Part shown: positions 1 to 64,000 of the stretch, piece after piece | How the letters are laid out: every line of letters starts with the position of its first letter | Numbering within the stretch: position 1 is the stretch's first letter | Source: Roseburia intestinalis L1-82 | GTDB taxonomy: Bacteria; Bacillota; Clostridia; Lachnospirales; Lachnospiraceae | Assembly (NCBI RefSeq): GCF_900537995.1 | Contig: NZ_LR027880.1 | Coordinates: forward strand, 4,429,349 to 4,493,348 | Length of the DNA stretch: 64,000 nt | Reading direction: 5' to 3' | Position numbers and translations under genes: made by a program | Notes under the pieces: generated by a model | The model's database searches: none | Seen by the model: the letters and a program-made list of their open reading frames with translations, nothing else | What the model was told of the DNA's origin: nothing

Positions 1-839
1 GTAACTCCAAGTCTTCCTATCACCATTGCCACTGTATTATTTCCGATAGCGAGAATTCCGTCACTAATCAGTACCGGTATGCTGATCCGGATATATTCTC
101 CAAGCAGATCAGCCGTCTTCATGCCAAGATGTTTTACCCTGAATCCGATTTTCTCATCTTTCAGTAACAGATATCCACAGATCATCCCTGCCTCAAACAG
201 TCTCGCAATCAATGTTCCCAGCGCAGCTCCTGCGATTCCCATACGTGGCATTCCAAGTTTTCCGAAAATAAATGCATAGTTTGCCAGAAGGTTCACAAAA
301 AACGCTCCGATTGAAACAAGAAGCGGCAGCTTCACCTGCCCGACACACCTTAGTATGATCGTACATACCAATGAAAGACCTAAAAAGAAATAGGTAATCA
401 CAGAAAACCTAAAATAGATTTCTCCCAGCCGTATAATCTCTGCATCCTGCGTATACATCCGCATGACAACCTGCGGGATCAGCAAAGTCACCACCGCAAA
501 TAAAAGTGCAAGGCTGACTGTAATTCTTACTACGATACAAATTGTCTTACGAAGGGCCTGTATACTTTTTACCGGTTCTGCTTCCTGCATTCCCCAGTAA
601 CGGGATACAAGAACAGATGCTCCCATTCCAAGCCCCATACAGAAAATCTGATAGACACCTATAAACTGATTTGCCAGTGACACTGCCGAAAGTGACATTT
701 CCCCGAGATTTCCAACCATAATCGTGTCAAGCATGTTGACTCCGATTGTGATCAGGCTCTGTAAGGCGATTGGCAATGCCAGCCAAAAGACTTTTTTATA
801 AAATTTCCAGTCGATCTCTGCTCTTCTTCTCTCTGTCAT
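1..839 (-). CDS. MATE family efflux transporter (3' end outside window)
   Basis: The reverse strand reads a polytopic membrane protein starting MTERRRAEIDWKFYKKVFWL, and it is still open at the window edge, so the C-terminal part is missing. The N-terminal pattern LALPIALQSLITIGVNMLDT followed by IMVGNLGEMSLSAVSLANQ is typical of MATE exporters, which move organic cations or drugs out of the cell using a Na+ or H+ gradient. The start at 839 has GGAG about eight bases upstream. It follows the esterase gene that ends at 928 on the same strand and is probably the last gene of the esterase/GH51 operon. A second MATE gene lies at 15219. Substrate is not visible from sequence; export of phenolic acids released by the esterases is only an inference. 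Confidence 0.85.
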   Translation of the reverse strand, partial: MTERRRAEIDWKFYKKVFWLALPIALQSLITIGVNMLDTIMVGNLGEMSLSAVSLANQFIGVYQIFCMGLGMGASVLVSRYWGMQEAEPVKSIQALRKTICIVVRITVSLALLFAVVTLLIPQVVMRMYTQDAEIIRLGEIYFRFSVITYFFLGLSLVCTIILRCVGQVKLPLLVSIGAFFVNLLANYAFIFGKLGMPRMGIAGAALGTLIARLFEAGMICGYLLLKDEKIGFRVKHLGMKTADLLGEYIRISIPVLISDGILAIGNNTVAMVIGRLGV

Positions 840-927
840 CTTCTATCTCCATTTCCAGTAGTAAACCCTTCCTAATGTTCAGATTTTTCTTGGTCCTTTA
901 CCTGGCAAAACTGCGCTGCTCTTTGCA

Positions 928-1704
928 CTACAGTGTCTGTATCCAATCCAGATATTTCACGATCATCGTATCCCAGACCTTCCATTCATGTCCGCCCGGC
1001 ATCTCTTCGTAATAAATCTTCACATTCTTCTCTTTGCAGTAAGCCAAATATTTCTGTGCGTGTGCATAACCTCCATCTTCCGTGCCGATAGCTCCAAATA
1101 AGGCCGGATATTCTCCCGTCTCAGATGCACGATCGATCCACACTTTCGAATCGCTGTCTGTTCCGGCAAGTTCCTCTAAGCTTCCCCAGCATAGCGAAAC
1201 CACATCGTTTTTTTCCTGTTCCTTATCCTGATACCGTGCTCTCTGCTCTGCAAAAAGTTCCGTCACAAAGGAAAGACCGGACAGATTTGCCGCTGCCCTG
1301 AAAAATCCAGGTTTTGTAAATGCCCATTTGTAAGCACCGTATCCACCCATTGAGAACCCCGCTACATAACGGTTTTCAGGTTCCGTATTGACCGGAAACA
1401 TTTTCTCAGCTACCATTGGAACTTCCTCTGTCACAAACTGATAATATGGGTATCCATATTTCATATCGCTGTAGAAGCATCCACCATCCACTTCCGGCAT
1501 GACAACTGCAAAGTTTTTTTCCTCCGCATACCGCTCAATGGAAGAAAACCTGATCCAGTCCTGGCTGTTTCCTCCACCGCCATGCAGCAGATACAAAGTG
1601 CCTGCCGGCTTTTTCCCCTGATTGACACACCCCGGAAGGATCACATACAATTTGGTGTGATAGCCCAGCTTATCTGATAAAAAATCAAACATTGTCACTC
1701 CCAT
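928..1704 (-). CDS. esterase, alpha/beta-hydrolase fold (esterase D / CE1-like)
   Basis: This is a cytoplasmic alpha/beta hydrolase of about 258 residues with no signal peptide. An oxyanion-type YLLHGGGGNS stretch lies near residue 40, the nucleophile elbow GFSMGG near residue 118, and a C-terminal catalytic histidine in PGGHEW. The family includes acetyl-xylan and feruloyl esterases, which remove acyl groups from plant polysaccharide side chains. I chose the ATG at 1704 over the one at 1713 because AAGGAGG sits nine bases before 1704 but touches 1713. That start also gives the same N-terminal length as the upstream paralogue at 1706-2500. The start is coupled to that gene's stop. Exact substrate is unknown. 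Confidence 0.82.
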   Translation of the reverse strand: MGVTMFDFLSDKLGYHTKLYVILPGCVNQGKKPAGTLYLLHGGGGNSQDWIRFSSIERYAEEKNFAVVMPEVDGGCFYSDMKYGYPYYQFVTEEVPMVAEKMFPVNTEPENRYVAGFSMGGYGAYKWAFTKPGFFRAAANLSGLSFVTELFAEQRARYQDKEQEKNDVVSLCWGSLEELAGTDSDSKVWIDRASETGEYPALFGAIGTEDGGYAHAQKYLAYCKEKNVKIYYEEMPGGHEWKVWDTMIVKYLDWIQTL

Positions 1705-1705
1705 C

Positions 1706-2500
1706 TCATACATCCTCCTTCATCATTTTGTCTATCATGACCGGAAGCCACTGATCCCAGAAGCCCCACTCATGCCTGCCTTCTCCTTCAGAGAACTCTA
1801 CCGGACATCCCATCTTGGTTGCCACTTCTGCAAAATTTTTTGATCCTTCATAAAAAAAGTCCTGTCTGCCGCAGCAGCTATACAATCTTGGTAGTTTTTT
1901 CCCTTCTTTCAGATTCTTTCGGATCAGGTGATAAAAATCATTACTGCTTCCCCTGTACTCTTCCCTTGTCCCGAAAGCTGATGCAACATTCGGATTATTC
2001 ATATCAAAAAATCCAAGGCTCTCCACCTCTCCCGCACCGCTCATTCCAGCTGCCGCTGCAAAGAAATCCGGGCGGTTCAAAGCCCACTTGAAGGTTCCGT
2101 GGGATCCCATGGAATTACCGATCACATACCTTTCTTTCGGATCATGCGTCAATGGGAATATATTCTCCACAATCTCCGGAAGCTCCTCGCTTAAGTATGT
2201 AAAATATTTTTTTCCATGTACCATATCGCAATAAAAACTGTTGCGTACTTCCGGCATCACAACTGCAAGATCACGCTCTAATGCATATTCTTCCAATCTG
2301 GTACGGCGCAGATAAAGGCTTGCATCATCACTGCCTCCATGCAGCACATAGAGCGTTTTTTTTCTCTCATATTCTTTATAATAAGTTTCTGCCCCTTTTT
2401 TCTCCGGGTCACGAAAAACCTCATAAGTCGGAAGAATCACATAGATTTCTGTGTTTTCTTTCAACACTTCTGAACGAAATGAATATTGGATCAGTGCCAT
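1706..2500 (-). CDS. esterase, alpha/beta-hydrolase fold (esterase D / CE1-like)
   Basis: This 264-residue paralogue of the next downstream gene has LYVLHGGSDD near residue 50, a nucleophile elbow GNSMGS with Ser at about 130, and a late catalytic His in GRHEWGFWDQ. It has no signal peptide, so it would act on oligosaccharides already imported. The start has GGAGGAG four to six bases upstream. It lies 15 bases after the GH51 gene and is translationally linked to the esterase that follows. Two divergent esterases next to an arabinofuranosidase suggest stepwise de-esterification of acylated arabinoxylan-type oligomers. The acyl group (acetyl or feruloyl) cannot be told from sequence. Confidence 0.82.
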   Translation of the reverse strand: MALIQYSFRSEVLKENTEIYVILPTYEVFRDPEKKGAETYYKEYERKKTLYVLHGGSDDASLYLRRTRLEEYALERDLAVVMPEVRNSFYCDMVHGKKYFTYLSEELPEIVENIFPLTHDPKERYVIGNSMGSHGTFKWALNRPDFFAAAAGMSGAGEVESLGFFDMNNPNVASAFGTREEYRGSSNDFYHLIRKNLKEGKKLPRLYSCCGRQDFFYEGSKNFAEVATKMGCPVEFSEGEGRHEWGFWDQWLPVMIDKMMKEDV

Positions 2501-2515
2501 TTTTCTCCTCCTGTT

Positions 2516-4123
2516 CTACTCTTCTTCCTTTTCAAAACACAATACATTCCAGGAAAGTGGTTTTAATGATGTTGTCAGTCTGCCATCTGCGAACAAAATA
2601 TCTTCTTTTTCTTTTGGAAGAACCAAAGATGGATTGTCAAAGCTGCTCGAAGCCTCCAGATCATCCGTATACATCTCGAATTGTTTTACAAACCTGTATC
2701 CCTCAAATCCTCTGACATCCACAGTCAGAGAATACTCACTCTCCTCATTTCTATTTAACACAAACAGATTCAGTCTGCCATTCTCACGATCCCATGCCGA
2801 TGCACTGTCCACATAAGGAACATTTTCTTTTCCCCTGTACTGGGATGTATCATCGATCGCATATCCCGGCATATCATAGGTCTCACATTCCACGCTTGTC
2901 TGCATGGATGTTCCCTTTGCATACTCCATCAGCTGCGACAGTGCATAATAAGATGCTGATCTCCACACATGGTCATGGTCGGAAGAACAGAGTGCTCCAA
3001 GTCCTCCTGTCATGCAAGCAATCTTCACACGGTCTGCATGTCTTAAAAATGCCATCTGAATTGAAACCATTGCCAGCATCTGCAGCATATCTCCTCCCGG
3101 ATGTTTTCTGTCCGGCATCTGATCTGGATCATGAAGCACATATTTTCTGTCCGGATCAAACCGGTAGTGGGCTCTTGTCATATTGTAGACACCATAGCCC
3201 GGATGCAGCTCGGCATTTGGCCGGATCATGGCTCCGTACTCGTCAAAAGAGAGCATCATTTTTTTCGGTGAACGCCTCTTTGCTGCAATCACATCACAAA
3301 GTGCCGCCTCGGTGTCAATAAATTCCTCATAATACAGGGAACCACCCAGTAATGCCTTAATATCTCCCGGAGGCGCACTGTGATAGTGGTGCATGGACAG
3401 ATAATCCACCGAATCATAGCACTGTTCGAGCACGGTCTCTTCCCATTCCGGATAGTGATCCATAAAGATGGCAGAGGATGCGCAGACAGCAGTCTCTATC
3501 GTCGGATCAATCCACTTCATCACTTTGGATGTCTCATTGGCAAGAACTCCGTAGCCTCTCGGATCCTTATCCCAGGAACCGATTTGCCACGGTCCGTCCA
3601 TCTCGTTTCCAAGATACCAGACCTTCACCCCATATGGCTTCTCATGTCCGTTCTTTTTACGCAGATCTGACCACCAGCTGCCTCCCTCATGATTCGTATA
3701 CTCAACAATATCCATCGCATCTCGGATTCCTCCTGTTCCGAGGTTGATCGTATACATCGGTTCTGCTTCCACTTTTTCTGCCCACTGTAAATATTCGTCA
3801 TGACCAACTTCATTTGTAATATACTGATACCATGCCGGATCTAAATGTACTTTTCTCTGTTCTTTCGGTCCGATGGAATCCTTCCAGTCCCAGGCGGAAA
3901 CAAAGTTTCCACCCGGGAGACGGATTGCCGGCATATCGGTACTTTTCAATGCCTCAATCACATCTTTCCGGAATCCTTGCTCATCCGCTGTCGGATGCTT
4001 CGGGTTGTACATCGTTCCATTTACCATTGTTCCAATCGGTTCCAGAAATGTTGAAAATAATCTCGGTGAGATTTCTCCTATCTCAAAGGATGGATGGACT
4101 GTAATTTTTGCTTCTTTTTCCAT
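2516..4123 (-). CDS. abfA: alpha-N-arabinofuranosidase, GH51
   Basis: This 535-residue enzyme has the GH51 hallmarks: RLPGGNF near residue 68, the general acid/base Glu174 in YLGNEMDGPWQIG, HHYHS near 245, and the nucleophile Glu295 in MLSFDEYGAM. GH51 enzymes release terminal L-arabinofuranose from arabinan, arabinoxylan and their oligomers, usually in the cytoplasm, and no signal peptide is present here. The length is normal for the family. The start is supported by AAGGAG eight bases upstream. It lies between the two-module esterase (4179) and two small esterases (2500, 1704) and is probably cotranscribed with them under the operator at 6519. The gene symbol is by family only. Confidence 0.9.
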   Translation of the reverse strand: MEKEAKITVHPSFEIGEISPRLFSTFLEPIGTMVNGTMYNPKHPTADEQGFRKDVIEALKSTDMPAIRLPGGNFVSAWDWKDSIGPKEQRKVHLDPAWYQYITNEVGHDEYLQWAEKVEAEPMYTINLGTGGIRDAMDIVEYTNHEGGSWWSDLRKKNGHEKPYGVKVWYLGNEMDGPWQIGSWDKDPRGYGVLANETSKVMKWIDPTIETAVCASSAIFMDHYPEWEETVLEQCYDSVDYLSMHHYHSAPPGDIKALLGGSLYYEEFIDTEAALCDVIAAKRRSPKKMMLSFDEYGAMIRPNAELHPGYGVYNMTRAHYRFDPDRKYVLHDPDQMPDRKHPGGDMLQMLAMVSIQMAFLRHADRVKIACMTGGLGALCSSDHDHVWRSASYYALSQLMEYAKGTSMQTSVECETYDMPGYAIDDTSQYRGKENVPYVDSASAWDRENGRLNLFVLNRNEESEYSLTVDVRGFEGYRFVKQFEMYTDDLEASSSFDNPSLVLPKEKEDILFADGRLTTSLKPLSWNVLCFEKEEE

Positions 4124-4178
4124 AGTCTTTTCTCCTTCATTTCACTGCCATACCTGTGTCTTGTCCCCGCAAACACAT

Positions 4179-6491
4179 TTAAAATAATTTTCTTAAAAAC
4201 GCATTCAGGCAATGTCTCCAGAATGTCCAGTCATGATAACCGTATCCTTCGAACACCTCAATCGGGACACCTGCCGCCAGTACTTCTTTCTCGTTCTTAA
4301 CCGTCGACTCATAGCTCCATTCCTGCTTTCCACATGCAACAAAAAGCATATGAAACTGCTTTCTGAATGCTTCCGGATTCAGTAATACTTCTGTATAATC
4401 CACCTCATCGTCCCTGATCACAAGACCACCGGAAAAGATGCCTGCCCAGCCGAACAATTCCGGATAGGTAAATACGATTCTCTGCGTCTGCATGCCTCCC
4501 ATGGAAAGCCCTGCTAATGCCCTGTAATCTTTGTCTGCAATAGTCCGGTATCTGCTGTCAATATACGGGACACAGCTTTCCGGAAGCTCCTGCAGAAATG
4601 CGCTCATAGAATGGTGATATTCACCATTTTCCGGGAAGGCATAGCCAGTATTCATAACTACGATCATTTCCTTCATCTGCCCTTTTGCAATCAGGTTATC
4701 CGCGATATTGGCAAGCTTTCCCTGCCAGATCCAGCCAACCTCATTCTCGCCGCCCCCATGTTGTAAATAGAGAACAGGATATCGTTTTTCCAGATGTTCC
4801 TCATAACCTGCTGGTGTGTATACATAACACAGCTTGGTTCTCCCGGTACTATTAGATTTGTAATATTCATAATGAACCGTTCCATGTGGCACCTGGCGGA
4901 TTCTGTATTCTTCAAAATCCTCCTCCGGCATTTCCAGATAGTTCACAGCCTGAAAGCCGCCGTAGCCAACCGGCGCATTGCAGTCCACCGTGTTCGCGCT
5001 GTTTACTATATAGTTATAATAGTGGAATCCTTTCTCAATTCCCGTTACCTCTGCTGTCCACCAGCCATCCTCTCCTTCTTCCATAGGATAGCTTTTCATT
5101 CCCCACAGATTCAGCTCCACATCATGCGCACCGTCTGCCCGCAGATAAAATCTGGCGGTTCCAGTCTTCCCATCTGTCACCTCTGCGCCCGGATGTTCTT
5201 CCCGGTATCTGCCACACGGTCTGCCTTTCTCATCAAATGCATGAATCAGACCTTTGTGGATCGGATCAGACATTAGCATATGCTCTGCAAAAGTCTGACG
5301 GTCTAATTGCTCTTTGGATAGCTTTCTCTCTTCATAAGGAAAAACTGGTTCACTTCCATCCTCTGGCTCCTCTTTCTGGAATACTAAGGATGCAAAGTCC
5401 CTAAAGCTCTCTCTCCACACATGCCATTCATGATAGCCCTCATAGCTTCGCTGCCCTCCGGCTGCCCCGAGCTTTTCAAACTGATCCGTATATATTTTCT
5501 GTTTTTTATCTAAATCCTTCTCCCCTTTTCCTGCCGTCATAAGAACGGTCTGCATCGGATACTCTGCAAACTGTGCAAGAATCCGTTCTGTCTCTTCATC
5601 CCTGACCCCTGAGAATACTCCCAGATGTCCGAACAGATTCTGGAATCTCGATACGATCTGGGTTGCCTGCGCCGACCCAAGGGAAAGTCCCGCCATTGCG
5701 CGGTGCATCCGTCCTTTTTTCACGCGAAAAGTATGTTCCATATATGGAATAACATCCTCTGTCAGTTCCCTTCCAAAGTCACCCGGGAAAAAAACAGCCT
5801 CCTCATCATCTCTAAACGCGTAACCGCTGCACATAACCACGATCATACCCTTGCATTTTCCTTCTGCAATGAGATTATCCATAATAAAATTCAGTTTGCC
5901 GTTCCACAGCCAGCTTGTCTCATCCTCTCCCACTCCATGCTGGATATACATAACCGGATATTTTTGATCTATATTCTCTCTGTAGGAAGGCGGCAGATAG
6001 ACATAACATTTCTTTATGTGATCATTCTGTGTTGACACGTAAGAATGAATCTGCACATCCCCATGCGGTACATCCTTCAGATACCAGAAATCCTGTCCCT
6101 CCCGTGGCATTTCAAAAAAGTTATTTGCCCCGAAACATCCATAAGCAAACGGTGCATGTGGGTTCGTCACCTGTACCCCATCTACAAACCACCTGTGATA
6201 ATGAAAGCCTGGAAGAATCCCCTTTACATTTTTAGAAAACAGTCCGTTTGCCTGCTTCTCCAGTGCAATTTTCTCCGTTCCAAGCGTTCCTCCAAAACCG
6301 GAAACTTCTACCGTCTCTGCTTTTGGTGCTTCCATTGTAAAGGTAACACTTCCATCCTCCTCAACCTTGGTTCCCCAGAAATCTTCCTGATAACAAATAC
6401 AATCTTTGCCATCTATCTTTTTCATTTCTGCTTTTTTATAAATTGGATCAAAAAAAAGCGGATACATTGTCAGTGCCTGATTGTTTTTCAT
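4179..6491 (-). CDS. tandem two-module esterase (two E-set plus esterase repeats)
   Basis: This is a protein of about 770 residues made of two homologous halves. Each half has an immunoglobulin-like E-set domain (residues about 40-130 and 445-525, ending in similar NNFFEMP and VNYLEMP stretches). Each is followed by an alpha/beta-hydrolase domain with matching QHGVGEDE/QHGGGENE and nucleophile elbows AGLSLGSA (Ser about 272) and AGLSMGGM (Ser about 665). The catalytic histidines are in YHEWHVW (about 356) and YHDWTFW (about 755), so both active sites look complete. E-set plus esterase modules are known from bacterial CE1 feruloyl/acetyl esterases. No signal peptide is seen. I prefer the ATG at 6491 because GGAGG is eight bases upstream, while the ATG at 6497 is only two bases from it. 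It is the first gene of the operon below the operator at 6519. Confidence 0.85.
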   Translation of the reverse strand: MKNNQALTMYPLFFDPIYKKAEMKKIDGKDCICYQEDFWGTKVEEDGSVTFTMEAPKAETVEVSGFGGTLGTEKIALEKQANGLFSKNVKGILPGFHYHRWFVDGVQVTNPHAPFAYGCFGANNFFEMPREGQDFWYLKDVPHGDVQIHSYVSTQNDHIKKCYVYLPPSYRENIDQKYPVMYIQHGVGEDETSWLWNGKLNFIMDNLIAEGKCKGMIVVMCSGYAFRDDEEAVFFPGDFGRELTEDVIPYMEHTFRVKKGRMHRAMAGLSLGSAQATQIVSRFQNLFGHLGVFSGVRDEETERILAQFAEYPMQTVLMTAGKGEKDLDKKQKIYTDQFEKLGAAGGQRSYEGYHEWHVWRESFRDFASLVFQKEEPEDGSEPVFPYEERKLSKEQLDRQTFAEHMLMSDPIHKGLIHAFDEKGRPCGRYREEHPGAEVTDGKTGTARFYLRADGAHDVELNLWGMKSYPMEEGEDGWWTAEVTGIEKGFHYYNYIVNSANTVDCNAPVGYGGFQAVNYLEMPEEDFEEYRIRQVPHGTVHYEYYKSNSTGRTKLCYVYTPAGYEEHLEKRYPVLYLQHGGGENEVGWIWQGKLANIADNLIAKGQMKEMIVVMNTGYAFPENGEYHHSMSAFLQELPESCVPYIDSRYRTIADKDYRALAGLSMGGMQTQRIVFTYPELFGWAGIFSGGLVIRDDEVDYTEVLLNPEAFRKQFHMLFVACGKQEWSYESTVKNEKEVLAAGVPIEVFEGYGYHDWTFWRHCLNAFLRKLF

Positions 6492-6518
6492 TTTCATCTC
6501 CTCCTTCTGCTCTCTTTA

Positions 6519-6534
6519 GCTATTTCGTTTTAGC
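6519..6534. promoter_or_regulatory. LacI-type operator before the esterase/GH51 operon
   Basis: The 16-mer GCTATTTCGTTTTAGC (reverse GCTAAAACGAAATAGC) is a near-palindrome with a central CG, the usual form of LacI-family sites. The identical 16-mer occurs at 11615 and 13554, with a related version at 13401. It lies 28 bases upstream of the two-module esterase start, between that gene and the terminator of the lacI-type gene. A TACAAT-like -10 lies just upstream of it, but I could not assign a good -35. Confidence 0.75.
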
Positions 6535-6540
6535 ATATTG

Positions 6541-6586
6541 TAAAAATAATAGCGGCAATATATTTCCATATTTTTTACCGCCGCTG
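6541..6586 (-). terminator. terminator of the lacI-type gene
   Basis: Downstream of the stop at 6600 the reverse strand forms a GC-rich stem (AGCGGC pairing with GCCGCT across an A/T-rich loop) followed by TATTATTTTTA. It separates the regulator from the esterase operon. Confidence 0.55.
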
Positions 6587-6599
6587 TTATTTTGTATTG

Positions 6600-7658
6600 T
6601 TATTTATAATTTTCTTCCTGTTCCAGACCGCTGCTTTCCCGAATCTGATAAATTGGCAGCAGCTCCCTCCGGATTGGAATATCCATCCGGCTCTCTCCTG
6701 CCAGAATTAAAATATCTAATGCACTCTTTGCCATTTCCTGTGACGGAATATCCACAGAAGACAATGCTGGTCTATTATACCGGAGTAGTGGAGAGTTCTC
6801 AAAAAATATAATCCTCAGATCTTTCGGGACACAGATTCCGACATCCCTGCAATATGCCATTATCCCTGTAGCAAGCCTGCAGTCGGCTACAAGCCACGCG
6901 GTCGGAAGTTCCATATCTGAAAGCATCTGTTTCGCTGTCTGATATCCAATCTCATAGGAACTCTTCTCAATCCTTGGATTCCATTCTTCCTTCGCCACAA
7001 CATCATGACTCCTGCACCCAAACAGGAAACCTGCCTCCATCAGTCTCTCTGCTCTTCCTGTTTTCTCAAATCCCAAAAAGGCGGCAGATTTCACTCCGGA
7101 AAGGTTCATACATGCCGCACATTCTTCACCTGTCCGGTAGCTGTCCATCAGCACACTGTGATAGATCTGGCTGTCACGTCCGATAAACACAATCGGAATC
7201 GTGATCTCCCTCTCTTCCAGCGCCTTCTGCTCTTCCTCGTTAAGTCCACAGATCATGGCTCCACTGAAGCGGTTGCTTGACAGCATATCCATATATGTCA
7301 TGAAGTTCCCTGGTTCATATGCCTGGACAACCAGTTCTATCTTCAGCTCTTTCAAATCAATTGTCTGAAAGATGCCTTCCAGGAAACGCCCGAGACGTGA
7401 GTTTAGATTGTCACGCCTCCAGAACAGTGCCAAAACATATGGTGCCTCCTCGTTAGCTGCCTGTCTCAATCTTCTCGCATAAATATTGGGCTGATAATTA
7501 ATCTCTTTCGCCGCATTTAATACTTTCTTCTGCGTCTCTTTTGATATTCTTACCTGGTCTCCTCTGCCATTCAGCACAACAGACACTGTGCTCACGGAAA
7601 GTCCCAGTTTATCCGCAATATTCTTAATCTGCATCTTGGACGCTTGTTTTTTACCCAT
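6600..7658 (-). CDS. LacI family transcriptional regulator
   Basis: The N-terminal helix-turn-helix reads IKNIADKLGLSVSTVSVVLN, with a hinge around RRLRQAA near residue 60. The rest is a periplasmic-binding-like sugar-sensing domain (for example VFIGRDSQ and the C-terminal LSSVDIPSQEMAKSALDIL). The start at 7658 has AAAGG seven bases upstream; an alternative ATG at 7673 has no suitably spaced site. It sits between the ABC importer and the esterase operon on the same strand. The local 16-bp GCTAAAAC/GAAATAGC sites at 6519, 11615, 13401 and 13554 are its probable targets. It likely represses these promoters until a pentose-containing oligomer binds; the ligand is inferred only from neighbouring enzymes. 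Confidence 0.9.
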   Translation of the reverse strand: MGKKQASKMQIKNIADKLGLSVSTVSVVLNGRGDQVRISKETQKKVLNAAKEINYQPNIYARRLRQAANEEAPYVLALFWRRDNLNSRLGRFLEGIFQTIDLKELKIELVVQAYEPGNFMTYMDMLSSNRFSGAMICGLNEEEQKALEEREITIPIVFIGRDSQIYHSVLMDSYRTGEECAACMNLSGVKSAAFLGFEKTGRAERLMEAGFLFGCRSHDVVAKEEWNPRIEKSSYEIGYQTAKQMLSDMELPTAWLVADCRLATGIMAYCRDVGICVPKDLRIIFFENSPLLRYNRPALSSVDIPSQEMAKSALDILILAGESRMDIPIRRELLPIYQIRESSGLEQEENYK

Positions 7659-7704
7659 ATCAATGCCTTTCATCCTATTTTGAACTATTTTTGCCTTATA
7701 ACTG

Positions 7705-7734
7705 AGCCTACCATATCTAAGATTCTTTTGTCAA
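7705..7734 (-). promoter_or_regulatory. probable promoter of the lacI-type gene
   Basis: On the reverse strand TTGACA (7729-7734) is followed after 18 bases by TAGGCT (7705-7710), placed about 45 bases before the regulator start. A perfect half-site GCTAAAACGAA (7757-7767) lies upstream and might allow weak autoregulation. Confidence 0.5.
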
Positions 7735-7765
7735 CCCGACAACCGGCTGTTTTTCCTTCGTTTTA

Positions 7766-7815
7766 GCAATGGCATCCGGCTGTCCTCTCTTTCTGAAAAG
7801 ACCGGATGCCATTGC
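7766..7815 (-). terminator. strong hairpin after the binding-protein gene
   Basis: A perfect 14-bp inverted repeat (GCAATGGCATCCGG with its complement) encloses a 22-base loop, 27 bases beyond the binding-protein stop. No clear U-run follows on either strand. It may be a 3'-end stabilising or processing hairpin rather than a classical terminator. Confidence 0.5.
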
Positions 7816-7841
7816 TTATTCACTGCTTATCTGTTTGTTTT

Positions 7842-9611
7842 TTATTTTGCTGCTTTTCTTGCATCGATTACTTTCTGATATTTTTCCATATCAAATTTCA
7901 CAAGATCATCCCATCCGATACCGGTAAGAGTCTCTTTTAAGTTTTCCCATAATGCATCGAATTCTGCCTGGTCTGCTGCAAAGACCATCTTCCAGGATGC
8001 ATTTGTAATTTCCTTTCCACACTGACTTCTGATCAGCGCAATATCTGTTGTATCACTTTCAAGAACAACATTTACATTTGCAACCGTCTTTAATAATCCG
8101 TTCTCCTCAAAGTATTCTGTCTGTGTATCAGTGCCATATTTTTCTGTCCAGTCAACATATCTCTGGTCCTTCGGTTTTTCAAGATTAGTGCTCCAGTAGC
8201 TCATGCTGTAAGGCTCATTATTATTCGGATTAACTGCCATGTTAGATACAATGTACTGGTTCAACTGACATTTTCCATCATTGTAGAGACCGCCGCCCCA
8301 TTCATCCGGAAGATTCTTCTTACCTGCTACATAAGCTACAGAGTCATCTGTCTGTGCATAGCGTCCTGTTCCTTCTTCAATGGTGTAGTTGACACCAGCA
8401 ATACCATCCCACATGTAACTGATTCCTTCCGGACTTGCCATCCAGTCAAATAACTGCATAATTTTTTCTTTTGTTGCATCGTCTACGCCAGAACCAATGC
8501 CCCATACGCGGCCTGAGCCATAATAAGAATCTGCTACCTGATAAATATTAAGGTCTTCAACAGGAACATTCACAAATCCTTTTCCTGCTGCTTTGTCTTC
8601 ATCGGAAAGATTGATACCTGCAAGGTTCATTTCCCAGTTGTACCATAATAAGTACTTTCTGTATGCACGAAGCTTCTGCTCGTCTGTTGTGGTCCAGTCC
8701 TGAACAGAGGAATCCGGATCGATCAGCCCTCTCTGATTTGCCTTGAAGAAGAACTCAAGCATCTTGTAATATGCACCGTTCTCATCAATCAATGGCATCA
8801 TACTGTTGTCATTTCCAATTAATACAGACTGATTTACTTCCTGCCCATACCATTTTGCGGTCTGGCAGATATTTTCCATACCGAATCCATCCCAGTCTTT
8901 CCAGAGGGAAATCGCATATGCTTTGTCACCAGCATCGTTGGTCGGATGTGCTTTCTGCATCTGCTCTAAAACATCCAGAAGATCATCCAGGTTCTTTAAT
9001 TCCGGGCATCCAAGTTCTTTGTAGTAGTCCCATGGAAGGCATGGTGCTGAGAACGGAGTCGACTGTGAATATGTCTCTGGTGAAGTATTCGTCATCTCGG
9101 TAGGGATTCCCCAAATCTTACTTCCATCTCCAACCTGCGCATTGAACGCCTCAATCTGTGTCTTATACTCTGCTAAGTTTGGATAATTCCAGATATCATC
9201 CGTAATATCCATAACAAGTCCTGCTTCTACGCAGTCCAGATAATCTGCATTGTCCAGAAGAATGATATCACCCAGCTTTCCGGAGCTGCATCGCGTCTGA
9301 TAAAGTGCTGCCGCATCACCGGATGTATTCGGTGCAAAGATATTCAGTTCCAGACCGAACTTCTCTTTCACAAGGTCGCCAAACCAGCCTGCCTGCATGC
9401 CCTGATAGTTTGCCGCAACATCATAGACTTCGATGGTTGTCACATCCCCTGATGCCTGTGAGCCTCCCTCTTCTGTTGCAGCTGTCTGGTTCTTGTTGTC
9501 CCCTGATGAAGCCTTTCCATTTGCTCCGGAATCTCCTCCACAGCCTGCAAGAACTGTACTTGCTGTCATGGCTGCTGCCAGGCCTAAACTAATTGTCCTT
9601 CTCCATTTCAT
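7842..9611 (-). CDS. ABC transporter substrate-binding lipoprotein (carbohydrate)
   Basis: This 589-residue protein starts with a lipoprotein signal, MKWRRTISLGLAAAMTAS, followed by the lipobox LAGC with the lipidated Cys at about 24. A Gly/Ser/Asn-rich linker leads into a large family-1 type solute-binding domain of the LplA-like size class. It would capture an oligosaccharide at the outer face of the membrane for the two permeases encoded just upstream. AAGGAGG lies nine bases before the start. A small hairpin (ACAATAG/CTATTGT) lies in the 68-base gap after the permease gene, which may help raise binding-protein mRNA levels. No ATPase gene is nearby; this class usually shares a general MsmK-type ATPase encoded elsewhere. 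Confidence 0.9.
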   Translation of the reverse strand: MKWRRTISLGLAAAMTASTVLAGCGGDSGANGKASSGDNKNQTAATEEGGSQASGDVTTIEVYDVAANYQGMQAGWFGDLVKEKFGLELNIFAPNTSGDAAALYQTRCSSGKLGDIILLDNADYLDCVEAGLVMDITDDIWNYPNLAEYKTQIEAFNAQVGDGSKIWGIPTEMTNTSPETYSQSTPFSAPCLPWDYYKELGCPELKNLDDLLDVLEQMQKAHPTNDAGDKAYAISLWKDWDGFGMENICQTAKWYGQEVNQSVLIGNDNSMMPLIDENGAYYKMLEFFFKANQRGLIDPDSSVQDWTTTDEQKLRAYRKYLLWYNWEMNLAGINLSDEDKAAGKGFVNVPVEDLNIYQVADSYYGSGRVWGIGSGVDDATKEKIMQLFDWMASPEGISYMWDGIAGVNYTIEEGTGRYAQTDDSVAYVAGKKNLPDEWGGGLYNDGKCQLNQYIVSNMAVNPNNNEPYSMSYWSTNLEKPKDQRYVDWTEKYGTDTQTEYFEENGLLKTVANVNVVLESDTTDIALIRSQCGKEITNASWKMVFAADQAEFDALWENLKETLTGIGWDDLVKFDMEKYQKVIDARKAAK

Positions 9612-9679
9612 AATACATATCCTCCTTTTGTTTTTCTACAATAGCCCCCTATTGTGTGTTGAAGTTTATGAATTTTTTC

Positions 9680-10600
9680 TCAACCCTTCACTGCGCCGAT
9701 CATAATTCCTTTTACAAAGAAGCGCTGGAAGAATGGGTATACTAATAGAATTGGTGTTACGACCAGAATAGTTACTGTCATACGGATGGAAGTAGCCGTC
9801 TGCGTCGTTGCAAGCATCTGCTGGATTGCTTCACTGGAGGTTCCGGAAGAAACAATCGTTGCAAGTGAGCTTGCCTGGTTAATATACTGGTACAGAATAA
9901 ACTGTAACGTATATAACTTTGTGTCTGTTACAAGAAGCAGCGTATCCTGGAAAGAATTCCACTGTCCTACTGCCGCAAAAATTGCAACCGTTGCAAGAAT
10001 CGGTTTAATAATCGGAAGAATAATTGAGAAGAACACCTTCAATGTTCCTGCTCCGTCTACTTCTGCTGCATCCTGCAGCTCCCTCGGAATTGATTCCACA
10101 TAAGTCTTCGTCAGAATAATATAAAAAGGCGATACCAGCGTCGGCAAAATATATCCGAGGAAATTATTCGTCAGATGCAGATTATTCATTGTAATATACC
10201 ATGGAATAATTCCTGCATTAAAATACATAGTCAATACTACGAACCGGTACCAGAGTTTCCGTTTCCACATGGTTTCTCTTGTGAACATATAACCGAGGAA
10301 GCCGGCTAACAATACCGTACATGCCGTTCCGATCAGCGTTCTTGCAATGGAAATCTGTGCTGCCTGCAGCAGTCCCGGAATCTTGGTTGCATCCAGATAA
10401 TTTCTGAAATGGATCTGCTGCGGCCAGAAGATAATCTTTCCTTTTTCACTCAGATCGTTAGCACTGATCGTATTGATAAAAATATAGTAAAATGGATAAA
10501 TACAGATCAGGGAAAACAATGCAAACACAATATAAGTAATCACGCTGATCAGTTTATCAACCGGACCGGCATTTTCTTTTATTTTTCCATTCTGTTTCAT
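9680..10600 (-). CDS. carbohydrate ABC transporter permease (LplC-like)
   Basis: This is an inner-membrane permease of about 306 residues with six predicted membrane segments. The EAA loop that contacts the ATPase is seen as ELQDAAEVDGAGTLKVFF. The C-terminus FFQRFFVKGIMIGAVKG is characteristic of the LplC/YtcP group. It forms a heterodimer with the LplB-like permease at 10621. I prefer the ATG at 10600 over 10606 because GAGG lies eight bases before it. It sits in the order LplB-like, LplC-like, binding protein, a common layout for oligosaccharide importers in Lachnospiraceae. Confidence 0.9.
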   Translation of the reverse strand: MKQNGKIKENAGPVDKLISVITYIVFALFSLICIYPFYYIFINTISANDLSEKGKIIFWPQQIHFRNYLDATKIPGLLQAAQISIARTLIGTACTVLLAGFLGYMFTRETMWKRKLWYRFVVLTMYFNAGIIPWYITMNNLHLTNNFLGYILPTLVSPFYIILTKTYVESIPRELQDAAEVDGAGTLKVFFSIILPIIKPILATVAIFAAVGQWNSFQDTLLLVTDTKLYTLQFILYQYINQASSLATIVSSGTSSEAIQQMLATTQTATSIRMTVTILVVTPILLVYPFFQRFFVKGIMIGAVKG

Positions 10601-10620
10601 GTTCATATCCTCACTTCCAT

Positions 10621-11541
10621 TTAAATAAATCCATCACCACGCAGTACTTTAGATAGCGTATTGGCACCACATAACAAAATGACGCTGATCAGACTCTTAA
10701 GCATACTGAGTGCAGTAGATACAGAATAACTTCCACTTCCCATTGCCAGATTGTATACATACAGATCAAGTACCTGGATAGTATCCATATTAAATGCATT
10801 CTGGAATACATAGTACTGTTCCATTCCATTGGAAAGGAAATTTGCGATATTAAGCATTAATAATACAAAGTATGTTGGCAGTAAGCTCGGAATCGTAATA
10901 TTCCAGATCAGTTGCATTCTTGTTGCCCCGTCCACTTTTGCTGCCTCATATAATTCTGCATCAATCCCTGAGATTGCTGCGATATACATGATTGCTGACC
11001 ATCCAAGGCTCTTCCAGGTACTCCACAGCCACATTTTCAGCCATATATGATTGGAAGACTGCAAGAAAGCGATCGGTTTTTCAAGTACTCCCATCTGTAT
11101 CAGTAAGCTGTTTGCCATACCTGTACTGTTGAACATACAGTAGCAGATAGAAAATACCAGTACCCAGCTGATGAAGTTTGGAAGTGTCGTCACGGTCTGG
11201 ACAAATTTCCGGAATGGCATACACTTAATCTCATTCAGAAATACGGCAAAAATCATCGGCAGCCAGGAAAATAAAATGGTCAATCCACTCATTGCAAAGG
11301 TGTTTCTCAAAACCATCAGCGTCTGCTTAATCCTCACCGGATTGTCTACCAGATACCGGAACCACTTCAATCCTACAAAGTCATCCATGCTAAGTGCTTT
11401 TGGCGGTTTGTAATCAAAAAACGCGTATGCCCATCCATACAGTGGATAATAAGCAAATATCGCAACCAGAATAATGAAAGGCAGAATATAGAGGAATTCC
11501 CGATACCCTCTCATCTTTTTCTTATTTGTAAAAACTTTCAT
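10621..11541 (-). CDS. carbohydrate ABC transporter permease (LplB-like)
   Basis: The 306-residue permease has N-terminal FLYILPFIILVAIFAYYPLY and the EAA loop ELYEAAKVDGATRMQLIWN, both typical of LplB-type subunits. It is the first gene of the importer operon. AGGAGG stands about nine bases before the start. The promoter at 11608-11636 carries a LacI-type operator inside its spacer, so import should be switched with the esterase genes. Its partner permease follows 20 bases downstream. Confidence 0.9.
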   Translation of the reverse strand: MKVFTNKKKMRGYREFLYILPFIILVAIFAYYPLYGWAYAFFDYKPPKALSMDDFVGLKWFRYLVDNPVRIKQTLMVLRNTFAMSGLTILFSWLPMIFAVFLNEIKCMPFRKFVQTVTTLPNFISWVLVFSICYCMFNSTGMANSLLIQMGVLEKPIAFLQSSNHIWLKMWLWSTWKSLGWSAIMYIAAISGIDAELYEAAKVDGATRMQLIWNITIPSLLPTYFVLLMLNIANFLSNGMEQYYVFQNAFNMDTIQVLDLYVYNLAMGSGSYSVSTALSMLKSLISVILLCGANTLSKVLRGDGFI

Positions 11542-11607
11542 TCAGCTACCCCTCCTATTTTCTCCTCAGTCCAATCTGTTTTCTCTCCGTACATTTCTTA
11601 TGTTGCT

Positions 11608-11636
11608 ATTATATGCTATTTCGTTTTAGCTGTCAA
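11608..11636 (-). promoter_or_regulatory. importer-operon promoter with LacI operator in the spacer
   Basis: Reverse strand: TTGACA (11631-11636), 17-base spacer, TATAAT (11608-11613). The 16-bp GCTAAAACGAAATAGC operator (11615-11630) fills the spacer almost exactly, so bound regulator would block RNA polymerase. Confidence 0.85.
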
Positions 11637-11640
11637 TAGC

Positions 11641-13347
11641 TTATTCATTAGAAACTATTTTCAAACTGCCATCCGGAAGTCTTCTAAACTGTTTTACATA
11701 ATTCCATCCAAGCTCAGGATCCTTATCTGCTACCTCATGTCCTTTGTCATGCATCATCGCCAGATTATACAGATTCACTGGATGCTCTTCATCCGAGTAA
11801 AACCTCTGAACGTCATAGTAATGTTCCGGATGTCTGGCAGAAGGCCGGATTCTCTGCTGAATCTGCCCCGGCACACCGCATCCACTCGGATCAGGTTTGG
11901 AAAGATCCGGTGTCTCTTCGATCCGAATATGATTATACGCCTTCCAGAAATCATACTGATGCTGTTGGGAGCAATGATAATAAATCGGATAAGAAATTTC
12001 CCGGGAACCATAGGTATACCATACCGGCATCCGGTAATCGTATTCTTTCTTTTTCTCCATCGCAAGACCAAACAGATACTTATCCTGTTCTGTAAGTTCA
12101 CTGGCACCATTTCTGATTCCCGGCCAATTTGAGTCAATATGACAGATAGCTGCGATCAGTTCCGGGTGGAGCATTGCCACTGCCTGCGCCTGTCCTGCTC
12201 CATTGCTGAAGCCTGACAGGTAGACTCTTTCCGGATCAACTGGATAGTGTTCTTTCATATATTGGATCAATGCAACTGTATACCCGATATCATCTGCTCC
12301 ATCCGGTGCTAAAAAGCTGTTCCACTGTGTTCTGTCTGTTCCCCACGGATACACAGTAATAAAGCCTTCCTTCTCCCCCAGTTCATGAAAACGGCTCATC
12401 TGTGCGGCTTCCTCCGGGTTATCCGATCCTCCATGGAAAAAGAGCATAAGTGGTACCCTTCCTGACGTTCCATCTTTCACACCGGAAGGTACATGCACAA
12501 ACCAGGTATGCTTTACCTTCACCTTTTCCTCTAACCTGTCATCATCCAGATAAAGTTCAAACCCGGCTTTTTTCATGTCCGGTTTTGGTTCCACATCTCC
12601 ATACACAGAGGTATTGGTGCGCCTGGTCACGGAAAATAGTTCTTCCCATACCCGGTTCACCAGTTCTTTGGAAAGCTGCATATTCTCTGAATTCATGACA
12701 CACTGAGATGGATTTCTTTTATTTCTTGTCACTGTAATCTGATCTGCCGTCTCTTTCCATTCTGTTTCATTAACAACATTGAAATAATTCTGTGTTTTCC
12801 TGTCACTGTCCACCAGAAAAGCCGGTACTGCAGCATTCACCGCCTGATATCTGGCTTCCTCACATAGCCTTCCACCCACTGCAAAAATTGCTGCTATATT
12901 CTCTGCCACACAGGCTGCAAGCGTGCATACCATATGCGCTCCGCTTCCGGTACCGACTAGATACCTGGTGTCATTCATCGGATGCCAGACACTCAACATA
13001 GCTTCATAAGTTGGAATCCCGTTCGGCCGTGTTGCAAGAGGCTTATCATCTTCCTTTGTCATTGCATCCTGAAAATCATGAAAAGCTGTCAGATCATCTG
13101 TCTCTCCGGAAAAATCATAATTCCAGCGCCCGTTTTCCGGATTCGGGAATGAAAGAATGATTTCCTGTTCCTCCGCGAGTTTTTGCATGCCAAGCTCATC
13201 TAAAAAATACCGTACGGATGCTTCGTCTTCTCCATCACGTAATATTGTAATGCTGCAGCGTTTGAATGCTGTCCTTCTTTCCTGTTCCGGAAAATACAGA
13301 TACATACTTCTTCCGATCTTTTCCAGCTTCTTATATACTAACCCCAT
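11641..13347 (-). CDS. PHB-depolymerase/feruloyl-esterase-like hydrolase
   Basis: This 568-residue protein carries, from about residue 280, an alpha/beta-hydrolase domain of the PHB depolymerase/CE1 type. It has LMLFFHGGSDNPEEAAQ, then ITVYPWGTDRTQWNSF, and a nucleophile elbow SGFSNGAG with Ser about 381. A late His in NLAMMHDKGHE may complete the triad. The first 250 residues also look hydrolase-like (VGTGSGAHMVCTLAA near 131) and may be a degenerate second domain. There is no signal peptide. The start has AGGAGG five to six bases upstream. Its promoter (13401-13448) has an operator variant over the start site, so it belongs to the same LacI-type regulon. Confidence 0.8.
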   Translation of the reverse strand: MGLVYKKLEKIGRSMYLYFPEQERRTAFKRCSITILRDGEDEASVRYFLDELGMQKLAEEQEIILSFPNPENGRWNYDFSGETDDLTAFHDFQDAMTKEDDKPLATRPNGIPTYEAMLSVWHPMNDTRYLVGTGSGAHMVCTLAACVAENIAAIFAVGGRLCEEARYQAVNAAVPAFLVDSDRKTQNYFNVVNETEWKETADQITVTRNKRNPSQCVMNSENMQLSKELVNRVWEELFSVTRRTNTSVYGDVEPKPDMKKAGFELYLDDDRLEEKVKVKHTWFVHVPSGVKDGTSGRVPLMLFFHGGSDNPEEAAQMSRFHELGEKEGFITVYPWGTDRTQWNSFLAPDGADDIGYTVALIQYMKEHYPVDPERVYLSGFSNGAGQAQAVAMLHPELIAAICHIDSNWPGIRNGASELTEQDKYLFGLAMEKKKEYDYRMPVWYTYGSREISYPIYYHCSQQHQYDFWKAYNHIRIEETPDLSKPDPSGCGVPGQIQQRIRPSARHPEHYYDVQRFYSDEEHPVNLYNLAMMHDKGHEVADKDPELGWNYVKQFRRLPDGSLKIVSNE

Positions 13348-13400
13348 CTTTTACCTCCTCTGTCTGTGCAGGTTCGCTAAACTATTTTCCGTTTGTAACT

Positions 13401-13448
13401 GCTAAAACGTCGTAGCTTAACTATAGTTTCTTTTTTCTATTCTGTCAA
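13401..13448 (-). promoter_or_regulatory. promoter with LacI-type operator for the 11641-13347 esterase
   Basis: Reverse strand: TTGACA (13443-13448), 17-base spacer, TATAGT (13420-13425). The operator variant GCTAAAACGTCGTAGC (13401-13416) lies just after the -10, over the expected transcription start. One half-site is identical to the other operators. Confidence 0.75.
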
Positions 13449-13553
13449 TCTATTTTTTTGAATATTCATCTGTTTATTTCATCTTTTGCGACTTTTTTCC
13501 TGTTTTTCTTCTTTATTTCCATTTCTCTTTGCGTAAGTTTTTTTGCCATTAGA

Positions 13554-13604
13554 GCTATTTCGTTTTAGCTTTTTATTGACATACTGTATCCGCAATGTTA
13601 AGAT
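13554..13604 (+). promoter_or_regulatory. LacI operator and promoter now cut off from the MATE operon
   Basis: The perfect operator copy GCTATTTCGTTTTAGC (13554-13569) is followed by TTGACA (13576-13581), a 17-base spacer and TAAGAT (13599-13604). It points rightward toward the MATE gene at 15219, but an insertion sequence of about 1.55 kb (13630-15186) lies between. Removing the insertion and one 12-bp repeat would leave a leader of roughly 50 bases before the MATE start. Confidence 0.75.
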
Positions 13605-13629
13605 TGTTTTATCTTAAACAGAATTTTAG

Positions 13630-15186
13630 GAGAGATGAGCAAAACGAATTGATTTAAAAGTTGGATTTGGCAGTTAGCTTTTGTAAATCGGAAAGAATGG
13701 GAATTTATGACATAGCAAAGCTGACGTAAGTCCAGCACCTACGCAAATGGGGAGATATGAATAGCTCTTTATTATGCGATTCGCTTTACAGCTTTAAGCT
13801 TACGATAGGATTGCCCTGTGCCGGTGGTGATTGCCGCAACAGCAACCGCTAACAGACTTATATGGGCAATTGTATTCAAGTTGGTAACAGATGATTTATT
13901 TCTTACCCACATACGTTCCTGCCCTGTATTTTTGAAACGTGAATTGTATCTTTCACATTCTGTACGAAGAGAGTAATTACTTTTGAAATATTTGCTGTCT
14001 CTGTCGACGGAGAGTCTTAAATCATCGGGAATGGTGATGTATTTTGTACAGCCGCGATGCTTCTTGCCGTTGTAAAAATTTTTGTGATGGCAGGGACAAT
14101 CAGCGTCTTTGCTTGATTTTAGTGGGCAGCAGAATTTTTGGCGTGTACATCCATTATCAGAAAATTTACCATCCTTCCACATGGCAAGCCCGGCATCGCA
14201 GACAGGATTTCCCTGTGGAAGAAGTTTTGGATTTTTGGTGGATCGTTTGTTTAATGGAATAATACATTCGCCTTGGTAGAGTTCCTGTACCTGATTATAG
14301 ATATTTTTAACATCATAGCCTTTATCAGCAAGGAAGGTACATTCGGTTATCGGCAGAAAGGTATGTGTGTCAGCCAAAATATCAAGCGCAACAGTGGAAT
14401 CATGGACATTGGCGGTAGTGGTCAGTTCATAAATGGGAAGACCTGAAATACAGTCAACAAGGACGTGGTTTTTGTAACCCCAGTAGAATTCATACTTTTT
14501 CTCGTTTGTTTGGTTAGAAGCAGTATGTACGCCAAGTTTGCAATCAGTATCTGCTTTGGGCTGGTTATCAGGCTTAAATTTGTTGGATAGAAAAGATTTA
14601 GGATTATTCTGTGAAGTGTTTGCAGCAATCGGAGTAGAGTCCAAACCAATAAAAGATGTATCAACAATACCTTGTTTTGAAAGATAAAGAACCTGGGATT
14701 TCATAATGGATGAAAGTACATCGTTATCAAGCTGTTTTAGAAAACGATCAAACGTCCAGTAAGAAGGCAACGGAGCAGAAATATCAAAACCGCAGTAATG
14801 GGCGATTAGAAGGTTGTTGTTAAGATAATCAACAAGATCCGTAATCATTGAAAAGCCTTCACATTTCATAACGATAAACGAACAAATCATGGCATGATTG
14901 GAAAAGCCTTTTCGTCCGGTTTTAGAGAATTCAGGGACAAAGGATAAATCGAGATTCAGAAAAAGTGAATCGTAAAACTTTGCAACTGGTTGTGAAGTGA
15001 AAAGACGGATGTCTTTCAAAATTTCTTGACGATAGATAACAATCAGCTCCTCTCGGTGAATTGATTTTGACAACTTAATTATACCATTTGGAGCTGGTTG
15101 TTACTATAAATTTGGAGTGATAAAAGAGATTGCCATGCCTCGCAAACATGCATAAATACTGAGTATGTGGAGTTTTGCTCATGGCT
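13630..15186 (-). mobile_element. insertion sequence with DDE transposase, flanked by 12-bp direct repeats
   Basis: The element carries one transposase gene. Its ends share an inverted ATGAGCAAAAC core (left 13635-13645, right near 15173-15183). It is bracketed by the direct repeat ACAGAATTTTAG at 13618-13629 and 15187-15198, the best candidate for the target duplication. The exact outer end is uncertain by a base or two. Confidence 0.75.
13772..15073 (-). CDS. IS1182/IS5-type DDE transposase
   Basis: This 433-residue transposase has an N-terminal helical domain (NHAMICSFIVMKCEGFSM) and an RNase H-like catalytic domain. Candidate acidic residues are in GLDSTPIAANT, FLADKGYDVKN and TECERYNSRFKN. 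A cysteine-rich insert (KFCCPLKSSKDADCPCH) lies near residue 310, as in many members of this group. It looks full-length with no frameshift. Family placement is by overall pattern and is tentative. It is transcribed against the MATE gene that it separates from its promoter. Confidence 0.85.
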   Translation of the reverse strand: MSKSIHREELIVIYRQEILKDIRLFTSQPVAKFYDSLFLNLDLSFVPEFSKTGRKGFSNHAMICSFIVMKCEGFSMITDLVDYLNNNLLIAHYCGFDISAPLPSYWTFDRFLKQLDNDVLSSIMKSQVLYLSKQGIVDTSFIGLDSTPIAANTSQNNPKSFLSNKFKPDNQPKADTDCKLGVHTASNQTNEKKYEFYWGYKNHVLVDCISGLPIYELTTTANVHDSTVALDILADTHTFLPITECTFLADKGYDVKNIYNQVQELYQGECIIPLNKRSTKNPKLLPQGNPVCDAGLAMWKDGKFSDNGCTRQKFCCPLKSSKDADCPCHHKNFYNGKKHRGCTKYITIPDDLRLSVDRDSKYFKSNYSLRTECERYNSRFKNTGQERMWVRNKSSVTNLNTIAHISLLAVAVAAITTGTGQSYRKLKAVKRIA

Positions 15187-15218
15187 ACAGAATTTTAGTA
15201 ATAAAGAGGTGATCATCT

Positions 15219-16673
15219 ATGGCTCAGGGTATGAAAAACACAGTCCTGGACCATCTGCCCGCCGGAACAGATGCTGACCTTGCAAAAGGGAAAATTCCTC
15301 ATACGCTTCCAGACGGCGTAACCAACCGGGCTGTTTATCAGGATATTTTGCAAATTGCCTTACCAGCGAGTGTGGAGCTGATTCTGTCTTCCTTCACATC
15401 TATGGCCGATCTGATTATGGTAGGAAATCTTGGTACATGGGCAATCACGGCAGTAGGCCTCACGACACAGCCAAAGTTTATCCTTATGACAATGGTCATG
15501 GCGATGAATGTCGGTTCCACCGCACTTGTTGCCCAGTCAAGAGGTTCTGGCAACCGGGAAGCTGCACAGAAGTATGCCAGACAGGCAATGTTGCTCAACC
15601 TTACTTTAAGCATCCTGCTTTCTGTCGTCGGTTTTGTGACTGCCAGACCGCTCGTTCTTTTCATGGGTGCAAAGGATGGGCACATTTTAAGTGCCGGAAC
15701 TGCTTACTTGCAGATTCAGATGGCAGGATTCGTATTCTTTTCCCTGACCTCGACCATCACAGCGCTTCTTCGCGGAATTGGCGATTCCAAAACAGCCATG
15801 TACTATAACACAGTCGCCAATCTGGTAAACCTGATTCTGAACTACTTACTGATTAACGGACATTTAGGCTTTCCACGCCTTGAGGTTGCGGGCGCTTCTC
15901 TTGCCACCACAATCAGCCAGATTGTATCCTGTATCCTTGCAGTGATCGCCATATCAAAGAAAAGCTGTTATATTCATATGAATCTGCATGATGACTTCAG
16001 ACCAAGCAGAAAAGAGCTCGCAGAAATCGCAGCCATCGGTCTTCCGGCTGCCCTGGAGCAATTTATGATGCGAATTGGTTCTATGATCTTTTCCAAAGCG
16101 GTTGCTTCCCTTGGAACAGTTGAATTCGCTGCACATCAGGTCTGTATGAATATTCAATCCCTTACTATGATGAACGGACAAGTATTCTCCATTTCATCGA
16201 CCTCGCTAACCGGACAAAGCCTTGGAAAAAAAAGACCTGACATGGCACAGGCGTATACCACACGCTGCAAGCGGTGCGGTATGGCAATTGCCATTACACT
16301 CGGTATACTCTTTGTAATATTCGGAAGGCCGCTTTCTGGTCTGTACACGAACGACGCAACCTGTATTACACTATGTATCCAGATTCTCTGGATTGTTGCT
16401 TTTATCCAGCCATTCCAATCTTCACAGTTTATCGTGGCAGGTGCACTCCGTGGTGCCGGTGATACAAAGTTTGTTGCAAAGCTGACATTTTTCACTGTCA
16501 TGCTGCTCCGTCCGGGACTTGCTCTTCTGGCAATCAACGTATTTTCCCTTGGACTTCCCGGTGCCTGGTTTGCTATCCTGACCGATCAGATCATCCGTTC
16601 TGCCCTGATTGCATGGCGCTATCAGTCTGGCAGGTGGAAGGAATCCGTGCTGCGTACAAAAGCTGCTGCCTGA
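15219..16673 (+). CDS. MATE family efflux transporter
   Basis: This 484-residue protein has twelve likely membrane segments. The first repeat is LQIALPASVELILSSFTSMA with DLIMVGNLGTWAITAVGLT, the MATE signature. GAGGTGATC lies four to six bases before the start. The two serine hydrolase genes at 16771 and 18021 follow on the same strand and may form an operon with it. The original LacI-controlled promoter at 13554-13604 is now separated by an insertion sequence, so present expression is uncertain. It is a separate gene from the partial MATE at 1-839. Substrate unknown. Confidence 0.9.
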   Translation: MAQGMKNTVLDHLPAGTDADLAKGKIPHTLPDGVTNRAVYQDILQIALPASVELILSSFTSMADLIMVGNLGTWAITAVGLTTQPKFILMTMVMAMNVGSTALVAQSRGSGNREAAQKYARQAMLLNLTLSILLSVVGFVTARPLVLFMGAKDGHILSAGTAYLQIQMAGFVFFSLTSTITALLRGIGDSKTAMYYNTVANLVNLILNYLLINGHLGFPRLEVAGASLATTISQIVSCILAVIAISKKSCYIHMNLHDDFRPSRKELAEIAAIGLPAALEQFMMRIGSMIFSKAVASLGTVEFAAHQVCMNIQSLTMMNGQVFSISSTSLTGQSLGKKRPDMAQAYTTRCKRCGMAIAITLGILFVIFGRPLSGLYTNDATCITLCIQILWIVAFIQPFQSSQFIVAGALRGAGDTKFVAKLTFFTVMLLRPGLALLAINVFSLGLPGAWFAILTDQIIRSALIAWRYQSGRWKESVLRTKAAA

Positions 16674-16770
16674 CACCGGTCAGAAATACCGTTGTGTATG
16701 CAAAGCACCTTAGAAATTTCAAACATTTTTTTATTATAAATTAACACATTTATGAATGGAGGTATCTTTT

Positions 16771-17934
16771 ATGTCAAATGCAAAACAAATTGACCAGCTT
16801 TTAGAAGGGTTCTTAAAACGCGGTCTTCCAGGCTGCGGACTGAAAGTCGTCCAGTACGGCAACACCCTTTATGAGGGCTATTTCGGTGTCACTGACATCG
16901 ACACCAAAACACCTGTCACGAAAGACACACTGTTCCGTCAGGCATCTATGTCCAAAATTCCGCTCTACACAGTTATGATGATGCTCTATGAACGTGGCAA
17001 GTTTCTCCTCACAGACCCAATTGGAGATTATCTTCCGGAATGGAAGACAAGTACCCGCTACGACAGGCATCCGAACGGCTATGTCGATATCGTTCCAACC
17101 AGCCGTCCAATCAATATCCGTGATGTCATGTCCATGAAATGCGGTCTTCCCTATTGTAATTCTGCTGCTCCAACCCACGATCTTGTCATGACTGGCATGC
17201 AGGAGTGTATGCAGCCACTCTGGGAAAAAGGATCTTACACTTTGAAAGAACATTTATCTGCCATGTCCAAAGCACCTCTTGCCTGTGATCCGGGCACGCA
17301 CTGGATTTACGGATTTTCCAGTGAGCTCGCCGCCGGAATCATTGAGGCTGTCTGCGACAAACCTGTCAACGATGTTTTCAAAGAGATGCTCTTCGATCCT
17401 CTTGGCATGAAAGACACTGCTGCGATTTTTCCAGACGAACAGACGAAGAACCGTCTTGTCACACTCTATGCCAAAGATCTTGATGGAAATCTTGTTCCAG
17501 GACCTGACTTTTTTGATAAAAAGCATCTCCCTGGAAAAGAAAATGAAGCCGGATGGGCAAGACTTTATTCTTCCGTGGAAGATTATTCCAGACTTTTACA
17601 GATGCTTGCCTGCGGTGGTGTCTATGACGGGACAAGGCTCATGAGCAGTACGACAATTGATCTGATGCGCACAAATGGTCTCACCAGAGAGCAGCTTCTC
17701 GACTTTCCTGACAAAGGATATGGTTACGGACTTGGTTTCCGGACAGTCATTGACCCTGCTGCCGGAGATTTGAACGGGTCCATCGGTGCTTTCGGATGGA
17801 CCGGCGGCTTCGGAAGCTGGTGCGAAGCAGATCCTGCGGAAGGGCTCTCTATTGTCTATATGCACAATCTGATCCCGAATGATGAGCAGTACTATCATCC
17901 GAGAGTACGGACCGCTTCCTACGGATTACTTTAA
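16771..17934 (+). CDS. serine hydrolase, beta-lactamase/family VIII esterase fold
   Basis: This enzyme of about 387 residues has the SxxK motif S59-M-S-K62 in FRQASMSKIPLYT. A YGFSSELAAG stretch stands where the YxN motif is expected, and a C-terminal GAFGWTGGFGSW provides the K/HxG-like wall. Class C-like folds of this kind are often esterases or peptidases rather than antibiotic-degrading lactamases, and no signal peptide is present. The start at 16771 has GGAGG eight bases upstream; the ATG at 16756 contains that ribosome site and is rejected. The paralogue at 18021 follows after about 85 bases. Confidence 0.85.
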   Translation: MSNAKQIDQLLEGFLKRGLPGCGLKVVQYGNTLYEGYFGVTDIDTKTPVTKDTLFRQASMSKIPLYTVMMMLYERGKFLLTDPIGDYLPEWKTSTRYDRHPNGYVDIVPTSRPINIRDVMSMKCGLPYCNSAAPTHDLVMTGMQECMQPLWEKGSYTLKEHLSAMSKAPLACDPGTHWIYGFSSELAAGIIEAVCDKPVNDVFKEMLFDPLGMKDTAAIFPDEQTKNRLVTLYAKDLDGNLVPGPDFFDKKHLPGKENEAGWARLYSSVEDYSRLLQMLACGGVYDGTRLMSSTTIDLMRTNGLTREQLLDFPDKGYGYGLGFRTVIDPAAGDLNGSIGAFGWTGGFGSWCEADPAEGLSIVYMHNLIPNDEQYYHPRVRTASYGLL

Positions 17935-18020
17935 TCCCGTATTGTTCCTCGCCTTCCGCACAAGATGCGGTGGCATCCAGTTTTTATAAACGCGCATATG
18001 CGCAGAAATGAGGTTTTTAC

Positions 18021-19217
18021 ATGTCAGATTTCAAAAACTTAGATCGCCTTTTACAGAAATATGTAGATGATGGACTCCCGAACTGCAGTTGTATGATCGC
18101 CAAAAAAGGAGAAATCCTATATGAAAATTACTTTGGCTGGGCAGATAAGGAAAATACCGTTCCTCTTACTGCTGATCATGTATTCCGCCAGGCTTCCCTG
18201 ACCAAAATTGCAATGTATACAACCGGTATGATGCTTTATGAACAAGGTCGTTTCCTAATGTCAGATCCGCTCTATGAATATTTTCCGGAGTTCCGACATT
18301 CTACCAAAATCATCCAGCTGCCGAACGGTACGCTCGAAGAAGTTCCTGTTGAGCATCCGATCACAGTAAAACAAATTTTTAATATGACCTGCGGTCTTCC
18401 TTACGAAATGATCATAGGAGGCATCCCGGTTCATCACCCAACTGCAAAAGCAATGGCGGATGAAATGAAAGCTTTGCGTGCCAACGGTTACTTCACTCTG
18501 CGCGACCAGATTAAAGCTGCTGCAAGGGTTCCCCTTGCTTTCGAACCTGGAACCCGCTTTCTTTATGGTTTTGCCAGCGAGCTGACCGCCGGTCTCTTAG
18601 AAGTACTCTGTGACAAGCCAGCAGAACAGGTCATCAAAGAAATGCTGTTTGAGCCTCTGGATATGGACAGTTCCGCAAATTTCCTGTTCGGAGACCTTGA
18701 ATCACGGCTTGTAAAAAATTATTACCTGAAACCTGGCAAAACCCTTGCCGATCCTGACTGTCTGACCGTTCCGGATAAAGTACACGAAGCTTCCTTTGTC
18801 GGGCCTCTTGGAACGGTTCCCGGCTTTGCCCGCGTCATTACCAACTGTCGTGACTACACAAAGTTGATGCAGATGCTGGCAAACGGTGGCATACACAATG
18901 GAGAACATATTCTCGGAAGAAAAACCATAGATCTGATCCGTACGAATACCCTGACTCCAACTATGATAAAGGAAGATTTCTCCAATGACTATCTGGCCGG
19001 ATACGGTTACGGATATGGTATGCGTACCCTGATGAACCGCTACGAAGGTCAGCACAATGGCATGCTCGGTCAGTTTGGCTGGACCGGTGGCTCCGGAACC
19101 TGGGCAGAATGTGATCCGGAAACCGGACTTTCCATTGTATATATGCACAATCTGCAGCCAAACCTCGAACAATATCACCATTTAAGAATGCGTGAAGTTG
19201 CTTACGGATGCCTGTAA
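18021..19217 (+). CDS. serine hydrolase, beta-lactamase/family VIII esterase fold
   Basis: This 398-residue paralogue of the preceding gene has SxxK as S59-L-T-K62 in FRQASLTKIAMYT, the matching YGFASELTAG, and GQFGWTGGSGTW near the C-terminus. The two proteins align along their whole length, so they arose by tandem duplication and then diverged. GAGG lies seven bases before the start. No signal peptide is visible. It is followed by a strong terminator at 19258, which closes the MATE-hydrolase-hydrolase unit. Confidence 0.85.
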   Translation: MSDFKNLDRLLQKYVDDGLPNCSCMIAKKGEILYENYFGWADKENTVPLTADHVFRQASLTKIAMYTTGMMLYEQGRFLMSDPLYEYFPEFRHSTKIIQLPNGTLEEVPVEHPITVKQIFNMTCGLPYEMIIGGIPVHHPTAKAMADEMKALRANGYFTLRDQIKAAARVPLAFEPGTRFLYGFASELTAGLLEVLCDKPAEQVIKEMLFEPLDMDSSANFLFGDLESRLVKNYYLKPGKTLADPDCLTVPDKVHEASFVGPLGTVPGFARVITNCRDYTKLMQMLANGGIHNGEHILGRKTIDLIRTNTLTPTMIKEDFSNDYLAGYGYGYGMRTLMNRYEGQHNGMLGQFGWTGGSGTWAECDPETGLSIVYMHNLQPNLEQYHHLRMREVAYGCL

Positions 19218-19257
19218 ACTTTACCAATAATTCTTTTTTATAGTTCCCTCCTTACAG

Positions 19258-19309
19258 AAAAAGAGCTTCCACGCAGTTCTACTACAGAACATGCGTGGAA
19301 GCTCTTTTT
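19258..19309. terminator. strong bidirectional terminator
   Basis: A perfect 18-bp stem has arms AAAAAGAGCTTCCACGCA (19258-19275) and its complement (19292-19309), with U-runs on both strands. It ends the serine hydrolase operon. Confidence 0.9.
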
Positions 19310-19313
19310 CTAT

Positions 19314-19535
19314 TTATCTTCTGTACTTATTGCTGAAATTCAAAATACTTCTTCGTATTATTATGGTAAATATATTTTTTCTGTCAATTCCACTATCCTT
19401 GATTGCTCTTCCAACTGCACGCTCATTTACATAAGCATTTGCTGTATCAATTAGGGAATATCCCATTTTTAATGCCTCTAATGTACTTGTGTAGGCATCC
19501 TCTGGTGATAACATAAAAGTTCCTAGTCCAAGCAT
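19314..19535 (-). pseudogene. aldo/keto reductase N-terminal fragment
   Basis: The reverse strand reads PMLGLGTFMLSPEDAYTSTL and then MGYSLIDTANAYVNERAVGR, the conserved beginning of aldo/keto reductases including the YxLIDTAxxY nucleotide-site region. The similarity ends near RKNIF, and an in-frame TAG stands a few codons before the visible start. Only about 55 residues of a roughly 280-residue enzyme remain, cut at both ends. It marks the left border of the mobile island. Confidence 0.7.
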
Positions 19536-19651
19536 TGGACATTCATTGATAACCTAAATCTTATCCTACACTTTAGTTATCTCCATTGGGTGCTTGAATA
19601 GATTTAGTTCTCGGTGCCCATTTTGTCTTTTCGGTGCTCGCAAGCCCCATA

Positions 19652-19700
19652 AAATAAAAAATGCAACAATGAATTTTTACGATCATTGCTGCAAAAAAAT
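19652..19700 (-). terminator. terminator behind tRNA 3'-half remnant (first copy)
   Basis: GCAGCAATGA pairs with TCATTGTTGC on the reverse strand, followed by TTTTTTATTTT. The same style of hairpin follows each of the other tRNA-Arg 3' halves (23063, 40071, 44701). Confidence 0.65.
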
Positions 19701-19703
19701 CGA

Positions 19704-19744
19704 TGTTCCCTGCGGGAATCGAACCCTCAACTAGTGCTTAGGAG
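19704..19744 (-). repeat. tRNA-Arg(CCU) 3'-half remnant / attachment-site copy 1
   Basis: On the reverse strand this reads from the anticodon loop CTCCTAA through a T-arm GGTTCGATTCCC to the acceptor end AGGGAAC. The 5' half is absent; sequence left of the anticodon (right in window coordinates) does not pair. Its anticodon stem (GCACT) differs from the intact tRNA (GACTC), so it comes from a different allele. The break point is the TTAGGAG core shared with the other copies. Confidence 0.7.
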
Positions 19745-19960
19745 CTCGAATCCACCTTGGAAACATATATAATTCTAAGTTAATCCAAGTCAAGGAAAGC
19801 CTTGATTTTTCTAACTATTCTGTAATTCCATGTCAAAATAAGAAAACTTAAAATCGTCTGAGAAAAATGGTTTTCGCTGTCAAACCGCTGACATTGTCAC
19901 CCTGAGGGTTCAGCCATTCCGTTCCAGCGGATTCATATATATGGCTACCATTCCAACATC
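19745..19960. repeat. island flank repeat, copy 1 (matches 23148-23370)
   Basis: About 215 bases next to the tRNA remnant match the flank at 23148-23370 with scattered changes, for example CCATGTCAAAATAAGAAAAC and GACATTGTCACCCTGAGGGT in both. It has no open frame of note and probably is the conserved end of related integrative elements. Confidence 0.7.
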
Positions 19961-20055
19961 ATCAATATTTTCCGTAAGTTCTCCTCCACCGACATACATT
20001 CTTCCAAGACCGCATAAAATTTTATCAGAACATGTATAAAAATGACCTGTAAGTG

Positions 20056-20238
20056 ACATTGATTCAGAACCGTCTTGAGTACACTGTCAAAGTTGATGAC
20101 AACACATCTGAGAACCTGCAGTCCGCTGAATCCCGTATCCGTGATACTGATATGGCAGATGAGATGACAAGATTCTCGAAAGAGAGCATCTTGCAGCAGG
20201 CAGCTACTTCCATGCTTGCTCAGGCAGAGGATGAATAA
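20056..20238 (+). pseudogene. flagellin C-terminal fragment
   Basis: The frame reads [20 protein letters not shown], then [14 protein letters not shown] and ends [11 protein letters not shown], which is the conserved flagellin C-terminal D0/D1 helix. The long N-terminal and variable parts are missing, so this is the tail of a flagellin gene cut by island insertion or deletion. It indicates that the chromosome or the element donor came from a flagellated lineage. Confidence 0.8.
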
Positions 20239-20254
20239 ATTCTTCTTTTTCCCT

Positions 20255-20282
20255 TTGCAAACCCCCCATTTTCCTGTATGAT
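20255..20282 (+). promoter_or_regulatory. probable promoter of the GH43 gene
   Basis: TTGCAA (20255-20260), a 16-base spacer and TATGAT (20277-20282) stand about 35 bases before the GH43 start. Confidence 0.55.
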
Positions 20283-20315
20283 AGAGATAGATTAACAATA
20301 AGGAGGCATACAGTT

Positions 20316-21938
20316 ATGTTGCAGATTAAAAATCCGGTTTTGCCGGGATTTAATGCAGATCCATCCATTATCCGTGTGGATGATACATATTACATTGCGA
20401 ACTCTACGTTTGAGTGGTTTCCGGGAGTTCGTCTGCACGAGTCAAAAGATTTAGTACATTGGAATCTTCTTCCATCCGCATTGTCCACGACGACATTGCT
20501 TGATATGAAAGGAAATCCGTCATCGGGAGGTATCTGGGCGCCGGATCTTTCCTATGCAGATGGAAAATTCTGGCTGATTTATACGGATGTAAAAGTAACC
20601 GAAGGACCGTTCAAAGATATGATCAATTATCTGACGACGGCAGAAGATATCCGCGGACCATGGTCGGATCCGATCCGTGTCAATGGTGTGGGATTTGACG
20701 CATCGTTGTTCCATGATGATGACGGACGCAAATACCTTGTTCAGCAGACATGGGATCATCGCGAATACCACCATGCTTTTGACGGTATTACAGTGACAGA
20801 ATTTGACACAGATACAATGAAATTAAAACCGGAGACAGCACGTACGATCTACGCCGGAACGGACGTTAAACTGGTTGAGGGACCACATTTGTATAAGATC
20901 AACGGATATTATTATCTGTTTGCTGCACAGGGTGGAACCGTTTGGACACATCAGGAAGTAGTAGCTCGTTCAAAGACGTTAGATGCGTTGAGTTTTGAGA
21001 CAGAGCCTGGCGATCCGTTTATTACAAACTTTGATACGCCGGAACTTGAGATCCAGAAGCAGGGACATGGTGCTCTCGTAGAGACTCCCGGCGGTGAGTG
21101 GTATTATGCAAGTTTGTGTGGAAGACCGTGGAACCACGAAAATGAAAGTTCGATCGACCCACGCGGCTGGTGTCCGCTTGGCCGTGAGACGGCAATTCAG
21201 AAAGTATACTGGGATGAAGAAGGCTGGCCGCGTATCGAGGGCGGACATGGCGGAAAAGTGCTTGTGGATGCACCGAAAGATGCAATCTTGACAGAAGCAC
21301 CGGCAGATCATTCGATGCATGATGAATTTGACACACCAAAACTTCATGATGAGTGGAATACCCTCCGCGTACCATTTACCGAGGAAATGGGTACGACAGG
21401 GGATGGCAGGCTGACATTGGTCGGAAAAGGATCCCTCAGCAATAAGCATGAGCTTTCGTTGGTGGCTAAACGCTGGCAGGCATTTAACTTTGATGCCGAA
21501 GTGAAAGTGAAATTTGATCCGTTCAACTATCAGCAGATGGCTGGATTGACAAATTTTTACAATGATAAGCACTGGTCATTCGCTTTCGTTACGTGGAATG
21601 AGAAAAATGGCCGCGTGATCGAAGTGGCAGAGTGCAATCGTGGCGGCTATCGTTCGTTCCTTCGCGACGATGCGATTCCTGTACCGGATGATGTTGAATT
21701 TGTATGGCTTCGCACAAAAGTAAGAAAGCAGTCTTACAGCTACGAGTATTCCTTTGACGGAAAGAACTATACAGAGATTCCGGGCACACTAGATGCCGCT
21801 GTATTGTCCGATGATTACGTACTCCAGTCATACGGTGGATTCTTCACCGGAGCATTTGTCGGCATGGCATGCGTGGACTACTCCGGATACGATCAGACAG
21901 CAGAATTCCGCAGTTTTGACTATAAAGAACTGGATTAA
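20316..21938 (+). CDS. xynB: beta-xylosidase, GH43 (xylan 1,4-beta-xylosidase type)
   Basis: This 540-residue enzyme starts MLQIKNPVLPGFNADPSIIR. The catalytic base is Asp15, the pKa-modulating Asp128 is in NGVGFDASLF, and the general acid Glu188 is in LVEGPHLYK. The C-terminal 200 residues form the beta-sandwich typical of GH43 xylosidases (DEFDTPKLHDEWNTLR onward). It removes xylose from the ends of xylo-oligosaccharides in the cytoplasm; no signal peptide is seen. AAGGAGG lies nine bases upstream of the start. It has its own promoter and is cut off from the LacI-type locus by remnants, so it may be a core gene trapped in the island or cargo. Confidence 0.9.
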   Translation: MLQIKNPVLPGFNADPSIIRVDDTYYIANSTFEWFPGVRLHESKDLVHWNLLPSALSTTTLLDMKGNPSSGGIWAPDLSYADGKFWLIYTDVKVTEGPFKDMINYLTTAEDIRGPWSDPIRVNGVGFDASLFHDDDGRKYLVQQTWDHREYHHAFDGITVTEFDTDTMKLKPETARTIYAGTDVKLVEGPHLYKINGYYYLFAAQGGTVWTHQEVVARSKTLDALSFETEPGDPFITNFDTPELEIQKQGHGALVETPGGEWYYASLCGRPWNHENESSIDPRGWCPLGRETAIQKVYWDEEGWPRIEGGHGGKVLVDAPKDAILTEAPADHSMHDEFDTPKLHDEWNTLRVPFTEEMGTTGDGRLTLVGKGSLSNKHELSLVAKRWQAFNFDAEVKVKFDPFNYQQMAGLTNFYNDKHWSFAFVTWNEKNGRVIEVAECNRGGYRSFLRDDAIPVPDDVEFVWLRTKVRKQSYSYEYSFDGKNYTEIPGTLDAAVLSDDYVLQSYGGFFTGAFVGMACVDYSGYDQTAEFRSFDYKELD

Positions 21939-21958
21939 TCAATAGCAAGAGCCTTTTT

Positions 21959-22192
21959 TTAACCAGGCTCAATCAGATGGCTGGCGATGCCGCAGAGGAT
22001 TCCGGGAAAAAGGACGAAAAGTCCGGGAACCAGGAAGACGATGAGGCAGGCGCCGGCCATTGTAAATAATAAGATGAAATTTTCTTTGATGTGACCTGCC
22101 ATCAGGCGCACGGAGAGCAGAAGAACTGCCGGAAATGAAGCGCGCAGGTGTGAGATCACGGCAAAGATATAATTGGCGAGAACCCAGAGGAC
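21959..22192 (-). pseudogene. C-terminal fragment of a multi-pass membrane protein
   Basis: The frame contains hydrophobic segments FPAVLLLSVRLMAGHI and LIVFLVPGLFVLFPGILCGI and runs upstream without a start codon until it meets the truncated parA start near 22193. It looks like the last 75-80 residues of a polytopic membrane protein fused by deletion to element sequence. A DUF624-like identity is possible because such genes often neighbour xylosidases, but I cannot establish it. Confidence 0.4.
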
Positions 22193-22215
22193 GAGACTGC
22201 TATTACTTTACACAT
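22193..22215 (-). pseudogene. parA remnant (first codons only)
   Basis: The reverse strand reads MCKVIAVS, identical to the start of the ParA protein at 43550, then breaks off before the Walker A motif. It lies directly behind the internally deleted parB, in the same order as the intact pair at 42741-44425. Confidence 0.65.
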
Positions 22216-22229
22216 AATCCTTTTCTCCT

Positions 22230-22814
22230 TTACGCATCCCAATATTTTTTCATATTTAATTTCAACATTTCCAATATTTCCCGCCTCATTTGCTCTGCTG
22301 TATAAGTGACTGGGAAAAATCTGTGAAGCTGAACCTGTTTTGGACTGTCCCCACATTCCTCTCCGATCAGCTCAATACTCTTCTTTCCTAAATTATGGTC
22401 CACCTGACCACATTTTCTTCTTCCGGCTTTTCGTTTGATTGCTTCGTACTTCATCTTATAAGCAAATGCTTTTTCACTTGGGCTGATCATTTCTCTTTGT
22501 AGGTTTGAATCAACCATTAATACAACAGCTTCATCATCTTTAAGGACTCGTATTATCACAGGAACCCTTCTATATCCTATTTTCTCAGCAGCAAATTTTC
22601 TTCGGTGCCCGGATATAATCTCATAACATCCATCTTTCTTCGGTCTTACTATTAAAGGATTTAAGATACCATACTTTTTGATACTCTCCTGTAATTCAAT
22701 CATCTGGCTGTCTGCCCTGACCTTGAATGGATGATTTTCAAATCCTCTCAATCTTTCCAGCTCAATCTCAACTACTTTTTCATCTTCTTCCAATAATTCT
22801 GTTTTTTCTGCCAT
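22230..22814 (-). pseudogene. ParB-family partition protein with internal deletion
   Basis: The first 150 residues match the ParB at 43568-44425 closely: ENHPFKVRADSQMIELQESI, EIISGHRRKFAAEKIGYRRV and NLQREMISPSEKAFAYKMKY. After GDSPKQVQ the sequence jumps in frame to LHRFFPVTYTAEQMRREILE, which matches the last 30 residues of the intact protein. About 90 residues, including the second half of the helix-turn-helix region, are missing. The product may fold partly but should not bind its centromere normally. The ATG at 22814 is preferred by analogy with 44425. Confidence 0.75.
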
Positions 22815-22838
22815 AGGCAACTTTCTTTCCCTGAACGT

Positions 22839-22885
22839 AAAAAAGCCCGTCCAGAATAGATTGTTATTATCTAATCTGAACGGAC
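22839..22885 (-). terminator. terminator-like hairpin in parB leader (copy 1)
   Basis: On the reverse strand GTCCGTTCAGATTAGAT pairs with ATCTATTCTGGACGGGC, followed by TTTTTT, about 25 bases before the parB start. The position between promoter side and start codon suggests an attenuator. Homologous hairpins stand at 39804 and 44450. Confidence 0.7.
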
Positions 22886-23062
22886 TCTTCCGACAGGACT
22901 TATACCAGGCAAGAAAATAGTGTTACTTTTACTCTGATTTACACCCCAATTCTTATCCTACATTGTGCCTTATCTCTCCGTGTGACGATCTGAAAAATAA
23001 ATCCTGATGACAAGATTTCATTTTCGCTGACAAATTTGCCATCAAAATCAAAAAAAAGCATG

Positions 23063-23097
23063 AAAAAAGCGGCAATGATTTTGTCTTCATTACCGCT
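23063..23097 (-). terminator. terminator behind tRNA 3'-half remnant (second copy)
   Basis: AGCGGTAATGA pairs with TCATTGCCGCT on the reverse strand, followed by TTTTTT. It is nearly identical to the hairpin at 40071 and related to that behind the intact tRNA. Confidence 0.75.
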
Positions 23098-23106
23098 AAA
23101 AATGAG

Positions 23107-23147
23107 CGTCTCCTATAGGAATCGAACCTACAATAGAGTCTTAGGAG
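23107..23147 (-). repeat. tRNA-Arg(CCU) 3'-half remnant / attachment-site copy 2
   Basis: The reverse strand runs from CTCCTAA through the anticodon-stem strand GACTC, T-arm GTAGGTTCGATTCCTAT and acceptor strand AGGAGAC. The acceptor differs from the intact tRNA (AGGGAAC) but is perfectly complementary to the GTCTCCT of the displaced 5' half at 44987-45024. The core TTAGGAG is at 23141-23147. Confidence 0.8.
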
Positions 23148-23450
23148 TTCAAGTCCCCGTTGGAAACTTATATTATTTTGAGTTAAGATAAGTCAATGAA
23201 ATCATTGATTTTTCTACCCTTCCTGTAAATCCATGTCAAAATAAGAAAACTGAAAATCATCTAAGTTAAGCACCTCTCGCTGACAAATGAGTGACATTGT
23301 CACCCTGAGGGTTCAACCATTCCGTTCCTACGAATTCATATTTATGGCTACCATTCTCATTTAGCAATGCAGTAATGATAACACTGTTTTCTTATTAGAT
23401 TACTTATATTATAACGTGTACGAGGTCGGATGTCGATTGTTTTTTGACCA
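23148..23450. repeat. island flank repeat, copy 2
   Basis: Positions 23148-23370 match 19745-19960. Positions 23394-23450 contain AGGTCGGATGTCGAT and a TTTTTGACC tract also found at 40402-40456. No gene is visible; this is the conserved element end between the attachment site and the integrase side. Confidence 0.65.
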
Positions 23451-23669
23451 TTATTTACTTCTATTTGCTTTAACTATAAAAGCCGTAAGCTAATGCTCCC
23501 AGCTTTACATTTTTTTATTCCATCAGTTTTACAAACTTGAATTTATATAATTATTCCTCTAACTTTCCCTATTTTACAGGCTTTCCCGCCTGTTCATTAG
23601 TGAAATGATATGTAGTTTCCCTTATTTTTGCCCTTATGAGATAATCACAAGGGAAATAAGGGAAATTTT

Positions 23670-24965
23670 TTAGTCATTGCCTACCACTTTATCAAGAAGC
23701 CGAACCGATTTTCGTTTCGCATCTCTTGTGGAGTGAGCATAGACGTTCATTGTGGTACTGACATCTGAGTGTCCCAACAATTCCTGTACATCTTTTGGGG
23801 CTGCTCCATTTGCTAAAAGGTTGCTTGTATAGGTGTGACGTAACTGGTGGAAATGAAAGCCTTCAAATCCCTCTAATGCTTTTGCCACCTTTCTGCATAC
23901 CGTCCCCAAAGTAGTCGGAAGTTCCAGACAACCATCCGGTCTTAAGCAGACAAAAGAAATTTCTTTATAATCTGCCGGGACTTCCTGCGTTCTGTCTAAG
24001 CAATAATATTCGTAGTACACTCTGTTTTTCTCTTTGACCTCTTTGTAGTAGTTCGTGTGATAAAGTTCTTCGTACTGCATTCGATTTTTTAACTGCTCTT
24101 TCCGGGCATTACGGAAAATCTCTACCAGTGTATCTCCAAAATCAACAACCCTTACTTTTTTCCGCTTGGTTGGTCCGATGATATATTTGCGCTTTGAGCC
24201 ATCATATCGGATGCTGCGTCTTATGGTAAGGCATTGTTCTTCCAGATTTACGTCCTGCCATGCCAAACCACAGGCTTCTCCAATACGAAGCCCGGCATAA
24301 TAGGCTATCTGGATTGGAAGTATTGCGGCTGGGTTCTTTTTTTGCAGATAAGCAAGCAGTCTTTCATAATCTTCTCGTGAAATTGGTTGGACATTTCCGT
24401 CCATATCCTCATCAGAAAACAAATCCACTTCATCCGTCTGATACCGCAGTTTAATATACTGCATAGGATTGAACGTAATATACTGCTTTGGAAATACTGC
24501 AAAGCGGAATGATTGCTGCATGACTGCGGAAAAAGAATGGATGTAATCTTTGCTGTAACCCTTTCTCTCTTTTCCATCGGGATGAACTCCCCCGAAGGAA
24601 AGCAAATCGAAGAAAGATTGCAAATGTTCAGAGGTTACATTTTTCAGTTTACGTTCTGCCAATGGGTGTTTCTTAATATTTCGGATTGTTCCGAGGTAAT
24701 TCTCCACCGTACCATTGCTGAGCGTACCTGTTTTTAATTCCTCCTCTGCCCACACATCCAAAAGCTGTCCGACTGTGAGATTATCCGCTTTGGCAACAAA
24801 TTTCTTTTTCTCATAATCATCCATTGCCTGACGGAGCAGTTTTTCAGTTTCACTTTTGCTTTCTGTTCCAACGCATTCTTTCTGAACAAGATTGCCGCTT
24901 GCGTCCTCTACATAGAAGCGGTAGTACCATTTCTTTCCTTTTTTTCTTACAGATCCTTTTGCCAT
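23670..24965 (-). CDS. int: tyrosine recombinase / integrase (Tn916 Int type)
   Basis: This protein of about 431 residues has an N-terminal arm-binding domain (MAKGSVRKKGKKWYYRFYVE), a SAM-like core-binding domain (TVGQLLDVWAEEELKTGTLS) and a catalytic domain. The catalytic domain has Arg in GLRIGEACGLAW, HxxR in HFHQLRHTYTSN, His in LGHSDVSTTM and the nucleophile Tyr in NVYAHS. All catalytic residues are present. The start at 24965 has GGAG ten bases upstream; an earlier ATG at 24995 precedes that ribosome site. It lies about 520 bases from the tRNA-derived attachment remnant at 23107 and close to the CACAAGGGAAA repeat, the usual integrase-next-to-att layout. Confidence 0.92.
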   Translation of the reverse strand: MAKGSVRKKGKKWYYRFYVEDASGNLVQKECVGTESKSETEKLLRQAMDDYEKKKFVAKADNLTVGQLLDVWAEEELKTGTLSNGTVENYLGTIRNIKKHPLAERKLKNVTSEHLQSFFDLLSFGGVHPDGKERKGYSKDYIHSFSAVMQQSFRFAVFPKQYITFNPMQYIKLRYQTDEVDLFSDEDMDGNVQPISREDYERLLAYLQKKNPAAILPIQIAYYAGLRIGEACGLAWQDVNLEEQCLTIRRSIRYDGSKRKYIIGPTKRKKVRVVDFGDTLVEIFRNARKEQLKNRMQYEELYHTNYYKEVKEKNRVYYEYYCLDRTQEVPADYKEISFVCLRPDGCLELPTTLGTVCRKVAKALEGFEGFHFHQLRHTYTSNLLANGAAPKDVQELLGHSDVSTTMNVYAHSTRDAKRKSVRLLDKVVGND

Positions 24966-25051
24966 AATCGTATGTCTCCTTTCGATATTAGACAATCGGA
25001 ACTGATGAAATGCTTCGTGCGTGTAAGTATATCATAACTCCGGTTGTCTTA

Positions 25052-25681
25052 CTATACCGATTCGGAATCTTCGTATAAGACTTCTGATAAAAGATTTGCA
25101 AGCCTTTGTTCTGCTGTTTTTGGTTTCTTGGAATAGAGCCTTACAATGTCTGCCATCTCATTAAAAGCATTGATGGTATGAGTGATTTCCCTTAAGAACA
25201 TAATCTCATTATATTCCTCATTCGATTCAAACCCTATTGTTTTGGCAATATCCGTCTGACCAGCATTTCCCTTGAAGTTTTTGCAGGCGAACTGGAAGGA
25301 ATCCAAAAACAGACCATATTGTTTTAACATCAGCAGTAATAAATCTTTTGAAAAAGCATCTTCTTCTTTGGTAAGGGCAAGCGGTAACTGTTCCAGAATA
25401 TCTCCCATCGCATCACGAATCTGTAATTCTCTCTTATCCGTAATGTCGGTTTCATATTCATCTGTTTCCCCTTTGAGCCATTCCACAGATACATGGAGTG
25501 CTTCCGAAAGACCTTCCAGCACCATTTTTTTCGTATTGTCAATCGAACCATTCTCATAACGCAGGATTGTAGAAGCGGTAACTCCCATCTTCTCTGCGAC
25601 ATAAGGCTGTGTCAGATTCAATTCCAGACGGCGCTGTTTTATTCTGCTGCCTATCAACTTGCGTAATTCTTTATCTTTCAT
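25052..25681 (-). CDS. XRE-family transcriptional regulator
   Basis: The N-terminal helix-turn-helix reads LIGSRIKQRRLELNLTQPYV and TASTILRYENGS. The remaining 130 residues are helical and probably mediate dimerisation or sensing. The start at 25681 has AAGGAGG eight bases upstream, whereas the longer frame to 25768 lacks a site. It is divergent from the xis-like gene at 25853, and the gap holds two copies of a TTGCAxxATGCAA palindrome, so it likely represses both itself and the element's excision/mobilisation genes. Confidence 0.85.
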   Translation of the reverse strand: MKDKELRKLIGSRIKQRRLELNLTQPYVAEKMGVTASTILRYENGSIDNTKKMVLEGLSEALHVSVEWLKGETDEYETDITDKRELQIRDAMGDILEQLPLALTKEEDAFSKDLLLLMLKQYGLFLDSFQFACKNFKGNAGQTDIAKTIGFESNEEYNEIMFLREITHTINAFNEMADIVRLYSKKPKTAEQRLANLLSEVLYEDSESV

Positions 25682-25734
25682 GCTGACTGCCTCCTTTTTC
25701 GGTATGTATGAATTATAGCATTGTTTTTCCGAAA

Positions 25735-25833
25735 TTGCAATATGCAATGCAATATTTATTTTTAACATTTCGTAACGCTTGACAAAAAGATGTGAAAAGG
25801 ATATACTTACATCACAGGAATTGCATAATGCAA
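25735..25833. promoter_or_regulatory. divergent control region with two palindromic operators and xis promoter
   Basis: TTGCAATATGCAA (25735-25747) and TTGCATAATGCAA (25821-25833) are matching palindromes. Between them a strong rightward promoter reads TTGACA (25779-25784), 17 bases, TATACT (25802-25807). This is a typical switch between an XRE repressor and an excision gene. Confidence 0.75.
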
Positions 25834-25852
25834 TTTATAAGGAGGTGATTAT

Positions 25853-26083
25853 ATGACGCAAAGAAAAATTGCATTATCCATCGAAGAAGCTGCCGACTAT
25901 ACGGGAATCGGCAGAAACACCTTAAGACAGCTTGTAGAATGGAAGAAACTTCCGGTATTAAAGGTTGGTCGTAAAGTCCTGATTAAAACCGATATTCTGG
26001 AAATGTTTATGGAAGCGAATGAAGGTCGTGATTTGAGGGATAGAGGAAATGTAAAAGCCGTAACAAGAACTGCGGCAAATTAA
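25853..26083 (+). CDS. xis: excisionase-family DNA-binding protein
   Basis: The 76-residue protein has a winged helix-turn-helix of the MerR/excisionase kind: LSIEEAADYTGIGRNTLRQL, then LPVLKVGRKVLIKTDILEMF. Small proteins of this family act with a tyrosine integrase as directionality factors or regulators. GGAGGTGATTAT lies directly before the start. It is divergent from the XRE regulator and is the first gene in the rightward transcribed part of the element. Confidence 0.85.
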   Translation: MTQRKIALSIEEAADYTGIGRNTLRQLVEWKKLPVLKVGRKVLIKTDILEMFMEANEGRDLRDRGNVKAVTRTAAN

Positions 26084-26223
26084 AAAGGCGGCTTCCCAAG
26101 AAACCGCCAAAGGTTCTATCAGACCGAAGCCATGATATACCTACACGCAAGAAGATTATACCATGTGCTTCTTCTGATACGCAACCAAGAACTTATGTTT
26201 GTGAAGGAAAGGAGAATGTAAGA

Positions 26224-26538
26224 ATGGCAAAATCAACAAAAAGTTATGAAGCACGAATGCTTGAAATGGAAAAGAAAGAGCAGGAAAGCCTTGAAAAGGC
26301 GAAACGATATGCGGCACAGAAGAAAGAACTTCTGAAGCGAAAGAAAGCCGAAGAAAGTAAAAAACGAACCCATAGGCTCTGTCAGATTGGCGGTGCGGTG
26401 GAATCCGTTCTCGGTGCGCCTATTGAGGAAGAAGACATCCCAAAGCTGATTGGTTTTCTGAAAAGGCAGGAAGCCAACGGGAAATTTTTCTCAAAGGCAA
26501 TGCAGAAAGAAGTCAATACCGATATGGAGGAAGTGTAA
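26224..26538 (+). CDS. small charged mobilisation accessory protein (DUF3847-like)
   Basis: The 104-residue protein has a Lys/Glu-rich N-terminal coiled coil (YEARMLEMEKKEQESLEKAK) and a C-terminal part with GAVESVLGAPIEEEDIPKLI and FLKRQEANGKFFSKAM. Proteins of this type lie just before MobA/MobL relaxases in Firmicutes elements and may act like MobC. AAGGAG is nine bases before the start. The role is inferred from position; the DUF3847 assignment is from memory of the pattern. Confidence 0.65.
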   Translation: MAKSTKSYEARMLEMEKKEQESLEKAKRYAAQKKELLKRKKAEESKKRTHRLCQIGGAVESVLGAPIEEEDIPKLIGFLKRQEANGKFFSKAMQKEVNTDMEEV

Positions 26539-26585
26539 TGGCGGAGGGGATGAGTTTTTCATTCCCTTCATTGCTTTTTCATGAA

Positions 26586-26660
26586 GGGCGCACTTATGGA
26601 CAACCAGAGGTCGTCCCAATAAGTTTGCCACAAGTGGCAACCGGTCTGCGTTCACGCTTG
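26586..26660 (+). other. candidate origin of transfer (oriT)
   Basis: The region before the relaxase gene is GC-richer than its surroundings. It contains an imperfect inverted repeat ACTTATGG (26592-26599) / CCAATAAGT (26616-26624) and directly after it the perfect TTGCCACAAGTGGCAA (26625-26640). Paired inverted repeats next to GCGCACTTAT-like sequence are common at oriT of MobA-type systems. The nick site is not determined. Confidence 0.5.
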
Positions 26661-26865
26661 CCGGGCTCGTTCCGTCGGCGGGGCTTTCAGCCAGACCTGC
26701 TCATGCCGCAGGAGGCACTCTTCGCCAGAGAGGCGCATTCCATGCAGGCTGCTATGCGCAGGGCACTCTTACGCAGAGGGCGTTCCGGCAATGCTGCTTT
26801 TCCTAAAACCGAAAGCAATGTTGCCGGAAATCTATGCCGGATGTGCAGAAAGGAGGAATCCAGAC

Positions 26866-28587
26866 ATGGCGATTTTTCATTACACAGTCAAAATAGTCGG
26901 ACGAAGTAAAGGGAAATCTGTTATCTCCGCTTCCGCATATCTCAATGGGGATGTGATGAAAAACGAGGAAACCGGGAGAATCAGTTATTACACTTCTAAA
27001 AAAGAAGTGGTCTACACTCGGCTGATGATGTGTGAAAACGCACCTCCTGAATGGCAGATAGTACCAGAAGAAAATATAAAACGCTTTCAAAAATCTGTCC
27101 GATACAAAAGATCAGAAGATAAAGAAGCTGCTTTAGAAAAATTTAAAATCACATTTCAGAAACAAAGGTTATGGAATGAGGTATTGAAGATTGAAAAAAA
27201 TGCAGATGCCCAACTTGGCAGGTCATTTGAATTTGCCCTTCCCAAAGAATGGAACAGACAGGAACAAATTCAATATACAACTGACTATATTCAAAAAACT
27301 TTTGTAGATAGAGGAATGTGTGCTGATTGGAGTATCCACGATAAAGGGGATGGCAACCCCCATGTCCATCTGCTTCTGACTATGCGTCCTTTTAACCCGG
27401 ATCATTCTTGGGGAAAGAAAGAAGTCAAGGATTGGGATTTTCTCAGAGATAAAAACGGAAATATCGTGATTGATGAATCCCATCCGAACTGGTGGCAGGA
27501 TAAGAAAAACCCTGACCGTCATGGAATCCGTATCCCTGTATTAGACGAAAACGGAATTCAGAAGATGGGTGCAAGAAACCGCCTGCAATGGAAACGGGTG
27601 CTGACCGATGCTACCGGATGGAACAATCCAAAAAATTGTGAACTGTGGCGGAGTGAATGGGCAAAGGTGTGTAATGAACATCTTCCTTTGCATAATCAGG
27701 TCGATCACCGTTCTTATGAAAAACAGGGAAAACTCCAGATTCCTACCATCCATGAAGGCGCTGACGCAAGAAAGATTGAACAAAAGGTTCTTGCCGGGCA
27801 GGAAATAAAAGGTTCGTGGAAAGTAGCGGAAAATCAAATCATAAAACAACAAAACACGTTATTGCAAAAGATACTGGACACCTTTGGAAAAGTATCGGGT
27901 GCATTATCATTATGGAAGGAGCGATTAAATGACATTAGAAGAAAGCCGGGAAATTATACCCTTAATGGAATCCATGATTGGGCAAATCGAAGAACAGCAG
28001 ACCTTAATGGCAGAAATGATTCTGGAAATGCAGAACCGGGACACCCAACTCTCTCTTATGCAGGAACAGAATCAGAAATTGCAAAAATTAAACAGCGAGT
28101 TATCCGAGCTGCTCAACATTTTGCCAAATACCGAGGAACTGCTTTCCAAGATGGAAGAACAGAAAACGAAGATAGAACTTTTGGAAAACGAAAATCAGCA
28201 ATGGCAGAAATTGGTACAGAAGCTGAACAGCGAAAACAGTTTATTACTGAAACAGAACACCGAATTGCTGAACTGGAACAGCAGATAGAGAAAGGACGTG
28301 ATATAGATGAACGAATCCAGAGAATCAAAGAACGCCGAACAGTTGGAAGAACTTCTCCTCTTGACCGAGGAGATACAAGAAGAACTGGAACAGAAAGACC
28401 AGCTTATCGTGGAACTAAAGACGCAGCTCAACGAATCTCTGACCTTGAACGAGAAATTAAACAAAGAGAACAGAGCCGGGAATATTCAAGCATTAAAGAA
28501 CGACTTGAAGCTAGCAGACAGAGCATTGCGGAACGAGAAAGAGAAGCTGCGAAGCGCAAACGTCACGATAGGGGAATGTCAAGATAA
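26866..28587 (+). CDS. mobA: MobA/MobL family relaxase
   Basis: This relaxase of about 573 residues starts MAIFHYTVKIVGRSKGKSVI. AYLNGD follows near residue 23, and the metal-binding HxH motif is in GNPHVHLLLTMRP near residue 160. This family nicks oriT and pilots single-stranded DNA into a conjugative pore. The C-terminal third is highly charged and helical. The ATG at 26866 has AAGGAGG nine bases upstream; the longer frame from 26791 is rejected. Two other genes (27929 and 28307) overlap the 3' third in another reading frame, recalling mobB inside mobA of RSF1010. Confidence 0.88.
   Translation: MAIFHYTVKIVGRSKGKSVISASAYLNGDVMKNEETGRISYYTSKKEVVYTRLMMCENAPPEWQIVPEENIKRFQKSVRYKRSEDKEAALEKFKITFQKQRLWNEVLKIEKNADAQLGRSFEFALPKEWNRQEQIQYTTDYIQKTFVDRGMCADWSIHDKGDGNPHVHLLLTMRPFNPDHSWGKKEVKDWDFLRDKNGNIVIDESHPNWWQDKKNPDRHGIRIPVLDENGIQKMGARNRLQWKRVLTDATGWNNPKNCELWRSEWAKVCNEHLPLHNQVDHRSYEKQGKLQIPTIHEGADARKIEQKVLAGQEIKGSWKVAENQIIKQQNTLLQKILDTFGKVSGALSLWKERLNDIRRKPGNYTLNGIHDWANRRTADLNGRNDSGNAEPGHPTLSYAGTESEIAKIKQRVIRAAQHFAKYRGTAFQDGRTENEDRTFGKRKSAMAEIGTEAEQRKQFITETEHRIAELEQQIEKGRDIDERIQRIKERRTVGRTSPLDRGDTRRTGTERPAYRGTKDAAQRISDLEREIKQREQSREYSSIKERLEASRQSIAEREREAAKRKRHDRGMSR
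27929..28288 (+). CDS. coiled-coil protein encoded inside mobA, other frame
   Basis: This 119-residue protein lies wholly within mobA in another frame. It is dominated by heptad repeats (QEQNQKLQKLNSELSELLNI, EEQKTKIELLENENQQWQKL). AAGGAG stands seven bases before its ATG, a full-strength ribosome site in the middle of another gene, which argues for real translation. The next nested gene at 28307 continues in the same frame after a short gap. Function unknown; an accessory role in relaxosome assembly is possible. Confidence 0.6.
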   Translation: MTLEESREIIPLMESMIGQIEEQQTLMAEMILEMQNRDTQLSLMQEQNQKLQKLNSELSELLNILPNTEELLSKMEEQKTKIELLENENQQWQKLVQKLNSENSLLLKQNTELLNWNSR

Positions 28588-29272
28588 AATACGATGCTTA
28601 ACACAACAACGGGATTATGCCCGGACACATCAGAAAATCGTAGAGATACCGGTAGAAAAGCCGGTACTCTATGAAAAATGTGAAGCCTGTGACCGGACAG
28701 ACTATCAGAATGCAAAAGCAAAATACGAAACACAAAAAGAGCGACTTGCAGGACAATATAAAGCAAAAACGGTAATGTTCCAAACAACCTTGTTCCTTCT
28801 TGCATGGTATTCGCTGACAACCACTCTTTTTCAGGCAGTACAGTCAGATGTGCTCCTTTCCGATTGCAAATCATTCTTCCATGATGCAGCGTCATTCATA
28901 CAAACTTTTATCGGTTGGACGATTGAGGTCGGGCAATCTGTGGCACAGATTAGCACAAAAATTCCAAATCCTTTTATAGCCGGAATGGTATATTGGATAT
29001 TGCTAATATTGATTGTAGGAATATGTGTGGCAGGAACAGGGATACTGGCGATACTGATAGAAATAAAGGTTATAGAATTATATAGGGAAAAGTGTTGGGA
29101 TGTCATTACTCTACTGATGATACTGACAAGTGCTGCTGTCATCATTTATTTTGGAGAAGCAATCAAAAAAGCACTGTCAGTAAATCTTCTATTGCTTTTT
29201 GTACTTTTGCAGGGCGCATATGTTGGACTTAGGTGTTATTTAGAATCGTACCTTGAGAAAAGAAACTATTAA
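28307..29272 (+). CDS. coiled-coil membrane protein overlapping the end of mobA (DUF6040-like)
   Basis: The 321-residue protein begins with a long coiled coil (EELLLLTEEIQEELEQKDQL). It then has a CEACDR cysteine pair near residue 125 and at least four membrane segments (TTLFLLAWYSLTTTLF, IAGMVYWILLILIVGICVAG, ITLLMILTSAAVIIYF, LLLLFVLLQGAYVGL). The first 280 bases overlap mobA in another frame; AAAGGA precedes the ATG by ten bases. It may anchor the relaxosome to the membrane. The DUF6040 label is tentative. Confidence 0.7.
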   Translation: MNESRESKNAEQLEELLLLTEEIQEELEQKDQLIVELKTQLNESLTLNEKLNKENRAGNIQALKNDLKLADRALRNEKEKLRSANVTIGECQDKIRCLTQQRDYARTHQKIVEIPVEKPVLYEKCEACDRTDYQNAKAKYETQKERLAGQYKAKTVMFQTTLFLLAWYSLTTTLFQAVQSDVLLSDCKSFFHDAASFIQTFIGWTIEVGQSVAQISTKIPNPFIAGMVYWILLILIVGICVAGTGILAILIEIKVIELYREKCWDVITLLMILTSAAVIIYFGEAIKKALSVNLLLLFVLLQGAYVGLRCYLESYLEKRNY

Positions 29273-29329
29273 GCATTTTTTACAAAGCTATGTACAAAAT
29301 CATTCTAAAATTCCCATTCAATAATACGA

Positions 29330-29358
29330 TTGAGAAAACCTCTCTGATACAGTATAAT
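29330..29358 (+). promoter_or_regulatory. promoter of the two-component genes
   Basis: TTGAGA (29330-29335), a 17-base spacer and a consensus TATAAT (29353-29358) lie about 22 bases before the response-regulator start. Confidence 0.75.
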
Positions 29359-29380
29359 AAAGTGTCAGGGAGGTATCTCT

Positions 29381-30049
29381 ATGAAGGAAAAAATACTAAT
29401 CATTGAAGATGATTTTACGATACAAACACAGCTTAAAACTCTTTTGTCTGGGAATGGATATGAAGTATTTGCAGTTACGGATTTTTCCAAAACAATAGAG
29501 CAGTTAAAAGAAGCTGCGCCACATCTGGTTATTCTGGATATAAAACTTCCGGGGAATAACGGTTTTGAAATATGCTCGGGGATTCGCACCTTTTCAGATA
29601 TTCCGATTGTATTTGTAACAAGCAGCAATACAGATATGGACGAACTGAACAGCATTATGCTGGGTGGAGATGCGTTTATCACAAAGCCTTATAATCCCGC
29701 TATTCTTCTTGCTAAAATTGCTGCATTGTTAAAGAAAGCCTACCGTTCCCCTCAAACAGAAATTTATATGTGGAGAGAAGCTACCCTGCATTTGGAGAGT
29801 AGCATGATAGAGTACAAAGGACAGAAAGCAGAATTGACAAAGAATGAATTGAAAATCCTCTACTACCTTTTTAAGAACTCCGGAAAAATCTGTTCCAGAA
29901 ATGATATTGTGGATTTTCTTTGGGACAATCAGCTTTATGTTGATGATAACGCCCTAAGTGTCAATATTACCCGTATTCGCGACAAACTGGCAGCAATCGG
30001 ACTTGTAGATTTCATTAAAACAAAACACAGGCAAGGATATACATTATGA
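29381..30049 (+). CDS. OmpR-family response regulator (BceR-like)
   Basis: The 222-residue regulator has the receiver acidic pocket EDD near residue 10, phosphoacceptor Asp53 in VILDIKLPG, and the T/K residues in FVTSS and ITKPY. A winged-helix output domain ends in DNALSVNITRIRDKL and IKTKHRQGYTL. The stop overlaps the kinase start by four bases. With the kinase and ABC transporter that follow, this is the standard Bce-type detection and resistance module against cell-wall-active peptides such as bacitracin. Confidence 0.9.
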   Translation: MKEKILIIEDDFTIQTQLKTLLSGNGYEVFAVTDFSKTIEQLKEAAPHLVILDIKLPGNNGFEICSGIRTFSDIPIVFVTSSNTDMDELNSIMLGGDAFITKPYNPAILLAKIAALLKKAYRSPQTEIYMWREATLHLESSMIEYKGQKAELTKNELKILYYLFKNSGKICSRNDIVDFLWDNQLYVDDNALSVNITRIRDKLAAIGLVDFIKTKHRQGYTL

Positions 30050-31059
30050 GTGGAAAACAATATTTGAAAAATCAACTCCCCGTTATTTTAATCAATCTGC
30101 TGGGTATGCTTGTCCTTGCTTTGTTCCTGATTGCAAGCGATAATCCTATCCAAACAGTCCTGTTTATTTTTGCAGTCTGGTCGATTGTCCTTGTTTTATC
30201 TTTGCTGGCATTTTATTTCTCACGAAAAAAATATCTGAATAAATTGCTCAATATGACGGAGCAATTAGAAGAACGATATTTATTGCCGGAAATCATGCAA
30301 GTGCCGGAAAGGGCTGATGAACAGGTTTTTTACCAGATTATGAAAATGGCTGAAAAATCTATGTTGGAACGGATTGGCGAAGTACAGAGGGAACGCAGGG
30401 AATATAAAGAATACATTGAACAATGGATACACGAAGTAAAAACACCAATTACAGCGATGAAGCTGCTGTGTGAGAATAACCGTTCTCCCTTTTCCAGAGA
30501 GGTATTGGCAGAGTTAGAGAATATCAACCAATATACAGAACAGGCACTTTACTATGCCCGGAGTGAACACGCTGAAAAAGACTATTCTGTCCGTGAAGTC
30601 AATTTATGCGATGTTGTGCATAGTGCAATCGCAGATAATAAGTATCTTTTGCGTCAAAGCAATATGTCAATTCAGATAGACGATATAGAAACAAAAGTTT
30701 ATACCGATGAAAAATGGGTGCGGTTCATCTTAAATCAGATTATCGGTAATGCAATCAAATACCATGCAGAGCAGCCTATTTTGCACTTTGGGGCAACAAA
30801 AACGAATGACAAGATTGTGCTATCTATCAGCGATAATGGGATAGGTATTCCTAAAAGTGATTTACCCCGTATTTTTGAAAAAGGATTTACAGGTCAGAAT
30901 GGGCGAACCGGGAAAAATTCTACTGGAATTGGCTTATATCTTTGCAAGCGTCTATGTGATAAACTGGGAATAGGGCTTACTGCTTATTCCGAAAACAGAG
31001 GAACAACGATTTCACTTATCTTTCAAATGAATGATTTTATTATCGGAGTGCAGGGCTGA
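30046..31059 (+). CDS. BceS-like intramembrane-sensing histidine kinase
   Basis: The 337-residue kinase has two closely spaced N-terminal membrane segments with almost no extracellular loop (VILINLLGMLVLALFLI and TVLFIFAVWSIVLVLSLLAF). The phosphoacceptor His129 is in WIHEVKTPITAMKL, and an HATPase domain has NAIKYH, DNGIGIP and TGIGLYL. The short loop shows that it senses its partner ABC transporter instead of the drug directly. It overlaps the regulator gene by four bases. Confidence 0.9.
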   Translation: MSGKQYLKNQLPVILINLLGMLVLALFLIASDNPIQTVLFIFAVWSIVLVLSLLAFYFSRKKYLNKLLNMTEQLEERYLLPEIMQVPERADEQVFYQIMKMAEKSMLERIGEVQRERREYKEYIEQWIHEVKTPITAMKLLCENNRSPFSREVLAELENINQYTEQALYYARSEHAEKDYSVREVNLCDVVHSAIADNKYLLRQSNMSIQIDDIETKVYTDEKWVRFILNQIIGNAIKYHAEQPILHFGATKTNDKIVLSISDNGIGIPKSDLPRIFEKGFTGQNGRTGKNSTGIGLYLCKRLCDKLGIGLTAYSENRGTTISLIFQMNDFIIGVQG

Positions 31060-31071
31060 CAGGTTCTGCAC

Positions 31072-31091
31072 TTCTTACATTTTTGTAAGAA
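31072..31091 (+). promoter_or_regulatory. palindromic operator before the ABC transporter genes
   Basis: TTCTTACA-TTTT-TGTAAGAA is a perfect 8+8 palindrome 80 bases before the ATP-binding gene, and a partial half-site GTGTAAGAA follows. Its position fits binding by the upstream response regulator. The promoter hexamers are not clear. Confidence 0.65.
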
Positions 31092-31170
31092 CTGTGTAAG
31101 AAAACTTGATACAAAAAATGAGATACTCCATTTACAATAAAGATATGGAACAGTTAAGGAGGTTTATCAG

Positions 31171-31938
31171 ATGAATACGATTTTGAAACTGGAACATATC
31201 CAGAAATATTATGGCAATGAAGGGAATATTACCAAAGCCATTAAAGACATTAGCTTTTCTGTGGAAGCTGGGGAATTTCTCGGAATTATGGGTGCGTCCG
31301 GTTCTGGAAAGACAACGCTGCTCAACTGTATTTCTACGATTGATACCGTAAGTGCAGGGCATATTTTTTTAGATGGAACAGATATAACGGAAATCAAACC
31401 AAAATCCCTTGCCCGTTTTCGCAGGGAGAATTTAGGGTTTATATTTCAAGACTTCAATTTGCTGGACACATTGACGATTTCAGAAAATATTGCACTGGCA
31501 TTAGCAATCAACAAAGTCCCTGCCGGGAGCGTAGAATCCCGCATTTTGGATATAGCCGGAAAGCTGAATATCAGCGATATTCTAAACAAATATCCTTATC
31601 AGGTATCCGGCGGACAAAAACAGCGTTGTGCTTGTGCAAGAGCAATTATCAACAACCCGAAGCTCTTACTGGCAGATGAGCCGACAGGGGCATTAGACAG
31701 CCATTCCTCACAAATGTTGCTGTCTACCATTCAAAGTATCAATGAACAGCTTAGGGCGACAATTCTTATGGTAACTCATGACGCTTTTACCGCCAGCTAT
31801 GCCAACCGTATTCTTTTTTTGAAAGACGGAGAAATCTTTATGGAACTGCGCAAGGGCAACGACAGCAGAAGTGCTTTTTTTGATAAAATTCTGAATGTCC
31901 TTACCATGATCGGAGGGGGACAAAGCCATGTATGCTAA
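31171..31938 (+). CDS. BceA-like ABC transporter ATP-binding protein
   Basis: The 255-residue ATPase has Walker A GASGSGKTTLL near residue 42, Q-loop FIFQDFNL, ABC signature VSGGQKQR, Walker B LLLADEPTGAL and the H-loop VTHD. This matches the MacB/BceA group that pairs with large FtsX-type permeases. It overlaps the permease gene by 11 bases, so translation is coupled. It likely powers removal of peptide antibiotics from their lipid target. Confidence 0.92.
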   Translation: MNTILKLEHIQKYYGNEGNITKAIKDISFSVEAGEFLGIMGASGSGKTTLLNCISTIDTVSAGHIFLDGTDITEIKPKSLARFRRENLGFIFQDFNLLDTLTISENIALALAINKVPAGSVESRILDIAGKLNISDILNKYPYQVSGGQKQRCACARAIINNPKLLLADEPTGALDSHSSQMLLSTIQSINEQLRATILMVTHDAFTASYANRILFLKDGEIFMELRKGNDSRSAFFDKILNVLTMIGGGQSHVC

Positions 31939-34141
31939 ACTTGTTTTCAGAAATGCAAAACGGTCTGTAAAAGACTATCTGGTCTACATTGTCACAATGA
32001 CAATCTGTGTTACCTTGTTTTATGCGTTCTTGTCTATTTCCAGTAGTTATTATAGCCCGGATATAGGCAGCGAGTATGATTTTACTCTGTTAAGTGACGG
32101 AATGAAAATTGCAATCTGCATGATAACATTGCTGTTGTTATTTTTGATACGGTTCGTCAATCATTATATGCTAAGACGAAAGCAAAAAGAGTTTGCTGTC
32201 CAGTCCATTATGGGAATGGAACAAAAAACTATTGGCAGGATTTTCTTTGCAGAAACACTGATTATGGGTATGTTTTCCATTTTGATTGGTATTTTTTGCG
32301 GTGTATTTTGCTCTCAATTCATTACCGCAATGCTCCTTACTGCTTATGGAGAGCCTTATGAAATCTCATGGACATTGTTCCCGGACACCGTTTTGCTGAC
32401 AGTGATATTTTTTGTGGTAAGTTTTTTTGTGGTAGGAGTTTTCAATACACGCACAATCAAAAAAACAAAAATTATTGATATGCTTTCCGCAGAGAAAGAA
32501 AATGAGCCAGAATTGAAAAAGAGCCGATTCATTCCTGTCGTAGTAATTCTGTTTTTAATGTTTACTTTATGGGAATTGTTTTCAGGAATACAAAATGTCC
32601 GATTTTATTATGACTCCCGCTTTGTTTTCCCGGTGAAAATCATGTATTGGGGAAATATTTTGCTCCCTGTTGTTACATTAGGCTGGGCGGCATTATGGAT
32701 GTTGAAAAAGAAAAAAATTGCTTTTCAAAAGTTGATTGATGGGCTGCTTATTTGTTCTGTATTGCACGCCTTTTTAGCAGCAAGCGTACCTGCTCTTACC
32801 AATCAATACTATTTGCCTTTACATGGTGGAATACTGAATCAATATCTGGTATTTGTATTGATTGATTTGCTCTTCTTTATTTGTGCATTGATTTATCTTG
32901 CCAGCAGCTTGATTGTAGCATGGAAAGTAAAATCGCCGGAACATAGATACAAGGGAGAAAACCTGTTCTTTTTCGGGCAAATTATATCAAAACTAAATAC
33001 AACCAGCAAAACAATGACGCTGATTTGTATAACCCTTGTCCTTGCAATCTTCATGTTTATTGCCGCCCCTATTTTGACGGGCTGGGCTTCAGGTTATTTG
33101 GATATGCGCTCTATGTATGATGTGCAGGTATATTCAAGATATAATGACGTATATGAAGAAGAAAATCTGCCGCAAGACAGTTATGAAATCATTACTGAGT
33201 TTCTGACAGAACACAAAATAGATACAGTTTATGATTGCACGTTCAATCTATATCTGCCAGAGAAAGACGATTTTCACAACAGACAGAAATATGATTTTCC
33301 GATTGTAGCAATTTCTTTGAGTGATTATAACACTATACGGGAAATGCTGGGTTACGAACAGATTTCTCTGGAGGAAGATGAATTTACAACACAATGGAAA
33401 GCAATCGCCACCGAGGAAGAACGGGATAGCTTTTTGAAAGAACACACCAGCATTATGACAGACGCAGGAGAATTGACTCTTTCCGGGCAGTCCTATTATG
33501 AGGATCCGATTGGAGAAACAGCGTACAATTCCTATACAAATGTATTGTATGTACTTCCAGACAATATTTGTGAAAAGCTGTTGCCAGTAATAAAAAACCG
33601 ATATATTACAACAACGGAAAATATCTCCTATGAAAATGCAAGGAAACTGGAAAAACTTTTTACAGAGAAATATCCCGAGCAGGCAGAAACCGGGGCTATT
33701 TATGGCGTGCGTTTTAGCACACTGCAAATCAATAGTTCCATAGCAAATAACTTTATTTTACAGACTGCAATGATTTATGGTGCTGTCGTACTGATGGTTA
33801 TATGTCTTACCGTACTTTCTTTGCAACAACTCTTAGACGCAGGACAATATAAATATCGCTTCTCTGTACTCCGAAAATTGGGGGCGGAAGAAAAGCATAT
33901 CGGAAAACTTATCTTGCAACAATTAAGTGTTTGGTTTGGGCTTCCAATTATCACAGCAATCATTGTAGCTGCTGTTGTAATAGCTTACTTTATCCAAACC
34001 ATATCAGCAGAAATTTCAGCCTATATTGGGTTTAGTACATTGATGTTACAAATAGGGGCAACAATGGGGATTTTGGTAATTTTATTGATTTGTTACTTCA
34101 TAAGTACATGGATTATTTTTAGGCGCTCTGTTAATCCATAG
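31928..34141 (+). CDS. BceB-like FtsX-domain ABC permease
   Basis: This 737-residue permease has the BceB layout. The N-terminal TM is VKDYLVYIVTMTICVTLFYA, FtsX-type segments follow with RRKQKEFAVQSIMGM, and a long extracytoplasmic domain of about 220 residues lies between later membrane segments (about 395-610). Three C-terminal segments finish it. This architecture is shared with BceB/VraG permeases, which both resist peptide antibiotics and signal to the kinase. It appears intact. With 29381-31938 it forms the resistance cargo of the element. Confidence 0.9.
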   Translation: MYAKLVFRNAKRSVKDYLVYIVTMTICVTLFYAFLSISSSYYSPDIGSEYDFTLLSDGMKIAICMITLLLLFLIRFVNHYMLRRKQKEFAVQSIMGMEQKTIGRIFFAETLIMGMFSILIGIFCGVFCSQFITAMLLTAYGEPYEISWTLFPDTVLLTVIFFVVSFFVVGVFNTRTIKKTKIIDMLSAEKENEPELKKSRFIPVVVILFLMFTLWELFSGIQNVRFYYDSRFVFPVKIMYWGNILLPVVTLGWAALWMLKKKKIAFQKLIDGLLICSVLHAFLAASVPALTNQYYLPLHGGILNQYLVFVLIDLLFFICALIYLASSLIVAWKVKSPEHRYKGENLFFFGQIISKLNTTSKTMTLICITLVLAIFMFIAAPILTGWASGYLDMRSMYDVQVYSRYNDVYEEENLPQDSYEIITEFLTEHKIDTVYDCTFNLYLPEKDDFHNRQKYDFPIVAISLSDYNTIREMLGYEQISLEEDEFTTQWKAIATEEERDSFLKEHTSIMTDAGELTLSGQSYYEDPIGETAYNSYTNVLYVLPDNICEKLLPVIKNRYITTTENISYENARKLEKLFTEKYPEQAETGAIYGVRFSTLQINSSIANNFILQTAMIYGAVVLMVICLTVLSLQQLLDAGQYKYRFSVLRKLGAEEKHIGKLILQQLSVWFGLPIITAIIVAAVVIAYFIQTISAEISAYIGFSTLMLQIGATMGILVILLICYFISTWIIFRRSVNP

Positions 34142-34217
34142 AAAATATGTAATTATTGCATTTCGCACATTCTTTAAAGAGGGATAGCACTCTTAATGAA
34201 CACTATCCCTCTTTCAC

Positions 34218-34457
34218 TTAATAAAGTTCTAATGAATCTTCTGCATCCACCCACATCTGTAAATTGCCCTCAAGATATAATCTTGCATATTCCAAAGGCT
34301 CATCCACAGCTAATGAAGTAAGTGCACATTCTGATCCATATGTGGTTTTTAAATCTTTTTCAGCTTCCCAGCAGTCAATGCGAAGCATATATCCAGCACT
34401 TGTGTAAACATCAATACTATCGTGATTTATGTTGTATTCTGCATAAATTGTTCTCAT
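34218..34457 (-). CDS. small hypothetical protein (DUF6061-like)
   Basis: This 79-residue acidic protein begins MRTIYAEYNINHDSIDVYTS and contains DEPLEYARLYLEGNLQMWVD. I recall a similar pattern, a short beta-rich start followed by a DP/EP-x-YA-LxL stretch, in small proteins labelled DUF6061 on mobile elements, but the match is not certain. It is convergent with the permease gene and lies just inside the right end repeats of the candidate element. Function unknown. Confidence 0.55.
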   Translation of the reverse strand: MRTIYAEYNINHDSIDVYTSAGYMLRIDCWEAEKDLKTTYGSECALTSLAVDEPLEYARLYLEGNLQMWVDAEDSLELY

Positions 34458-34770
34458 CGTATCTTATCTCCATTTTCTTTTGATAATCAGTTATAGAGTT
34501 AAATATCGAAAACATTTCAATCAGTTCACCATGTCGTTATTGTTATATGTTATACTGTGTTATGAAATTTTCTTTCCCTTAATTTTTCCCATATTAAGGT
34601 TCATGAAAGCTAATGGGAGAATGTAACACAAGGGAAAGAGTAAGGGGAAGTACACTTGCTACAAACTTAGTATTTTCAAGGGTTTGCGAAGAATTTGATA
34701 ATCAAATATAACAGTTATTAAATTTCCTAAAATATGTGAAATATCAACTTGAAGTTGTCTTTCTGCTTAT

Positions 34771-35196
34771 TTACTCAACATCAAATTCAGCCGCCAAATA
34801 ATGCGGTGTTCCGTCCTTTGCCTTCATTTCTAATACTACACGATAGGTTCCCGCCTCCAAGCGAGTTCCATAATAATCATATTTTTGAACAATACTTCCC
34901 TGCAAGCCCGTACTGTCTCCACCCAATGAGAATTCTAAATTATTAAAAGGAAATATATCCTGCGAATATGTCAAACGATACCATTGCCCGTCAATGTGGC
35001 GTTCGAGATACTCAAAGCCAGGACTACCATCCTCACCGAAGGAATAGATTTCTTTAGAATTCGCAGTAACAGCCCAGCGAATGGTATATCCCTTAAACGG
35101 AGACCATGTGGGCTTTTCAATGGTCAATTCAAAGCCTTCAACCTGATTGACAGGATAAGAGACTGGTTCTCCAAGAGTAATCAAAAATAAACACAT
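34771..35196 (-). pseudogene. Ig-like-domain protein lacking its N-terminus
   Basis: The frame holds a beta-sandwich-like domain: WSPFKGYTIRWAVTANSKEI, YSFGEDGSPGFEYLERHIDG and YYGTRLEAGTYRVVLEMKA. This resembles the Ig-like (Big_8-type) domains of secreted Firmicutes lipoproteins. No signal peptide or lipobox is present; the first residues (MCLFLITLGEP) look like read-through sequence from the adjacent IS/terminator junction at about 35200. The gene probably lost its 5' part when IS material inserted. Confidence 0.55.
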
Positions 35197-35210
35197 TTGC
35201 CGATATTAAA

Positions 35211-35243
35211 GAAAGGAAGCCCCCTTTTTGGGGGCTTCCTTTC
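35211..35243. terminator. perfect bidirectional terminator
   Basis: GAAAGGAAGCCCCC pairs with GGGGGCTTCCTTTC around a TTTTT loop. Half of the same hairpin reappears at 37818-37836, beyond the IS4-family element, which suggests a rearrangement. Confidence 0.7.
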
Positions 35244-35365
35244 AGACTGTAGACAAAACGCTTTTGGTCAGCACTCCAGAAGCGTTTTTCTTGTTTTCGG
35301 TTCAAAAAGTGTGTACTTGATCAATAATAAACACTTTTGGGCTCCCCTTTTTCCCTTCCTGGCTA

Positions 35366-36115
35366 TCATCTTTGCCAGTTTTTCAGATTCATGCAGGCAA
35401 ACGTAAGCCCGACTTTCATTTCCATCCGGGCTTTTCCTATCATCTGTGTATAGCGGAATCCGTGGTTTTCTTTTGCTGTTCCGAAGAGGCGCTCTACGGT
35501 CTCTTTCCGTTGCGCATACACTTCCTTCATCCCAATCGTATGTCGGATATCCTCACACTTTTCCATGTACGGCTCCCAGATATGCCGGGTCACTACCTTC
35601 ACATGATCCCTGCTTTCTGTGCACTGCTTCAGATATAGACATCCTTCACAGACGATTCCGCAGCTCTTGTATTCCCGGTATCCGGAACGGTTCGTCGTAT
35701 GATAAGCCAGCACCTGATCATTCGGGCATACATAGCAGTCAAAATATTCATCATACACATACTCGGCTTTTTTGAAAAAAACATCTTTGGTCATGGGGCG
35801 TTTATACGGTAGAAGCGGTGTGATACCATCATCCAGAAGTAACTTTGCTATCGCTGGTGTTTTGTATCCTGCATCGGCTACCAGTGTCTGAATGCCAATG
35901 TCTTTTATCTTATCATACAGGGATTTAAATGTCCGGCTGTCATGCTGATTGCCGGGATTTACACATAACCCAGAATCCATCCGCTTTTGTCACAGGCTGT
36001 CTGCACGGAATACGCAAAAACATTTTTATGCTCACCCTTTCGGAACCATCCGCTTTCCGGATCCGTTGTACTTTCCTTGACCGTTTTTTCTTCTTTTCCA
36101 TCAGAGCTGCCACCA
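35366..36115 (-). pseudogene. IS1182-family transposase remnant, frameshifted and 5'-truncated
   Basis: The C-terminal part reads VNPGNQHDSRTFKSLYDKIK, LVADAGYKTPAIAKLLLDDG, a cysteine cluster CGIVCEGCLYLKQC and ERLFGTAKENHGFRYTQMIG. Upstream, in another frame, ESGWFRKGEHKNVFAYSVQT continues the same protein, so a one-base shift near 35975 breaks the gene. The N-terminal half is missing where the IS4-family element begins at 36134. It is an inactive transposase relic. Confidence 0.8.
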
Positions 36116-36133
36116 CAGGAGGGGGGGATCTCT

Positions 36134-37817
36134 GGGCAATGTCATTTAGATAAGGATTGCTTTATAGTCAGAAATTCTTATACAGCGGATAAACATTTTG
36201 TTTATCTGCTGTATTTCTATCTTATAACACTTTTAACATAATAAATTTGCACAACAAACAGACAGATGCTTTCATCTGCCTTAAAAATGGTATATACTAA
36301 TATTTGTTTAAGCTGCTCTATATAGAAAGCTTATCGCCGACTGGGGCTTGACTTTGCGAGGGTCTATTCTCCCAGGACGTATAGGAAGAAGCTCATGTCC
36401 GATTAGATATTCTACATCGGGTGGAGCTTTTTCTTTTTTAATCGATAGAAAGTAACAGCAAATCCGAATTGCTCGGGTATAGTTGAGCTGATATGTATGT
36501 TTACAGCCTTTTTTCTCATTTATAACAACATTAGTTGCTATAATTTCACAGAAATTATACAGAGTCATTCTTGACCATATTTCCTGCATAATATATTCTG
36601 GTTTCTTTGAATGAAAACGTGTTAGTCCTAAGGCATATTTCAATTCTCGAAAAGAGGTTTCTATTCCCCAACGTTTTGCATATAACCGTTTGATTTCATC
36701 AGAATTAAATTTATCTTGTGGCAGATTTGTAATAATGCATTCATAAGAACCTTGAGGTATTGGAAAACGTATCACTCTCATTTTCATTTCGTAAAAATTA
36801 TTAAAATGCAGATCAAGATAATCAAAAGGCGTTTTCTTATCAATAACTCTGTATTTTTTGGGATTTGCTTTTACTTCATTTGTCTGCTTTTTAGTAAGCG
36901 TAACATTAACCCATTCATCAAATTCCCCACTCTCTGGAAGCATTGTAAGTTTTGAAGTTATACCATTACTTGTTATATCTTTGACACGAATTAAATAATA
37001 CATTCCTTTGTGTTCCACATGGGCAAATATATTATAATTCTCATAACCCCTGTCTGCGATAAAAATAGCTGATGTATCATTGTATCGGTCAATCATTTCA
37101 CACATTGCACGTCTTTCATTCGCCAAGCGTGAAGGCTGGATAATTGCATCTGTGTATTGGCGGCTGCATAAATCATAAAAAGCATTTAAATGCAATAGGT
37201 TGTACCCTTTTCTGTCAGGAAGAGTTTGAAAATAGGTTGTTTCATCTTGGGGATTGTGTGCAATGCACAAATCCGAGCCATCACATGCAATCAGTCTAAG
37301 ACCATTATATGTAACATTATCCGTAAAAGACTTTGTAAATTCTTGGAATAAAAATTCAAATGCTTCAGGCAATATCTGTGCTCTACGCTGATTGAATGAA
37401 GAATTTGATGGTGTAGTATTATCAAATTCAAAATATTCCAACAGTTCATCTCTTAATGCTTTGCCTTCCATTGTAAGCATGAACTTCATAACCTCTTCAA
37501 ATGACCATTTCTTTTTACGGGAAAAGTCCGTTTTTGGATGCTTTGTAAATAGCCAATAGTAAGAATCCATTTTTGTAATAATTGATAGTAATTTTTGTTT
37601 TACCTCTGTAGAATAATTCATCGTGTAATTCTCCTTGCAATCAAGATATTTTCTTAATTACAAGGGTCGCTCTAACTATCTTAAAAAAGATAGTTAGAGC
37701 GACCGCACATTTTGATTATCATGTCAAGTGCTTAACATAATTTTACAAAAAAAGAACAGGGTACATATTTCTATATACACTGTTCTTTGTATAATCCTTA
37801 TCTAAATGACATTGCCC
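36134..37817 (-). mobile_element. IS4-family insertion sequence with 25-bp perfect inverted repeats
   Basis: The ends 36134-36158 and 37793-37817 are perfect inverted repeats beginning GGGCAATGTCATTTAGATAA. One intact transposase gene lies between. No matching target duplication is seen: the left flank is a G-run and the right flank is half of a terminator hairpin, so a deletion or recombination followed insertion. Confidence 0.9.
36308..37621 (-). CDS. IS4-family transposase
   Basis: This 437-residue transposase has the IS4 hallmark Y-x2-R-x3-E-x6-K in YAKRWGIETSFRELK. Asp residues in LIACDGSDLCIAH and IFIADRGYENYN complete the DDE triad. The protein looks complete and the inverted repeats are intact, so the element may still be active. 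The start is supported by the fit to the 5' region, with AAGGAG before the ATG. Confidence 0.9.
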   Translation of the reverse strand: MNYSTEVKQKLLSIITKMDSYYWLFTKHPKTDFSRKKKWSFEEVMKFMLTMEGKALRDELLEYFEFDNTTPSNSSFNQRRAQILPEAFEFLFQEFTKSFTDNVTYNGLRLIACDGSDLCIAHNPQDETTYFQTLPDRKGYNLLHLNAFYDLCSRQYTDAIIQPSRLANERRAMCEMIDRYNDTSAIFIADRGYENYNIFAHVEHKGMYYLIRVKDITSNGITSKLTMLPESGEFDEWVNVTLTKKQTNEVKANPKKYRVIDKKTPFDYLDLHFNNFYEMKMRVIRFPIPQGSYECIITNLPQDKFNSDEIKRLYAKRWGIETSFRELKYALGLTRFHSKKPEYIMQEIWSRMTLYNFCEIIATNVVINEKKGCKHTYQLNYTRAIRICCYFLSIKKEKAPPDVEYLIGHELLPIRPGRIDPRKVKPQSAISFLYRAA

Positions 37818-37866
37818 TTTTTGGGGGCTTCCTTTCTTGTTTACTCCACCGATCAACGGCTCAATA

Positions 37867-38625
37867 TTAAAAAATCTCGGAAACCAAGAACGCTACAACA
37901 TAGCAGATCGTTTGGTGTATCATGTAAATAATAAGCGAATGTTTCCCTAAAAAGTTAATACCTAGAACTTTTCATTTTCCAAATAGCCGGTTAATCAGCC
38001 CCTTTTCCTGTAAGAAACTGTACAGGAAATATCCTGTTGCAAATAAGAAAATCCATGGGAGCAACGGAAAATAGTCGGTAGATGAAAAGCCAGCTTGCGG
38101 AAATCCAATATAAGCTAATACCGATTTCAACCATGTAACATTCAGCAAATTATCAGATAGAGATAGTTGGATAGGGTCTTGCTTCGTCCAACTTCTGAGA
38201 ATGAGGAATAGCACAAAACTAACGCTTACCCCAACCCCAGCCGGGATTTTTTTCAGAACCTTATCCAGTAAAATCCATATCAAAATACAGCTGCCAATAA
38301 GCGTTAGAACACCGTAGCGCACCCGATCATTGGGAAGAACTATGGCGGTAACGAGCGAAATGACCACACCACCACCAAACGCCCACAATCCCCTTTTCAT
38401 GTGTTTTTTTCCTAAATGCCAGCTGAACCCAGCCAGCAAAATAAAAGTCCAGCAAATGGATTGCTGCCAAATATAGGCACCGTGGGACTTATACCATGGA
38501 ATATCTGCATTATACAGATAAACTAAATCCCATAAGAAATGATACGAAATCATTTCAATAATGGTTATACCTCTTATCAAATCAATAAACGGTAAACGCT
38601 GCTTTATTTGCGTTGTTTCCAGCAA
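37867..38625 (-). pseudogene. acyltransferase of the HGSNAT/DUF1624 type with in-frame stop
   Basis: The first 217 residues (RLPFIDLIRGITIIEMISYH, several membrane helices, FPLLPWIFLFATGYFLYSFL) match the membrane acetyltransferase family related to heparan-alpha-glucosaminide N-acetyltransferase. A TGA at 37969-37971 stops the frame. Directly after it the same frame continues with the expected family C-terminus, INFLGKHSLIIYMIHQTICY, down to a TAA at 37867. One nonsense change has therefore inactivated or shortened a gene of about 253 codons. The loss of the last membrane helix probably abolishes function. Confidence 0.75.
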
Positions 38626-38641
38626 AATTTCATCACCCCTT

Positions 38642-38881
38642 TTATTTACTCCAAAATCGGCTCCACCAGCTCCGGGGCGGCTCTGGCTGCTGCCGTTCCT
38701 TGGATAGCTCCGCTTGTAGTGCTGCTATCCGTTCATTCTTCGCTTGCAGCTCCCTTTCCAATATCTCATAAAGGCGGTTTTGACCGTCAACCTCTACCGT
38801 CAACTGGTTGTCGGTGGTTGACGGTTCACACCTCGAAAATGCTTGTTTTATCAGCTTTTCACCGTCAACCGATACTATCAA
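38642..38881 (-). CDS. small coiled-coil protein, possibly a replication-gene fragment
   Basis: This 79-residue frame has LYEILERELQAKNERIAALQ, a clear coiled coil, and a Trp-rich end PRSWWSRFWSK. Similar tails close plasmid-type DNA-binding or replication accessory proteins, but I do not recognise a named family. The 5' half overlaps a cluster of ACCGTCAACC repeats, and the residues encoded there are low-complexity. It may be the tail of a longer gene, with the start uncertain. Confidence 0.4.
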   Translation of the reverse strand: MIVSVDGEKLIKQAFSRCEPSTTDNQLTVEVDGQNRLYEILERELQAKNERIAALQAELSKERQQPEPPRSWWSRFWSK

Positions 38882-38894
38882 CCGACCGTCAACC
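38783..38894. repeat. iteron-like cluster of ACCGTCAACC
   Basis: Copies lie at 38783-38792, 38796-38805 (one mismatch, T at the end), 38816-38825 (inverted), 38861-38870 and 38885-38894. Five copies of a 10-mer in 112 bases is far beyond chance. This is the form of a plasmid replication origin or a multi-site operator. Confidence 0.65.
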
Positions 38895-39017
38895 CCTGTA
38901 AACCGGTTGATAGTGGTTCACGCTTCATTTTTTTGAAAACTGCTTGCTTAGAAACACCGATTTACAGACTTCTCGTATATATATTTTACCACATAATTTT
39001 TCCAAAACACAGATTTC

Positions 39018-39269
39018 TTAATCCTTATTTTCATCCTTAATTTTCATATCTGCTATTATACGTTCTTCCCTCTGCCTCTCTTCACAATAATCCCAGAAGT
39101 CTTTCAATGCTTCCTCATCCGATTTCCACGGCAATGGTATGGGATCCAATTCATCTAATCGCTTCACAAGTTTCCGTACCTCTTCGGTATTGAACTCCTC
39201 ATCACTTGCCTCCATTACATAAAAATCTAATTTTTCATTTATCATTCTGATTTCTTCTTCTTTGGTCAT
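39018..39269 (-). CDS. small hypothetical protein, acidic
   Basis: The 83-residue protein begins MTKEEEIRMINEKLDFYVME, contains DPIPLPWKSDEEALKDFWDY and ends in charged residues. A good GGAGG lies seven bases before the ATG, which supports translation. It has no membrane segment and I recognise no family. It lies alone between the iteron region and parB remnants. Confidence 0.55.
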   Translation of the reverse strand: MTKEEEIRMINEKLDFYVMEASDEEFNTEEVRKLVKRLDELDPIPLPWKSDEEALKDFWDYCEERQREERIIADMKIKDENKD

Positions 39270-39402
39270 GTTAAAACCTCCCTACATTATATACATGGCG
39301 CTTCTCGACAAATTCTTACAAATAACTACAAATTTTTTCACAAGAAACGGAAAAACGATACTGCATAGATTTCCTACTCCACACAATATCGTTCTTCTAT
39401 AT

Positions 39403-39628
39403 TTATACTTTCATTGTCTTTGCCAATGATGTAAGCAACGCCACCATCTCCGGATTCCCCAGCACTTTCATCAGCAGCTCTGCATCCACTCCATCCGGCA
39501 CCGTAATTGTACTACTGCCTTCATCCTGTTCTTTCATTTGTGGATTAAGATTTTCCTTATTATAAAAGGCATTCTCCATAAGTTCTGCATTCTTCCTTCG
39601 GTCTTCATCAAGGATATCAGAGGATTTA
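39403..39628 (-). pseudogene. 3' remnant of an unidentified gene fused to truncated parB
   Basis: In a frame different from parB the reverse strand reads SSDILDEDRRKNAELMENAF, then TITVPDGVDAELLMKVLGNP and ends LTSLAKTMKV. It has no start codon and begins exactly where parB similarity stops, so a deletion has joined two genes. The composition looks coding, but I do not recognise the protein. Confidence 0.5.
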
Positions 39629-39779
39629 ATATTCCATACTTCTTAATACTCTCCTGCAATTCAATCATCTGACTGTCCGCCTGAACCTTGAATGGATGGT
39701 TTACAAATCCCCGAAGTCTTTCCAGCTCAATCTCTACAACTCTTTCATCCTGATCCAGCAATTCCTTCTTTTCTTCCAT
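39615..39779 (-). pseudogene. ParB N-terminal fragment (third parB copy)
   Basis: About 55 residues (RVVEIELERLRGFVNHPFKV, SQMIELQESIKKYGILNPLI) match the N-terminus of the ParB proteins at 22230 and 43568. After NPLI the frame runs into unrelated sequence. The leader with its terminator-like hairpin is retained. Confidence 0.75.
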
Positions 39780-39803
39780 AGGCAACTTCCTTTCTCTGAA
39801 CGC

Positions 39804-39850
39804 AAAAAAGCCCGTCCAGAATAGATTGTATTTATCTAATCTGAGCGGAC
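39804..39850 (-). terminator. terminator-like hairpin in parB leader (copy 2)
   Basis: It has the same structure and nearly the same sequence as 22839-22885: GTCCGCTCAGATTAGAT pairs with ATCTATTCTGGACGGGC, then TTTTTT, just before a parB start. Conservation with compensating differences between copies suggests that the structure matters. Confidence 0.7.
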
Positions 39851-40070
39851 TCTTCCGACAGGCCTGATATCACAGACAAGAATATAGTGTTTTGTTTCAC
39901 TGCTTTTCCTAATTTTACACCCTAAAACTCATCCTACACTGTAGTTAATCCCTCTGGGTGACGGCTAGGAAAGTGTGAATTGGTGACAAGCATCCATCCC
40001 CGCTGACAAAATCAGTATTTTCAGCCTTGTTTCGCTGACAAATTTGTCACTGAAATTACAATTCTGCATG

Positions 40071-40105
40071 AAAAAAGCGGCAATGAAACTATCTTCATTA
40101 CCGCT
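40071..40105 (-). terminator. terminator behind tRNA 3'-half remnant (third copy)
   Basis: AGCGGTAATGAAG pairs with a TTTCATTGCCGCT arm on the reverse strand, followed by TTTTTT. It matches the hairpin at 23063. Confidence 0.75.
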
Positions 40106-40114
40106 AAAAATGAG

Positions 40115-40155
40115 CGTCTCCTATAGGAATCGAACCTACAATAGAGTCTTAGGAG
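40115..40155 (-). repeat. tRNA-Arg(CCU) 3'-half remnant / attachment-site copy 3
   Basis: It is identical to the copy at 23107-23147 over the tRNA part, with acceptor strand AGGAGAC complementary to the displaced GTCTCCT 5' half at 44987-45024. Beyond the core (40149-40155) the sequence diverges from copy 2, which marks the junction with the next layer. Confidence 0.8.
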
Positions 40156-40487
40156 TTCAAGTTACCTTAGTTCCCACATGTTACCTGATGTCAACCAAAG
40201 TCAGTATTTATCAGGAAAGTAGGCACTTAATTGAAAATCCTTGTCAATATAAATTAACAGGTATAATCCCATTTTTGATATTCACTGTTAGCAGTTTGTT
40301 AGAAATGCTAACGCGTGGGATTAACCACTGTGTGCATTAAAATCCATAAACATGACCATCATTCCCCTGTTACTGACGGTAATGACTGATCAATATTTCT
40401 ATTAGATTACTTACATTATATCGTGTGAAAGGTCGGATGTCGATAAGTTTTTGACCTTTTTTACTTATATTTACTCAGAGTTTCCTG
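40156..40487. repeat. gene-free element flank with shared terminal repeat
   Basis: No gene is seen. Positions 40402-40456 match 23394-23450 (TATTAGATTACTTA, then AGGTCGGATGTCGAT and TTTTTGACC), placing the same element end at a similar distance from the attachment remnant. The rest is unassigned. Confidence 0.5.
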
Positions 40488-40660
40488 CTAATCCTTTAAT
40501 TCTCTTTCTATTTCTTCTATTGTTGGCATTGAACTCTTATAATCCTCCGGAATCAAATTATTTAATTCGTACTCAGATATTCCTACTGGCACATTTACCA
40601 TACTTGTTGCATACTGTGCCAATACATTGTCCTTTGTTTTACAAATTAGCAATCCAATGG
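40488..40660 (-). pseudogene. C-terminal fragment of a DUF1016/YhcG-type PDDEXK nuclease
   Basis: The reverse strand reads TIGLLICKTKDNVLAQYATS, then VPVGISEYELNNLIPEDYKS and ends IEEIERELKD. This is the closing part of DUF1016 (YhcG-like) PDDEXK nuclease-domain proteins, found with restriction and defence loci. The N-terminal helical domain and nuclease core are missing. It joins directly to the end of the YARHG lipoprotein gene at 40661. Confidence 0.65.
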
Positions 40661-42313
40661 TTAAGGTCTATTCTCATAGCTTATGATTAACTCTAGGTTA
40701 GCTTTCTCATAATCATTCAAAACATCATCACTGAAATTATCTGGTTCAATAGTGCCATTATACCAACTGCAAGAATTGAAATATTCTTGTAAAAATTCAT
40801 CGTTGAATTTGCGCCCATGGCGAGCATAGATTTCATTTCTAGCAATTTTGCAATCCTCTTTAGAGAAGGATTCTAAATCAGCATCGGTTAAATATCTGAC
40901 ATTGCTGTCTGGACATTTATACTCATTGGAATCATAAAAATTATTTTGTACATCTAAAGCATCAAACACATAATCTATGGAGTCATAGACTGGTATTGAT
41001 GTCCAATTATCCGTTCTCCAAGAGTCATAAATCTCATCATATTCCTCTTTCGTGATTTCATTTCTTAAACGGAAATAACTGTGGATGTAATCTTCCGCAG
41101 AAAAAGTCGTTCCATCCATAATACTGTCAATTACTTCCATTTTGTTTTCTTCAAACGACCAGACATCATACCAATCGCAAAACCCTCCCGTACCATCGTG
41201 GTATCCACAGAAACAGAGTTTTTCGAGTGTCTCGCTATAATAAGGCTCATAACTATCTACAACACCAAATGAAGAAAGATAATCCCGTATTGTATGCGGA
41301 ATTTCTACGATTTCTTGATCAATTATACGATATACTGAGATTTTGTTTAAACTGCTCCATTTATCTTGCATAAATAACTCCGGCACGCCATTACCTGTGA
41401 CATCCCATAAAAAATAATTCTTATTATTTTGTACCAAACCAGAACTGCCTAGATATGTGTTGCCATTATCTTCCAATATGTTGTCGAATAAAAAATCGAT
41501 ATACAATTTTTTCCAGGAGTCTTCTTCCAACTTAAAATAATCATTGGCAACTTCTTCAGTATCAAAGATGTACATCGTATTAAATGTATATCCGCCAAAG
41601 ATGCTTTCCGGATTGATCGTCGCCTCTATTATGAAACTATTCATTTCGGTATCCGTTTCTGACATCCCGTCGGGCTCGTATTCAATCTTACCAATAATAC
41701 GCACGGACGTGTCGGTGACCTGTTCAATTTCATCAACTTCAATATGTTCGATATCATAATTTTCGTCTTCCCAAGCAGCAACGTATGTCGCCATATCATC
41801 GTCATCATTTGCATCATATTCATCATAGTTACCGGTATCTGCTCCATACCATGCTATGAGCTGGTCGGCGTATTCGGGCGTCATTGTCCCAGCCCTGTAC
41901 GATCCACCGTCACCTAAAATGATGTCGTGAAAAGTTATGTCCTCCTTGACATCTTCATAAAAGATGTTCTGCGGTTCGGTTTCGAAGTTGTCAATGTCAG
42001 AGTAGGATAGGAAATATGCCATTGGGAAACTGGAAATATCCACCTTGTGCGTGTACCCGTCATGGTCGACGGACATTCTCACGACCTGGCATATTTTCTT
42101 GAGGTTTATATCCGTCTCATTGATTTGTATTGGATATTTCGGTTGGGTTATGTCTGCGGCCTCTTCTGTAGTTTTCGAGGTTTCTAACTCTTCGGTCTCC
42201 GAAATGCTTTCAGTTGTTTTGATGCCATCGCTTTCCTTGTAGCCGAATGAGCAGGCATTAGACAAAATACAGATTATGGTGCATACACATATAGATAGTA
42301 CCTTTCTTTTCAT
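40661..42313 (-). CDS. lipoprotein with C-terminal YARHG domain
   Basis: The 550-residue protein has a lipoprotein signal MKRKVLSICVCTIICILSNA with Cys21. A Ser/Thr/Glu-rich linker follows, and the long acidic domain has an integrin-like FLWDVTGNGVPELFM stretch near 310. A YARHG domain (ARNEIYARHGRKFNDEFLQE) lies near 500-535. YARHG proteins are surface-anchored in Firmicutes and their role is poorly known. A good promoter stands at 42387. The last residues end at the junction with the DUF1016 fragment, so the natural C-terminus may have been altered. Confidence 0.8.
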   Translation of the reverse strand: MKRKVLSICVCTIICILSNACSFGYKESDGIKTTESISETEELETSKTTEEAADITQPKYPIQINETDINLKKICQVVRMSVDHDGYTHKVDISSFPMAYFLSYSDIDNFETEPQNIFYEDVKEDITFHDIILGDGGSYRAGTMTPEYADQLIAWYGADTGNYDEYDANDDDDMATYVAAWEDENYDIEHIEVDEIEQVTDTSVRIIGKIEYEPDGMSETDTEMNSFIIEATINPESIFGGYTFNTMYIFDTEEVANDYFKLEEDSWKKLYIDFLFDNILEDNGNTYLGSSGLVQNNKNYFLWDVTGNGVPELFMQDKWSSLNKISVYRIIDQEIVEIPHTIRDYLSSFGVVDSYEPYYSETLEKLCFCGYHDGTGGFCDWYDVWSFEENKMEVIDSIMDGTTFSAEDYIHSYFRLRNEITKEEYDEIYDSWRTDNWTSIPVYDSIDYVFDALDVQNNFYDSNEYKCPDSNVRYLTDADLESFSKEDCKIARNEIYARHGRKFNDEFLQEYFNSCSWYNGTIEPDNFSDDVLNDYEKANLELIISYENRP

Positions 42314-42386
42314 TATGTTTTTGTTTTCTCCTAATTTCTCGGTTGTTATGCTGCTTTAAACACATCAATGCACTTATAATGTAAAA

Positions 42387-42416
42387 ATAGTATCATCCAT
42401 ACCATAGCGGTGTCAA
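42387..42416 (-). promoter_or_regulatory. promoter of the YARHG lipoprotein gene
   Basis: Reverse strand: TTGACA (42411-42416), an 18-base spacer and TACTAT (42387-42392), about 75 bases before the start codon. Confidence 0.6.
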
Positions 42417-42740
42417 GGTTATTTGAATACCCCATATACGAAAAAAGTGAGGACTTCTCCCACCTCGAAAGAAATCCCCACTTTCATTGACCACATTGGG
42501 GTCAGGCACCAATGTGCTCATTGTATTGACCTATTTAAATTATACAGGAAGCTCCAATTATTTACATTATAACACACGTAGGTATATTCAAACAATACCA
42601 GAATAATAGTACGATATTCAACCTAAAATTTCATTTTTGGCTTTTGTGCAGTTTACGGCATCCAGCGGTCGTCATTCTGTTTTAGAACGGCCGTTTCCCG
42701 AAGCCAACGGCCGCCCATTTTTTAGTTAGAAGATTACCGC
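42417..42740. other. gene-free stretch behind the parA chimera
   Basis: I see no gene here. An inverted repeat AACGGCCG/CGGCCGTT (42687-42713) downstream of the ParA-IstB chimera may be the relic of an IS21-type end or a hairpin terminator without a U-run. Confidence 0.35.
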
Positions 42741-43550
42741 TTATCGTGTGTTAATCTTAATCGTGTAGTGTTTTGTAGCTCTCTTCATAATGGAATTGGC
42801 AGATACCTCATCGTTGAGGATCATCGCTTTCCAGTTATCCGGATCACGCTGTGAGCATACGATGGTGCTTTTTCTCTGCTCGTTCCGCTTCTCCAGAAGC
42901 TCAAAGAGGATTTTAATCTCTCTTTCGTCAGTGATTGTGTGGAGCAGGAAATCATCCAGGATGATCAGTTCCCATTTGAGATACTTCTTCATCTTACGGG
43001 CATATTTATCGTAATCCTGCTCTTTAAGAGCTACTCTTCCTATTGTTTTGATCAGCTGCTGTAATCCTTTGACCGGAAGATATGCAGCCTGCACCGGTAT
43101 CAATACGGAATCTGCACATGCCAATGCGTTAATTGTCATCATTCCAAGAGACGGCATACAGTCAATAATTATGAAATCATAGAAATCTCTCAGTTTTTCT
43201 ACCATAGATCTAAGTATCAGTTCCCTGCTCATTGCATTCACCAGAGATACCTCAATAGCTGACAATTCAATATTTGCCGGTATCAGGTCCACACCTTCCT
43301 TATGATGAAGGATCGTTTTTTCAATATTCATTTTTTCATCATTCACAATATTCATCATCAGAGTTGCCAGGGAATACTCCATTTCATCCGGCTCCTCATA
43401 TCCAAGGCTGATTGTCAGACTTCCCTGTGGATCTCCGTCTATCAGCAGAACTTTCTTTCCTTCCTGAGCCAGACCTATCCCCAGGTTCACACATGATACG
43501 GTCTTTCCGACTCCACCTTTTTGATTTGATACTGCAATAACCTTACACAT
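42741..43550 (-). CDS. chimeric ParA-IstB protein
   Basis: Residues 1-172 are a ParA/Soj ATPase: deviant Walker A KGGVGKT at 11-17, Walker A' LLIDGDPQGSLT, Walker B IIIDCMPSLG, then VLIPVQAAYLPVKGLQQLI. From about 173 the sequence changes to the C-terminal half of an IS21-family IstB helper ATPase. That part has YLKWELIILDDFLLHTITDE, LLEKRNEQRKSTIVCSQRDP and ANSIMKRATKHYTIKI. The frame is continuous. The ParA part lacks the last 80-90 residues normally needed for DNA binding and dimer stability. It follows parB (43568) by 17 bases. It may be a relic of IS21 insertion and deletion or a working fusion. Confidence 0.8.
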   Translation of the reverse strand: MCKVIAVSNQKGGVGKTVSCVNLGIGLAQEGKKVLLIDGDPQGSLTISLGYEEPDEMEYSLATLMMNIVNDEKMNIEKTILHHKEGVDLIPANIELSAIEVSLVNAMSRELILRSMVEKLRDFYDFIIIDCMPSLGMMTINALACADSVLIPVQAAYLPVKGLQQLIKTIGRVALKEQDYDKYARKMKKYLKWELIILDDFLLHTITDEREIKILFELLEKRNEQRKSTIVCSQRDPDNWKAMILNDEVSANSIMKRATKHYTIKINTR

Positions 43551-43567
43551 AACATTTCCTCCTGTTT

Positions 43568-44425
43568 TTAATAATTCAGTACATACAATTTCAAAAGTTC
43601 AATTATTTCTCTCTTCATCTGTTCCGTAGAATAATTCTTTGGAAAGTACTTATGAAGCTGATCATTCTTAAACACTACCCGGTCCGTTTCTTTCTGCTTT
43701 ATCTCGCTTAAAATGTCTTCAACTCTCTGGGTTGTTAATTTTCCATCAGCACTCAGCTTTTTCATACGCATTGCCTGTGATAACGATGGCGTGCATAATG
43801 TTAATTCCATAGCATCAAGTATATCCTTTTGCTCTCTTTTCTTTAGATATGCAATCTGCACAGCTGGAGTAAATCCCATTGAACCATCATCTACCTTTTC
43901 CAACAGTTCAGGAATCAGATCAGCCATCTTGATGTATCTCTGTACCTGCTTAGGACTGTCTCCAGTTTCCTCACTGATAATCTCCAATCCCTTTTTTCCT
44001 GAATTGTGGTCAACTTGGCCAGCTTTCCTTCTTCCTGATTTTCTTTTGAGCACATCATATTTCATCTTATAGGCAAATGCTTTTTCACTCGGTTGGATTC
44101 TCTCTCTTTGCAAGTTTGAATCTACCATTGCGATAACTGCCTGATCATCTGTCATATAGCGGATTATCGTAGGTACTTTTCTATATCCCAGTTTTTCCGC
44201 AGCAAATATTCTTCTATGACCTGATATGATTTCGTAGTATCCTTCCTTTCGTGGTCTTACTATTACCGGAGTTATTATTCCGTATTTCTTGATACTGTCC
44301 TGAAGATCTTTCATCTGGCTATCCATTTCCACTCGAAACGGATGATTTTCAAATACTCTTAGCCGTTCAATCGCTATTTCAACGATTTTTTCATCTGGAT
44401 TCATCTGATCCACTTTTTCTGCCAT
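43568..44425 (-). CDS. parB: ParB-family partition protein of the mobile layer
   Basis: This protein of about 285 residues has the ParB N-terminal CTP-binding fold (ENHPFRVEMDSQMKDLQDSI, EIISGHRRIFAAEKLGYRKV, NLQRERIQPSEKAFAYKMKY). The helix-turn-helix is EIISEETGDSPKQVQRYIKM, and a C-terminal dimer region follows. It is the complete version of the damaged copies at 22230 and 39615 and is only distantly like the chromosomal ParB at 50162. The ATG at 44425 has AGGAGG six bases upstream, while the ATG at 44431 touches it. It lies directly behind the intact tRNA, with a terminator-like leader between. Confidence 0.85.
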   Translation of the reverse strand: MAEKVDQMNPDEKIVEIAIERLRVFENHPFRVEMDSQMKDLQDSIKKYGIITPVIVRPRKEGYYEIISGHRRIFAAEKLGYRKVPTIIRYMTDDQAVIAMVDSNLQRERIQPSEKAFAYKMKYDVLKRKSGRRKAGQVDHNSGKKGLEIISEETGDSPKQVQRYIKMADLIPELLEKVDDGSMGFTPAVQIAYLKKREQKDILDAMELTLCTPSLSQAMRMKKLSADGKLTTQRVEDILSEIKQKETDRVVFKNDQLHKYFPKNYSTEQMKREIIELLKLYVLNY

Positions 44426-44449
44426 AGGCATCCTCCTTCTTCCTGAAAT

Positions 44450-44492
44450 AAAAAAATCCGCCCAGATTAGAACCTAATCTAATCTGAACAGA
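44450..44492 (-). terminator. terminator-like hairpin in parB leader (copy 3)
   Basis: On the reverse strand TCTGTTCAGATTAGATTAG pairs with CTAATCTGGGCGGA, then TTTTTTT, 25 bases before the parB start. The sequence differs from copies 1 and 2 but the fold and place are kept. Confidence 0.7.
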
Positions 44493-44700
44493 ATACTCAT
44501 TCAGGCTTGATATTTTCCAAGCAGAAATATTTGTAATCATTACCCTTTTGTTAGTTACAAGAATTTACAACCTTTTACACCAGTTGCATTATAGCTTTTC
44601 ATTCCTGTTAGCAGATCCACAATAATTTTACTGTTAGCAATTTGCATTTTCTGTTAGCAAAAATGCTCATTTTTTGATTTGCTGTTAGCAGAAAAACAAC

Positions 44701-44734
44701 AAAAAAAACGGCAATGATTTTTCTCTCATTACCG
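44701..44734 (-). terminator. terminator of the tRNA-Arg gene
   Basis: CGGTAATGA pairs with TCATTGCCG, followed by eight U residues, 12 bases after the tRNA 3' end. Confidence 0.85.
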
Positions 44735-44746
44735 CTTAAAATAGAG

Positions 44747-44818
44747 CGTTCCCTATAGGAATCGAACCTACAATAGAGTCTTAGGAGGACCCCGTTATAT
44801 CCATTTAACTAAGGGAAC
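44747..44818 (-). tRNA. tRNA-Arg (anticodon CCU)
   Basis: The reverse strand folds as a full cloverleaf of 72 nucleotides without CCA. The acceptor GTTCCCT/AGGGAAC is perfect, the D stem is GTTA/TAAC, and the anticodon stem GGGTC/GACTC has loop CTCCTAA. The T stem GTAGG/CCTAT has loop TTCGATT, and the discriminator is G. Anticodon CCU decodes AGG. It has its own promoter at 44908 and terminator at 44701. The anticodon loop coincides with the TTAGGAG core found at every element junction in the island, so it is the integration site. Confidence 0.92.
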
Positions 44819-44907
44819 AAATGCCGTATTTTCGGGCTTTTCAGCCTTTTGGGCTCCGGCTGCCATGTTTATGAATCCAATCACTTGCGTGATGAATTGT
44901 CCCAGTT

Positions 44908-44936
44908 ATTATATATTGATTTTAGTCTTTTTGCAA
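44908..44936 (-). promoter_or_regulatory. promoter of the tRNA-Arg gene
   Basis: Reverse strand: TTGCAA (44931-44936), a 17-base spacer and TATAAT (44908-44913), about 90 bases before the tRNA. The same promoter is repeated in the third unit at about 45330-45358. Confidence 0.75.
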
Positions 44937-44986
44937 ACTCTAAAATCCTGTTATGTCTCACTAAATGGTCTGCACTTAGTTGCCCC

Positions 44987-45024
44987 TTAGGAGGACCCCG
45001 TTATATCCATTTAACTAAGGAGAC
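44987..45024 (-). repeat. displaced tRNA-Arg 5' half, allele GTCTCCT
   Basis: It reads GTCTCCTTAGTTAAATGG into the anticodon CTCCTAA on the reverse strand, with no 3' half attached. Its acceptor strand pairs perfectly with the AGGAGAC of the 3' halves at 23107 and 40115 but not with the intact tRNA. Confidence 0.85.
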
Positions 45025-45203
45025 AAATGCCGTATTTTCGGGCTTTTCAGCTCTTTTGGCTCCGGCTGCCATATCTATGAATTCAATCACTCTTGTGATG
45101 AATTTCCATTATATCTTATTTTGACATTCAGATCAATCCCTGTTGGAATCGAACTCTGACTTATCACTTCTCAACTTCCATAAGTCTCAACCATGATTGA
45201 ACC

Positions 45204-45241
45204 TTAGGAGGACCCCGTTATATCCATTTAACTAAGGGAAC
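45204..45241 (-). repeat. displaced tRNA-Arg 5' half, allele GTTCCCT
   Basis: It reads GTTCCCTTAGTTAAATGG into CTCCTAA on the reverse strand, identical to the 5' half of the intact tRNA, with no 3' half attached. Confidence 0.85.
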
Positions 45242-45410
45242 AAATGCCGTATTTTCGGGCTTTTCAGCCTTTTTGGCTCCGGCTGCCATGTTTATGAATC
45301 CAATCACTTGCGTGATGAATTGCTCCTGTTATTATATATTGATTTTAGCCTTTTTGCAAACTCTAAAATCCTGTTGCTTCTCACTAAATGGTCTGCACTT
45401 AGTTGCCCCC

Positions 45411-45799
45411 TTAGGAGAGCTCCAACCAATTGTCACTCTCTGTCAATCTGAGGTAAGGTAAACCCATATGGGACACTATTAAAAACTATTTCCGATTCAA
45501 TTTGAGTTATTCTGAATATCCCCTCTGTCAAGCTCTGAAAGTTAGCTGATTGTTTGCTCCAGCTAATAATTGGGGAATGCCTTGATATTACCATCGACAT
45601 CTGTTATATGACCACCATGCTTCGTACGTTCGATCATGGTAAACAGTATTCAATTAAACTTCCTATCGAAAGCACAAGATATTTTCTTGTCTATAAATAA
45701 TATAACGCATACGAGACGGTTTGTCCATGCGTTTTTGACTGGTAAATTGGTTAATTCAAAGTAGTAATAATATTATTATGGAAATCTGAAAATAATTTT
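45411..45799. other. gene-free junction at the right edge of the island
   Basis: After the last core (TTAGGAG at 45411) no tRNA half follows. Near 45690-45730 a tract ATAACGCATACGAGACGG and GTTTTTGACTGG resembles the terminal repeats at 23400 and 40420. A short coding-like run (MIERTKHGGHITDVDGNIKA, reverse strand near 45570-45640) is too short to name. Confidence 0.4.
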
Positions 45800-46846
45800 T
45801 CAAATACGGACATAACCGGTGGATGGACCTGCACCGACCTTTGCGATATACCCACTCTTAACTAAATCCGTCAGTGTTCTTTCCACGGTAACCTTACTTA
45901 TGTCAGGGCATAGTTCCATAATTTCCTTCTTCGTTATCTTACCGACCTTATTATCAATCACTGCCTTAATTCTATCCGGCTTGGAAAGATTATGGTACTT
46001 CAAATGTTCTACACGGCTTTCAAATTCATTGTATGCTTTTAGCATAATACCTAAATAATACTTAACAAAAGGCTCATAACTGTTTTCACCCTCATGCCAA
46101 CCGACAGAACTTGCTTGAAGAGCTTCATAATATGTTTCTTTCGTTTTTTCAATCAGCATTTCCATGCTGACATACTTTCCAACGATATATCCAGCCTTAT
46201 AGAACAACAATAAAGTCAACAGACGGCTCATTCTACCATTTCCATCATTAAAAGGATGAATACACAGAAAATCCAGAATGAACATGGGAATTAAAATCAG
46301 TTTATCAATGAGATTTGCTTCCCATGCTTCAAGGAAACGAGCGCAAAGTTCGTCTATTGCTTCTGCAGTCTGAAAAGCTGGAACTGGAATAAAACGAGCT
46401 TTTTGGTGTCCCCCGGCATCGGTTTCTGCAATTACATTGTCTGAATTCTTATAGGTACCACCGATGTTTCCTTGGGAATAAGAATATAAATCACGATGTA
46501 ACTGTAAAATAATGTTTGGTTTTGGAGTGATATATTCATAACTTTCGTGAATCGTAGCCAGCACTTCACGGTAACCGGCAATTTCCTGTTCAGACCGATT
46601 ACGTGGCTCTGCTTTCTGACTTACCAGTTCTTCCAAACGTTTATCACTTGTAAATATACCTTCAATTCGGTTAGATGCTCCCGTACTTTGAATTAAAGTA
46701 ACTTCCAGAAGTGTTTTCAGTTCATCTATGTTTGCTTCCAGAAATAATTCCTGTTTACCTTTATGCTCATGAATACTGCCAACCATCTGAACAATTTCAG
46801 GTGTCAGCAACTTCGCAGGATTTGTAATATAATCAAAATTTCTCAT
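45800..46846 (-). CDS. Fic-domain protein (class II, N-terminal inhibitory helix)
   Basis: This protein of about 348 residues has the complete Fic active-site motif H197-PFNDGNGR with catalytic His197. The N-terminal autoinhibitory motif SxxxEG is seen as S58-NRIEG63, and a C-terminal winged-helix domain lies from about 280 (VGKITKKEIMELCPDISKVT). Fic enzymes usually transfer AMP from ATP to protein hydroxyls; intact inhibitory and catalytic motifs suggest a regulated AMPylator. The ATG at 46846 has AAGGAG six bases before it; the ATG at 46861 overlaps that site. No toxin-antitoxin partner gene is adjacent. Confidence 0.9.
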   Translation of the reverse strand: MRNFDYITNPAKLLTPEIVQMVGSIHEHKGKQELFLEANIDELKTLLEVTLIQSTGASNRIEGIFTSDKRLEELVSQKAEPRNRSEQEIAGYREVLATIHESYEYITPKPNIILQLHRDLYSYSQGNIGGTYKNSDNVIAETDAGGHQKARFIPVPAFQTAEAIDELCARFLEAWEANLIDKLILIPMFILDFLCIHPFNDGNGRMSRLLTLLLFYKAGYIVGKYVSMEMLIEKTKETYYEALQASSVGWHEGENSYEPFVKYYLGIMLKAYNEFESRVEHLKYHNLSKPDRIKAVIDNKVGKITKKEIMELCPDISKVTVERTLTDLVKSGYIAKVGAGPSTGYVRI

Positions 46847-46991
46847 TGAAATCTCCTTCATTTTGAATTTATCTCCATCATTTTAATGCTAAATGATAGA
46901 GATTTCAATAGATTTGATGGAGATAGATTCTCCATATGCACAATAAAGATACTCATTTGGATATAGAATTTATTACTTCATCAGCAGGATT

Positions 46992-47219
46992 TCAATTTTT
47001 TCCCTGGTTCTTCTCCGGTAACTTTATGATATTTAATCTGATTGGCGTACCATTTTTCAAAGCTGACAATATTGATTCGTATCTTTCCGGCACTGTCATC
47101 CAGGTTCTCTTTTGTGTTGGACGCCGTTTGTAAGAACTTTCTTCTGAAATCTTCGAAATGACTTTTTCAACATCGTCCATTTCTGGAACTTCTTTTTGTT
47201 TCATAATTGCTGTTGCCAT
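46992..47219 (-). CDS. small hypothetical protein
   Basis: The 75-residue protein reads MATAIMKQKEVPEMDDVEKV and then RTWMTVPERYESILSALKNG, with a basic tail. The beginning resembles short linkers before excisionase-type helix-turn-helix domains, but no such domain follows, so it may be a truncated relic. No family recognised. Confidence 0.4.
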   Translation of the reverse strand: MATAIMKQKEVPEMDDVEKVISKISEESSYKRRPTQKRTWMTVPERYESILSALKNGTPIRLNIIKLPEKNQGKN

Positions 47220-47338
47220 TTATTCTTCACTTCCTGTCTTTTTAGTGTTAGTGTTTTTTCTTATATCATATCTCAAATCCAGATAAAAATTTAGGATGTC
47301 GATGCAGACAAAATCTGCCTGATCAACACTCTGTTTTT

Positions 47339-47452
47339 TTACTGTTCCAAGTTATCGAGCCAGTCATCGAAACTCTTCTTTGAGATGCGATACTTTCCGC
47401 CATCCAACTGGATCCACCGGAATTCCTTTTTCTTCAGAAGGTTATAAATAGT
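47339..47452 (-). pseudogene. C-terminal fragment of an excisionase-type DNA-binding protein
   Basis: The frame reads TIYNLLKKKEFRWIQLDGGK and YRISKKSFDDWLDNLEQ, the wing and last helix of the excisionase/MerR-like fold. The N-terminal recognition helix is missing exactly where the hairpin element at 47453 begins, so insertion of that element truncated the gene. Confidence 0.55.
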
Positions 47453-47536
47453 CAATGTCATTAACTTTAGCAAAAAGCAGAAGATATCTTATCCTTTTAG
47501 GAATAAATATCTTCTGCTTTTAAGTTAATGACATTG
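47453..47536. mobile_element. 84-bp hairpin MITE
   Basis: The terminal arms CAATGTCATTAACTT and AAGTTAATGACATTG are a perfect 15-bp inverted repeat. The interior is also palindromic (AAAAGCAGAAGATAT pairing with ATATCTTCTGCTTTT). It carries no gene. The outer CAATGTCATT is shared with the ends of the IS4-family element at 36134, so a related transposase may have moved it. Confidence 0.7.
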
Positions 47537-47550
47537 GAAAATATCTACAC

Positions 47551-48429
47551 TTATTCTCTATATTTTATACTTCCCTGCATCCACACAATGCCCTTAAAAC
47601 GTCTGCCAACCTGTGGTTCTCCAACCAGATCCTTCTGATTAATGCAGACTCCAAAGTTCATTTCATTACAGCAGATATCAAGCACCCAGACATTTTCTCC
47701 GGTAAGATTATTCTGTTCCAGCCTGCAATCTAATATTTCGCCCAGAATTGCATACTGATCACTCTCAATGCCATATGGCATAAAATAAGAATCCACAATG
47801 CTGAGTACATCCTCATGCGTAATACGTCTTGACAACATGGAATATGTATCAATATCTTCTAACGTCAGATTCTCGATCGCATTTTCATCCCCATCTCTTG
47901 CGGCTGCAACCAGATAATTGCGGTCCGTTGTATTCTGCTGGTTCTGCTTATTTTTTTTCTCAGTTTTATTAATTGGAAGCAAAATTTTTCCTTCTGTAGA
48001 AAGCGCACCTAAAATAACACCTTCCTCCAGATTCATATATTTTTTTGATCCTTTTACAGCCAGAAAATCCACAACATTCTGCAGATAGAAAATTAACGTC
48101 ACTCCTATTCTGACTTCATCACATATCCCCGCATAGGACTCTTTTTCCGCATGTTTTTCCACTTCTGCCTGTTCTCTTGTGGATAACATTGTGCCAAAAA
48201 AATACGGATAGTAATAATCCATCTCAAATGTGTCATCTTCCTGGTAAGTACCTCTTAGCGTCAGACCAAAAAAGTCGCCAAACTGATGACAAAGTTCAGC
48301 AAATTCATTTCCTTCCGAATCCTCTGCCACCTTAATTGTGTCCGGTTTTTCTTCTATATCTTTACATATTTTTTCGAGTTCTTCTTTCTTAATATCCGAA
48401 AGACCGACTGCTCTTAAAAATTTATGCAT
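47551..48429 (-). CDS. DUF3881 family protein
   Basis: This protein of about 292 residues starts MHKFLRAVGLSDIKKEELEK. This opening, together with the DFFGLTLRGTYQEDDTFEMD and YYPYFFGT stretches, matches the DUF3881 family of Lachnospiraceae. The function is unknown; the gene commonly lies near the origin with HD-GYP and ParAB genes. The start at 48429 has GGAG six bases upstream. The longer frame reaching 48528 is rejected because its extra 33 residues are translated from a hairpin-containing spacer. It has a normal soluble composition with no signal peptide. Confidence 0.75.
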   Translation of the reverse strand: MHKFLRAVGLSDIKKEELEKICKDIEEKPDTIKVAEDSEGNEFAELCHQFGDFFGLTLRGTYQEDDTFEMDYYYPYFFGTMLSTREQAEVEKHAEKESYAGICDEVRIGVTLIFYLQNVVDFLAVKGSKKYMNLEEGVILGALSTEGKILLPINKTEKKNKQNQQNTTDRNYLVAAARDGDENAIENLTLEDIDTYSMLSRRITHEDVLSIVDSYFMPYGIESDQYAILGEILDCRLEQNNLTGENVWVLDICCNEMNFGVCINQKDLVGEPQVGRRFKGIVWMQGSIKYRE

Positions 48430-48530
48430 ATTAATCTCCATTCTTGCGCTGTTTTTTGCGCATCTCAAGTTTGTGCGTAAGCACAAATCTTGCGTGTGAA
48501 AAAACTTATTTTTTACACTAATCTCCATTC

Positions 48531-49565
48531 TTAAACCAACTGCAGAATTGATATTTTTTTATTTTTTGCCAGGTCATATCTGATTTCCGTCATCTGATTA
48601 TCCTGATCTAAGACAGCAACGACCGGACGGATAGAATTGTCCGTCTGGCATACAACGATTCCTGTTTCTCCTGTATTCAGCCGGATTTTCGTACCGACCG
48701 GATAATATGCAACTATTTTCTGTAATACTTTTACGATTTTTCGTTCAAATAAAAGATCTGCTGCCTCTATCATTGTCTCAAGTGCCTGCTGTACACTGAT
48801 TCTTTTGCATTCCATTCCGGAAATCATACAATCAAATGCATCACATACCTGCAATATATTACACTCGATATCTTTTGTTTTTTGTTTTAAAGGATAACCG
48901 GAACCGTCTTTTCTTTCGTGATGCGATAATACCATCTTTTTTGAAACAGGCGATATCCAGTCCTCACCTTCCAACGCTGAATATGCCAGTATTGTATGTT
49001 TTTTCAATTCAAATACTTCCGATGCCGGTCTGTTATCCATATCAAAATTAATATATGGAACCGTGATGTAACGCATACCAAGATCATGCAAAAGTGCCCC
49101 TATTGCAATATCAATATAAGATTCTTCTTTTACTTTTAACATTTTTGCAACCACCAAAGACAACATGGTCACAAGGACGGTATGCTCATAAAGACTTCCA
49201 TTGCGTTCTTCTATATCTATGACTTTTGGCTGTTCTTCTTCCGTTATTTCCCTGACAATTTCATTTGCAAGGTCCGTCATTTTGTTCAATGAATTTTTTC
49301 CATGGTAAATATGATTTTCCAGGATTTTTTGAACTTCACTGACATAATATTGTTTTCTCTCTTCACTGATAATAAAATGTGTTGTTTCAAAGGCTTCATA
49401 CGGATCTTCAATACATACGGTATCGATACCCAAAAAAGAAATAAGATCCAAATACTCCGGTTTTAACACTGTTCCACCGGAAATCAATATTTCTTTTTCT
49501 TTTGTTATAACCGGTTCCACCAGTGTTTCTCCGCCTACAAGTGATTTGACCTGCCGTATTCTCAT
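48531..49565 (-). CDS. HD-GYP domain protein (candidate c-di-GMP phosphodiesterase)
   Basis: The 344-residue protein has an N-terminal DUF3391-like part (residues 1-100). The HD-GYP domain then has ALLHDLGMRYITVPY and the signature HHERKDGSGYPLKQ near 230. HD-GYP enzymes hydrolyse cyclic di-GMP to GMP with a bimetal site, and the key His, Asp and GYP residues are present. A C-terminal segment of about 70 residues reads YYPVGTKIRLNTGETGIVVC. It lies between DUF3881 and DUF4446 on the same strand, probably one operon. Confidence 0.85.
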   Translation of the reverse strand: MRIRQVKSLVGGETLVEPVITKEKEILISGGTVLKPEYLDLISFLGIDTVCIEDPYEAFETTHFIISEERKQYYVSEVQKILENHIYHGKNSLNKMTDLANEIVREITEEEQPKVIDIEERNGSLYEHTVLVTMLSLVVAKMLKVKEESYIDIAIGALLHDLGMRYITVPYINFDMDNRPASEVFELKKHTILAYSALEGEDWISPVSKKMVLSHHERKDGSGYPLKQKTKDIECNILQVCDAFDCMISGMECKRISVQQALETMIEAADLLFERKIVKVLQKIVAYYPVGTKIRLNTGETGIVVCQTDNSIRPVVAVLDQDNQMTEIRYDLAKNKKISILQLV

Positions 49566-49592
49566 TATTTCTCCATAACTTTATTTCTCACA

Positions 49593-50114
49593 CTATTCCT
49601 CATCCGAATTTTTCAAATTACCATTCGGATCCATTGCACGTTTTAAAGCTTCCTGTTCTTCCTCTGATAAAACAATTACAGAATTACCATCAATAATTTC
49701 TTTAATATATGTATAGCAGCCCTCTCTGGTGTGCATTGCATTAATAATAAATCCATTATTGCGCATATCTAACATTGCAAGAGAAAAACTTAATTTTCCT
49801 CCCATCTCATGAAATGCATCATACTTGATCAAGCCCATCTTCTGATAGGTACGCTGCATATTTTTAGAGAGTACTTTAATATTGCTGTCATTTTCTTCAT
49901 TTGATTCTAACAGGAAATCAACCTGATCTAACCTTTGAATCAATGTATCTTCCAGTGTCTTTGCATCTTTTCCACTCATAAAAATGCGGTAATTCTTTTT
50001 TAATTTTTTCATCTGAACAATATTTACAATTGTTAATATAAATAAAATCAAAAGAACTCCACAAAGCCCTATAATAATATAATCTGAGTCAAACCCTAAA
50101 TATTTTGATATCAT
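49593..50114 (-). CDS. DUF4446 family membrane protein
   Basis: This protein of about 173 residues has one N-terminal membrane segment (YIIIGLCGVLLILFILTIVN), a short coiled coil (LIQRLDQVDFLLESN) and a conserved domain. The domain contains KYDAFHEMGGKLSFSLAMLD and GFIINAMHTREGCYTYIKEI, characteristic of DUF4446. It is common next to parB near Firmicutes origins; role unknown. The ATG at 50114 has AAAGG seven bases upstream and is preferred to the GTG at 50129. Confidence 0.85.
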   Translation of the reverse strand: MISKYLGFDSDYIIIGLCGVLLILFILTIVNIVQMKKLKKNYRIFMSGKDAKTLEDTLIQRLDQVDFLLESNEENDSNIKVLSKNMQRTYQKMGLIKYDAFHEMGGKLSFSLAMLDMRNNGFIINAMHTREGCYTYIKEIIDGNSVIVLSEEEQEALKRAMDPNGNLKNSDEE

Positions 50115-50161
50115 TATTTTACCTTTCACCTTTTAGAACAAATGTTCTGTATATGTATATT

Positions 50162-51088
50162 TTATGCAATTGTGCGGATCAGATCAATAATACGATCCAG
50201 TTCATCCATAGAATAATATTCTATTTCTATTTTTCCTTTTTGATCATCTTTTTTGTTGATAGCAACTTTTGTTCCAAGAATTGATTTCATCTTCTCCTCT
50301 AAATCATGATAAATTGCCTCCATTGCAGGATCTGAAACCTTTTTCTTTTCTACTGGAATATCTTTATTGTTTTGAATTTTCTTTACCAGTTTTTCTGTCT
50401 CACGCACGCTTAAATTTTCATCAAAAATTTTCTGTGCAGTTGCAAATTGTTTCTCCGCATCCTCAATTCCAAGCAGTGCTCTTGCATGGCCAGTTGTGAT
50501 CATATCATCGATTACCATCTGCTGAACACGTTCATCTAATTTTAAGAGCCTCATAGAATTTGTTACAGCGGTTCTGCTCTTAGAAACACGCTCCGCAACC
50601 TCATCCTGTTTTAAATGGAACTCTGTTAAAAGTCTTTTATATGCAAACGCTTCCTCGATTGGATTTAAGTTTTCTCTCTGTATATTTTCTACTAATGAAA
50701 TTTCTACAACTTCCTGATCGGTAAGATTCATGATCCGGACCGGAACTTCTTTTAATCCCGCAAGTTTTGCGGCTCTCCAACGTCGTTCCCCAGCAATAAT
50801 TTCATAATAATCCTTTTTATCCAATACAAGTAACGGCTGAAGCACTCCCACCTGCTTAATGGATTCTGATAAATCCACCAATGAATCCTCATCAAAGTTT
50901 TTTCTAGGCTGTTCTCTGTTTGGTTCCACTTTATTGATATTAACAAAGATTCCATCTGTCTCATTTTTTTCAGAACCAGCATTTACTTTTACCGTCTCAG
51001 TTTCTTTATTTGCATTTACTTTATTTGGAATCAATGAATCAATTCCCTGTCCCAGACCACGTTTTTTTGTTGCCATACTTTTATACAT
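50162..51088 (-). CDS. parB: chromosome partition protein ParB/Spo0J
   Basis: The 308-residue protein has the ParB CTPase fold (NREQPRKNFDEDSLVDLSES, EIIAGERRWRAAKLAGLKEV, ENIQRENLNPIEEA). The helix-turn-helix is LKQDEVAERVSKSRTAVTNS, and a C-terminal dimer domain follows. It loads at parS (four perfect sites nearby), slides as a clamp and recruits condensin. Its gene overlaps the end of parA. The start at 51088 has AAAGGA close by, while the family pattern MATKKRGLGQGIDSLI would also fit an ATG at 51076. Confidence 0.93.
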   Translation of the reverse strand: MYKSMATKKRGLGQGIDSLIPNKVNANKETETVKVNAGSEKNETDGIFVNINKVEPNREQPRKNFDEDSLVDLSESIKQVGVLQPLLVLDKKDYYEIIAGERRWRAAKLAGLKEVPVRIMNLTDQEVVEISLVENIQRENLNPIEEAFAYKRLLTEFHLKQDEVAERVSKSRTAVTNSMRLLKLDERVQQMVIDDMITTGHARALLGIEDAEKQFATAQKIFDENLSVRETEKLVKKIQNNKDIPVEKKKVSDPAMEAIYHDLEEKMKSILGTKVAINKKDDQKGKIEIEYYSMDELDRIIDLIRTIA

Positions 51089-51848
51089 TCTTCCTTTCCA
51101 TAACTTCTTTTGCTAACATGCGATAGCTTTCCGCTCCTGCTGACTTTGTATCATACATATTGATAGGCAGTCCGTGTGACGGTGCCTCTGCAAGACGGAT
51201 ATTTCTAGGTATTAATGTATCATAAATTTTGGTATCAAGATTTGTTCTTACGTTTTCTACAACCTGATTTGACAAATTTGTTCTTACATCATACATAGTA
51301 AACACAATACCATCAATGTGAAGTTCCGGATTTAATCTCTGCTGAACAAGATCAATGGTATGTATCAACTGACTGAGTCCTTCCAAAGCATAATATTCAC
51401 ACTGGATTGGAACAAGTACAGAATCTGCTGTGGTCATAGCATTAATTGTTAACATATTCAATGATGGTGGACAATCAATAATGATAAAATCATAATCATC
51501 ACGAACGTAATCTACAGCATTTTTCAAAATGTATTCTTTATCTTCAATGCCTAACAATTCAATCTCCGCCCCCGCAAGATTCACATTGGACGGTATAATC
51601 TTCATTCCATCCACTACAGTATCAACCATACTTTCCTTGATAGAACATTCATCAAGCATTAATTCATATACCGTGTTTTCCAGTTCATTTTTATTTACAC
51701 CTAATCCGCTTGTCATATTTCCCTGCGGATCAAGATCAATTGTTAAAACTTTTTTTCCTGCTTCAGCTAAGCAGGAAGCAAGGTTAATCGCCGTTGTTGT
51801 CTTACCTACACCGCCCTTTTGATTGGCGATTGCTATAATTCTGCTCAT
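51081..51848 (-). CDS. parA: chromosome partition ATPase ParA/Soj
   Basis: This protein of about 255 residues begins MSRIIAIANQKGGVGKTTTA with the deviant Walker A motif. Walker A' LTIDLDPQGNMTSGLG and Walker B FIIIDCPPSLNMLTINAMT follow. It binds DNA non-specifically as an ATP dimer and drives origin segregation with ParB; in B. subtilis it also controls DnaA. The ATG at 51848 has GAGG six bases before it. Longer starts to 51881 lie within the leader. The parAB operon faces away from the parS-rich gap. Confidence 0.93.
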   Translation of the reverse strand: MSRIIAIANQKGGVGKTTTAINLASCLAEAGKKVLTIDLDPQGNMTSGLGVNKNELENTVYELMLDECSIKESMVDTVVDGMKIIPSNVNLAGAEIELLGIEDKEYILKNAVDYVRDDYDFIIIDCPPSLNMLTINAMTTADSVLVPIQCEYYALEGLSQLIHTIDLVQQRLNPELHIDGIVFTMYDVRTNLSNQVVENVRTNLDTKIYDTLIPRNIRLAEAPSHGLPINMYDTKSAGAESYRMLAKEVMERKNV

Positions 51849-51916
51849 TATAATCCTCATTTCCTTCTTTATTGGTTTCATTATAGCACTTATATATATG
51901 CATTTCTATAAAAAAA

Positions 51917-51932
51917 TGTTTCACGTGAAACA
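51917..51932. promoter_or_regulatory. parS site 1
   Basis: TGTTTCACGTGAAACA is a perfect match to the bacterial parS consensus, in the parA leader about 70 bases upstream of the start. Confidence 0.95.
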
Positions 51933-52081
51933 TTTTGTGTATTTTTACTTCTAATATTTATTTCACATTTGAATAATTATATATTTTTTATTGGTTCTGG
52001 AGATTCTTTGTTTGATGCATAGCTTACTCAACATGAAATCTTCTATACTTTTATATGACAGATAAAATATCCAATAAATAA

Positions 52082-52097
52082 TGTTTCACGTGAAACA
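52082..52097. promoter_or_regulatory. parS site 2
   Basis: Perfect TGTTTCACGTGAAACA palindrome, 150 bases from site 1. Confidence 0.95.
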
Positions 52098-52167
52098 TCT
52101 GTGTATTGATTTCGTATTTAACAACTAAAATATATTTTACCTTTTATAATATTGGGTGGAATACTTT

Positions 52168-52380
52168 CATTTATGTATACTTTATCAGAATACTATTGTG
52201 TAATTATTCTATTTATATATAACTCTATTAGATATTATTGTGTAATTATTTTATTTATGTATACTCTATTAAAATATTAACGTGCTATAATTTTATTTTT
52301 ATTTACTCTATTGAAATATTAACGTGCTATAATTTCATTTTTATTTACTCTGCTAAATATTATCGTACAATAATTTTCAC
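52168..52380. repeat. degenerate tandem repeats of about 42 bp between parS sites
   Basis: Two adjacent 42-base units (52270-52311 and 52312-52353), each containing ATATTAACGTGCTATAATTT, are about 90 percent identical. More diverged units extend to both sides. The tract is extremely AT-rich and non-coding. Confidence 0.7.
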
Positions 52381-52411
52381 CATATAAACACTGACAAAAT
52401 CGAATATGCAA

Positions 52412-52427
52412 TGTTTCACGTGAAACA
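52412..52427. promoter_or_regulatory. parS site 3
   Basis: Perfect TGTTTCACGTGAAACA palindrome; the flanks (TATGCAA on the left, TTGCATA on the right) extend the dyad. Confidence 0.95.
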
Positions 52428-53523
52428 TTGCATATTCAATTTTATACTTATTTTAATTGGTTACATATTAAGCTTCACTCTCACGCTGCTTTCAATAAAC
52501 ACAATATTTTTACTTGCATCTTAATTTTATGCGTAGTCACAAATCTTGCGTATATTTTTTCCACCATATCATATTTCTATATTTTCAGTATTTTATAACT
52601 ATGAATCACTTTGATATTTTACAGTTATATAATATTAATTTTACTATTTTGGTGCATATTGCTTTCCAGTAAAATCATAATATTATGCACGATGAAAAAT
52701 ATCGTATTCTAATTTGCATAATATGCAAAATATACCATAATCTTAAACTTTATTGATTAAATACTGTTTCTTATTTTAAGCTATTTATACCTCTCCAATA
52801 TATACTTACTTGTTTTTACTTTGTAGTCATTTTATATTTTCCGTATTTTTATAATATTATTTTTTGTAATAATGTACCCCGATATAATAATTTATCATTT
52901 TATACTCTATCTCTGTTCTAATCTACTCAGCACAAAATCATTATTTTCGTTCATCTTTTAACTACCGGTTTTTTTATTTACAGAATAGAATTTTATAATC
53001 AATAGATTCTATACCTTACAGGTAAATCTTCTATTTTAGATGACACATTACACCACATTCCATAAACATATCTATTATTATAAATAAGAATATTTTTGAT
53101 AAAAAAGACATAAAATAAAAAGCTGCCTGTGCCCATTTTGTCAGTCTGGCAATCAGCCTGATTCAGTGCTATTTACAGTAAATTTTTTGTAAGGTACAAA
53201 TTCTACATTCATTGTTTAACTTTGATAGAAAATTAGTAAATCCTAGTTTACCCGTTTATTTACAGTGATATTTTTTCATGAATTAAATCACAAATAAGCA
53301 TCAAGTCAAAGCTTAATCATTATTGCTCTTCACATTACTCCAAGATAATCTGCATCAGGAAGATCATAGCAATCTTAATATTTATTAGATTTAATTCATT
53401 GCTATCAATTTTCTTATTTTAAGACAATGGAATAAAATATACAATTCTTTGTATATTTTTCAATAATAGAATGCACGCTCTGCAAACATTCTATTATCAT
53501 GAATCAAAAAAGTGTCGTTACAA
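52428..53523. other. AT-rich gene-free spacer
   Basis: No open frame with coding character, tRNA or clear terminator is visible over about 1.1 kb. It lies between parS sites 3 and 4 and may be kept open as a partition-complex loading region. Confidence 0.5.
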
Positions 53524-53539
53524 TGTTTCACGTGAAACA
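53524..53539. promoter_or_regulatory. parS site 4
   Basis: Perfect TGTTTCACGTGAAACA palindrome, within an extended dyad (CAATG left, CATTG right) just after the degU-like gene's 3' end. Confidence 0.95.
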
Positions 53540-53584
53540 TTGTAACGACACTTCAAATCATTACGTTAATTTATAATCAATTTC

Positions 53585-54226
53585 TTAGATGGTAATCAGG
53601 TTATTGCGAATCGCAAATACTGCTGCCTGTGTACGATCTGTTACTCCGATTTTTTTAAAGATATTAGAAACATGATTCTTCACAGTACGTTCGCTGATAT
53701 TCAAATGCTCTGCAATTTCTTTATTATAAGTTCCATAAGAAAGCATCTTTAAAACTTCCAGTTCTCTTCTGGTAAGACTTTCAATCTTACTGCTATCACT
53801 ATCCCGGTCAAGCATCTTGGAGTTTAAAACTGGTATTAAACTTGGCTGAATATAATCTTCTCCATTTACAACTGCTAAAATTGCTTTTTTCAATTCTGCA
53901 GACTCAGAATCTTTTAACAAATATCCATTTACTCCAATATCAACAGCCTTTAAAAGATACTCTACTTCATTGTGTACCGTTAATACCAACACCTTGACTT
54001 TCATTTTCATATCTTTCATTTTCTGAAGGACTTCCAGTCCATTCATATTTGGCATATTAATATCCAGTAATAAAATATCTGGTACAACTGTTTTTAATTT
54101 TTCAAGACAGTCTACTCCGTCACATGCTTCAGCAATAACTTCAAAATCACCTTCTAACTCCAGTAATTGTTTTAAACCTTCACGAATCATTGAATGATCA
54201 TCTGCTATCATAACTTTTACTGCCAT
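53585..54226 (-). CDS. NarL/LuxR-family response regulator (DegU-like)
   Basis: The 213-residue regulator has the receiver DD near 9-10, phosphoacceptor Asp55 in ILLLDINMPNMNG and a LuxR-type helix-turn-helix (LTRRELEVLKMLSYGTYNKE, ISERTVKNHVSNIFKKIGV). It is paired with the DegS-like kinase 15 bases upstream. DegSU systems in Firmicutes control secreted enzymes, motility and biofilm. Orthology to B. subtilis DegU is likely from kinase architecture but not proven. Confidence 0.9.
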   Translation of the reverse strand: MAVKVMIADDHSMIREGLKQLLELEGDFEVIAEACDGVDCLEKLKTVVPDILLLDINMPNMNGLEVLQKMKDMKMKVKVLVLTVHNEVEYLLKAVDIGVNGYLLKDSESAELKKAILAVVNGEDYIQPSLIPVLNSKMLDRDSDSSKIESLTRRELEVLKMLSYGTYNKEIAEHLNISERTVKNHVSNIFKKIGVTDRTQAAVFAIRNNLITI

Positions 54227-54241
54227 CTTTTATGTACCTCC

Positions 54242-55246
54242 CTATTCGGTAATCGGAACTTCAACCTGGATTTTCGTCCCCACATTTATTTTCGAATGAA
54301 TGTCTATTTTTCCAGATAAAAGGTATACCCTTTCTTTCATCATAGATAAACCAAATCCTGAATTATCGGCTTTACAACTACACTCCGTTTCTTCATATAC
54401 AAATCCCTTTCCATCATCCTCAATAGAAAGTATGATTGTTCCCGGTTGATAATTTAATACAACTTTTATTATGGAACAATCTGCATGGCGGATTGCGTTG
54501 CTGCATGCCTCCTGTATAATCCTTAACAATGTAATTCCAATAACAGGATTAATTTTATATGACTCACCGACTACAGAAAAATTTATCTTTTTTGTTTCAC
54601 TGCTCTCTAACTTCTCTAATGCACGTTCAATGGTAACTTCCAGGCCAATATCATCAAATGACATCGGTCGCAAATTATAAATCATGTTCCGTGTATCATT
54701 GATAATGTCCCGCAGCGTCTTAGACATGATATTTAATTCCAGTTTACACCGGACTTTATCCATATCAATCAACTTACTGCATAATTCAGTTTTATGAACC
54801 AGACTCGTCAGATTCTGCACGGTTGAATCATGCAATTCCCTTGATATACGCTGCCTCTCATTTTCCTGCGTCTCCAATAACTTGAGACGCAATATATCAT
54901 CACTGATATCTGAATCACTATCATTTATCTTCTGTTCTAATTCAGCGATTGCCTCATTTAATTCGTCCAACTTTGCAATGCAGGATACATATTCTTTTTT
55001 TTTGGTATCTAACTGTTCCTGTAAAAGCTTCTGCTGATCTTCTAAATGCTGGATCTGTTCTCTGCCCTTCGGATTAACATCCCTTGGACTAAATGATTCA
55101 TAATTTGAATCATTTTCCTCTTTTAAAAGCTTTATAAATGCCTTATTTTCCTTAATCTGCAATTCCAGTGCCTCGACTGACTTATGAATCTCTTCTTTAT
55201 TCGACATCAGCTCCGACTGAAATTTTTTTAAATACTCACTTATCAT
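54242..55246 (-). CDS. cytosolic sensor histidine kinase (DegS-like)
   Basis: The 334-residue kinase has no membrane segment. Residues 1-110 form a long coiled coil, followed by the HisKA_3 box ERQRISRELHDSTVQN with His139. The HATPase domain reads ACSNAIRHA, IEDDGKGF and GFGLSMMKERV. A soluble kinase with an N-terminal coiled coil and a LuxR-type partner is the DegS arrangement. It is divergent from the hydrolase gene at 55421. Confidence 0.9.
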   Translation of the reverse strand: MISEYLKKFQSELMSNKEEIHKSVEALELQIKENKAFIKLLKEENDSNYESFSPRDVNPKGREQIQHLEDQQKLLQEQLDTKKKEYVSCIAKLDELNEAIAELEQKINDSDSDISDDILRLKLLETQENERQRISRELHDSTVQNLTSLVHKTELCSKLIDMDKVRCKLELNIMSKTLRDIINDTRNMIYNLRPMSFDDIGLEVTIERALEKLESSETKKINFSVVGESYKINPVIGITLLRIIQEACSNAIRHADCSIIKVVLNYQPGTIILSIEDDGKGFVYEETECSCKADNSGFGLSMMKERVYLLSGKIDIHSKINVGTKIQVEVPITE

Positions 55247-55420
55247 ATACTTCCTTCGAACATACGTTTTATATTACATAAATAATAGACCATTTTTATT
55301 TTATACTAAATTTACATTATTGAAAAGATAAAATATAAAATTTATTTGTATAAGAAGACAAAAGCGGCTATAATATTATTATAAAAAAACGCCTGTTATT
55401 TGGCAGATATGGAGGCATTT

Positions 55421-56392
55421 ATGAATAAAAGTATGAAAAAAAACATCAGACACTTTTTTCTGTTAACTGCATTTGCCGCCGGAACCATCCATTTAGTAAA
55501 TCGTTTCATTGATTTTACAGCTTCAATGAAAAATATATTAAAGACGGAAAATGGTAATTTTTTTGATTGGAAGAATGGCAAAATATATTACACAAGACGT
55601 GGTTCCGGGACACCTGTTTTATTAATACATGATCTTAGTCCACTCAGTTCTTCTTATGAGTGGTGCCGTTATGCAAAGAAACTTGAAAAACAGCATACGG
55701 TATATACGATCGACCTCTTAGGCTGTGGACGTTCCGAGAAACCTTATCTGACCTACACCAACTATTTATATGTTCAGCTTATTACAGATTTTGTAAAAGA
55801 AGTTATCAAAGATGCCCCGACTGCAATTGCAACCGGTTCTTCTATTTCCTTTGTAACGTTGGCAGAAAACATGAATAATCATCTGTTCCATAAGATCATT
55901 GCGATCAATCCGCCAATGCCGGAAAAATTCAACCGCACACCGAGTAACTCTTCTACTTTAAAGAAGGCATTACTGGAAGTTCCTATTCTTGGAACATTTA
56001 TTTACAATGTAAAAACACATGAAAAAAATATCCAGAAATTATTTTATACAGAATATTTTAACAAACCGCAGCTTGCCTCTTCTAAAATGTTAGATGCTTA
56101 CTACGAAGCTTCCCACATGAATGGCAGCCACGGAAAATATTTAATGGCAAGCATTGAAGGCCAGTACATGGATAACTGTATTTTACATGCACTCAAGAAA
56201 CTTTCCATCCCTTTCTATGTTGTGGAAAGCAGAAGTAATCCGGATTCCGTTCAGATCGTAACAAGCTATGCAAAGCAAAGTTCCATGATTGAAACTGCCT
56301 ATATTTCCAATGTAAAACATCTTCCTCAGTTAGAGGCACCGGATAAATTGGCAGAAGTGATTCGTATGCTTTTCGAACGTGAAGAAAAATAA
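55421..56392 (+). CDS. membrane-anchored alpha/beta hydrolase
   Basis: The protein of about 323 residues has one N-terminal hydrophobic segment (FFLLTAFAAGTIHLVNRFI). The alpha/beta-hydrolase core has PVLLIHDLSPLSSSYEWCRY, then TIDLLGCGRSEKP, an unusual nucleophile region ATGSSISFVTL and a late His in KHLPQLEAPDKLAEVI. The elbow GSSIS differs from the usual GxSxG, so activity is uncertain. The ATG at 55421 has GGAGG five bases upstream; the TTG at 55400 is rejected. It is closed by a terminator at 56406. Confidence 0.8.
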   Translation: MNKSMKKNIRHFFLLTAFAAGTIHLVNRFIDFTASMKNILKTENGNFFDWKNGKIYYTRRGSGTPVLLIHDLSPLSSSYEWCRYAKKLEKQHTVYTIDLLGCGRSEKPYLTYTNYLYVQLITDFVKEVIKDAPTAIATGSSISFVTLAENMNNHLFHKIIAINPPMPEKFNRTPSNSSTLKKALLEVPILGTFIYNVKTHEKNIQKLFYTEYFNKPQLASSKMLDAYYEASHMNGSHGKYLMASIEGQYMDNCILHALKKLSIPFYVVESRSNPDSVQIVTSYAKQSSMIETAYISNVKHLPQLEAPDKLAEVIRMLFEREEK

Positions 56393-56405
56393 TACATGAA
56401 TATAC

Positions 56406-56444
56406 AAAAAAGTGACTGTCGGAATTTTTCACAGTCACTTTTTT
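56406..56444. terminator. bidirectional terminator
   Basis: AAAAAAGTGACTGT pairs with ACAGTCACTTTTTT around an 11-base loop, 14 bases after the hydrolase stop. Confidence 0.9.
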
Positions 56445-56473
56445 GATCAATAACACGATGCTTTCACGCAAAG

Positions 56474-56547
56474 TGTTTTTCTATTTATGACACTTTATTT
56501 TCTTACAAAATGTTTTTCTATTTATGACACTTTATTTTTTTACAAAA
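56474..56547. repeat. two tandem 37-bp repeats
   Basis: Units 56474-56510 and 56511-56547 begin TGTTTTTCTATTTATGACAC and differ by one base. They lie between the convergent hydrolase and rsmG genes. Confidence 0.85.
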
Positions 56548-56571
56548 TGTCTTTCTTTTACCCTTATTATT

Positions 56572-57288
56572 TTAGTGTAACGGCTCCTTTGTCGGAGTGC
56601 CGGCTTTCCTCGGATATGCTTTCGGTGTATGTTTTTCCTTATCGATCACAACAAAAGATCGTTTCTGCTCATACAGATCAAATTTATACACATCCGTCAC
56701 TTTTCCACCCAGAACGAAAACAGCTTTTTTTGCCTCTGCTACTTCTTCCTCAATACTGCCGGACTTATAGGAAATAAATTTTCCTCCAACCTTCACAAAT
56801 GGGATGCAGTATTCACTGAGTGAAGAAAGATTTGCAACCGCGCGGGAAACGCATACATCAAACTGTTCTCTGTAATCTTTATTTCTTCCCAGTTCTTCTG
56901 CTCTTGCATGAACGGCAGTAATATCTTTCAGTTCCAGTTCATCAATCACCTGGTTTAAAAACTTAATCCTTTTGTTTAAGGAATCGGCAAGCACTAACTC
57001 TAAATTTGGAAATGCAATCTTAAGTGGGATTCCCGGAAATCCTGCCCCGGTTCCAAGATCTAAAATTTTAGCATCAATTTTTAGATCATATACACGGCAC
57101 AAAGAAAGACTGTCTAAAAAATGTTTTTCTACCACCTCATCAAATTCCGTGATGGCGGTCAGATTCATTACCTTATTCGTTTCTACCAGAAGTTCATAGT
57201 ACTTAAGGAACTGACTGATCTGTTTCTCGTTCAACTCGATCTGAAGTTCTTTTAATCCATCTTTAAACTGTTCCAGATTATAACTCAT
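56572..57288 (-). CDS. rsmG: 16S rRNA (guanine-N7) methyltransferase RsmG
   Basis: The protein of about 238 residues has the SAM-binding motif KILDLGTGAGFPGIPLKI, then NLELVLADSLNKRIKFLNQV, and VSRAVANLSSLSEYC near the C-terminal third. These are standard for RsmG (GidB), which methylates G527 of 16S rRNA. The ATG at 57288 has GGAG six bases upstream. It follows mnmG on the same strand, the conserved origin-region order. Confidence 0.95.
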   Translation of the reverse strand: MSYNLEQFKDGLKELQIELNEKQISQFLKYYELLVETNKVMNLTAITEFDEVVEKHFLDSLSLCRVYDLKIDAKILDLGTGAGFPGIPLKIAFPNLELVLADSLNKRIKFLNQVIDELELKDITAVHARAEELGRNKDYREQFDVCVSRAVANLSSLSEYCIPFVKVGGKFISYKSGSIEEEVAEAKKAVFVLGGKVTDVYKFDLYEQKRSFVVIDKEKHTPKAYPRKAGTPTKEPLH

Positions 57289-57394
57289 TCTGATCTCCAT
57301 TCTCTCTTAGTATGCATATCCAACACTCATATCTCGATATACTTTTTTCTTTTATAAAATACCATTGCCGTTACAGATATGTTTCGTCTTTCTA

Positions 57395-59368
57395 TCATTC
57401 TGCAGACTCTTTCTCATGATATTTCATCTGCTCCATATACACAAGTAACACTGACACATCCGCCGGTGATACTCCCGAAATACGGGATGCCTGTCCGATG
57501 GAAGTCGGTGAATAGGTCTTTAATTTCTGACGTGCCTCAATACGCAGACTCGGTACATCATCATAGTTAAAGTTTTCCGGAATCTTTTTCTTTTCCAGTT
57601 TTTTAAAGCTCTCGACCTGTTTCATCTGACGCTTAATGTAGCCATCATATTTGATGCTGATGTTTACCTGCTCGGCAACTTCTGCCGGAAGATCCGGTCG
57701 CTCCGGATCAATCGGTGCAAGTTTATCATAATCCAGTTCCGGTCTGCGGATCAGTTCTGTTAAAAATGTTCCAGTGTTCAGAGGAATACTATCGTAACTT
57801 TCCAGTAATTCCTGTACTTTTTTATTTGCGCCGATCTTTACTTTCGCCACTCGCTCGATTTCCTGTGCAATCAGTTCTTCCTTTTTACATACCCAGTCAT
57901 AACGCTCTTTTGAAATCAGGCCAATTTCATAACCTTTTTTCGTCAGGCGCAGATCTGCATTATCCTGTCTCAACAGCAGACGATACTCCGCACGCGAAGT
58001 CATCATCCGGTATGGCTCATGATTTTCTTTGGTCACAAGATCATCAATCAGCACTCCAATATAAGCCTCCGAGCGGTCTAAAACCAGTGGTTCTTTTTCT
58101 AAAATGCTCATAGCCGCATTGATACCTGCAATCAGTCCCTGGCATGCTGCTTCCTCATAGCCGCTGCTTCCGTTAAACTGTCCACCGGAAAAAAGTCCTT
58201 TAATCTTTTTAAATTCCAATGATGCATAAAGCTGGTCTGGGTTAATGCAGTCATACTCAATTGCATATGCATTTCGCACGATTTTTACATGCTCCATTCC
58301 AGGCAACGTACGGTACATCTCATGCTGCACATCCTCCGGCAGAGAAGATGACATACCACCGACATACATCTCATTGGTATTGATTCCTTCCGGCTCAATA
58401 AAAATCTGATGACGGTCTTTGTCTGCAAATTTTACCACTTTATCCTCAATCGACGGGCAGTAACGCGGACCGGTTCCCTCAATAATTCCAGCATAAATCG
58501 GGGAACGATCCAGATTTGCACGGATGATCTCATGCGTCTTTGGATTCGTATACGTCAGCCAGCAGGAAACCTGATCAATCTGCACATCCTCCGGATTTGT
58601 CGTAAAAGAAAACGGAACTACCCTCTCATCCCCTTTTTGCTCCTGCATTTTTGAAAAATCCAGAGAACGCTTATCCACTCTCGCAGGTGTTCCCGTCTTA
58701 AAACGGAACATCTCGATTCCATGTGCTTTCAAGGAATCCGTGAGATGATTTGCTGCCATCAGACCATTCGGTCCGGTATAAGTAATCATCTCTCCGGTCA
58801 GACAACGCGCTCTCAAATAAGTTCCCGTACAGAGCACAATTGCCTTACAATGATAAACTCCACCGGAAACAGTCTTTACCCCGGTAATTTTCTGAAGCTC
58901 ACCATTAATCTCAACCATCTGTCCATCTTTTTTTTCTACAGCAGCTGTTTCTCCATCAGCAGAATTTGCCGGAACTGTAATGATCTCCGCCACTTCCGCC
59001 TGCCGGATTGTAAGATGCTCTGTGTTCTGAAGCGTTTTCCGCATTTCCATGCTGTAATTCACTTTATCTGCCTGTGCACGCAGAGAATGTACCGCCGGCC
59101 CCTTGGACTTATTTAACATCTTCGACTGTATAAACGTCTTGTCAATGTTGATACCCATCTGTCCGCCGAGTGCATCGATTTCTCTTACAAGATGGCCTTT
59201 TGAACTTCCTCCAATATTCGGATTACAAGGCATCATCGCAATACTGTCCACGCTGACCGTAAAAATAATTGTTTCCAGTCCAAGCCTTGCACATGCCAGT
59301 GCCGCCTCACATCCTGCGTGCCCAGCACCCACAACTACCACATCATAATTTTCTTCAATCGCAGGCAT
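57395..59368 (-). CDS. mnmG: tRNA uridine-5-carboxymethylaminomethyl enzyme MnmG
   Basis: The 657-residue protein starts with the FAD-binding [20 protein letters not shown], then [20 protein letters not shown] and the MnmG signature [20 protein letters not shown]. The C-terminal helical domain that binds MnmE and tRNA ends in [20 protein letters not shown]. Together with MnmE (59418) it makes the cmnm5 modification at the wobble U of certain tRNAs. Normal length is slightly extended by an insert near 155-165 ([17 protein letters not shown]). Confidence 0.97.
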
Positions 59369-59417
59369 CTTTTATCCTTCTTTCTAAAATACTTAAACCA
59401 TATATTTTTTCTGCCAA

Positions 59418-60791
59418 TTATTTTCCCATACAGAATTTACTAAATATCTCATTCACCAGATCATCTTCGACTGCCTCACCAACGATACTTCCCAGTTCTT
59501 CATACGCATTCATCAGATCAATGGAATAAAAATCTTCCGGCATTCCGTCTAAGATACTCTGCACCACTAAATTTAAACTATTCCGTGCTTCCTGTAAAGC
59601 GGTTTTATGGCGAATGTTTGTGATATACACCTCATCATTAAATGTAACCTCTCCAGTGAAAAACATCTCACGGATTGTCTCCTCAAGTTCCTCAATGCCA
59701 GTCTGTTCTTTGGCAGAGATTGCAATCATTTTTTTATCCAGATGTTTCCTGATTGATTCGCTGTCGGTAACCGGTGTAAGATCTGACTTATTCAAAAGAA
59801 CAATCGCTTTTCTGTCCTTTAAGAGTTCCATGATTTCAAAATCATTTTCATCCAACTGTGTCGATGTATCCACAACATAAATTGCCAGATCTGCCTCATT
59901 TAAATATTTTTTTGCACGATCCACGCCGATCTTTTCCACAACATCGTCCGTCTCACGGATTCCCGCTGTATCGATCACATTTAAAATGATTCCATTTAAG
60001 TTGATCTGTTCTTCCAGTACATCCCTCGTGGTACCAGCAATATCTGTAACGATAGCACGCTCCTCTCCCACGAGCGTATTTAAAAGAGATGATTTTCCGG
60101 CATTCGGTTTTCCAATAATGACGGTAGAAATACCCTCTTTTAAAATTTTTCCATTGTCACTGTTTGCAAGAAGCTTTTGAATCTCTTTCTGCGCTTCTTC
60201 CACAATTCCATGAAGTGTTTCCGGATATCCATCTAAACTGATGTGCTCCGGGTCATCTAATGCAGACTCAATAAATGCGATCTCATGCAGCAATTTTTCA
60301 CGGACTTTCCTTACTGCAGCCGAAAGTGAACCGGAAAGCTGTTGTTCTGAACTCTTTAATGCAAATTCATTTTTCGCATGAATAATATCTATGACAGACT
60401 CTGCCTGTGCAAGATCGATCCGTCCATTTAAAAATGCCCGTTTTGTAAACTCTCCCGGCTCTGCCGGACGCGCACCATATTTGATTACTGTCTCAAGCAC
60501 CCGTTTCATGACATACACACCACCGTGACAGTCAATTTCCACGGTATCCTCTTTGGTGTAACTTTTTGGTGCCCGCATCAGTACAACCATAACTTCATCG
60601 ATCACTTCATCCACATCTTTGATATGACCATAATGAATCGTATGTGTCGGCATATCAGATAATTTTTTTCCGTTTTTCATTGAAAAAATACGGTCGACAA
60701 TCCCGACTGCCTCATCTCCACTGATTCTTATTATACCAATTCCTGAACTTGACATAGCTGTTGCAATCGCAGCAATCGTATCTGTTCGCAT
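59418..60791 (-). CDS. mnmE: tRNA modification GTPase MnmE
   Basis: The 457-residue GTPase has an N-terminal tetrahydrofolate-binding domain (IAAIATAMSSSGIGIIRISG). The inserted G domain has G1 GKPNAGKSS, G2 DIAGTTRD, G3 DTAGIRETD and G4 NKSD, and the C-terminus ends FCMGK with the conserved catalytic Cys. It acts with MnmG. It stands downstream of jag, with a strong terminator in between. Confidence 0.97.
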   Translation of the reverse strand: MRTDTIAAIATAMSSSGIGIIRISGDEAVGIVDRIFSMKNGKKLSDMPTHTIHYGHIKDVDEVIDEVMVVLMRAPKSYTKEDTVEIDCHGGVYVMKRVLETVIKYGARPAEPGEFTKRAFLNGRIDLAQAESVIDIIHAKNEFALKSSEQQLSGSLSAAVRKVREKLLHEIAFIESALDDPEHISLDGYPETLHGIVEEAQKEIQKLLANSDNGKILKEGISTVIIGKPNAGKSSLLNTLVGEERAIVTDIAGTTRDVLEEQINLNGIILNVIDTAGIRETDDVVEKIGVDRAKKYLNEADLAIYVVDTSTQLDENDFEIMELLKDRKAIVLLNKSDLTPVTDSESIRKHLDKKMIAISAKEQTGIEELEETIREMFFTGEVTFNDEVYITNIRHKTALQEARNSLNLVVQSILDGMPEDFYSIDLMNAYEELGSIVGEAVEDDLVNEIFSKFCMGK

Positions 60792-60811
60792 AATACCTCA
60801 TTTCCATATAC

Positions 60812-60854
60812 AAAAAAATTCGTGGACGTTTTCTTTATCCGCCACGAATTTTTC
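60812..60854. terminator. bidirectional terminator between jag and mnmE
   Basis: AAAAATTCGTGG pairs with CCACGAATTTTT around a 16-base loop, between the jag stop and the mnmE start. Confidence 0.85.
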
Positions 60855-60887
60855 TGTGTCATTCATCACACACGGATGAAAACCGGT

Positions 60888-61514
60888 TTACTGTCTCTTT
60901 AATGTTACAACAACATGACGATAAGGTTCGTCTCCTTCACTGTGTGTTGTTACGAATTTGTCATTCTGCAAGGTAGAATGAATCACTCTTCTTTCATAAG
61001 GATTCATCGGCTCTAAAGAAACCGGACGTTTTGTTCTCTTTACCTTGTATGCAATATTCTTTGCAAGATTCTCTAATGTTTCTCTTCTTCTCTTACGATA
61101 ATCTTCGGTATCGATTTTTACTTTTACAAAACTTTCTGCATTTTTATTAACAGCAAGGTTTGTCAGGTACTGAAGGGAATCTAAGGTCTGTCCTCTTTTT
61201 CCGATCAAAACGCCCATGTCATCACCTTTTAAATCAACATTGATCACATTACTGTTTTCTTCTGCAGTCATAACGATCTCAACCTTTAAGTCCATCGCTT
61301 CAAATACTTTATTTAAGAAATCCTTGATATCATCATTCACAGAATATTTCTTACGTACTTTGATCACCGCATCTTTTCTTCCGATGCCAAGGAAACCGTT
61401 ATTTCCTTTTTCGACGATCTCATATTCGATTCTGTCACTGGTTGTCCCCAGTTTTACCAGTGCTTCTGTGATTGCTTCATCGACTGTTTTTGCTGAAATT
61501 TCAATATATTCCAT
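60888..61514 (-). CDS. jag: Jag/KhpB RNA-binding protein (SpoIIIJ-associated)
   Basis: The 208-residue protein has the Jag_N domain (MEYIEISAKTVDEAITEALV to GFLGIGRKDAVIKVRKK), a KH domain with VLIGKRGQTLDSLQYL and an R3H domain (RKRRRETLENLAKNIAYKVK). KhpB/Jag binds RNA with KhpA and influences cell elongation and division. It is encoded just after yidC, the conserved arrangement. Confidence 0.95.
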   Translation of the reverse strand: MEYIEISAKTVDEAITEALVKLGTTSDRIEYEIVEKGNNGFLGIGRKDAVIKVRKKYSVNDDIKDFLNKVFEAMDLKVEIVMTAEENSNVINVDLKGDDMGVLIGKRGQTLDSLQYLTNLAVNKNAESFVKVKIDTEDYRKRRRETLENLAKNIAYKVKRTKRPVSLEPMNPYERRVIHSTLQNDKFVTTHSEGDEPYRHVVVTLKRQ

Positions 61515-61536
61515 TCCAAACCCCTATCCTTTCTTA

Positions 61537-62838
61537 TTATTTTCTGCTGTTTTTCTCATTAAAATCGCGGACCATGTTTGCTTTTGCGGCCATACTTCCG
61601 GCTTTTGCCTTTGATTTTGCGGCATTTGCTTTCTCTAATTCAAGCTCGCGCTGTGCCTCACTCATGTTAGACTTCTTCTCTTCTTTTTTCGGTTCATCAA
61701 TTTTTCTTGTATTGATCTTAGCAGCATTGGAAATCTGATTTTCAGCGATTCCCATTTTTTCACGTTTCTTCTTTGCCTTTTCCTGATTCTTCTTAATAAT
61801 ATCCTCAAGATTGATTTTCTCAAAATGTTTATTTAAGAAAAACTGCTGAACGCTTCGTACTACGGCACCGGCAATCCAGTAAATACCAAGACCTACAGGA
61901 ACGGTAAAACACATTACAAATGAAAAGATCGGCATAGTGCGGTTCATCATTTTCATCTGCTGTGCAGCCATATCATTATCGCTATTTCCGTTAGACGGAG
62001 CAGCCTGCGGCATCAGCTTAATGTTAAGTACCTGGGTCAGATAAGAAATAACCGGTACAAGAAGTGCTAATACTACAAACAGGAAGTTATGTGACGCAAA
62101 GTTCGTCGTCATGACCTGCCATGGTGTATCTGAAATATTCAGTCCCAGAAAGTTGTTTACATGTGAAACTGTATCATAAGTCGCATTGATGGTATCCGTC
62201 AAAGAAGGAAATGCACTCTTTAAGTTTTCCCATCCCGCTGAATTCATTTTGTATAAAACATCAACAATAGAGTTCGAAAGAGCAGTCGGATCTGACACTG
62301 TAAAATCTGCTGCCGGTGTTGTCATAACTCTTAAATCTGTAACGAGCTGAGTCATCTTATCCTGATAACCGCTTGTTGCCATAATTCCATCAACCAGCGT
62401 AGAGAAATTGTTCTTTACACCGGATACATATGCCGGAACATTTAAAAATACACGGTAAAGAGCAAACAACAATGGCATCTGGATCAGCATCTGCACACAG
62501 CTTCCCATCATGGAAACACCGTATTTTTCATATACTGCCTGTGTTTCTTCCTGCATTGCCATCATGGATGCCTGATCTTTTTTTCCGTTATATTTTTTCT
62601 GGATCGCCTGAAGTTCAGGCTGCATCTTCTGTGATAACTTTGAAAATTTCTGCTGTTTGTAAGTTAACGGGAACAAAATAGCGTAGATCACGATAGTAAA
62701 GATAATGATGGAAAGACCAACATTCTCAATACCGATCATTGACATCAACGCATAAATACCATTCATTACCCAGCCAAGTACTTTGGCGATCGGTCCTAAA
62801 ATAGCACCATTGTATGCTGTTAATAACATATCTGACAC
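61537..62838 (-). CDS. yidC: membrane protein insertase YidC/SpoIIIJ
   Basis: The 433-residue insertase has the YidC core. The first TM region is VGLSIIIFTIVIYAILFPLT, the cytoplasmic hairpin is KLSQKMQPELQAIQKKYNGK, and GSCVQMLIQMPLLFALYRVF follows. The last conserved TM is FVMCFTVPVGLGIYWIAGAV. A loop of about 120 residues between core segments (about 145-230) is longer than in B. subtilis. A basic C-terminal tail contacts ribosomes. The start is a GTG at 62838 with GGAGG nine bases upstream. No lipobox is seen at the N-terminus. Confidence 0.95.
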   Translation of the reverse strand: MSDMLLTAYNGAILGPIAKVLGWVMNGIYALMSMIGIENVGLSIIIFTIVIYAILFPLTYKQQKFSKLSQKMQPELQAIQKKYNGKKDQASMMAMQEETQAVYEKYGVSMMGSCVQMLIQMPLLFALYRVFLNVPAYVSGVKNNFSTLVDGIMATSGYQDKMTQLVTDLRVMTTPAADFTVSDPTALSNSIVDVLYKMNSAGWENLKSAFPSLTDTINATYDTVSHVNNFLGLNISDTPWQVMTTNFASHNFLFVVLALLVPVISYLTQVLNIKLMPQAAPSNGNSDNDMAAQQMKMMNRTMPIFSFVMCFTVPVGLGIYWIAGAVVRSVQQFFLNKHFEKINLEDIIKKNQEKAKKKREKMGIAENQISNAAKINTRKIDEPKKEEKKSNMSEAQRELELEKANAAKSKAKAGSMAAKANMVRDFNEKNSRK

Positions 62839-62853
62839 TTGTAAATACCTCCA

Positions 62854-63063
62854 CTATGGAACTGGATCATATCCACCTTTTGAAAAAGGATTACATCTTA
62901 AGATTCTCCATAAAGCAAGTGCTCCCCCTTTTAGAGCTCCGTACTTTTCAACTGCCTCCAACCCATATAAAGAACAGGTCGGGCAATATGGACACTTGGT
63001 CGTTTTCATCGGAGAAAGATATTTTCTATAAAACTTAATTAAAGCAATTAATATTTTTTTCAA
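62854..63063 (-). CDS. yidD: membrane protein insertion efficiency factor YidD
   Basis: The small protein has the YidD motif [20 protein letters not shown] and [13 protein letters not shown], with [20 protein letters not shown] at the end; the cysteines and NPF/GGxDPV are conserved. It lies between rnpA and yidC. I place the start at a TTG (63063), giving about 69 residues that fit the family; an upstream TTG at 63090 is possible but has no ribosome site. Confidence 0.9.
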
Positions 63064-63090
63064 AATGATTCCATCTTCTTTTTTCTGCAA

Positions 63091-63429
63091 TTAACGATTG
63101 ATTACTTTGTGAAGACCTCCAAGATGCAGCAGGGCACTCTCTGTTTCATGATAACTGATATCGCGCGCTGTACTTCTTGCGATGACTACAATGTCCAAAC
63201 CATTATTGAACATGTCTTCATGTAGTCTGTAACTCTCCCGGATCAGCCGGGTCAGATGATGTCTGATAACACTGTTTCCAACTTTTTTACTGACGGATAT
63301 GCCAAGACGATTTCCTTCTGTATGATTTTCCAGAACATACATTACCAGATAACGGTTCGCATAGGATTTTCCCTGCCTGTACACTTTCTGGAAATCACTG
63401 TTCTTTTTTAATGATTCCGAAAACTTCAT
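63091..63429 (-). CDS. rnpA: ribonuclease P protein component
   Basis: The 112-residue basic protein starts MKFSESLKKNSDFQKVYRQG. The conserved RNA-binding RNR region is seen as SVSKKVGNSVIRHHLTRLIR, and VVIARS follows. It assists the RNase P RNA in maturing tRNA 5' ends. It follows rpmH after about 180 bases. That gap contains two small hairpins (AGGTGGT/ACCACCT at about 63532-63555 and GACCACA/TGTGGCC near 63590) that may set the rpmH/rnpA expression ratio. Confidence 0.95.
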   Translation of the reverse strand: MKFSESLKKNSDFQKVYRQGKSYANRYLVMYVLENHTEGNRLGISVSKKVGNSVIRHHLTRLIRESYRLHEDMFNNGLDIVVIARSTARDISYHETESALLHLGGLHKVINR

Positions 63430-63606
63430 CCTAGTATGCCCTTTCTGATTATTTACCTAAGGCACCAACTACCTTCTGTCTGTTTGAAGGTCTCTGCTTA
63501 CTTTACCCATAAAATATCTTTGAATGAACAAATAGGTGGTACAAAATGCACCACCTCATTATTCATCCATTCTTCTTAAGGAAAGAAAAGACCACAAAAA
63601 TGTGGC

Positions 63607-63741
63607 CTATGCTGATAATTTCTTTCTTCCTTTTAATCTTCTAGCAGCCAATACTTTTCTTCCGCCTGCTGTGCTCATTCTGCTTCTGAAGCCATGAACT
63701 TTTGATCTCTGTCTTTTCTTCGGCTGAAATGTCATCTTCAT
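63607..63741 (-). CDS. rpmH: 50S ribosomal protein L34
   Basis: The reverse strand encodes 44 residues starting [20 protein letters not shown] and ending in [11 protein letters not shown], the universal L34 sequence. AGGAGGTGG lies seven bases before the ATG. It is the first gene of the rpmH-rnpA-yidD-yidC-jag block and has a clear promoter at 63846. Confidence 0.97.
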
Positions 63742-63845
63742 GTTATATCCACCTCCTCTGCCTGGCATTCACCATCATCCTGAAATGACGATGCGATAGA
63801 AAACGTCCTAAGACGCATATTCTCAGTTAAAAAACATCATTCTCA

Positions 63846-63873
63846 ATTATAGCAGAAAAATATTTCAAGTCAA
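63846..63873 (-). promoter_or_regulatory. rpmH promoter
   Basis: Reverse strand: TTGACT (63868-63873), a 16-base spacer and TATAAT (63846-63851), about 105 bases before rpmH. Confidence 0.85.
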
Positions 63874-63903
63874 GCACTAAAATTTTGTTTGACCTCATTT
63901 TAC

Positions 63904-63939
63904 TTATCTACATTTCAACATTTATCCATTTGTGGAAAA
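63904..63939. other. DnaA-box cluster at the edge of oriC
   Basis: Three 9-mers resemble TTATCCACA: TTATCTACA (63904-63912), TTATCCATT (63922-63930) and the reverse-strand TTTTCCACA (63931-63939). Their place upstream of rpmH fits the usual rpmH-oriC-dnaA order; dnaA would lie beyond the window. Confidence 0.65.
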
Positions 63940-64000
63940 TGTTGACCACTATATATATAAGGAAGAAACTCTATCATCCTATATCTTGTTATTTGCTTTT

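Follow-up and report, generated by a model that had tools for sequence, protein, structure and literature searches.

ICEs, IMEs and integrase-less att-flanked islands (CIMEs) accrete in tandem at one site, usually head to tail at attL/attR. In tRNA-dependent lysogeny, as set out for actinobacteriophages in the available sections of Guerrero-Bustamante and Hatfull 2024 (PMC10865867), attB overlaps a tRNA gene at the anticodon region, a tyrosine integrase is used, the shared cores of 8, 10 and 11 bp do not rebuild the tRNA, and a need for the imported tRNA was shown. These sections also cite the non-actinobacterial Lactobacillus johnsonii prophage Lj965, which encodes a cognate tRNA and where the tRNA is likewise not rebuilt, and they state that the prevalence of this lysogeny beyond actinobacteriophages needs investigation and that its relation to the ordinary mode is not clear. 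Among the canonical islands of Islander, in the sections of PMC4383910 on their sites, the tRNA is restored at one junction and a single fragment is displaced (3′ in 3760 islands, 5′ in 159), tandems of at least three are rare (4 listed), and 2083 of 3919 islands are located at the anticodon loop, which goes against the first-pass annotation of the DNA studied here, where this loop had been called a less usual sublocation. The unusual feature of our locus is the displacement of both host halves, not the anticodon-loop location. A literature search, with subscription papers mostly outside its reach, found PMC10865867 and no report of clostridial stacks.

We analysed a stretch of 64 kb (the window, to which all positions refer) from a Roseburia-like bacterium. 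ARAGORN found a single tRNA in it, tRNA-Arg(CCU) at 44746-44818 on the minus strand, and a whole-genome pattern search gave four matches, with one complete tRNA-Arg(CCU) copy, at 44746..44818. The 8-bp core CTCCTAAG has seven copies in the window, all on the minus strand and all at the seven sites described below: one intact tRNA, two orphan 5′ halves, three orphan 3′ halves and one junction without a half, so that a 5′ or 3′ half flanks six of the seven cores and the core at 45411 has neither. The first-pass annotation had listed one intact tRNA, three 3′ halves and two extra 5′ halves sharing a core; ARAGORN and the core search confirmed this inventory, with coordinates accurate to 1-2 bases, and mapped the core as an 8-mer at exactly seven sites. 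The 7-mer CTCCTAA alone is not significant, since its 9 matches (6.7 expected by chance) were reached in 27 of 100 shuffles. The cores, halves and left-end units are as follows.

19705..19744, minus strand: outermost orphan 3′ half with core (core 19738; core search, stem pairing)
23108..23147, minus strand: orphan 3′ half with core (core 23141; core search, stem pairing)
40116..40155, minus strand: orphan 3′ half with core (core 40149; core search, stem pairing)
44746..44818, minus strand: intact tRNA-Arg(CCU), innermost (ARAGORN; 12/12 acceptor and anticodon stem pairs counted)
44780..44787, minus strand: core CTCCTAAG within the intact tRNA, which would be a free target site (core search)
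44788..44986, minus strand: left-end unit type A, with x′ arm, promoter-like pair 44936-44908, leader and 5′ half of the intact tRNA (sequence, promoter scan)
44994..45203, minus strand: left-end unit type B, with x′ arm, promoter-like pair 45136-45108, leader and orphan 5′ half 44994-45024 (unit comparison)
45211..45410, minus strand: left-end unit type A, with x′ arm, promoter-like pair 45359-45331, leader and orphan 5′ half 45211-45241 (unit comparison, promoter scan)
45410..45417, minus strand: core CTCCTAAG at an element-to-element junction of x4 arm, core and x′A arm (core search, G035 comparison)

The core at 45411, previously described as bare, is instead such a junction, with the right end of an element carrying a Fic gene to its right; along 1.56 kb this end shares 84% DNA identity with the corresponding end of an element in the relative G035, and the two Fic proteins share 92% amino acid identity. 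The window between 19.5 and 47.0 kb holds three core-bounded bodies and the end of a fourth, with a fifth element likely; the sequence outside the outermost half looks like the left arms known from other elements and is thus perhaps this fifth element, truncated.

19539..19704, minus strand: region beyond the outermost half, perhaps truncated fifth element E0 (matches G034:C10, L047, L048)
19745..23107, minus strand: E1 body (core-bounded)
20316-21938, plus strand: E1 GH43 glycosidase
22230-22820: E1 shortened parB
23148..40115, minus strand: E2 body (core-bounded)
23670-24995: E2 tyrosine recombinase (PF00589)
25052-25768: E2 HTH gene
26791-28587: E2 MobA/MobL relaxase
39409-39696: E2 second-integrase remnant with two stops
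40156..44745, minus strand: E3 body (core-bounded)
40661-42313: E3 YARHG protein, then right arm x
42741-43550: E3 parA-like gene
43568-44431: E3 parB
44737-44706, minus strand: E3 terminator-like repeat (repeat/promoter scan of the window)
45418..46958, minus strand: E4, truncated right end of a further element, with Fic/Doc-family gene 45800-46861 (DNA and protein comparison)

Further cargo of E2 comprises DUF6040, a two-component system, an ABC transporter and transposases. Tyrosine recombinases (Phage_integrase family, PF00589) were present in E2, in the elements of G075 and G082, in Catonella and in six further stretches, and no integrase was found in the bodies of E1 and E3 or in the G079c3 element. 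The elements did not have the character of temperate phages, with a relaxase in E2 and relaxases, TrbL and TraG-like proteins in Catonella's element; the 10 scanned window proteins matched integrase, Par/ParB-domain, DnaC-like and unknown families and no phage structural family. Related insertions elsewhere carry Thoeris and restriction-modification genes. The predicted attP of E2 (x at 23141 joined to x′ at 45204) reads TTGAAC-TCCTAAG-GTTCAA, and an actual junction of this form is present in Catonella morbi; a general inverted repeat around the core was rejected, such arms being clear for E2 and Catonella only.

Judged from sequence, this layout very probably arose from successive mobile elements, each with a complete tRNA-Arg(CCU) at its left end, that recombined into the anticodon loop of the resident tRNA. 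By comparison, an element runs from core through x′ arm, promoter-like site, leader, whole tRNA, cargo and x arm to core, and across genomes its tRNA halves match each other and not the halves outside. A tyrosine integrase would exchange strands in the 7-nt anticodon loop at the shared core, with the anticodon stem probably acting as its arm repeats; attP (x-core-x′) and attB would have just 8 bp in common, so that neither junction would make a tRNA. Of the host gene there would remain a 5′ half with its promoter and, far from it, a 3′ half, while the imported gene takes over. Carrying this core as well, the imported tRNA would offer the next element its target, and repeated rounds would nest 5′ halves to one side of it and 3′ halves to the other. 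An insertion that used an outer junction in place of the tRNA would produce an x-core-x′ junction such as 45410-45417, and integrase-less elements would have to rely on an integrase supplied in trans. One point against this reading is the tRNA-Arg(UCU) that the host's own genome also encodes: by wobble it might decode AGG, so that a need for the imported tRNA is not certain.

A pattern scan of genomes found the same layout in 34 contigs, mostly clostridial, a lower bound because the scan pattern was exact, and the loci are not independent since several are near-identical. One of these contigs is titled Patescibacteria, and at most loci besides the window the stretch contains just one orphan 5′ half. 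In evenly drawn genomes the pattern occurred in 3/397 of the family and 1/391 of the class (the window's own genome counted in), and viral contigs scanned with the junction and unit patterns gave no match. An element-borne tRNA-Arg (cct) was present in 14 of 15 scanned stretches and absent from L120, the distal part of G082. Complete insertions lie within one contig in G079c3 (4.95 kb), G075 (7.6 kb), G082 (23.3 kb) and G081c21 (10.2 kb); in the last, a tRNA-Arg(CCU) of visibly different type, adjoining a tyrosine integrase, sits between 5′ and 3′ halves that pair 12/12. A 7.8-kb 'phage' scaffold (L048) was rejected as an excised circle, its ends having no overlap; beyond its core lies an open frame, a transposase by eye.

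Acceptor and anticodon stem pairs were counted at 36 loci (34 contigs, G035 and the window), of which 31 had the intact tRNA within the stretch. The intact tRNA's own halves paired 12/12 in 30 of these 31, the exception being L069/G076 with two mispairs (10/12). Repeated insertion of related elements into the predecessor's anticodon, as first proposed, is supported by the comparative evidence; it had been left open whether each element brings a half or a whole tRNA, and the evidence points to the whole. The outermost orphan 5′ half paired 12/12 with the inner tRNA's 3′ half at 12/31 loci and more poorly at 19/31, and its stems differed from those of the inner 5′ half at 20/31. An inner tRNA rebuilt with a host half therefore does not fit 19/31 loci, and the other 12, window included, are uninformative.

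In seven cases that each have a single orphan 5′ half and a single distal 3′ half, hand-picked from 16 after the sequences were seen, the site is the anticodon loop of tRNA-Arg(CCU), attB thus overlapping a host tRNA gene, and the two halves paired with each other at 81 of 84 positions (permutation mean 64.3), a score reached by only the true pairing among 5,040 permutations. Excluded were G092 (no change between halves), G086, G076, G091, G088 and the window (more than one orphan on a side), G034 (without an orphan 5′ half), G035 (without a host 3′ half) and G081c10 (distal half shared with another case); for G084, G071 and G087 the two halves come from separate contigs of the same assembly. 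The best pairing in G086 and G076 was 11/12, and in G035, where the host 3′ half was not found, the 3′ half that is present makes 9/12 pairs with the orphan 5′ half. ARAGORN called a tRNA in 7/7 true joins of the flanks, but also in 26/42 cross-genome joins, and is thus non-discriminating, so the argument rests on stem pairing; on the 14 attL/attR stretches of the seven cases it called none.

In the window, the orphan 5′ half 44994-45024 pairs 12/12 with the 3′ half at 40149 and equally 12/12 with that at 23141, and the orphan 5′ half 45211-45241 pairs 12/12 with the 3′ half of the intact tRNA and 11/12 with those at 40149 and 23141. The 11/12 between the 5′ half at 45204 and its nesting partner at 23141 counts against nesting, and the anticodon stem GCACT of the outermost 3′ half matches none of the remaining 5′ halves. 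With this 11/12 pairing and the outermost 5′ half missing, the insertion order in the window is partly lost; a deletion at the 45411 junction would also explain the absent half.

Compatible with nested whole-tRNA insertion, and held by us as a tentative addition to it, is a mixed mode in which elements with an internal core alternate between two kinds of circle: recombining at its outer ends, an element would give a tRNA-carrying circle (x-core-x′), and recombining between the internal tRNA core and the right end, a half-restoring circle (x-core-3′ half), the 5′ unit staying behind as a scar. The layout implies three co-directional cores in every element, and E2-type arms occur without 5′ units in G034 and with them in the window (right arm, 1 difference among the 45 bases printed; left arm, 96% over 222 bp). 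Scars of this kind would fit both L069, with its mispaired tRNA, and the extra 5′ unit of the single-contig genome G433, where two orphan 5′ halves face one orphan 3′ half by pattern. However, scars should often give hybrid tRNAs with mispaired stems, found in only 1 of 31 intact tRNAs, and loss of a unit by homologous recombination would look identical.

Far less probable is that each element is an ordinary half-restoring island bringing a 3′ half only (attP = x-core-3′ half), the 206-217 bp 5′ units having arisen by separate tandem duplication of promoter and 5′ half. Half-restoring layouts do exist, as in G016 and G034, where x arms occur together with orphan 3′ halves but no 5′ unit, and the G016 x arm ends ACTTGAA like that of E2; moreover, the window's type A units share 96% identity with each other and the two G433 units are 217/217 identical, so that duplication is possible in G433. 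It may also have occurred at L069, L084 and G088, where neighbouring units are each other's closest relatives. Unit B of the window, however, is 62% identical to the neighbouring type A and 89% to units of two other genomes (L073 and L077), and plain tandem duplication, named at the outset as what would refute serial insertion, was therefore rejected here; the same pattern recurs in G028 unit 2 (75-76% to its neighbours, 96% to L064). The differing stems of outermost and inner 5′ halves and the self-matched inner tRNAs also speak against this reading. Units identical over 216 bp adjoin different 5′ halves in L070, L071 and L083, and in G035 one type A unit, 96% identical to 44788..44986, has a different 5′ half next to it, and this half lies some 130 bp away from the chromosomal DUF3881 gene. 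For the comparison with relatives having an empty locus, proposed as a check, G016 is ruled out as an empty site because of a second 3′ half 40.5 kb away, and G015 is a plausible one, with one 3′ half by pattern (assembly 94% complete, contig ending 2 kb beyond).

Least probable of all is a retention of the 5′ units for a function as additional promoters or tRNA-half RNAs. This reading draws on the promoter-like pair and similar leader retained in all three window units, against which stand insignificant leader folds (z -0.8 to -1.6, a structured leader RNA being unsupported), an Rfam scan around the 5′ units with tRNA only above threshold, and the single orphan 5′ half of most other loci. A promoter copy had at first been noted in one 5′ unit; promoter-like pairs, as consensus matches, were found in all three, and since the scan counted 5 matches at 3 places where shuffled sequence gave 2.5 on average (sd 1.7), they are only suggestive.

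Taken with nested whole-tRNA insertion, a broader picture, for and against which we see equal chances, is that of a self-renewing landing pad, in which each clostridial element would swap in its own tRNA-Arg(CCU) as the next target, a first-in, outermost stack of halves would record the arrivals, integrase-less defence and metabolic islands would ride along, and the internal core would serve as a one-step switch between tRNA-carrying and half-restoring forms. Which orphan halves were originally partners can be tested simply, by compensatory pairing in their stems, and past insertion order is thus partly readable from one genome. The loci indicate a route by which a bacterium's sole tRNA-Arg(CCU) gene becomes wholly element-borne, and island finders expecting one displaced fragment could miss or mis-bound such elements. 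They also bear on the questions raised in the available sections of PMC10865867, through non-phage clostridial elements, the occurrence of the two layouts within one genus on near-identical arms, and stacks.

Like the accretion of ICEs, IMEs and CIMEs, the present locus lines up several att-flanked elements at a single site, and some of them lack an integrase; unlike it, insertion falls inside the predecessor's own tRNA gene, so that the two sides mirror each other. Tyrosine integrase, anticodon-centred crossover and tandem arrays are shared with the islands of Islander as its consulted sections describe them (PMC4383910), whereas here the displacement affects both host halves, and the tRNA comes entirely with the element. 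The closest likeness in mechanism, to the extent covered by the available sections of PMC10865867, is to tRNA-dependent lysogeny, with its tyrosine integrase, attB in the anticodon region and short core (here 8 bp) that does not rebuild the tRNA; set against it, our elements are conjugative, mobilizable or integrase-less, or small cargo islands, in Clostridia, the tRNA is tRNA-Arg(CCU), and it lies about 220 bp or less from the attachment site. Lj965 is a single prophage, the passage on it describing no stacking, whereas stacks are found here. The imported tRNA as next target, on which those sections only speculate, for plasmids, is indicated here by natural stacks.

ARAGORN reported a single tRNA gene in the window, tRNA-Arg(CCU), whose anticodon loop is the 7-nt sequence CTCCTAA with the anticodon stem on both sides. 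This 7-mer had nine matches in the window vs 6.7 expected by chance; the 8-mer CTCCTAAG occurred exactly seven times, always on the minus strand, and these matches, with no others in the window, confirmed the seven sites at which the first-pass annotation had placed the core, the short sequence common to all split sites. A pattern search found four 3' halves in the genome, all within the window and one of them belonging to the intact gene, and all five tRNA-region similarity matches in the genome also fell inside it. We call x and x' the right and left element arms beside a core, and unit (type A or B) the element left end, made of x' arm, promoter-like site, leader and tRNA 5' half. In the tRNA sense, the array then starts with arm x4, core 45411, unit A, core 45204, unit B, core 44987 and a second unit A, continues with core 44781 (intact tRNA), body E3 and core 40149 with a 3' half, and ends with body E2, core 23141 with a 3' half, body E1 and core 19738 with a 3' half.

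Intact tRNA and core-bounded element bodies of the window.
44746-44818, minus strand: intact tRNA-Arg(CCU), from ARAGORN
E3, 4.6 kb: parB, parA-like gene, YARHG protein
E2, 17 kb: tyrosine recombinase, MobA/MobL relaxase, DUF6040, two-component system, ABC transporter, transposases
E1, 3.4 kb: shortened parB, GH43 glycosidase

If each element imports a whole tRNA-Arg(CCU) at its left end and inserts into the anticodon loop of the tRNA already there, both halves of the innermost gene should belong together. Scanning a species-genome collection for the pattern 5' half - unit - 5' half returned 34 contigs, with titles mostly Clostridia or Lachnospiraceae and one Patescibacteria, and stem pairing was counted at these plus two more loci (36 in total, 31 with the intact tRNA inside the stretch). 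The inner intact tRNA had 12/12 pairs in acceptor and anticodon stems at 30 of the 31 loci (mean 11.9), the remaining one being mispaired, while the outermost orphan 5' half paired with the inner 3' half at 12/12 in 12 loci and less well in 19 (mean 10.1). Given this poorer fit, the simplest reading for those 19 loci is that both halves of the inner tRNA arrived as one.

Orphan halves, in turn, fitted each other. In seven cases picked by hand, each having a single orphan 5' half and a single distal 3' half, 12, 12, 11, 12, 10, 12 and 12 of 12 pairs formed, and the sum of 81/84 was reached by the true assignment alone among 5,040 permutations. The tRNA lying between the paired orphan halves of contig G081c21 was of a visibly different type. 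At L127 19155-19411, a tRNA-Arg(CCU) of visibly different lineage was enclosed by host-type halves. For the window, nesting predicts that the 5' half GTCTCCT at 44987 belongs to the 3' half AGGAGAC at 40149; these formed 12/12 pairs, although the 3' half at 23141 fitted this 5' half equally, and the 5' half at 45204 formed 11/12 with that at 23141. No partner is left for the outermost 3' half (GCACT), and the outermost 5' half is gone. In the relative G035, a differing 5' half (stem GCCCC) was found some 130 bp away from DUF3881, a chromosomal gene, and was followed by one unit and an intact tRNA with stem GGGTC/GACTC; the host 3' half was looked for in this genome and not found. The empty-site comparison proposed in the first-pass annotation could thus be run inside single genomes, through orphan-half pairing, but no relative proved empty with certainty: G016 was rejected since it was occupied, and G015 is a plausible empty site.

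Tandem duplication of neighbouring units is possible in L069, L084 and G088, because neighbouring units there are mutually closest relatives, and would also suit G433, with its identical units and unequal numbers of 5' and 3' halves. The window carries its units in the order A, B, A. Identity is 96% between both A units, and equally 96% between these and the G035 unit; unit B shares 62% identity with A and 89% with the units of L073 and L077. Similarly, G028, of the same genus, has three orphan 5' halves, and its second unit is 75-76% identical to its neighbours and 96% to L064, and units identical across 216 bp adjoin differing 5' halves in L070, L071 and L083. The window array is most likely nested rather than duplicated. 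Two further arrays were seen: two consecutive units of just 104 bp, with x' arms unlike the Roseburia group (L147 3463-3671, from G091, same locus as L084), and three consecutive 5' halves accompanied by two mutually unrelated units (32% identity) and, at the contig end, an intact tRNA (L135 7673-8124, from G066).

Under nesting, an E2 circle would join x(23141) with x'(45204), reading TTGAAC-TCCTAAG-GTTCAA. A real x-core-x' junction, GGACTTGAACTCCTAAGGTTTAATC, was present in Catonella morbi between two core-bounded stretches, and arms x4 and x'A, joined at core 45411 in the window, are both ends of a single element in G035. Viral contigs gave no match to junction or unit. Between the integrases of E2 and Catonella, identity is just 22% over 233 residues. 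A T-loop-like stretch, GAGTTCGATT, lies in the type B x' arm at 45147-45156, about 50 bp from the core, and in type B units of Catonella and G433 as well; it may be a 3'-half relic or an integrase arm site.

An ordinary layout, orphan 3' halves without a 5' unit, was found in G016, where 40.5 kb separates the halves, and in G034. Near-identical arms occur in both layouts, since G034 arms match those of E2 (one difference in 45 bases compared between C10:13523 and the right arm; 96% identity over 222 bp between left arms) and of G433 (C10:16728, identical across 45 bases compared). An internal core would offer a putative one-step route between them.

NCBIfam matches of the E2 relaxase include MobQ, under its cut-off. 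The C-terminal part of another integrase also survives in E2, as a remnant interrupted by two stops. At 39409-39785, a short open frame starting like the parB of other elements runs into a Catonella-type integrase remnant, a sign of internal deletion in E2. E3 seems to have arisen by deletion and to carry a fused gene, because the ParA match of its parA-like protein (42741-43550) reaches only to about residue 173 and gives way to an IstB/DnaC-like stretch. No integrase was found in E1, E3 or the G079c3 element, and we infer that these moved in trans. Besides three bodies and one truncated end, the window likely holds a fifth, truncated element, because 19539-19744 is similar to left arms of elements in G034, L047 and L048. 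Right of core 45411, a Fic gene lies within 1.56 kb sharing 84% identity with the right end of an element in G035. Between two cores of G035, a stretch of 7.5 kb (L032 9162-16632) seems to hold a Fic gene, an integrase fragment and a riboflavin operon, its riboflavin genes recognized by eye.

Lachnospiraceae elements often have the tRNA first, then parB and parA: the intact tRNA is closely followed by parB in the window, G028, G063, G071, G076, G083, G084 and G088, and parA comes next in all of these except G084. In another clostridial group, the integrase directly adjoins the tRNA (e.g. G075, L061, L085). A 55-kb Catonella stretch appears to be a conjugative element that has a plasmid-like module for replication, because it additionally carries RepA_N, relaxases, TrbL, a TraG-like ATPase, NlpC/P60 and a tyrosine integrase; an intact EF-G-like gene inside it (C. 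morbi, L124 1323-3242) was judged by eye to be of ribosomal-protection type.

Cargo in relatives.
G082: Thoeris
G075: AlwI-type restriction-modification pair
G079c3: PDDEXK/Schlafen set

Chromosomal genes resume at 47551 (DUF3881, HD protein, Spo0J-like ParB), and this flank was matched in eight relatives (G013, G015, G016, G021, G027, G028, G034, G035). The Spo0J-like ParB gene (50162-51088) adjoins the tRNA locus, and the flank 47551-64000 was found next to the tRNA in relatives too. The chromosome record stops at the right edge of the window; with this end and the Spo0J-like gene close by, the locus is probably near oriC.

Since the genome also encodes tRNA-Arg(UCU), an imported tRNA-Arg(CCU) may be helpful rather than needed. 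Insertion into the anticodon loop, described in the first-pass annotation as less usual, proved common: the Islander paper (PMC4383910) gives it for 2083 of 3919 islands. The loci work much as in tRNA-dependent lysogeny (PMC10865867), a paper that speculates that a second plasmid might integrate into the tRNA of the first and calls for investigation of prevalence beyond actinobacteriophages. As described there, this lysogeny shares with the present loci an attB in a tRNA gene, a core near 10 bp in length, a tRNA that is not rebuilt and a cognate tRNA in the element; our loci are set apart by element type, host, isotype and, most of all, natural stacking.
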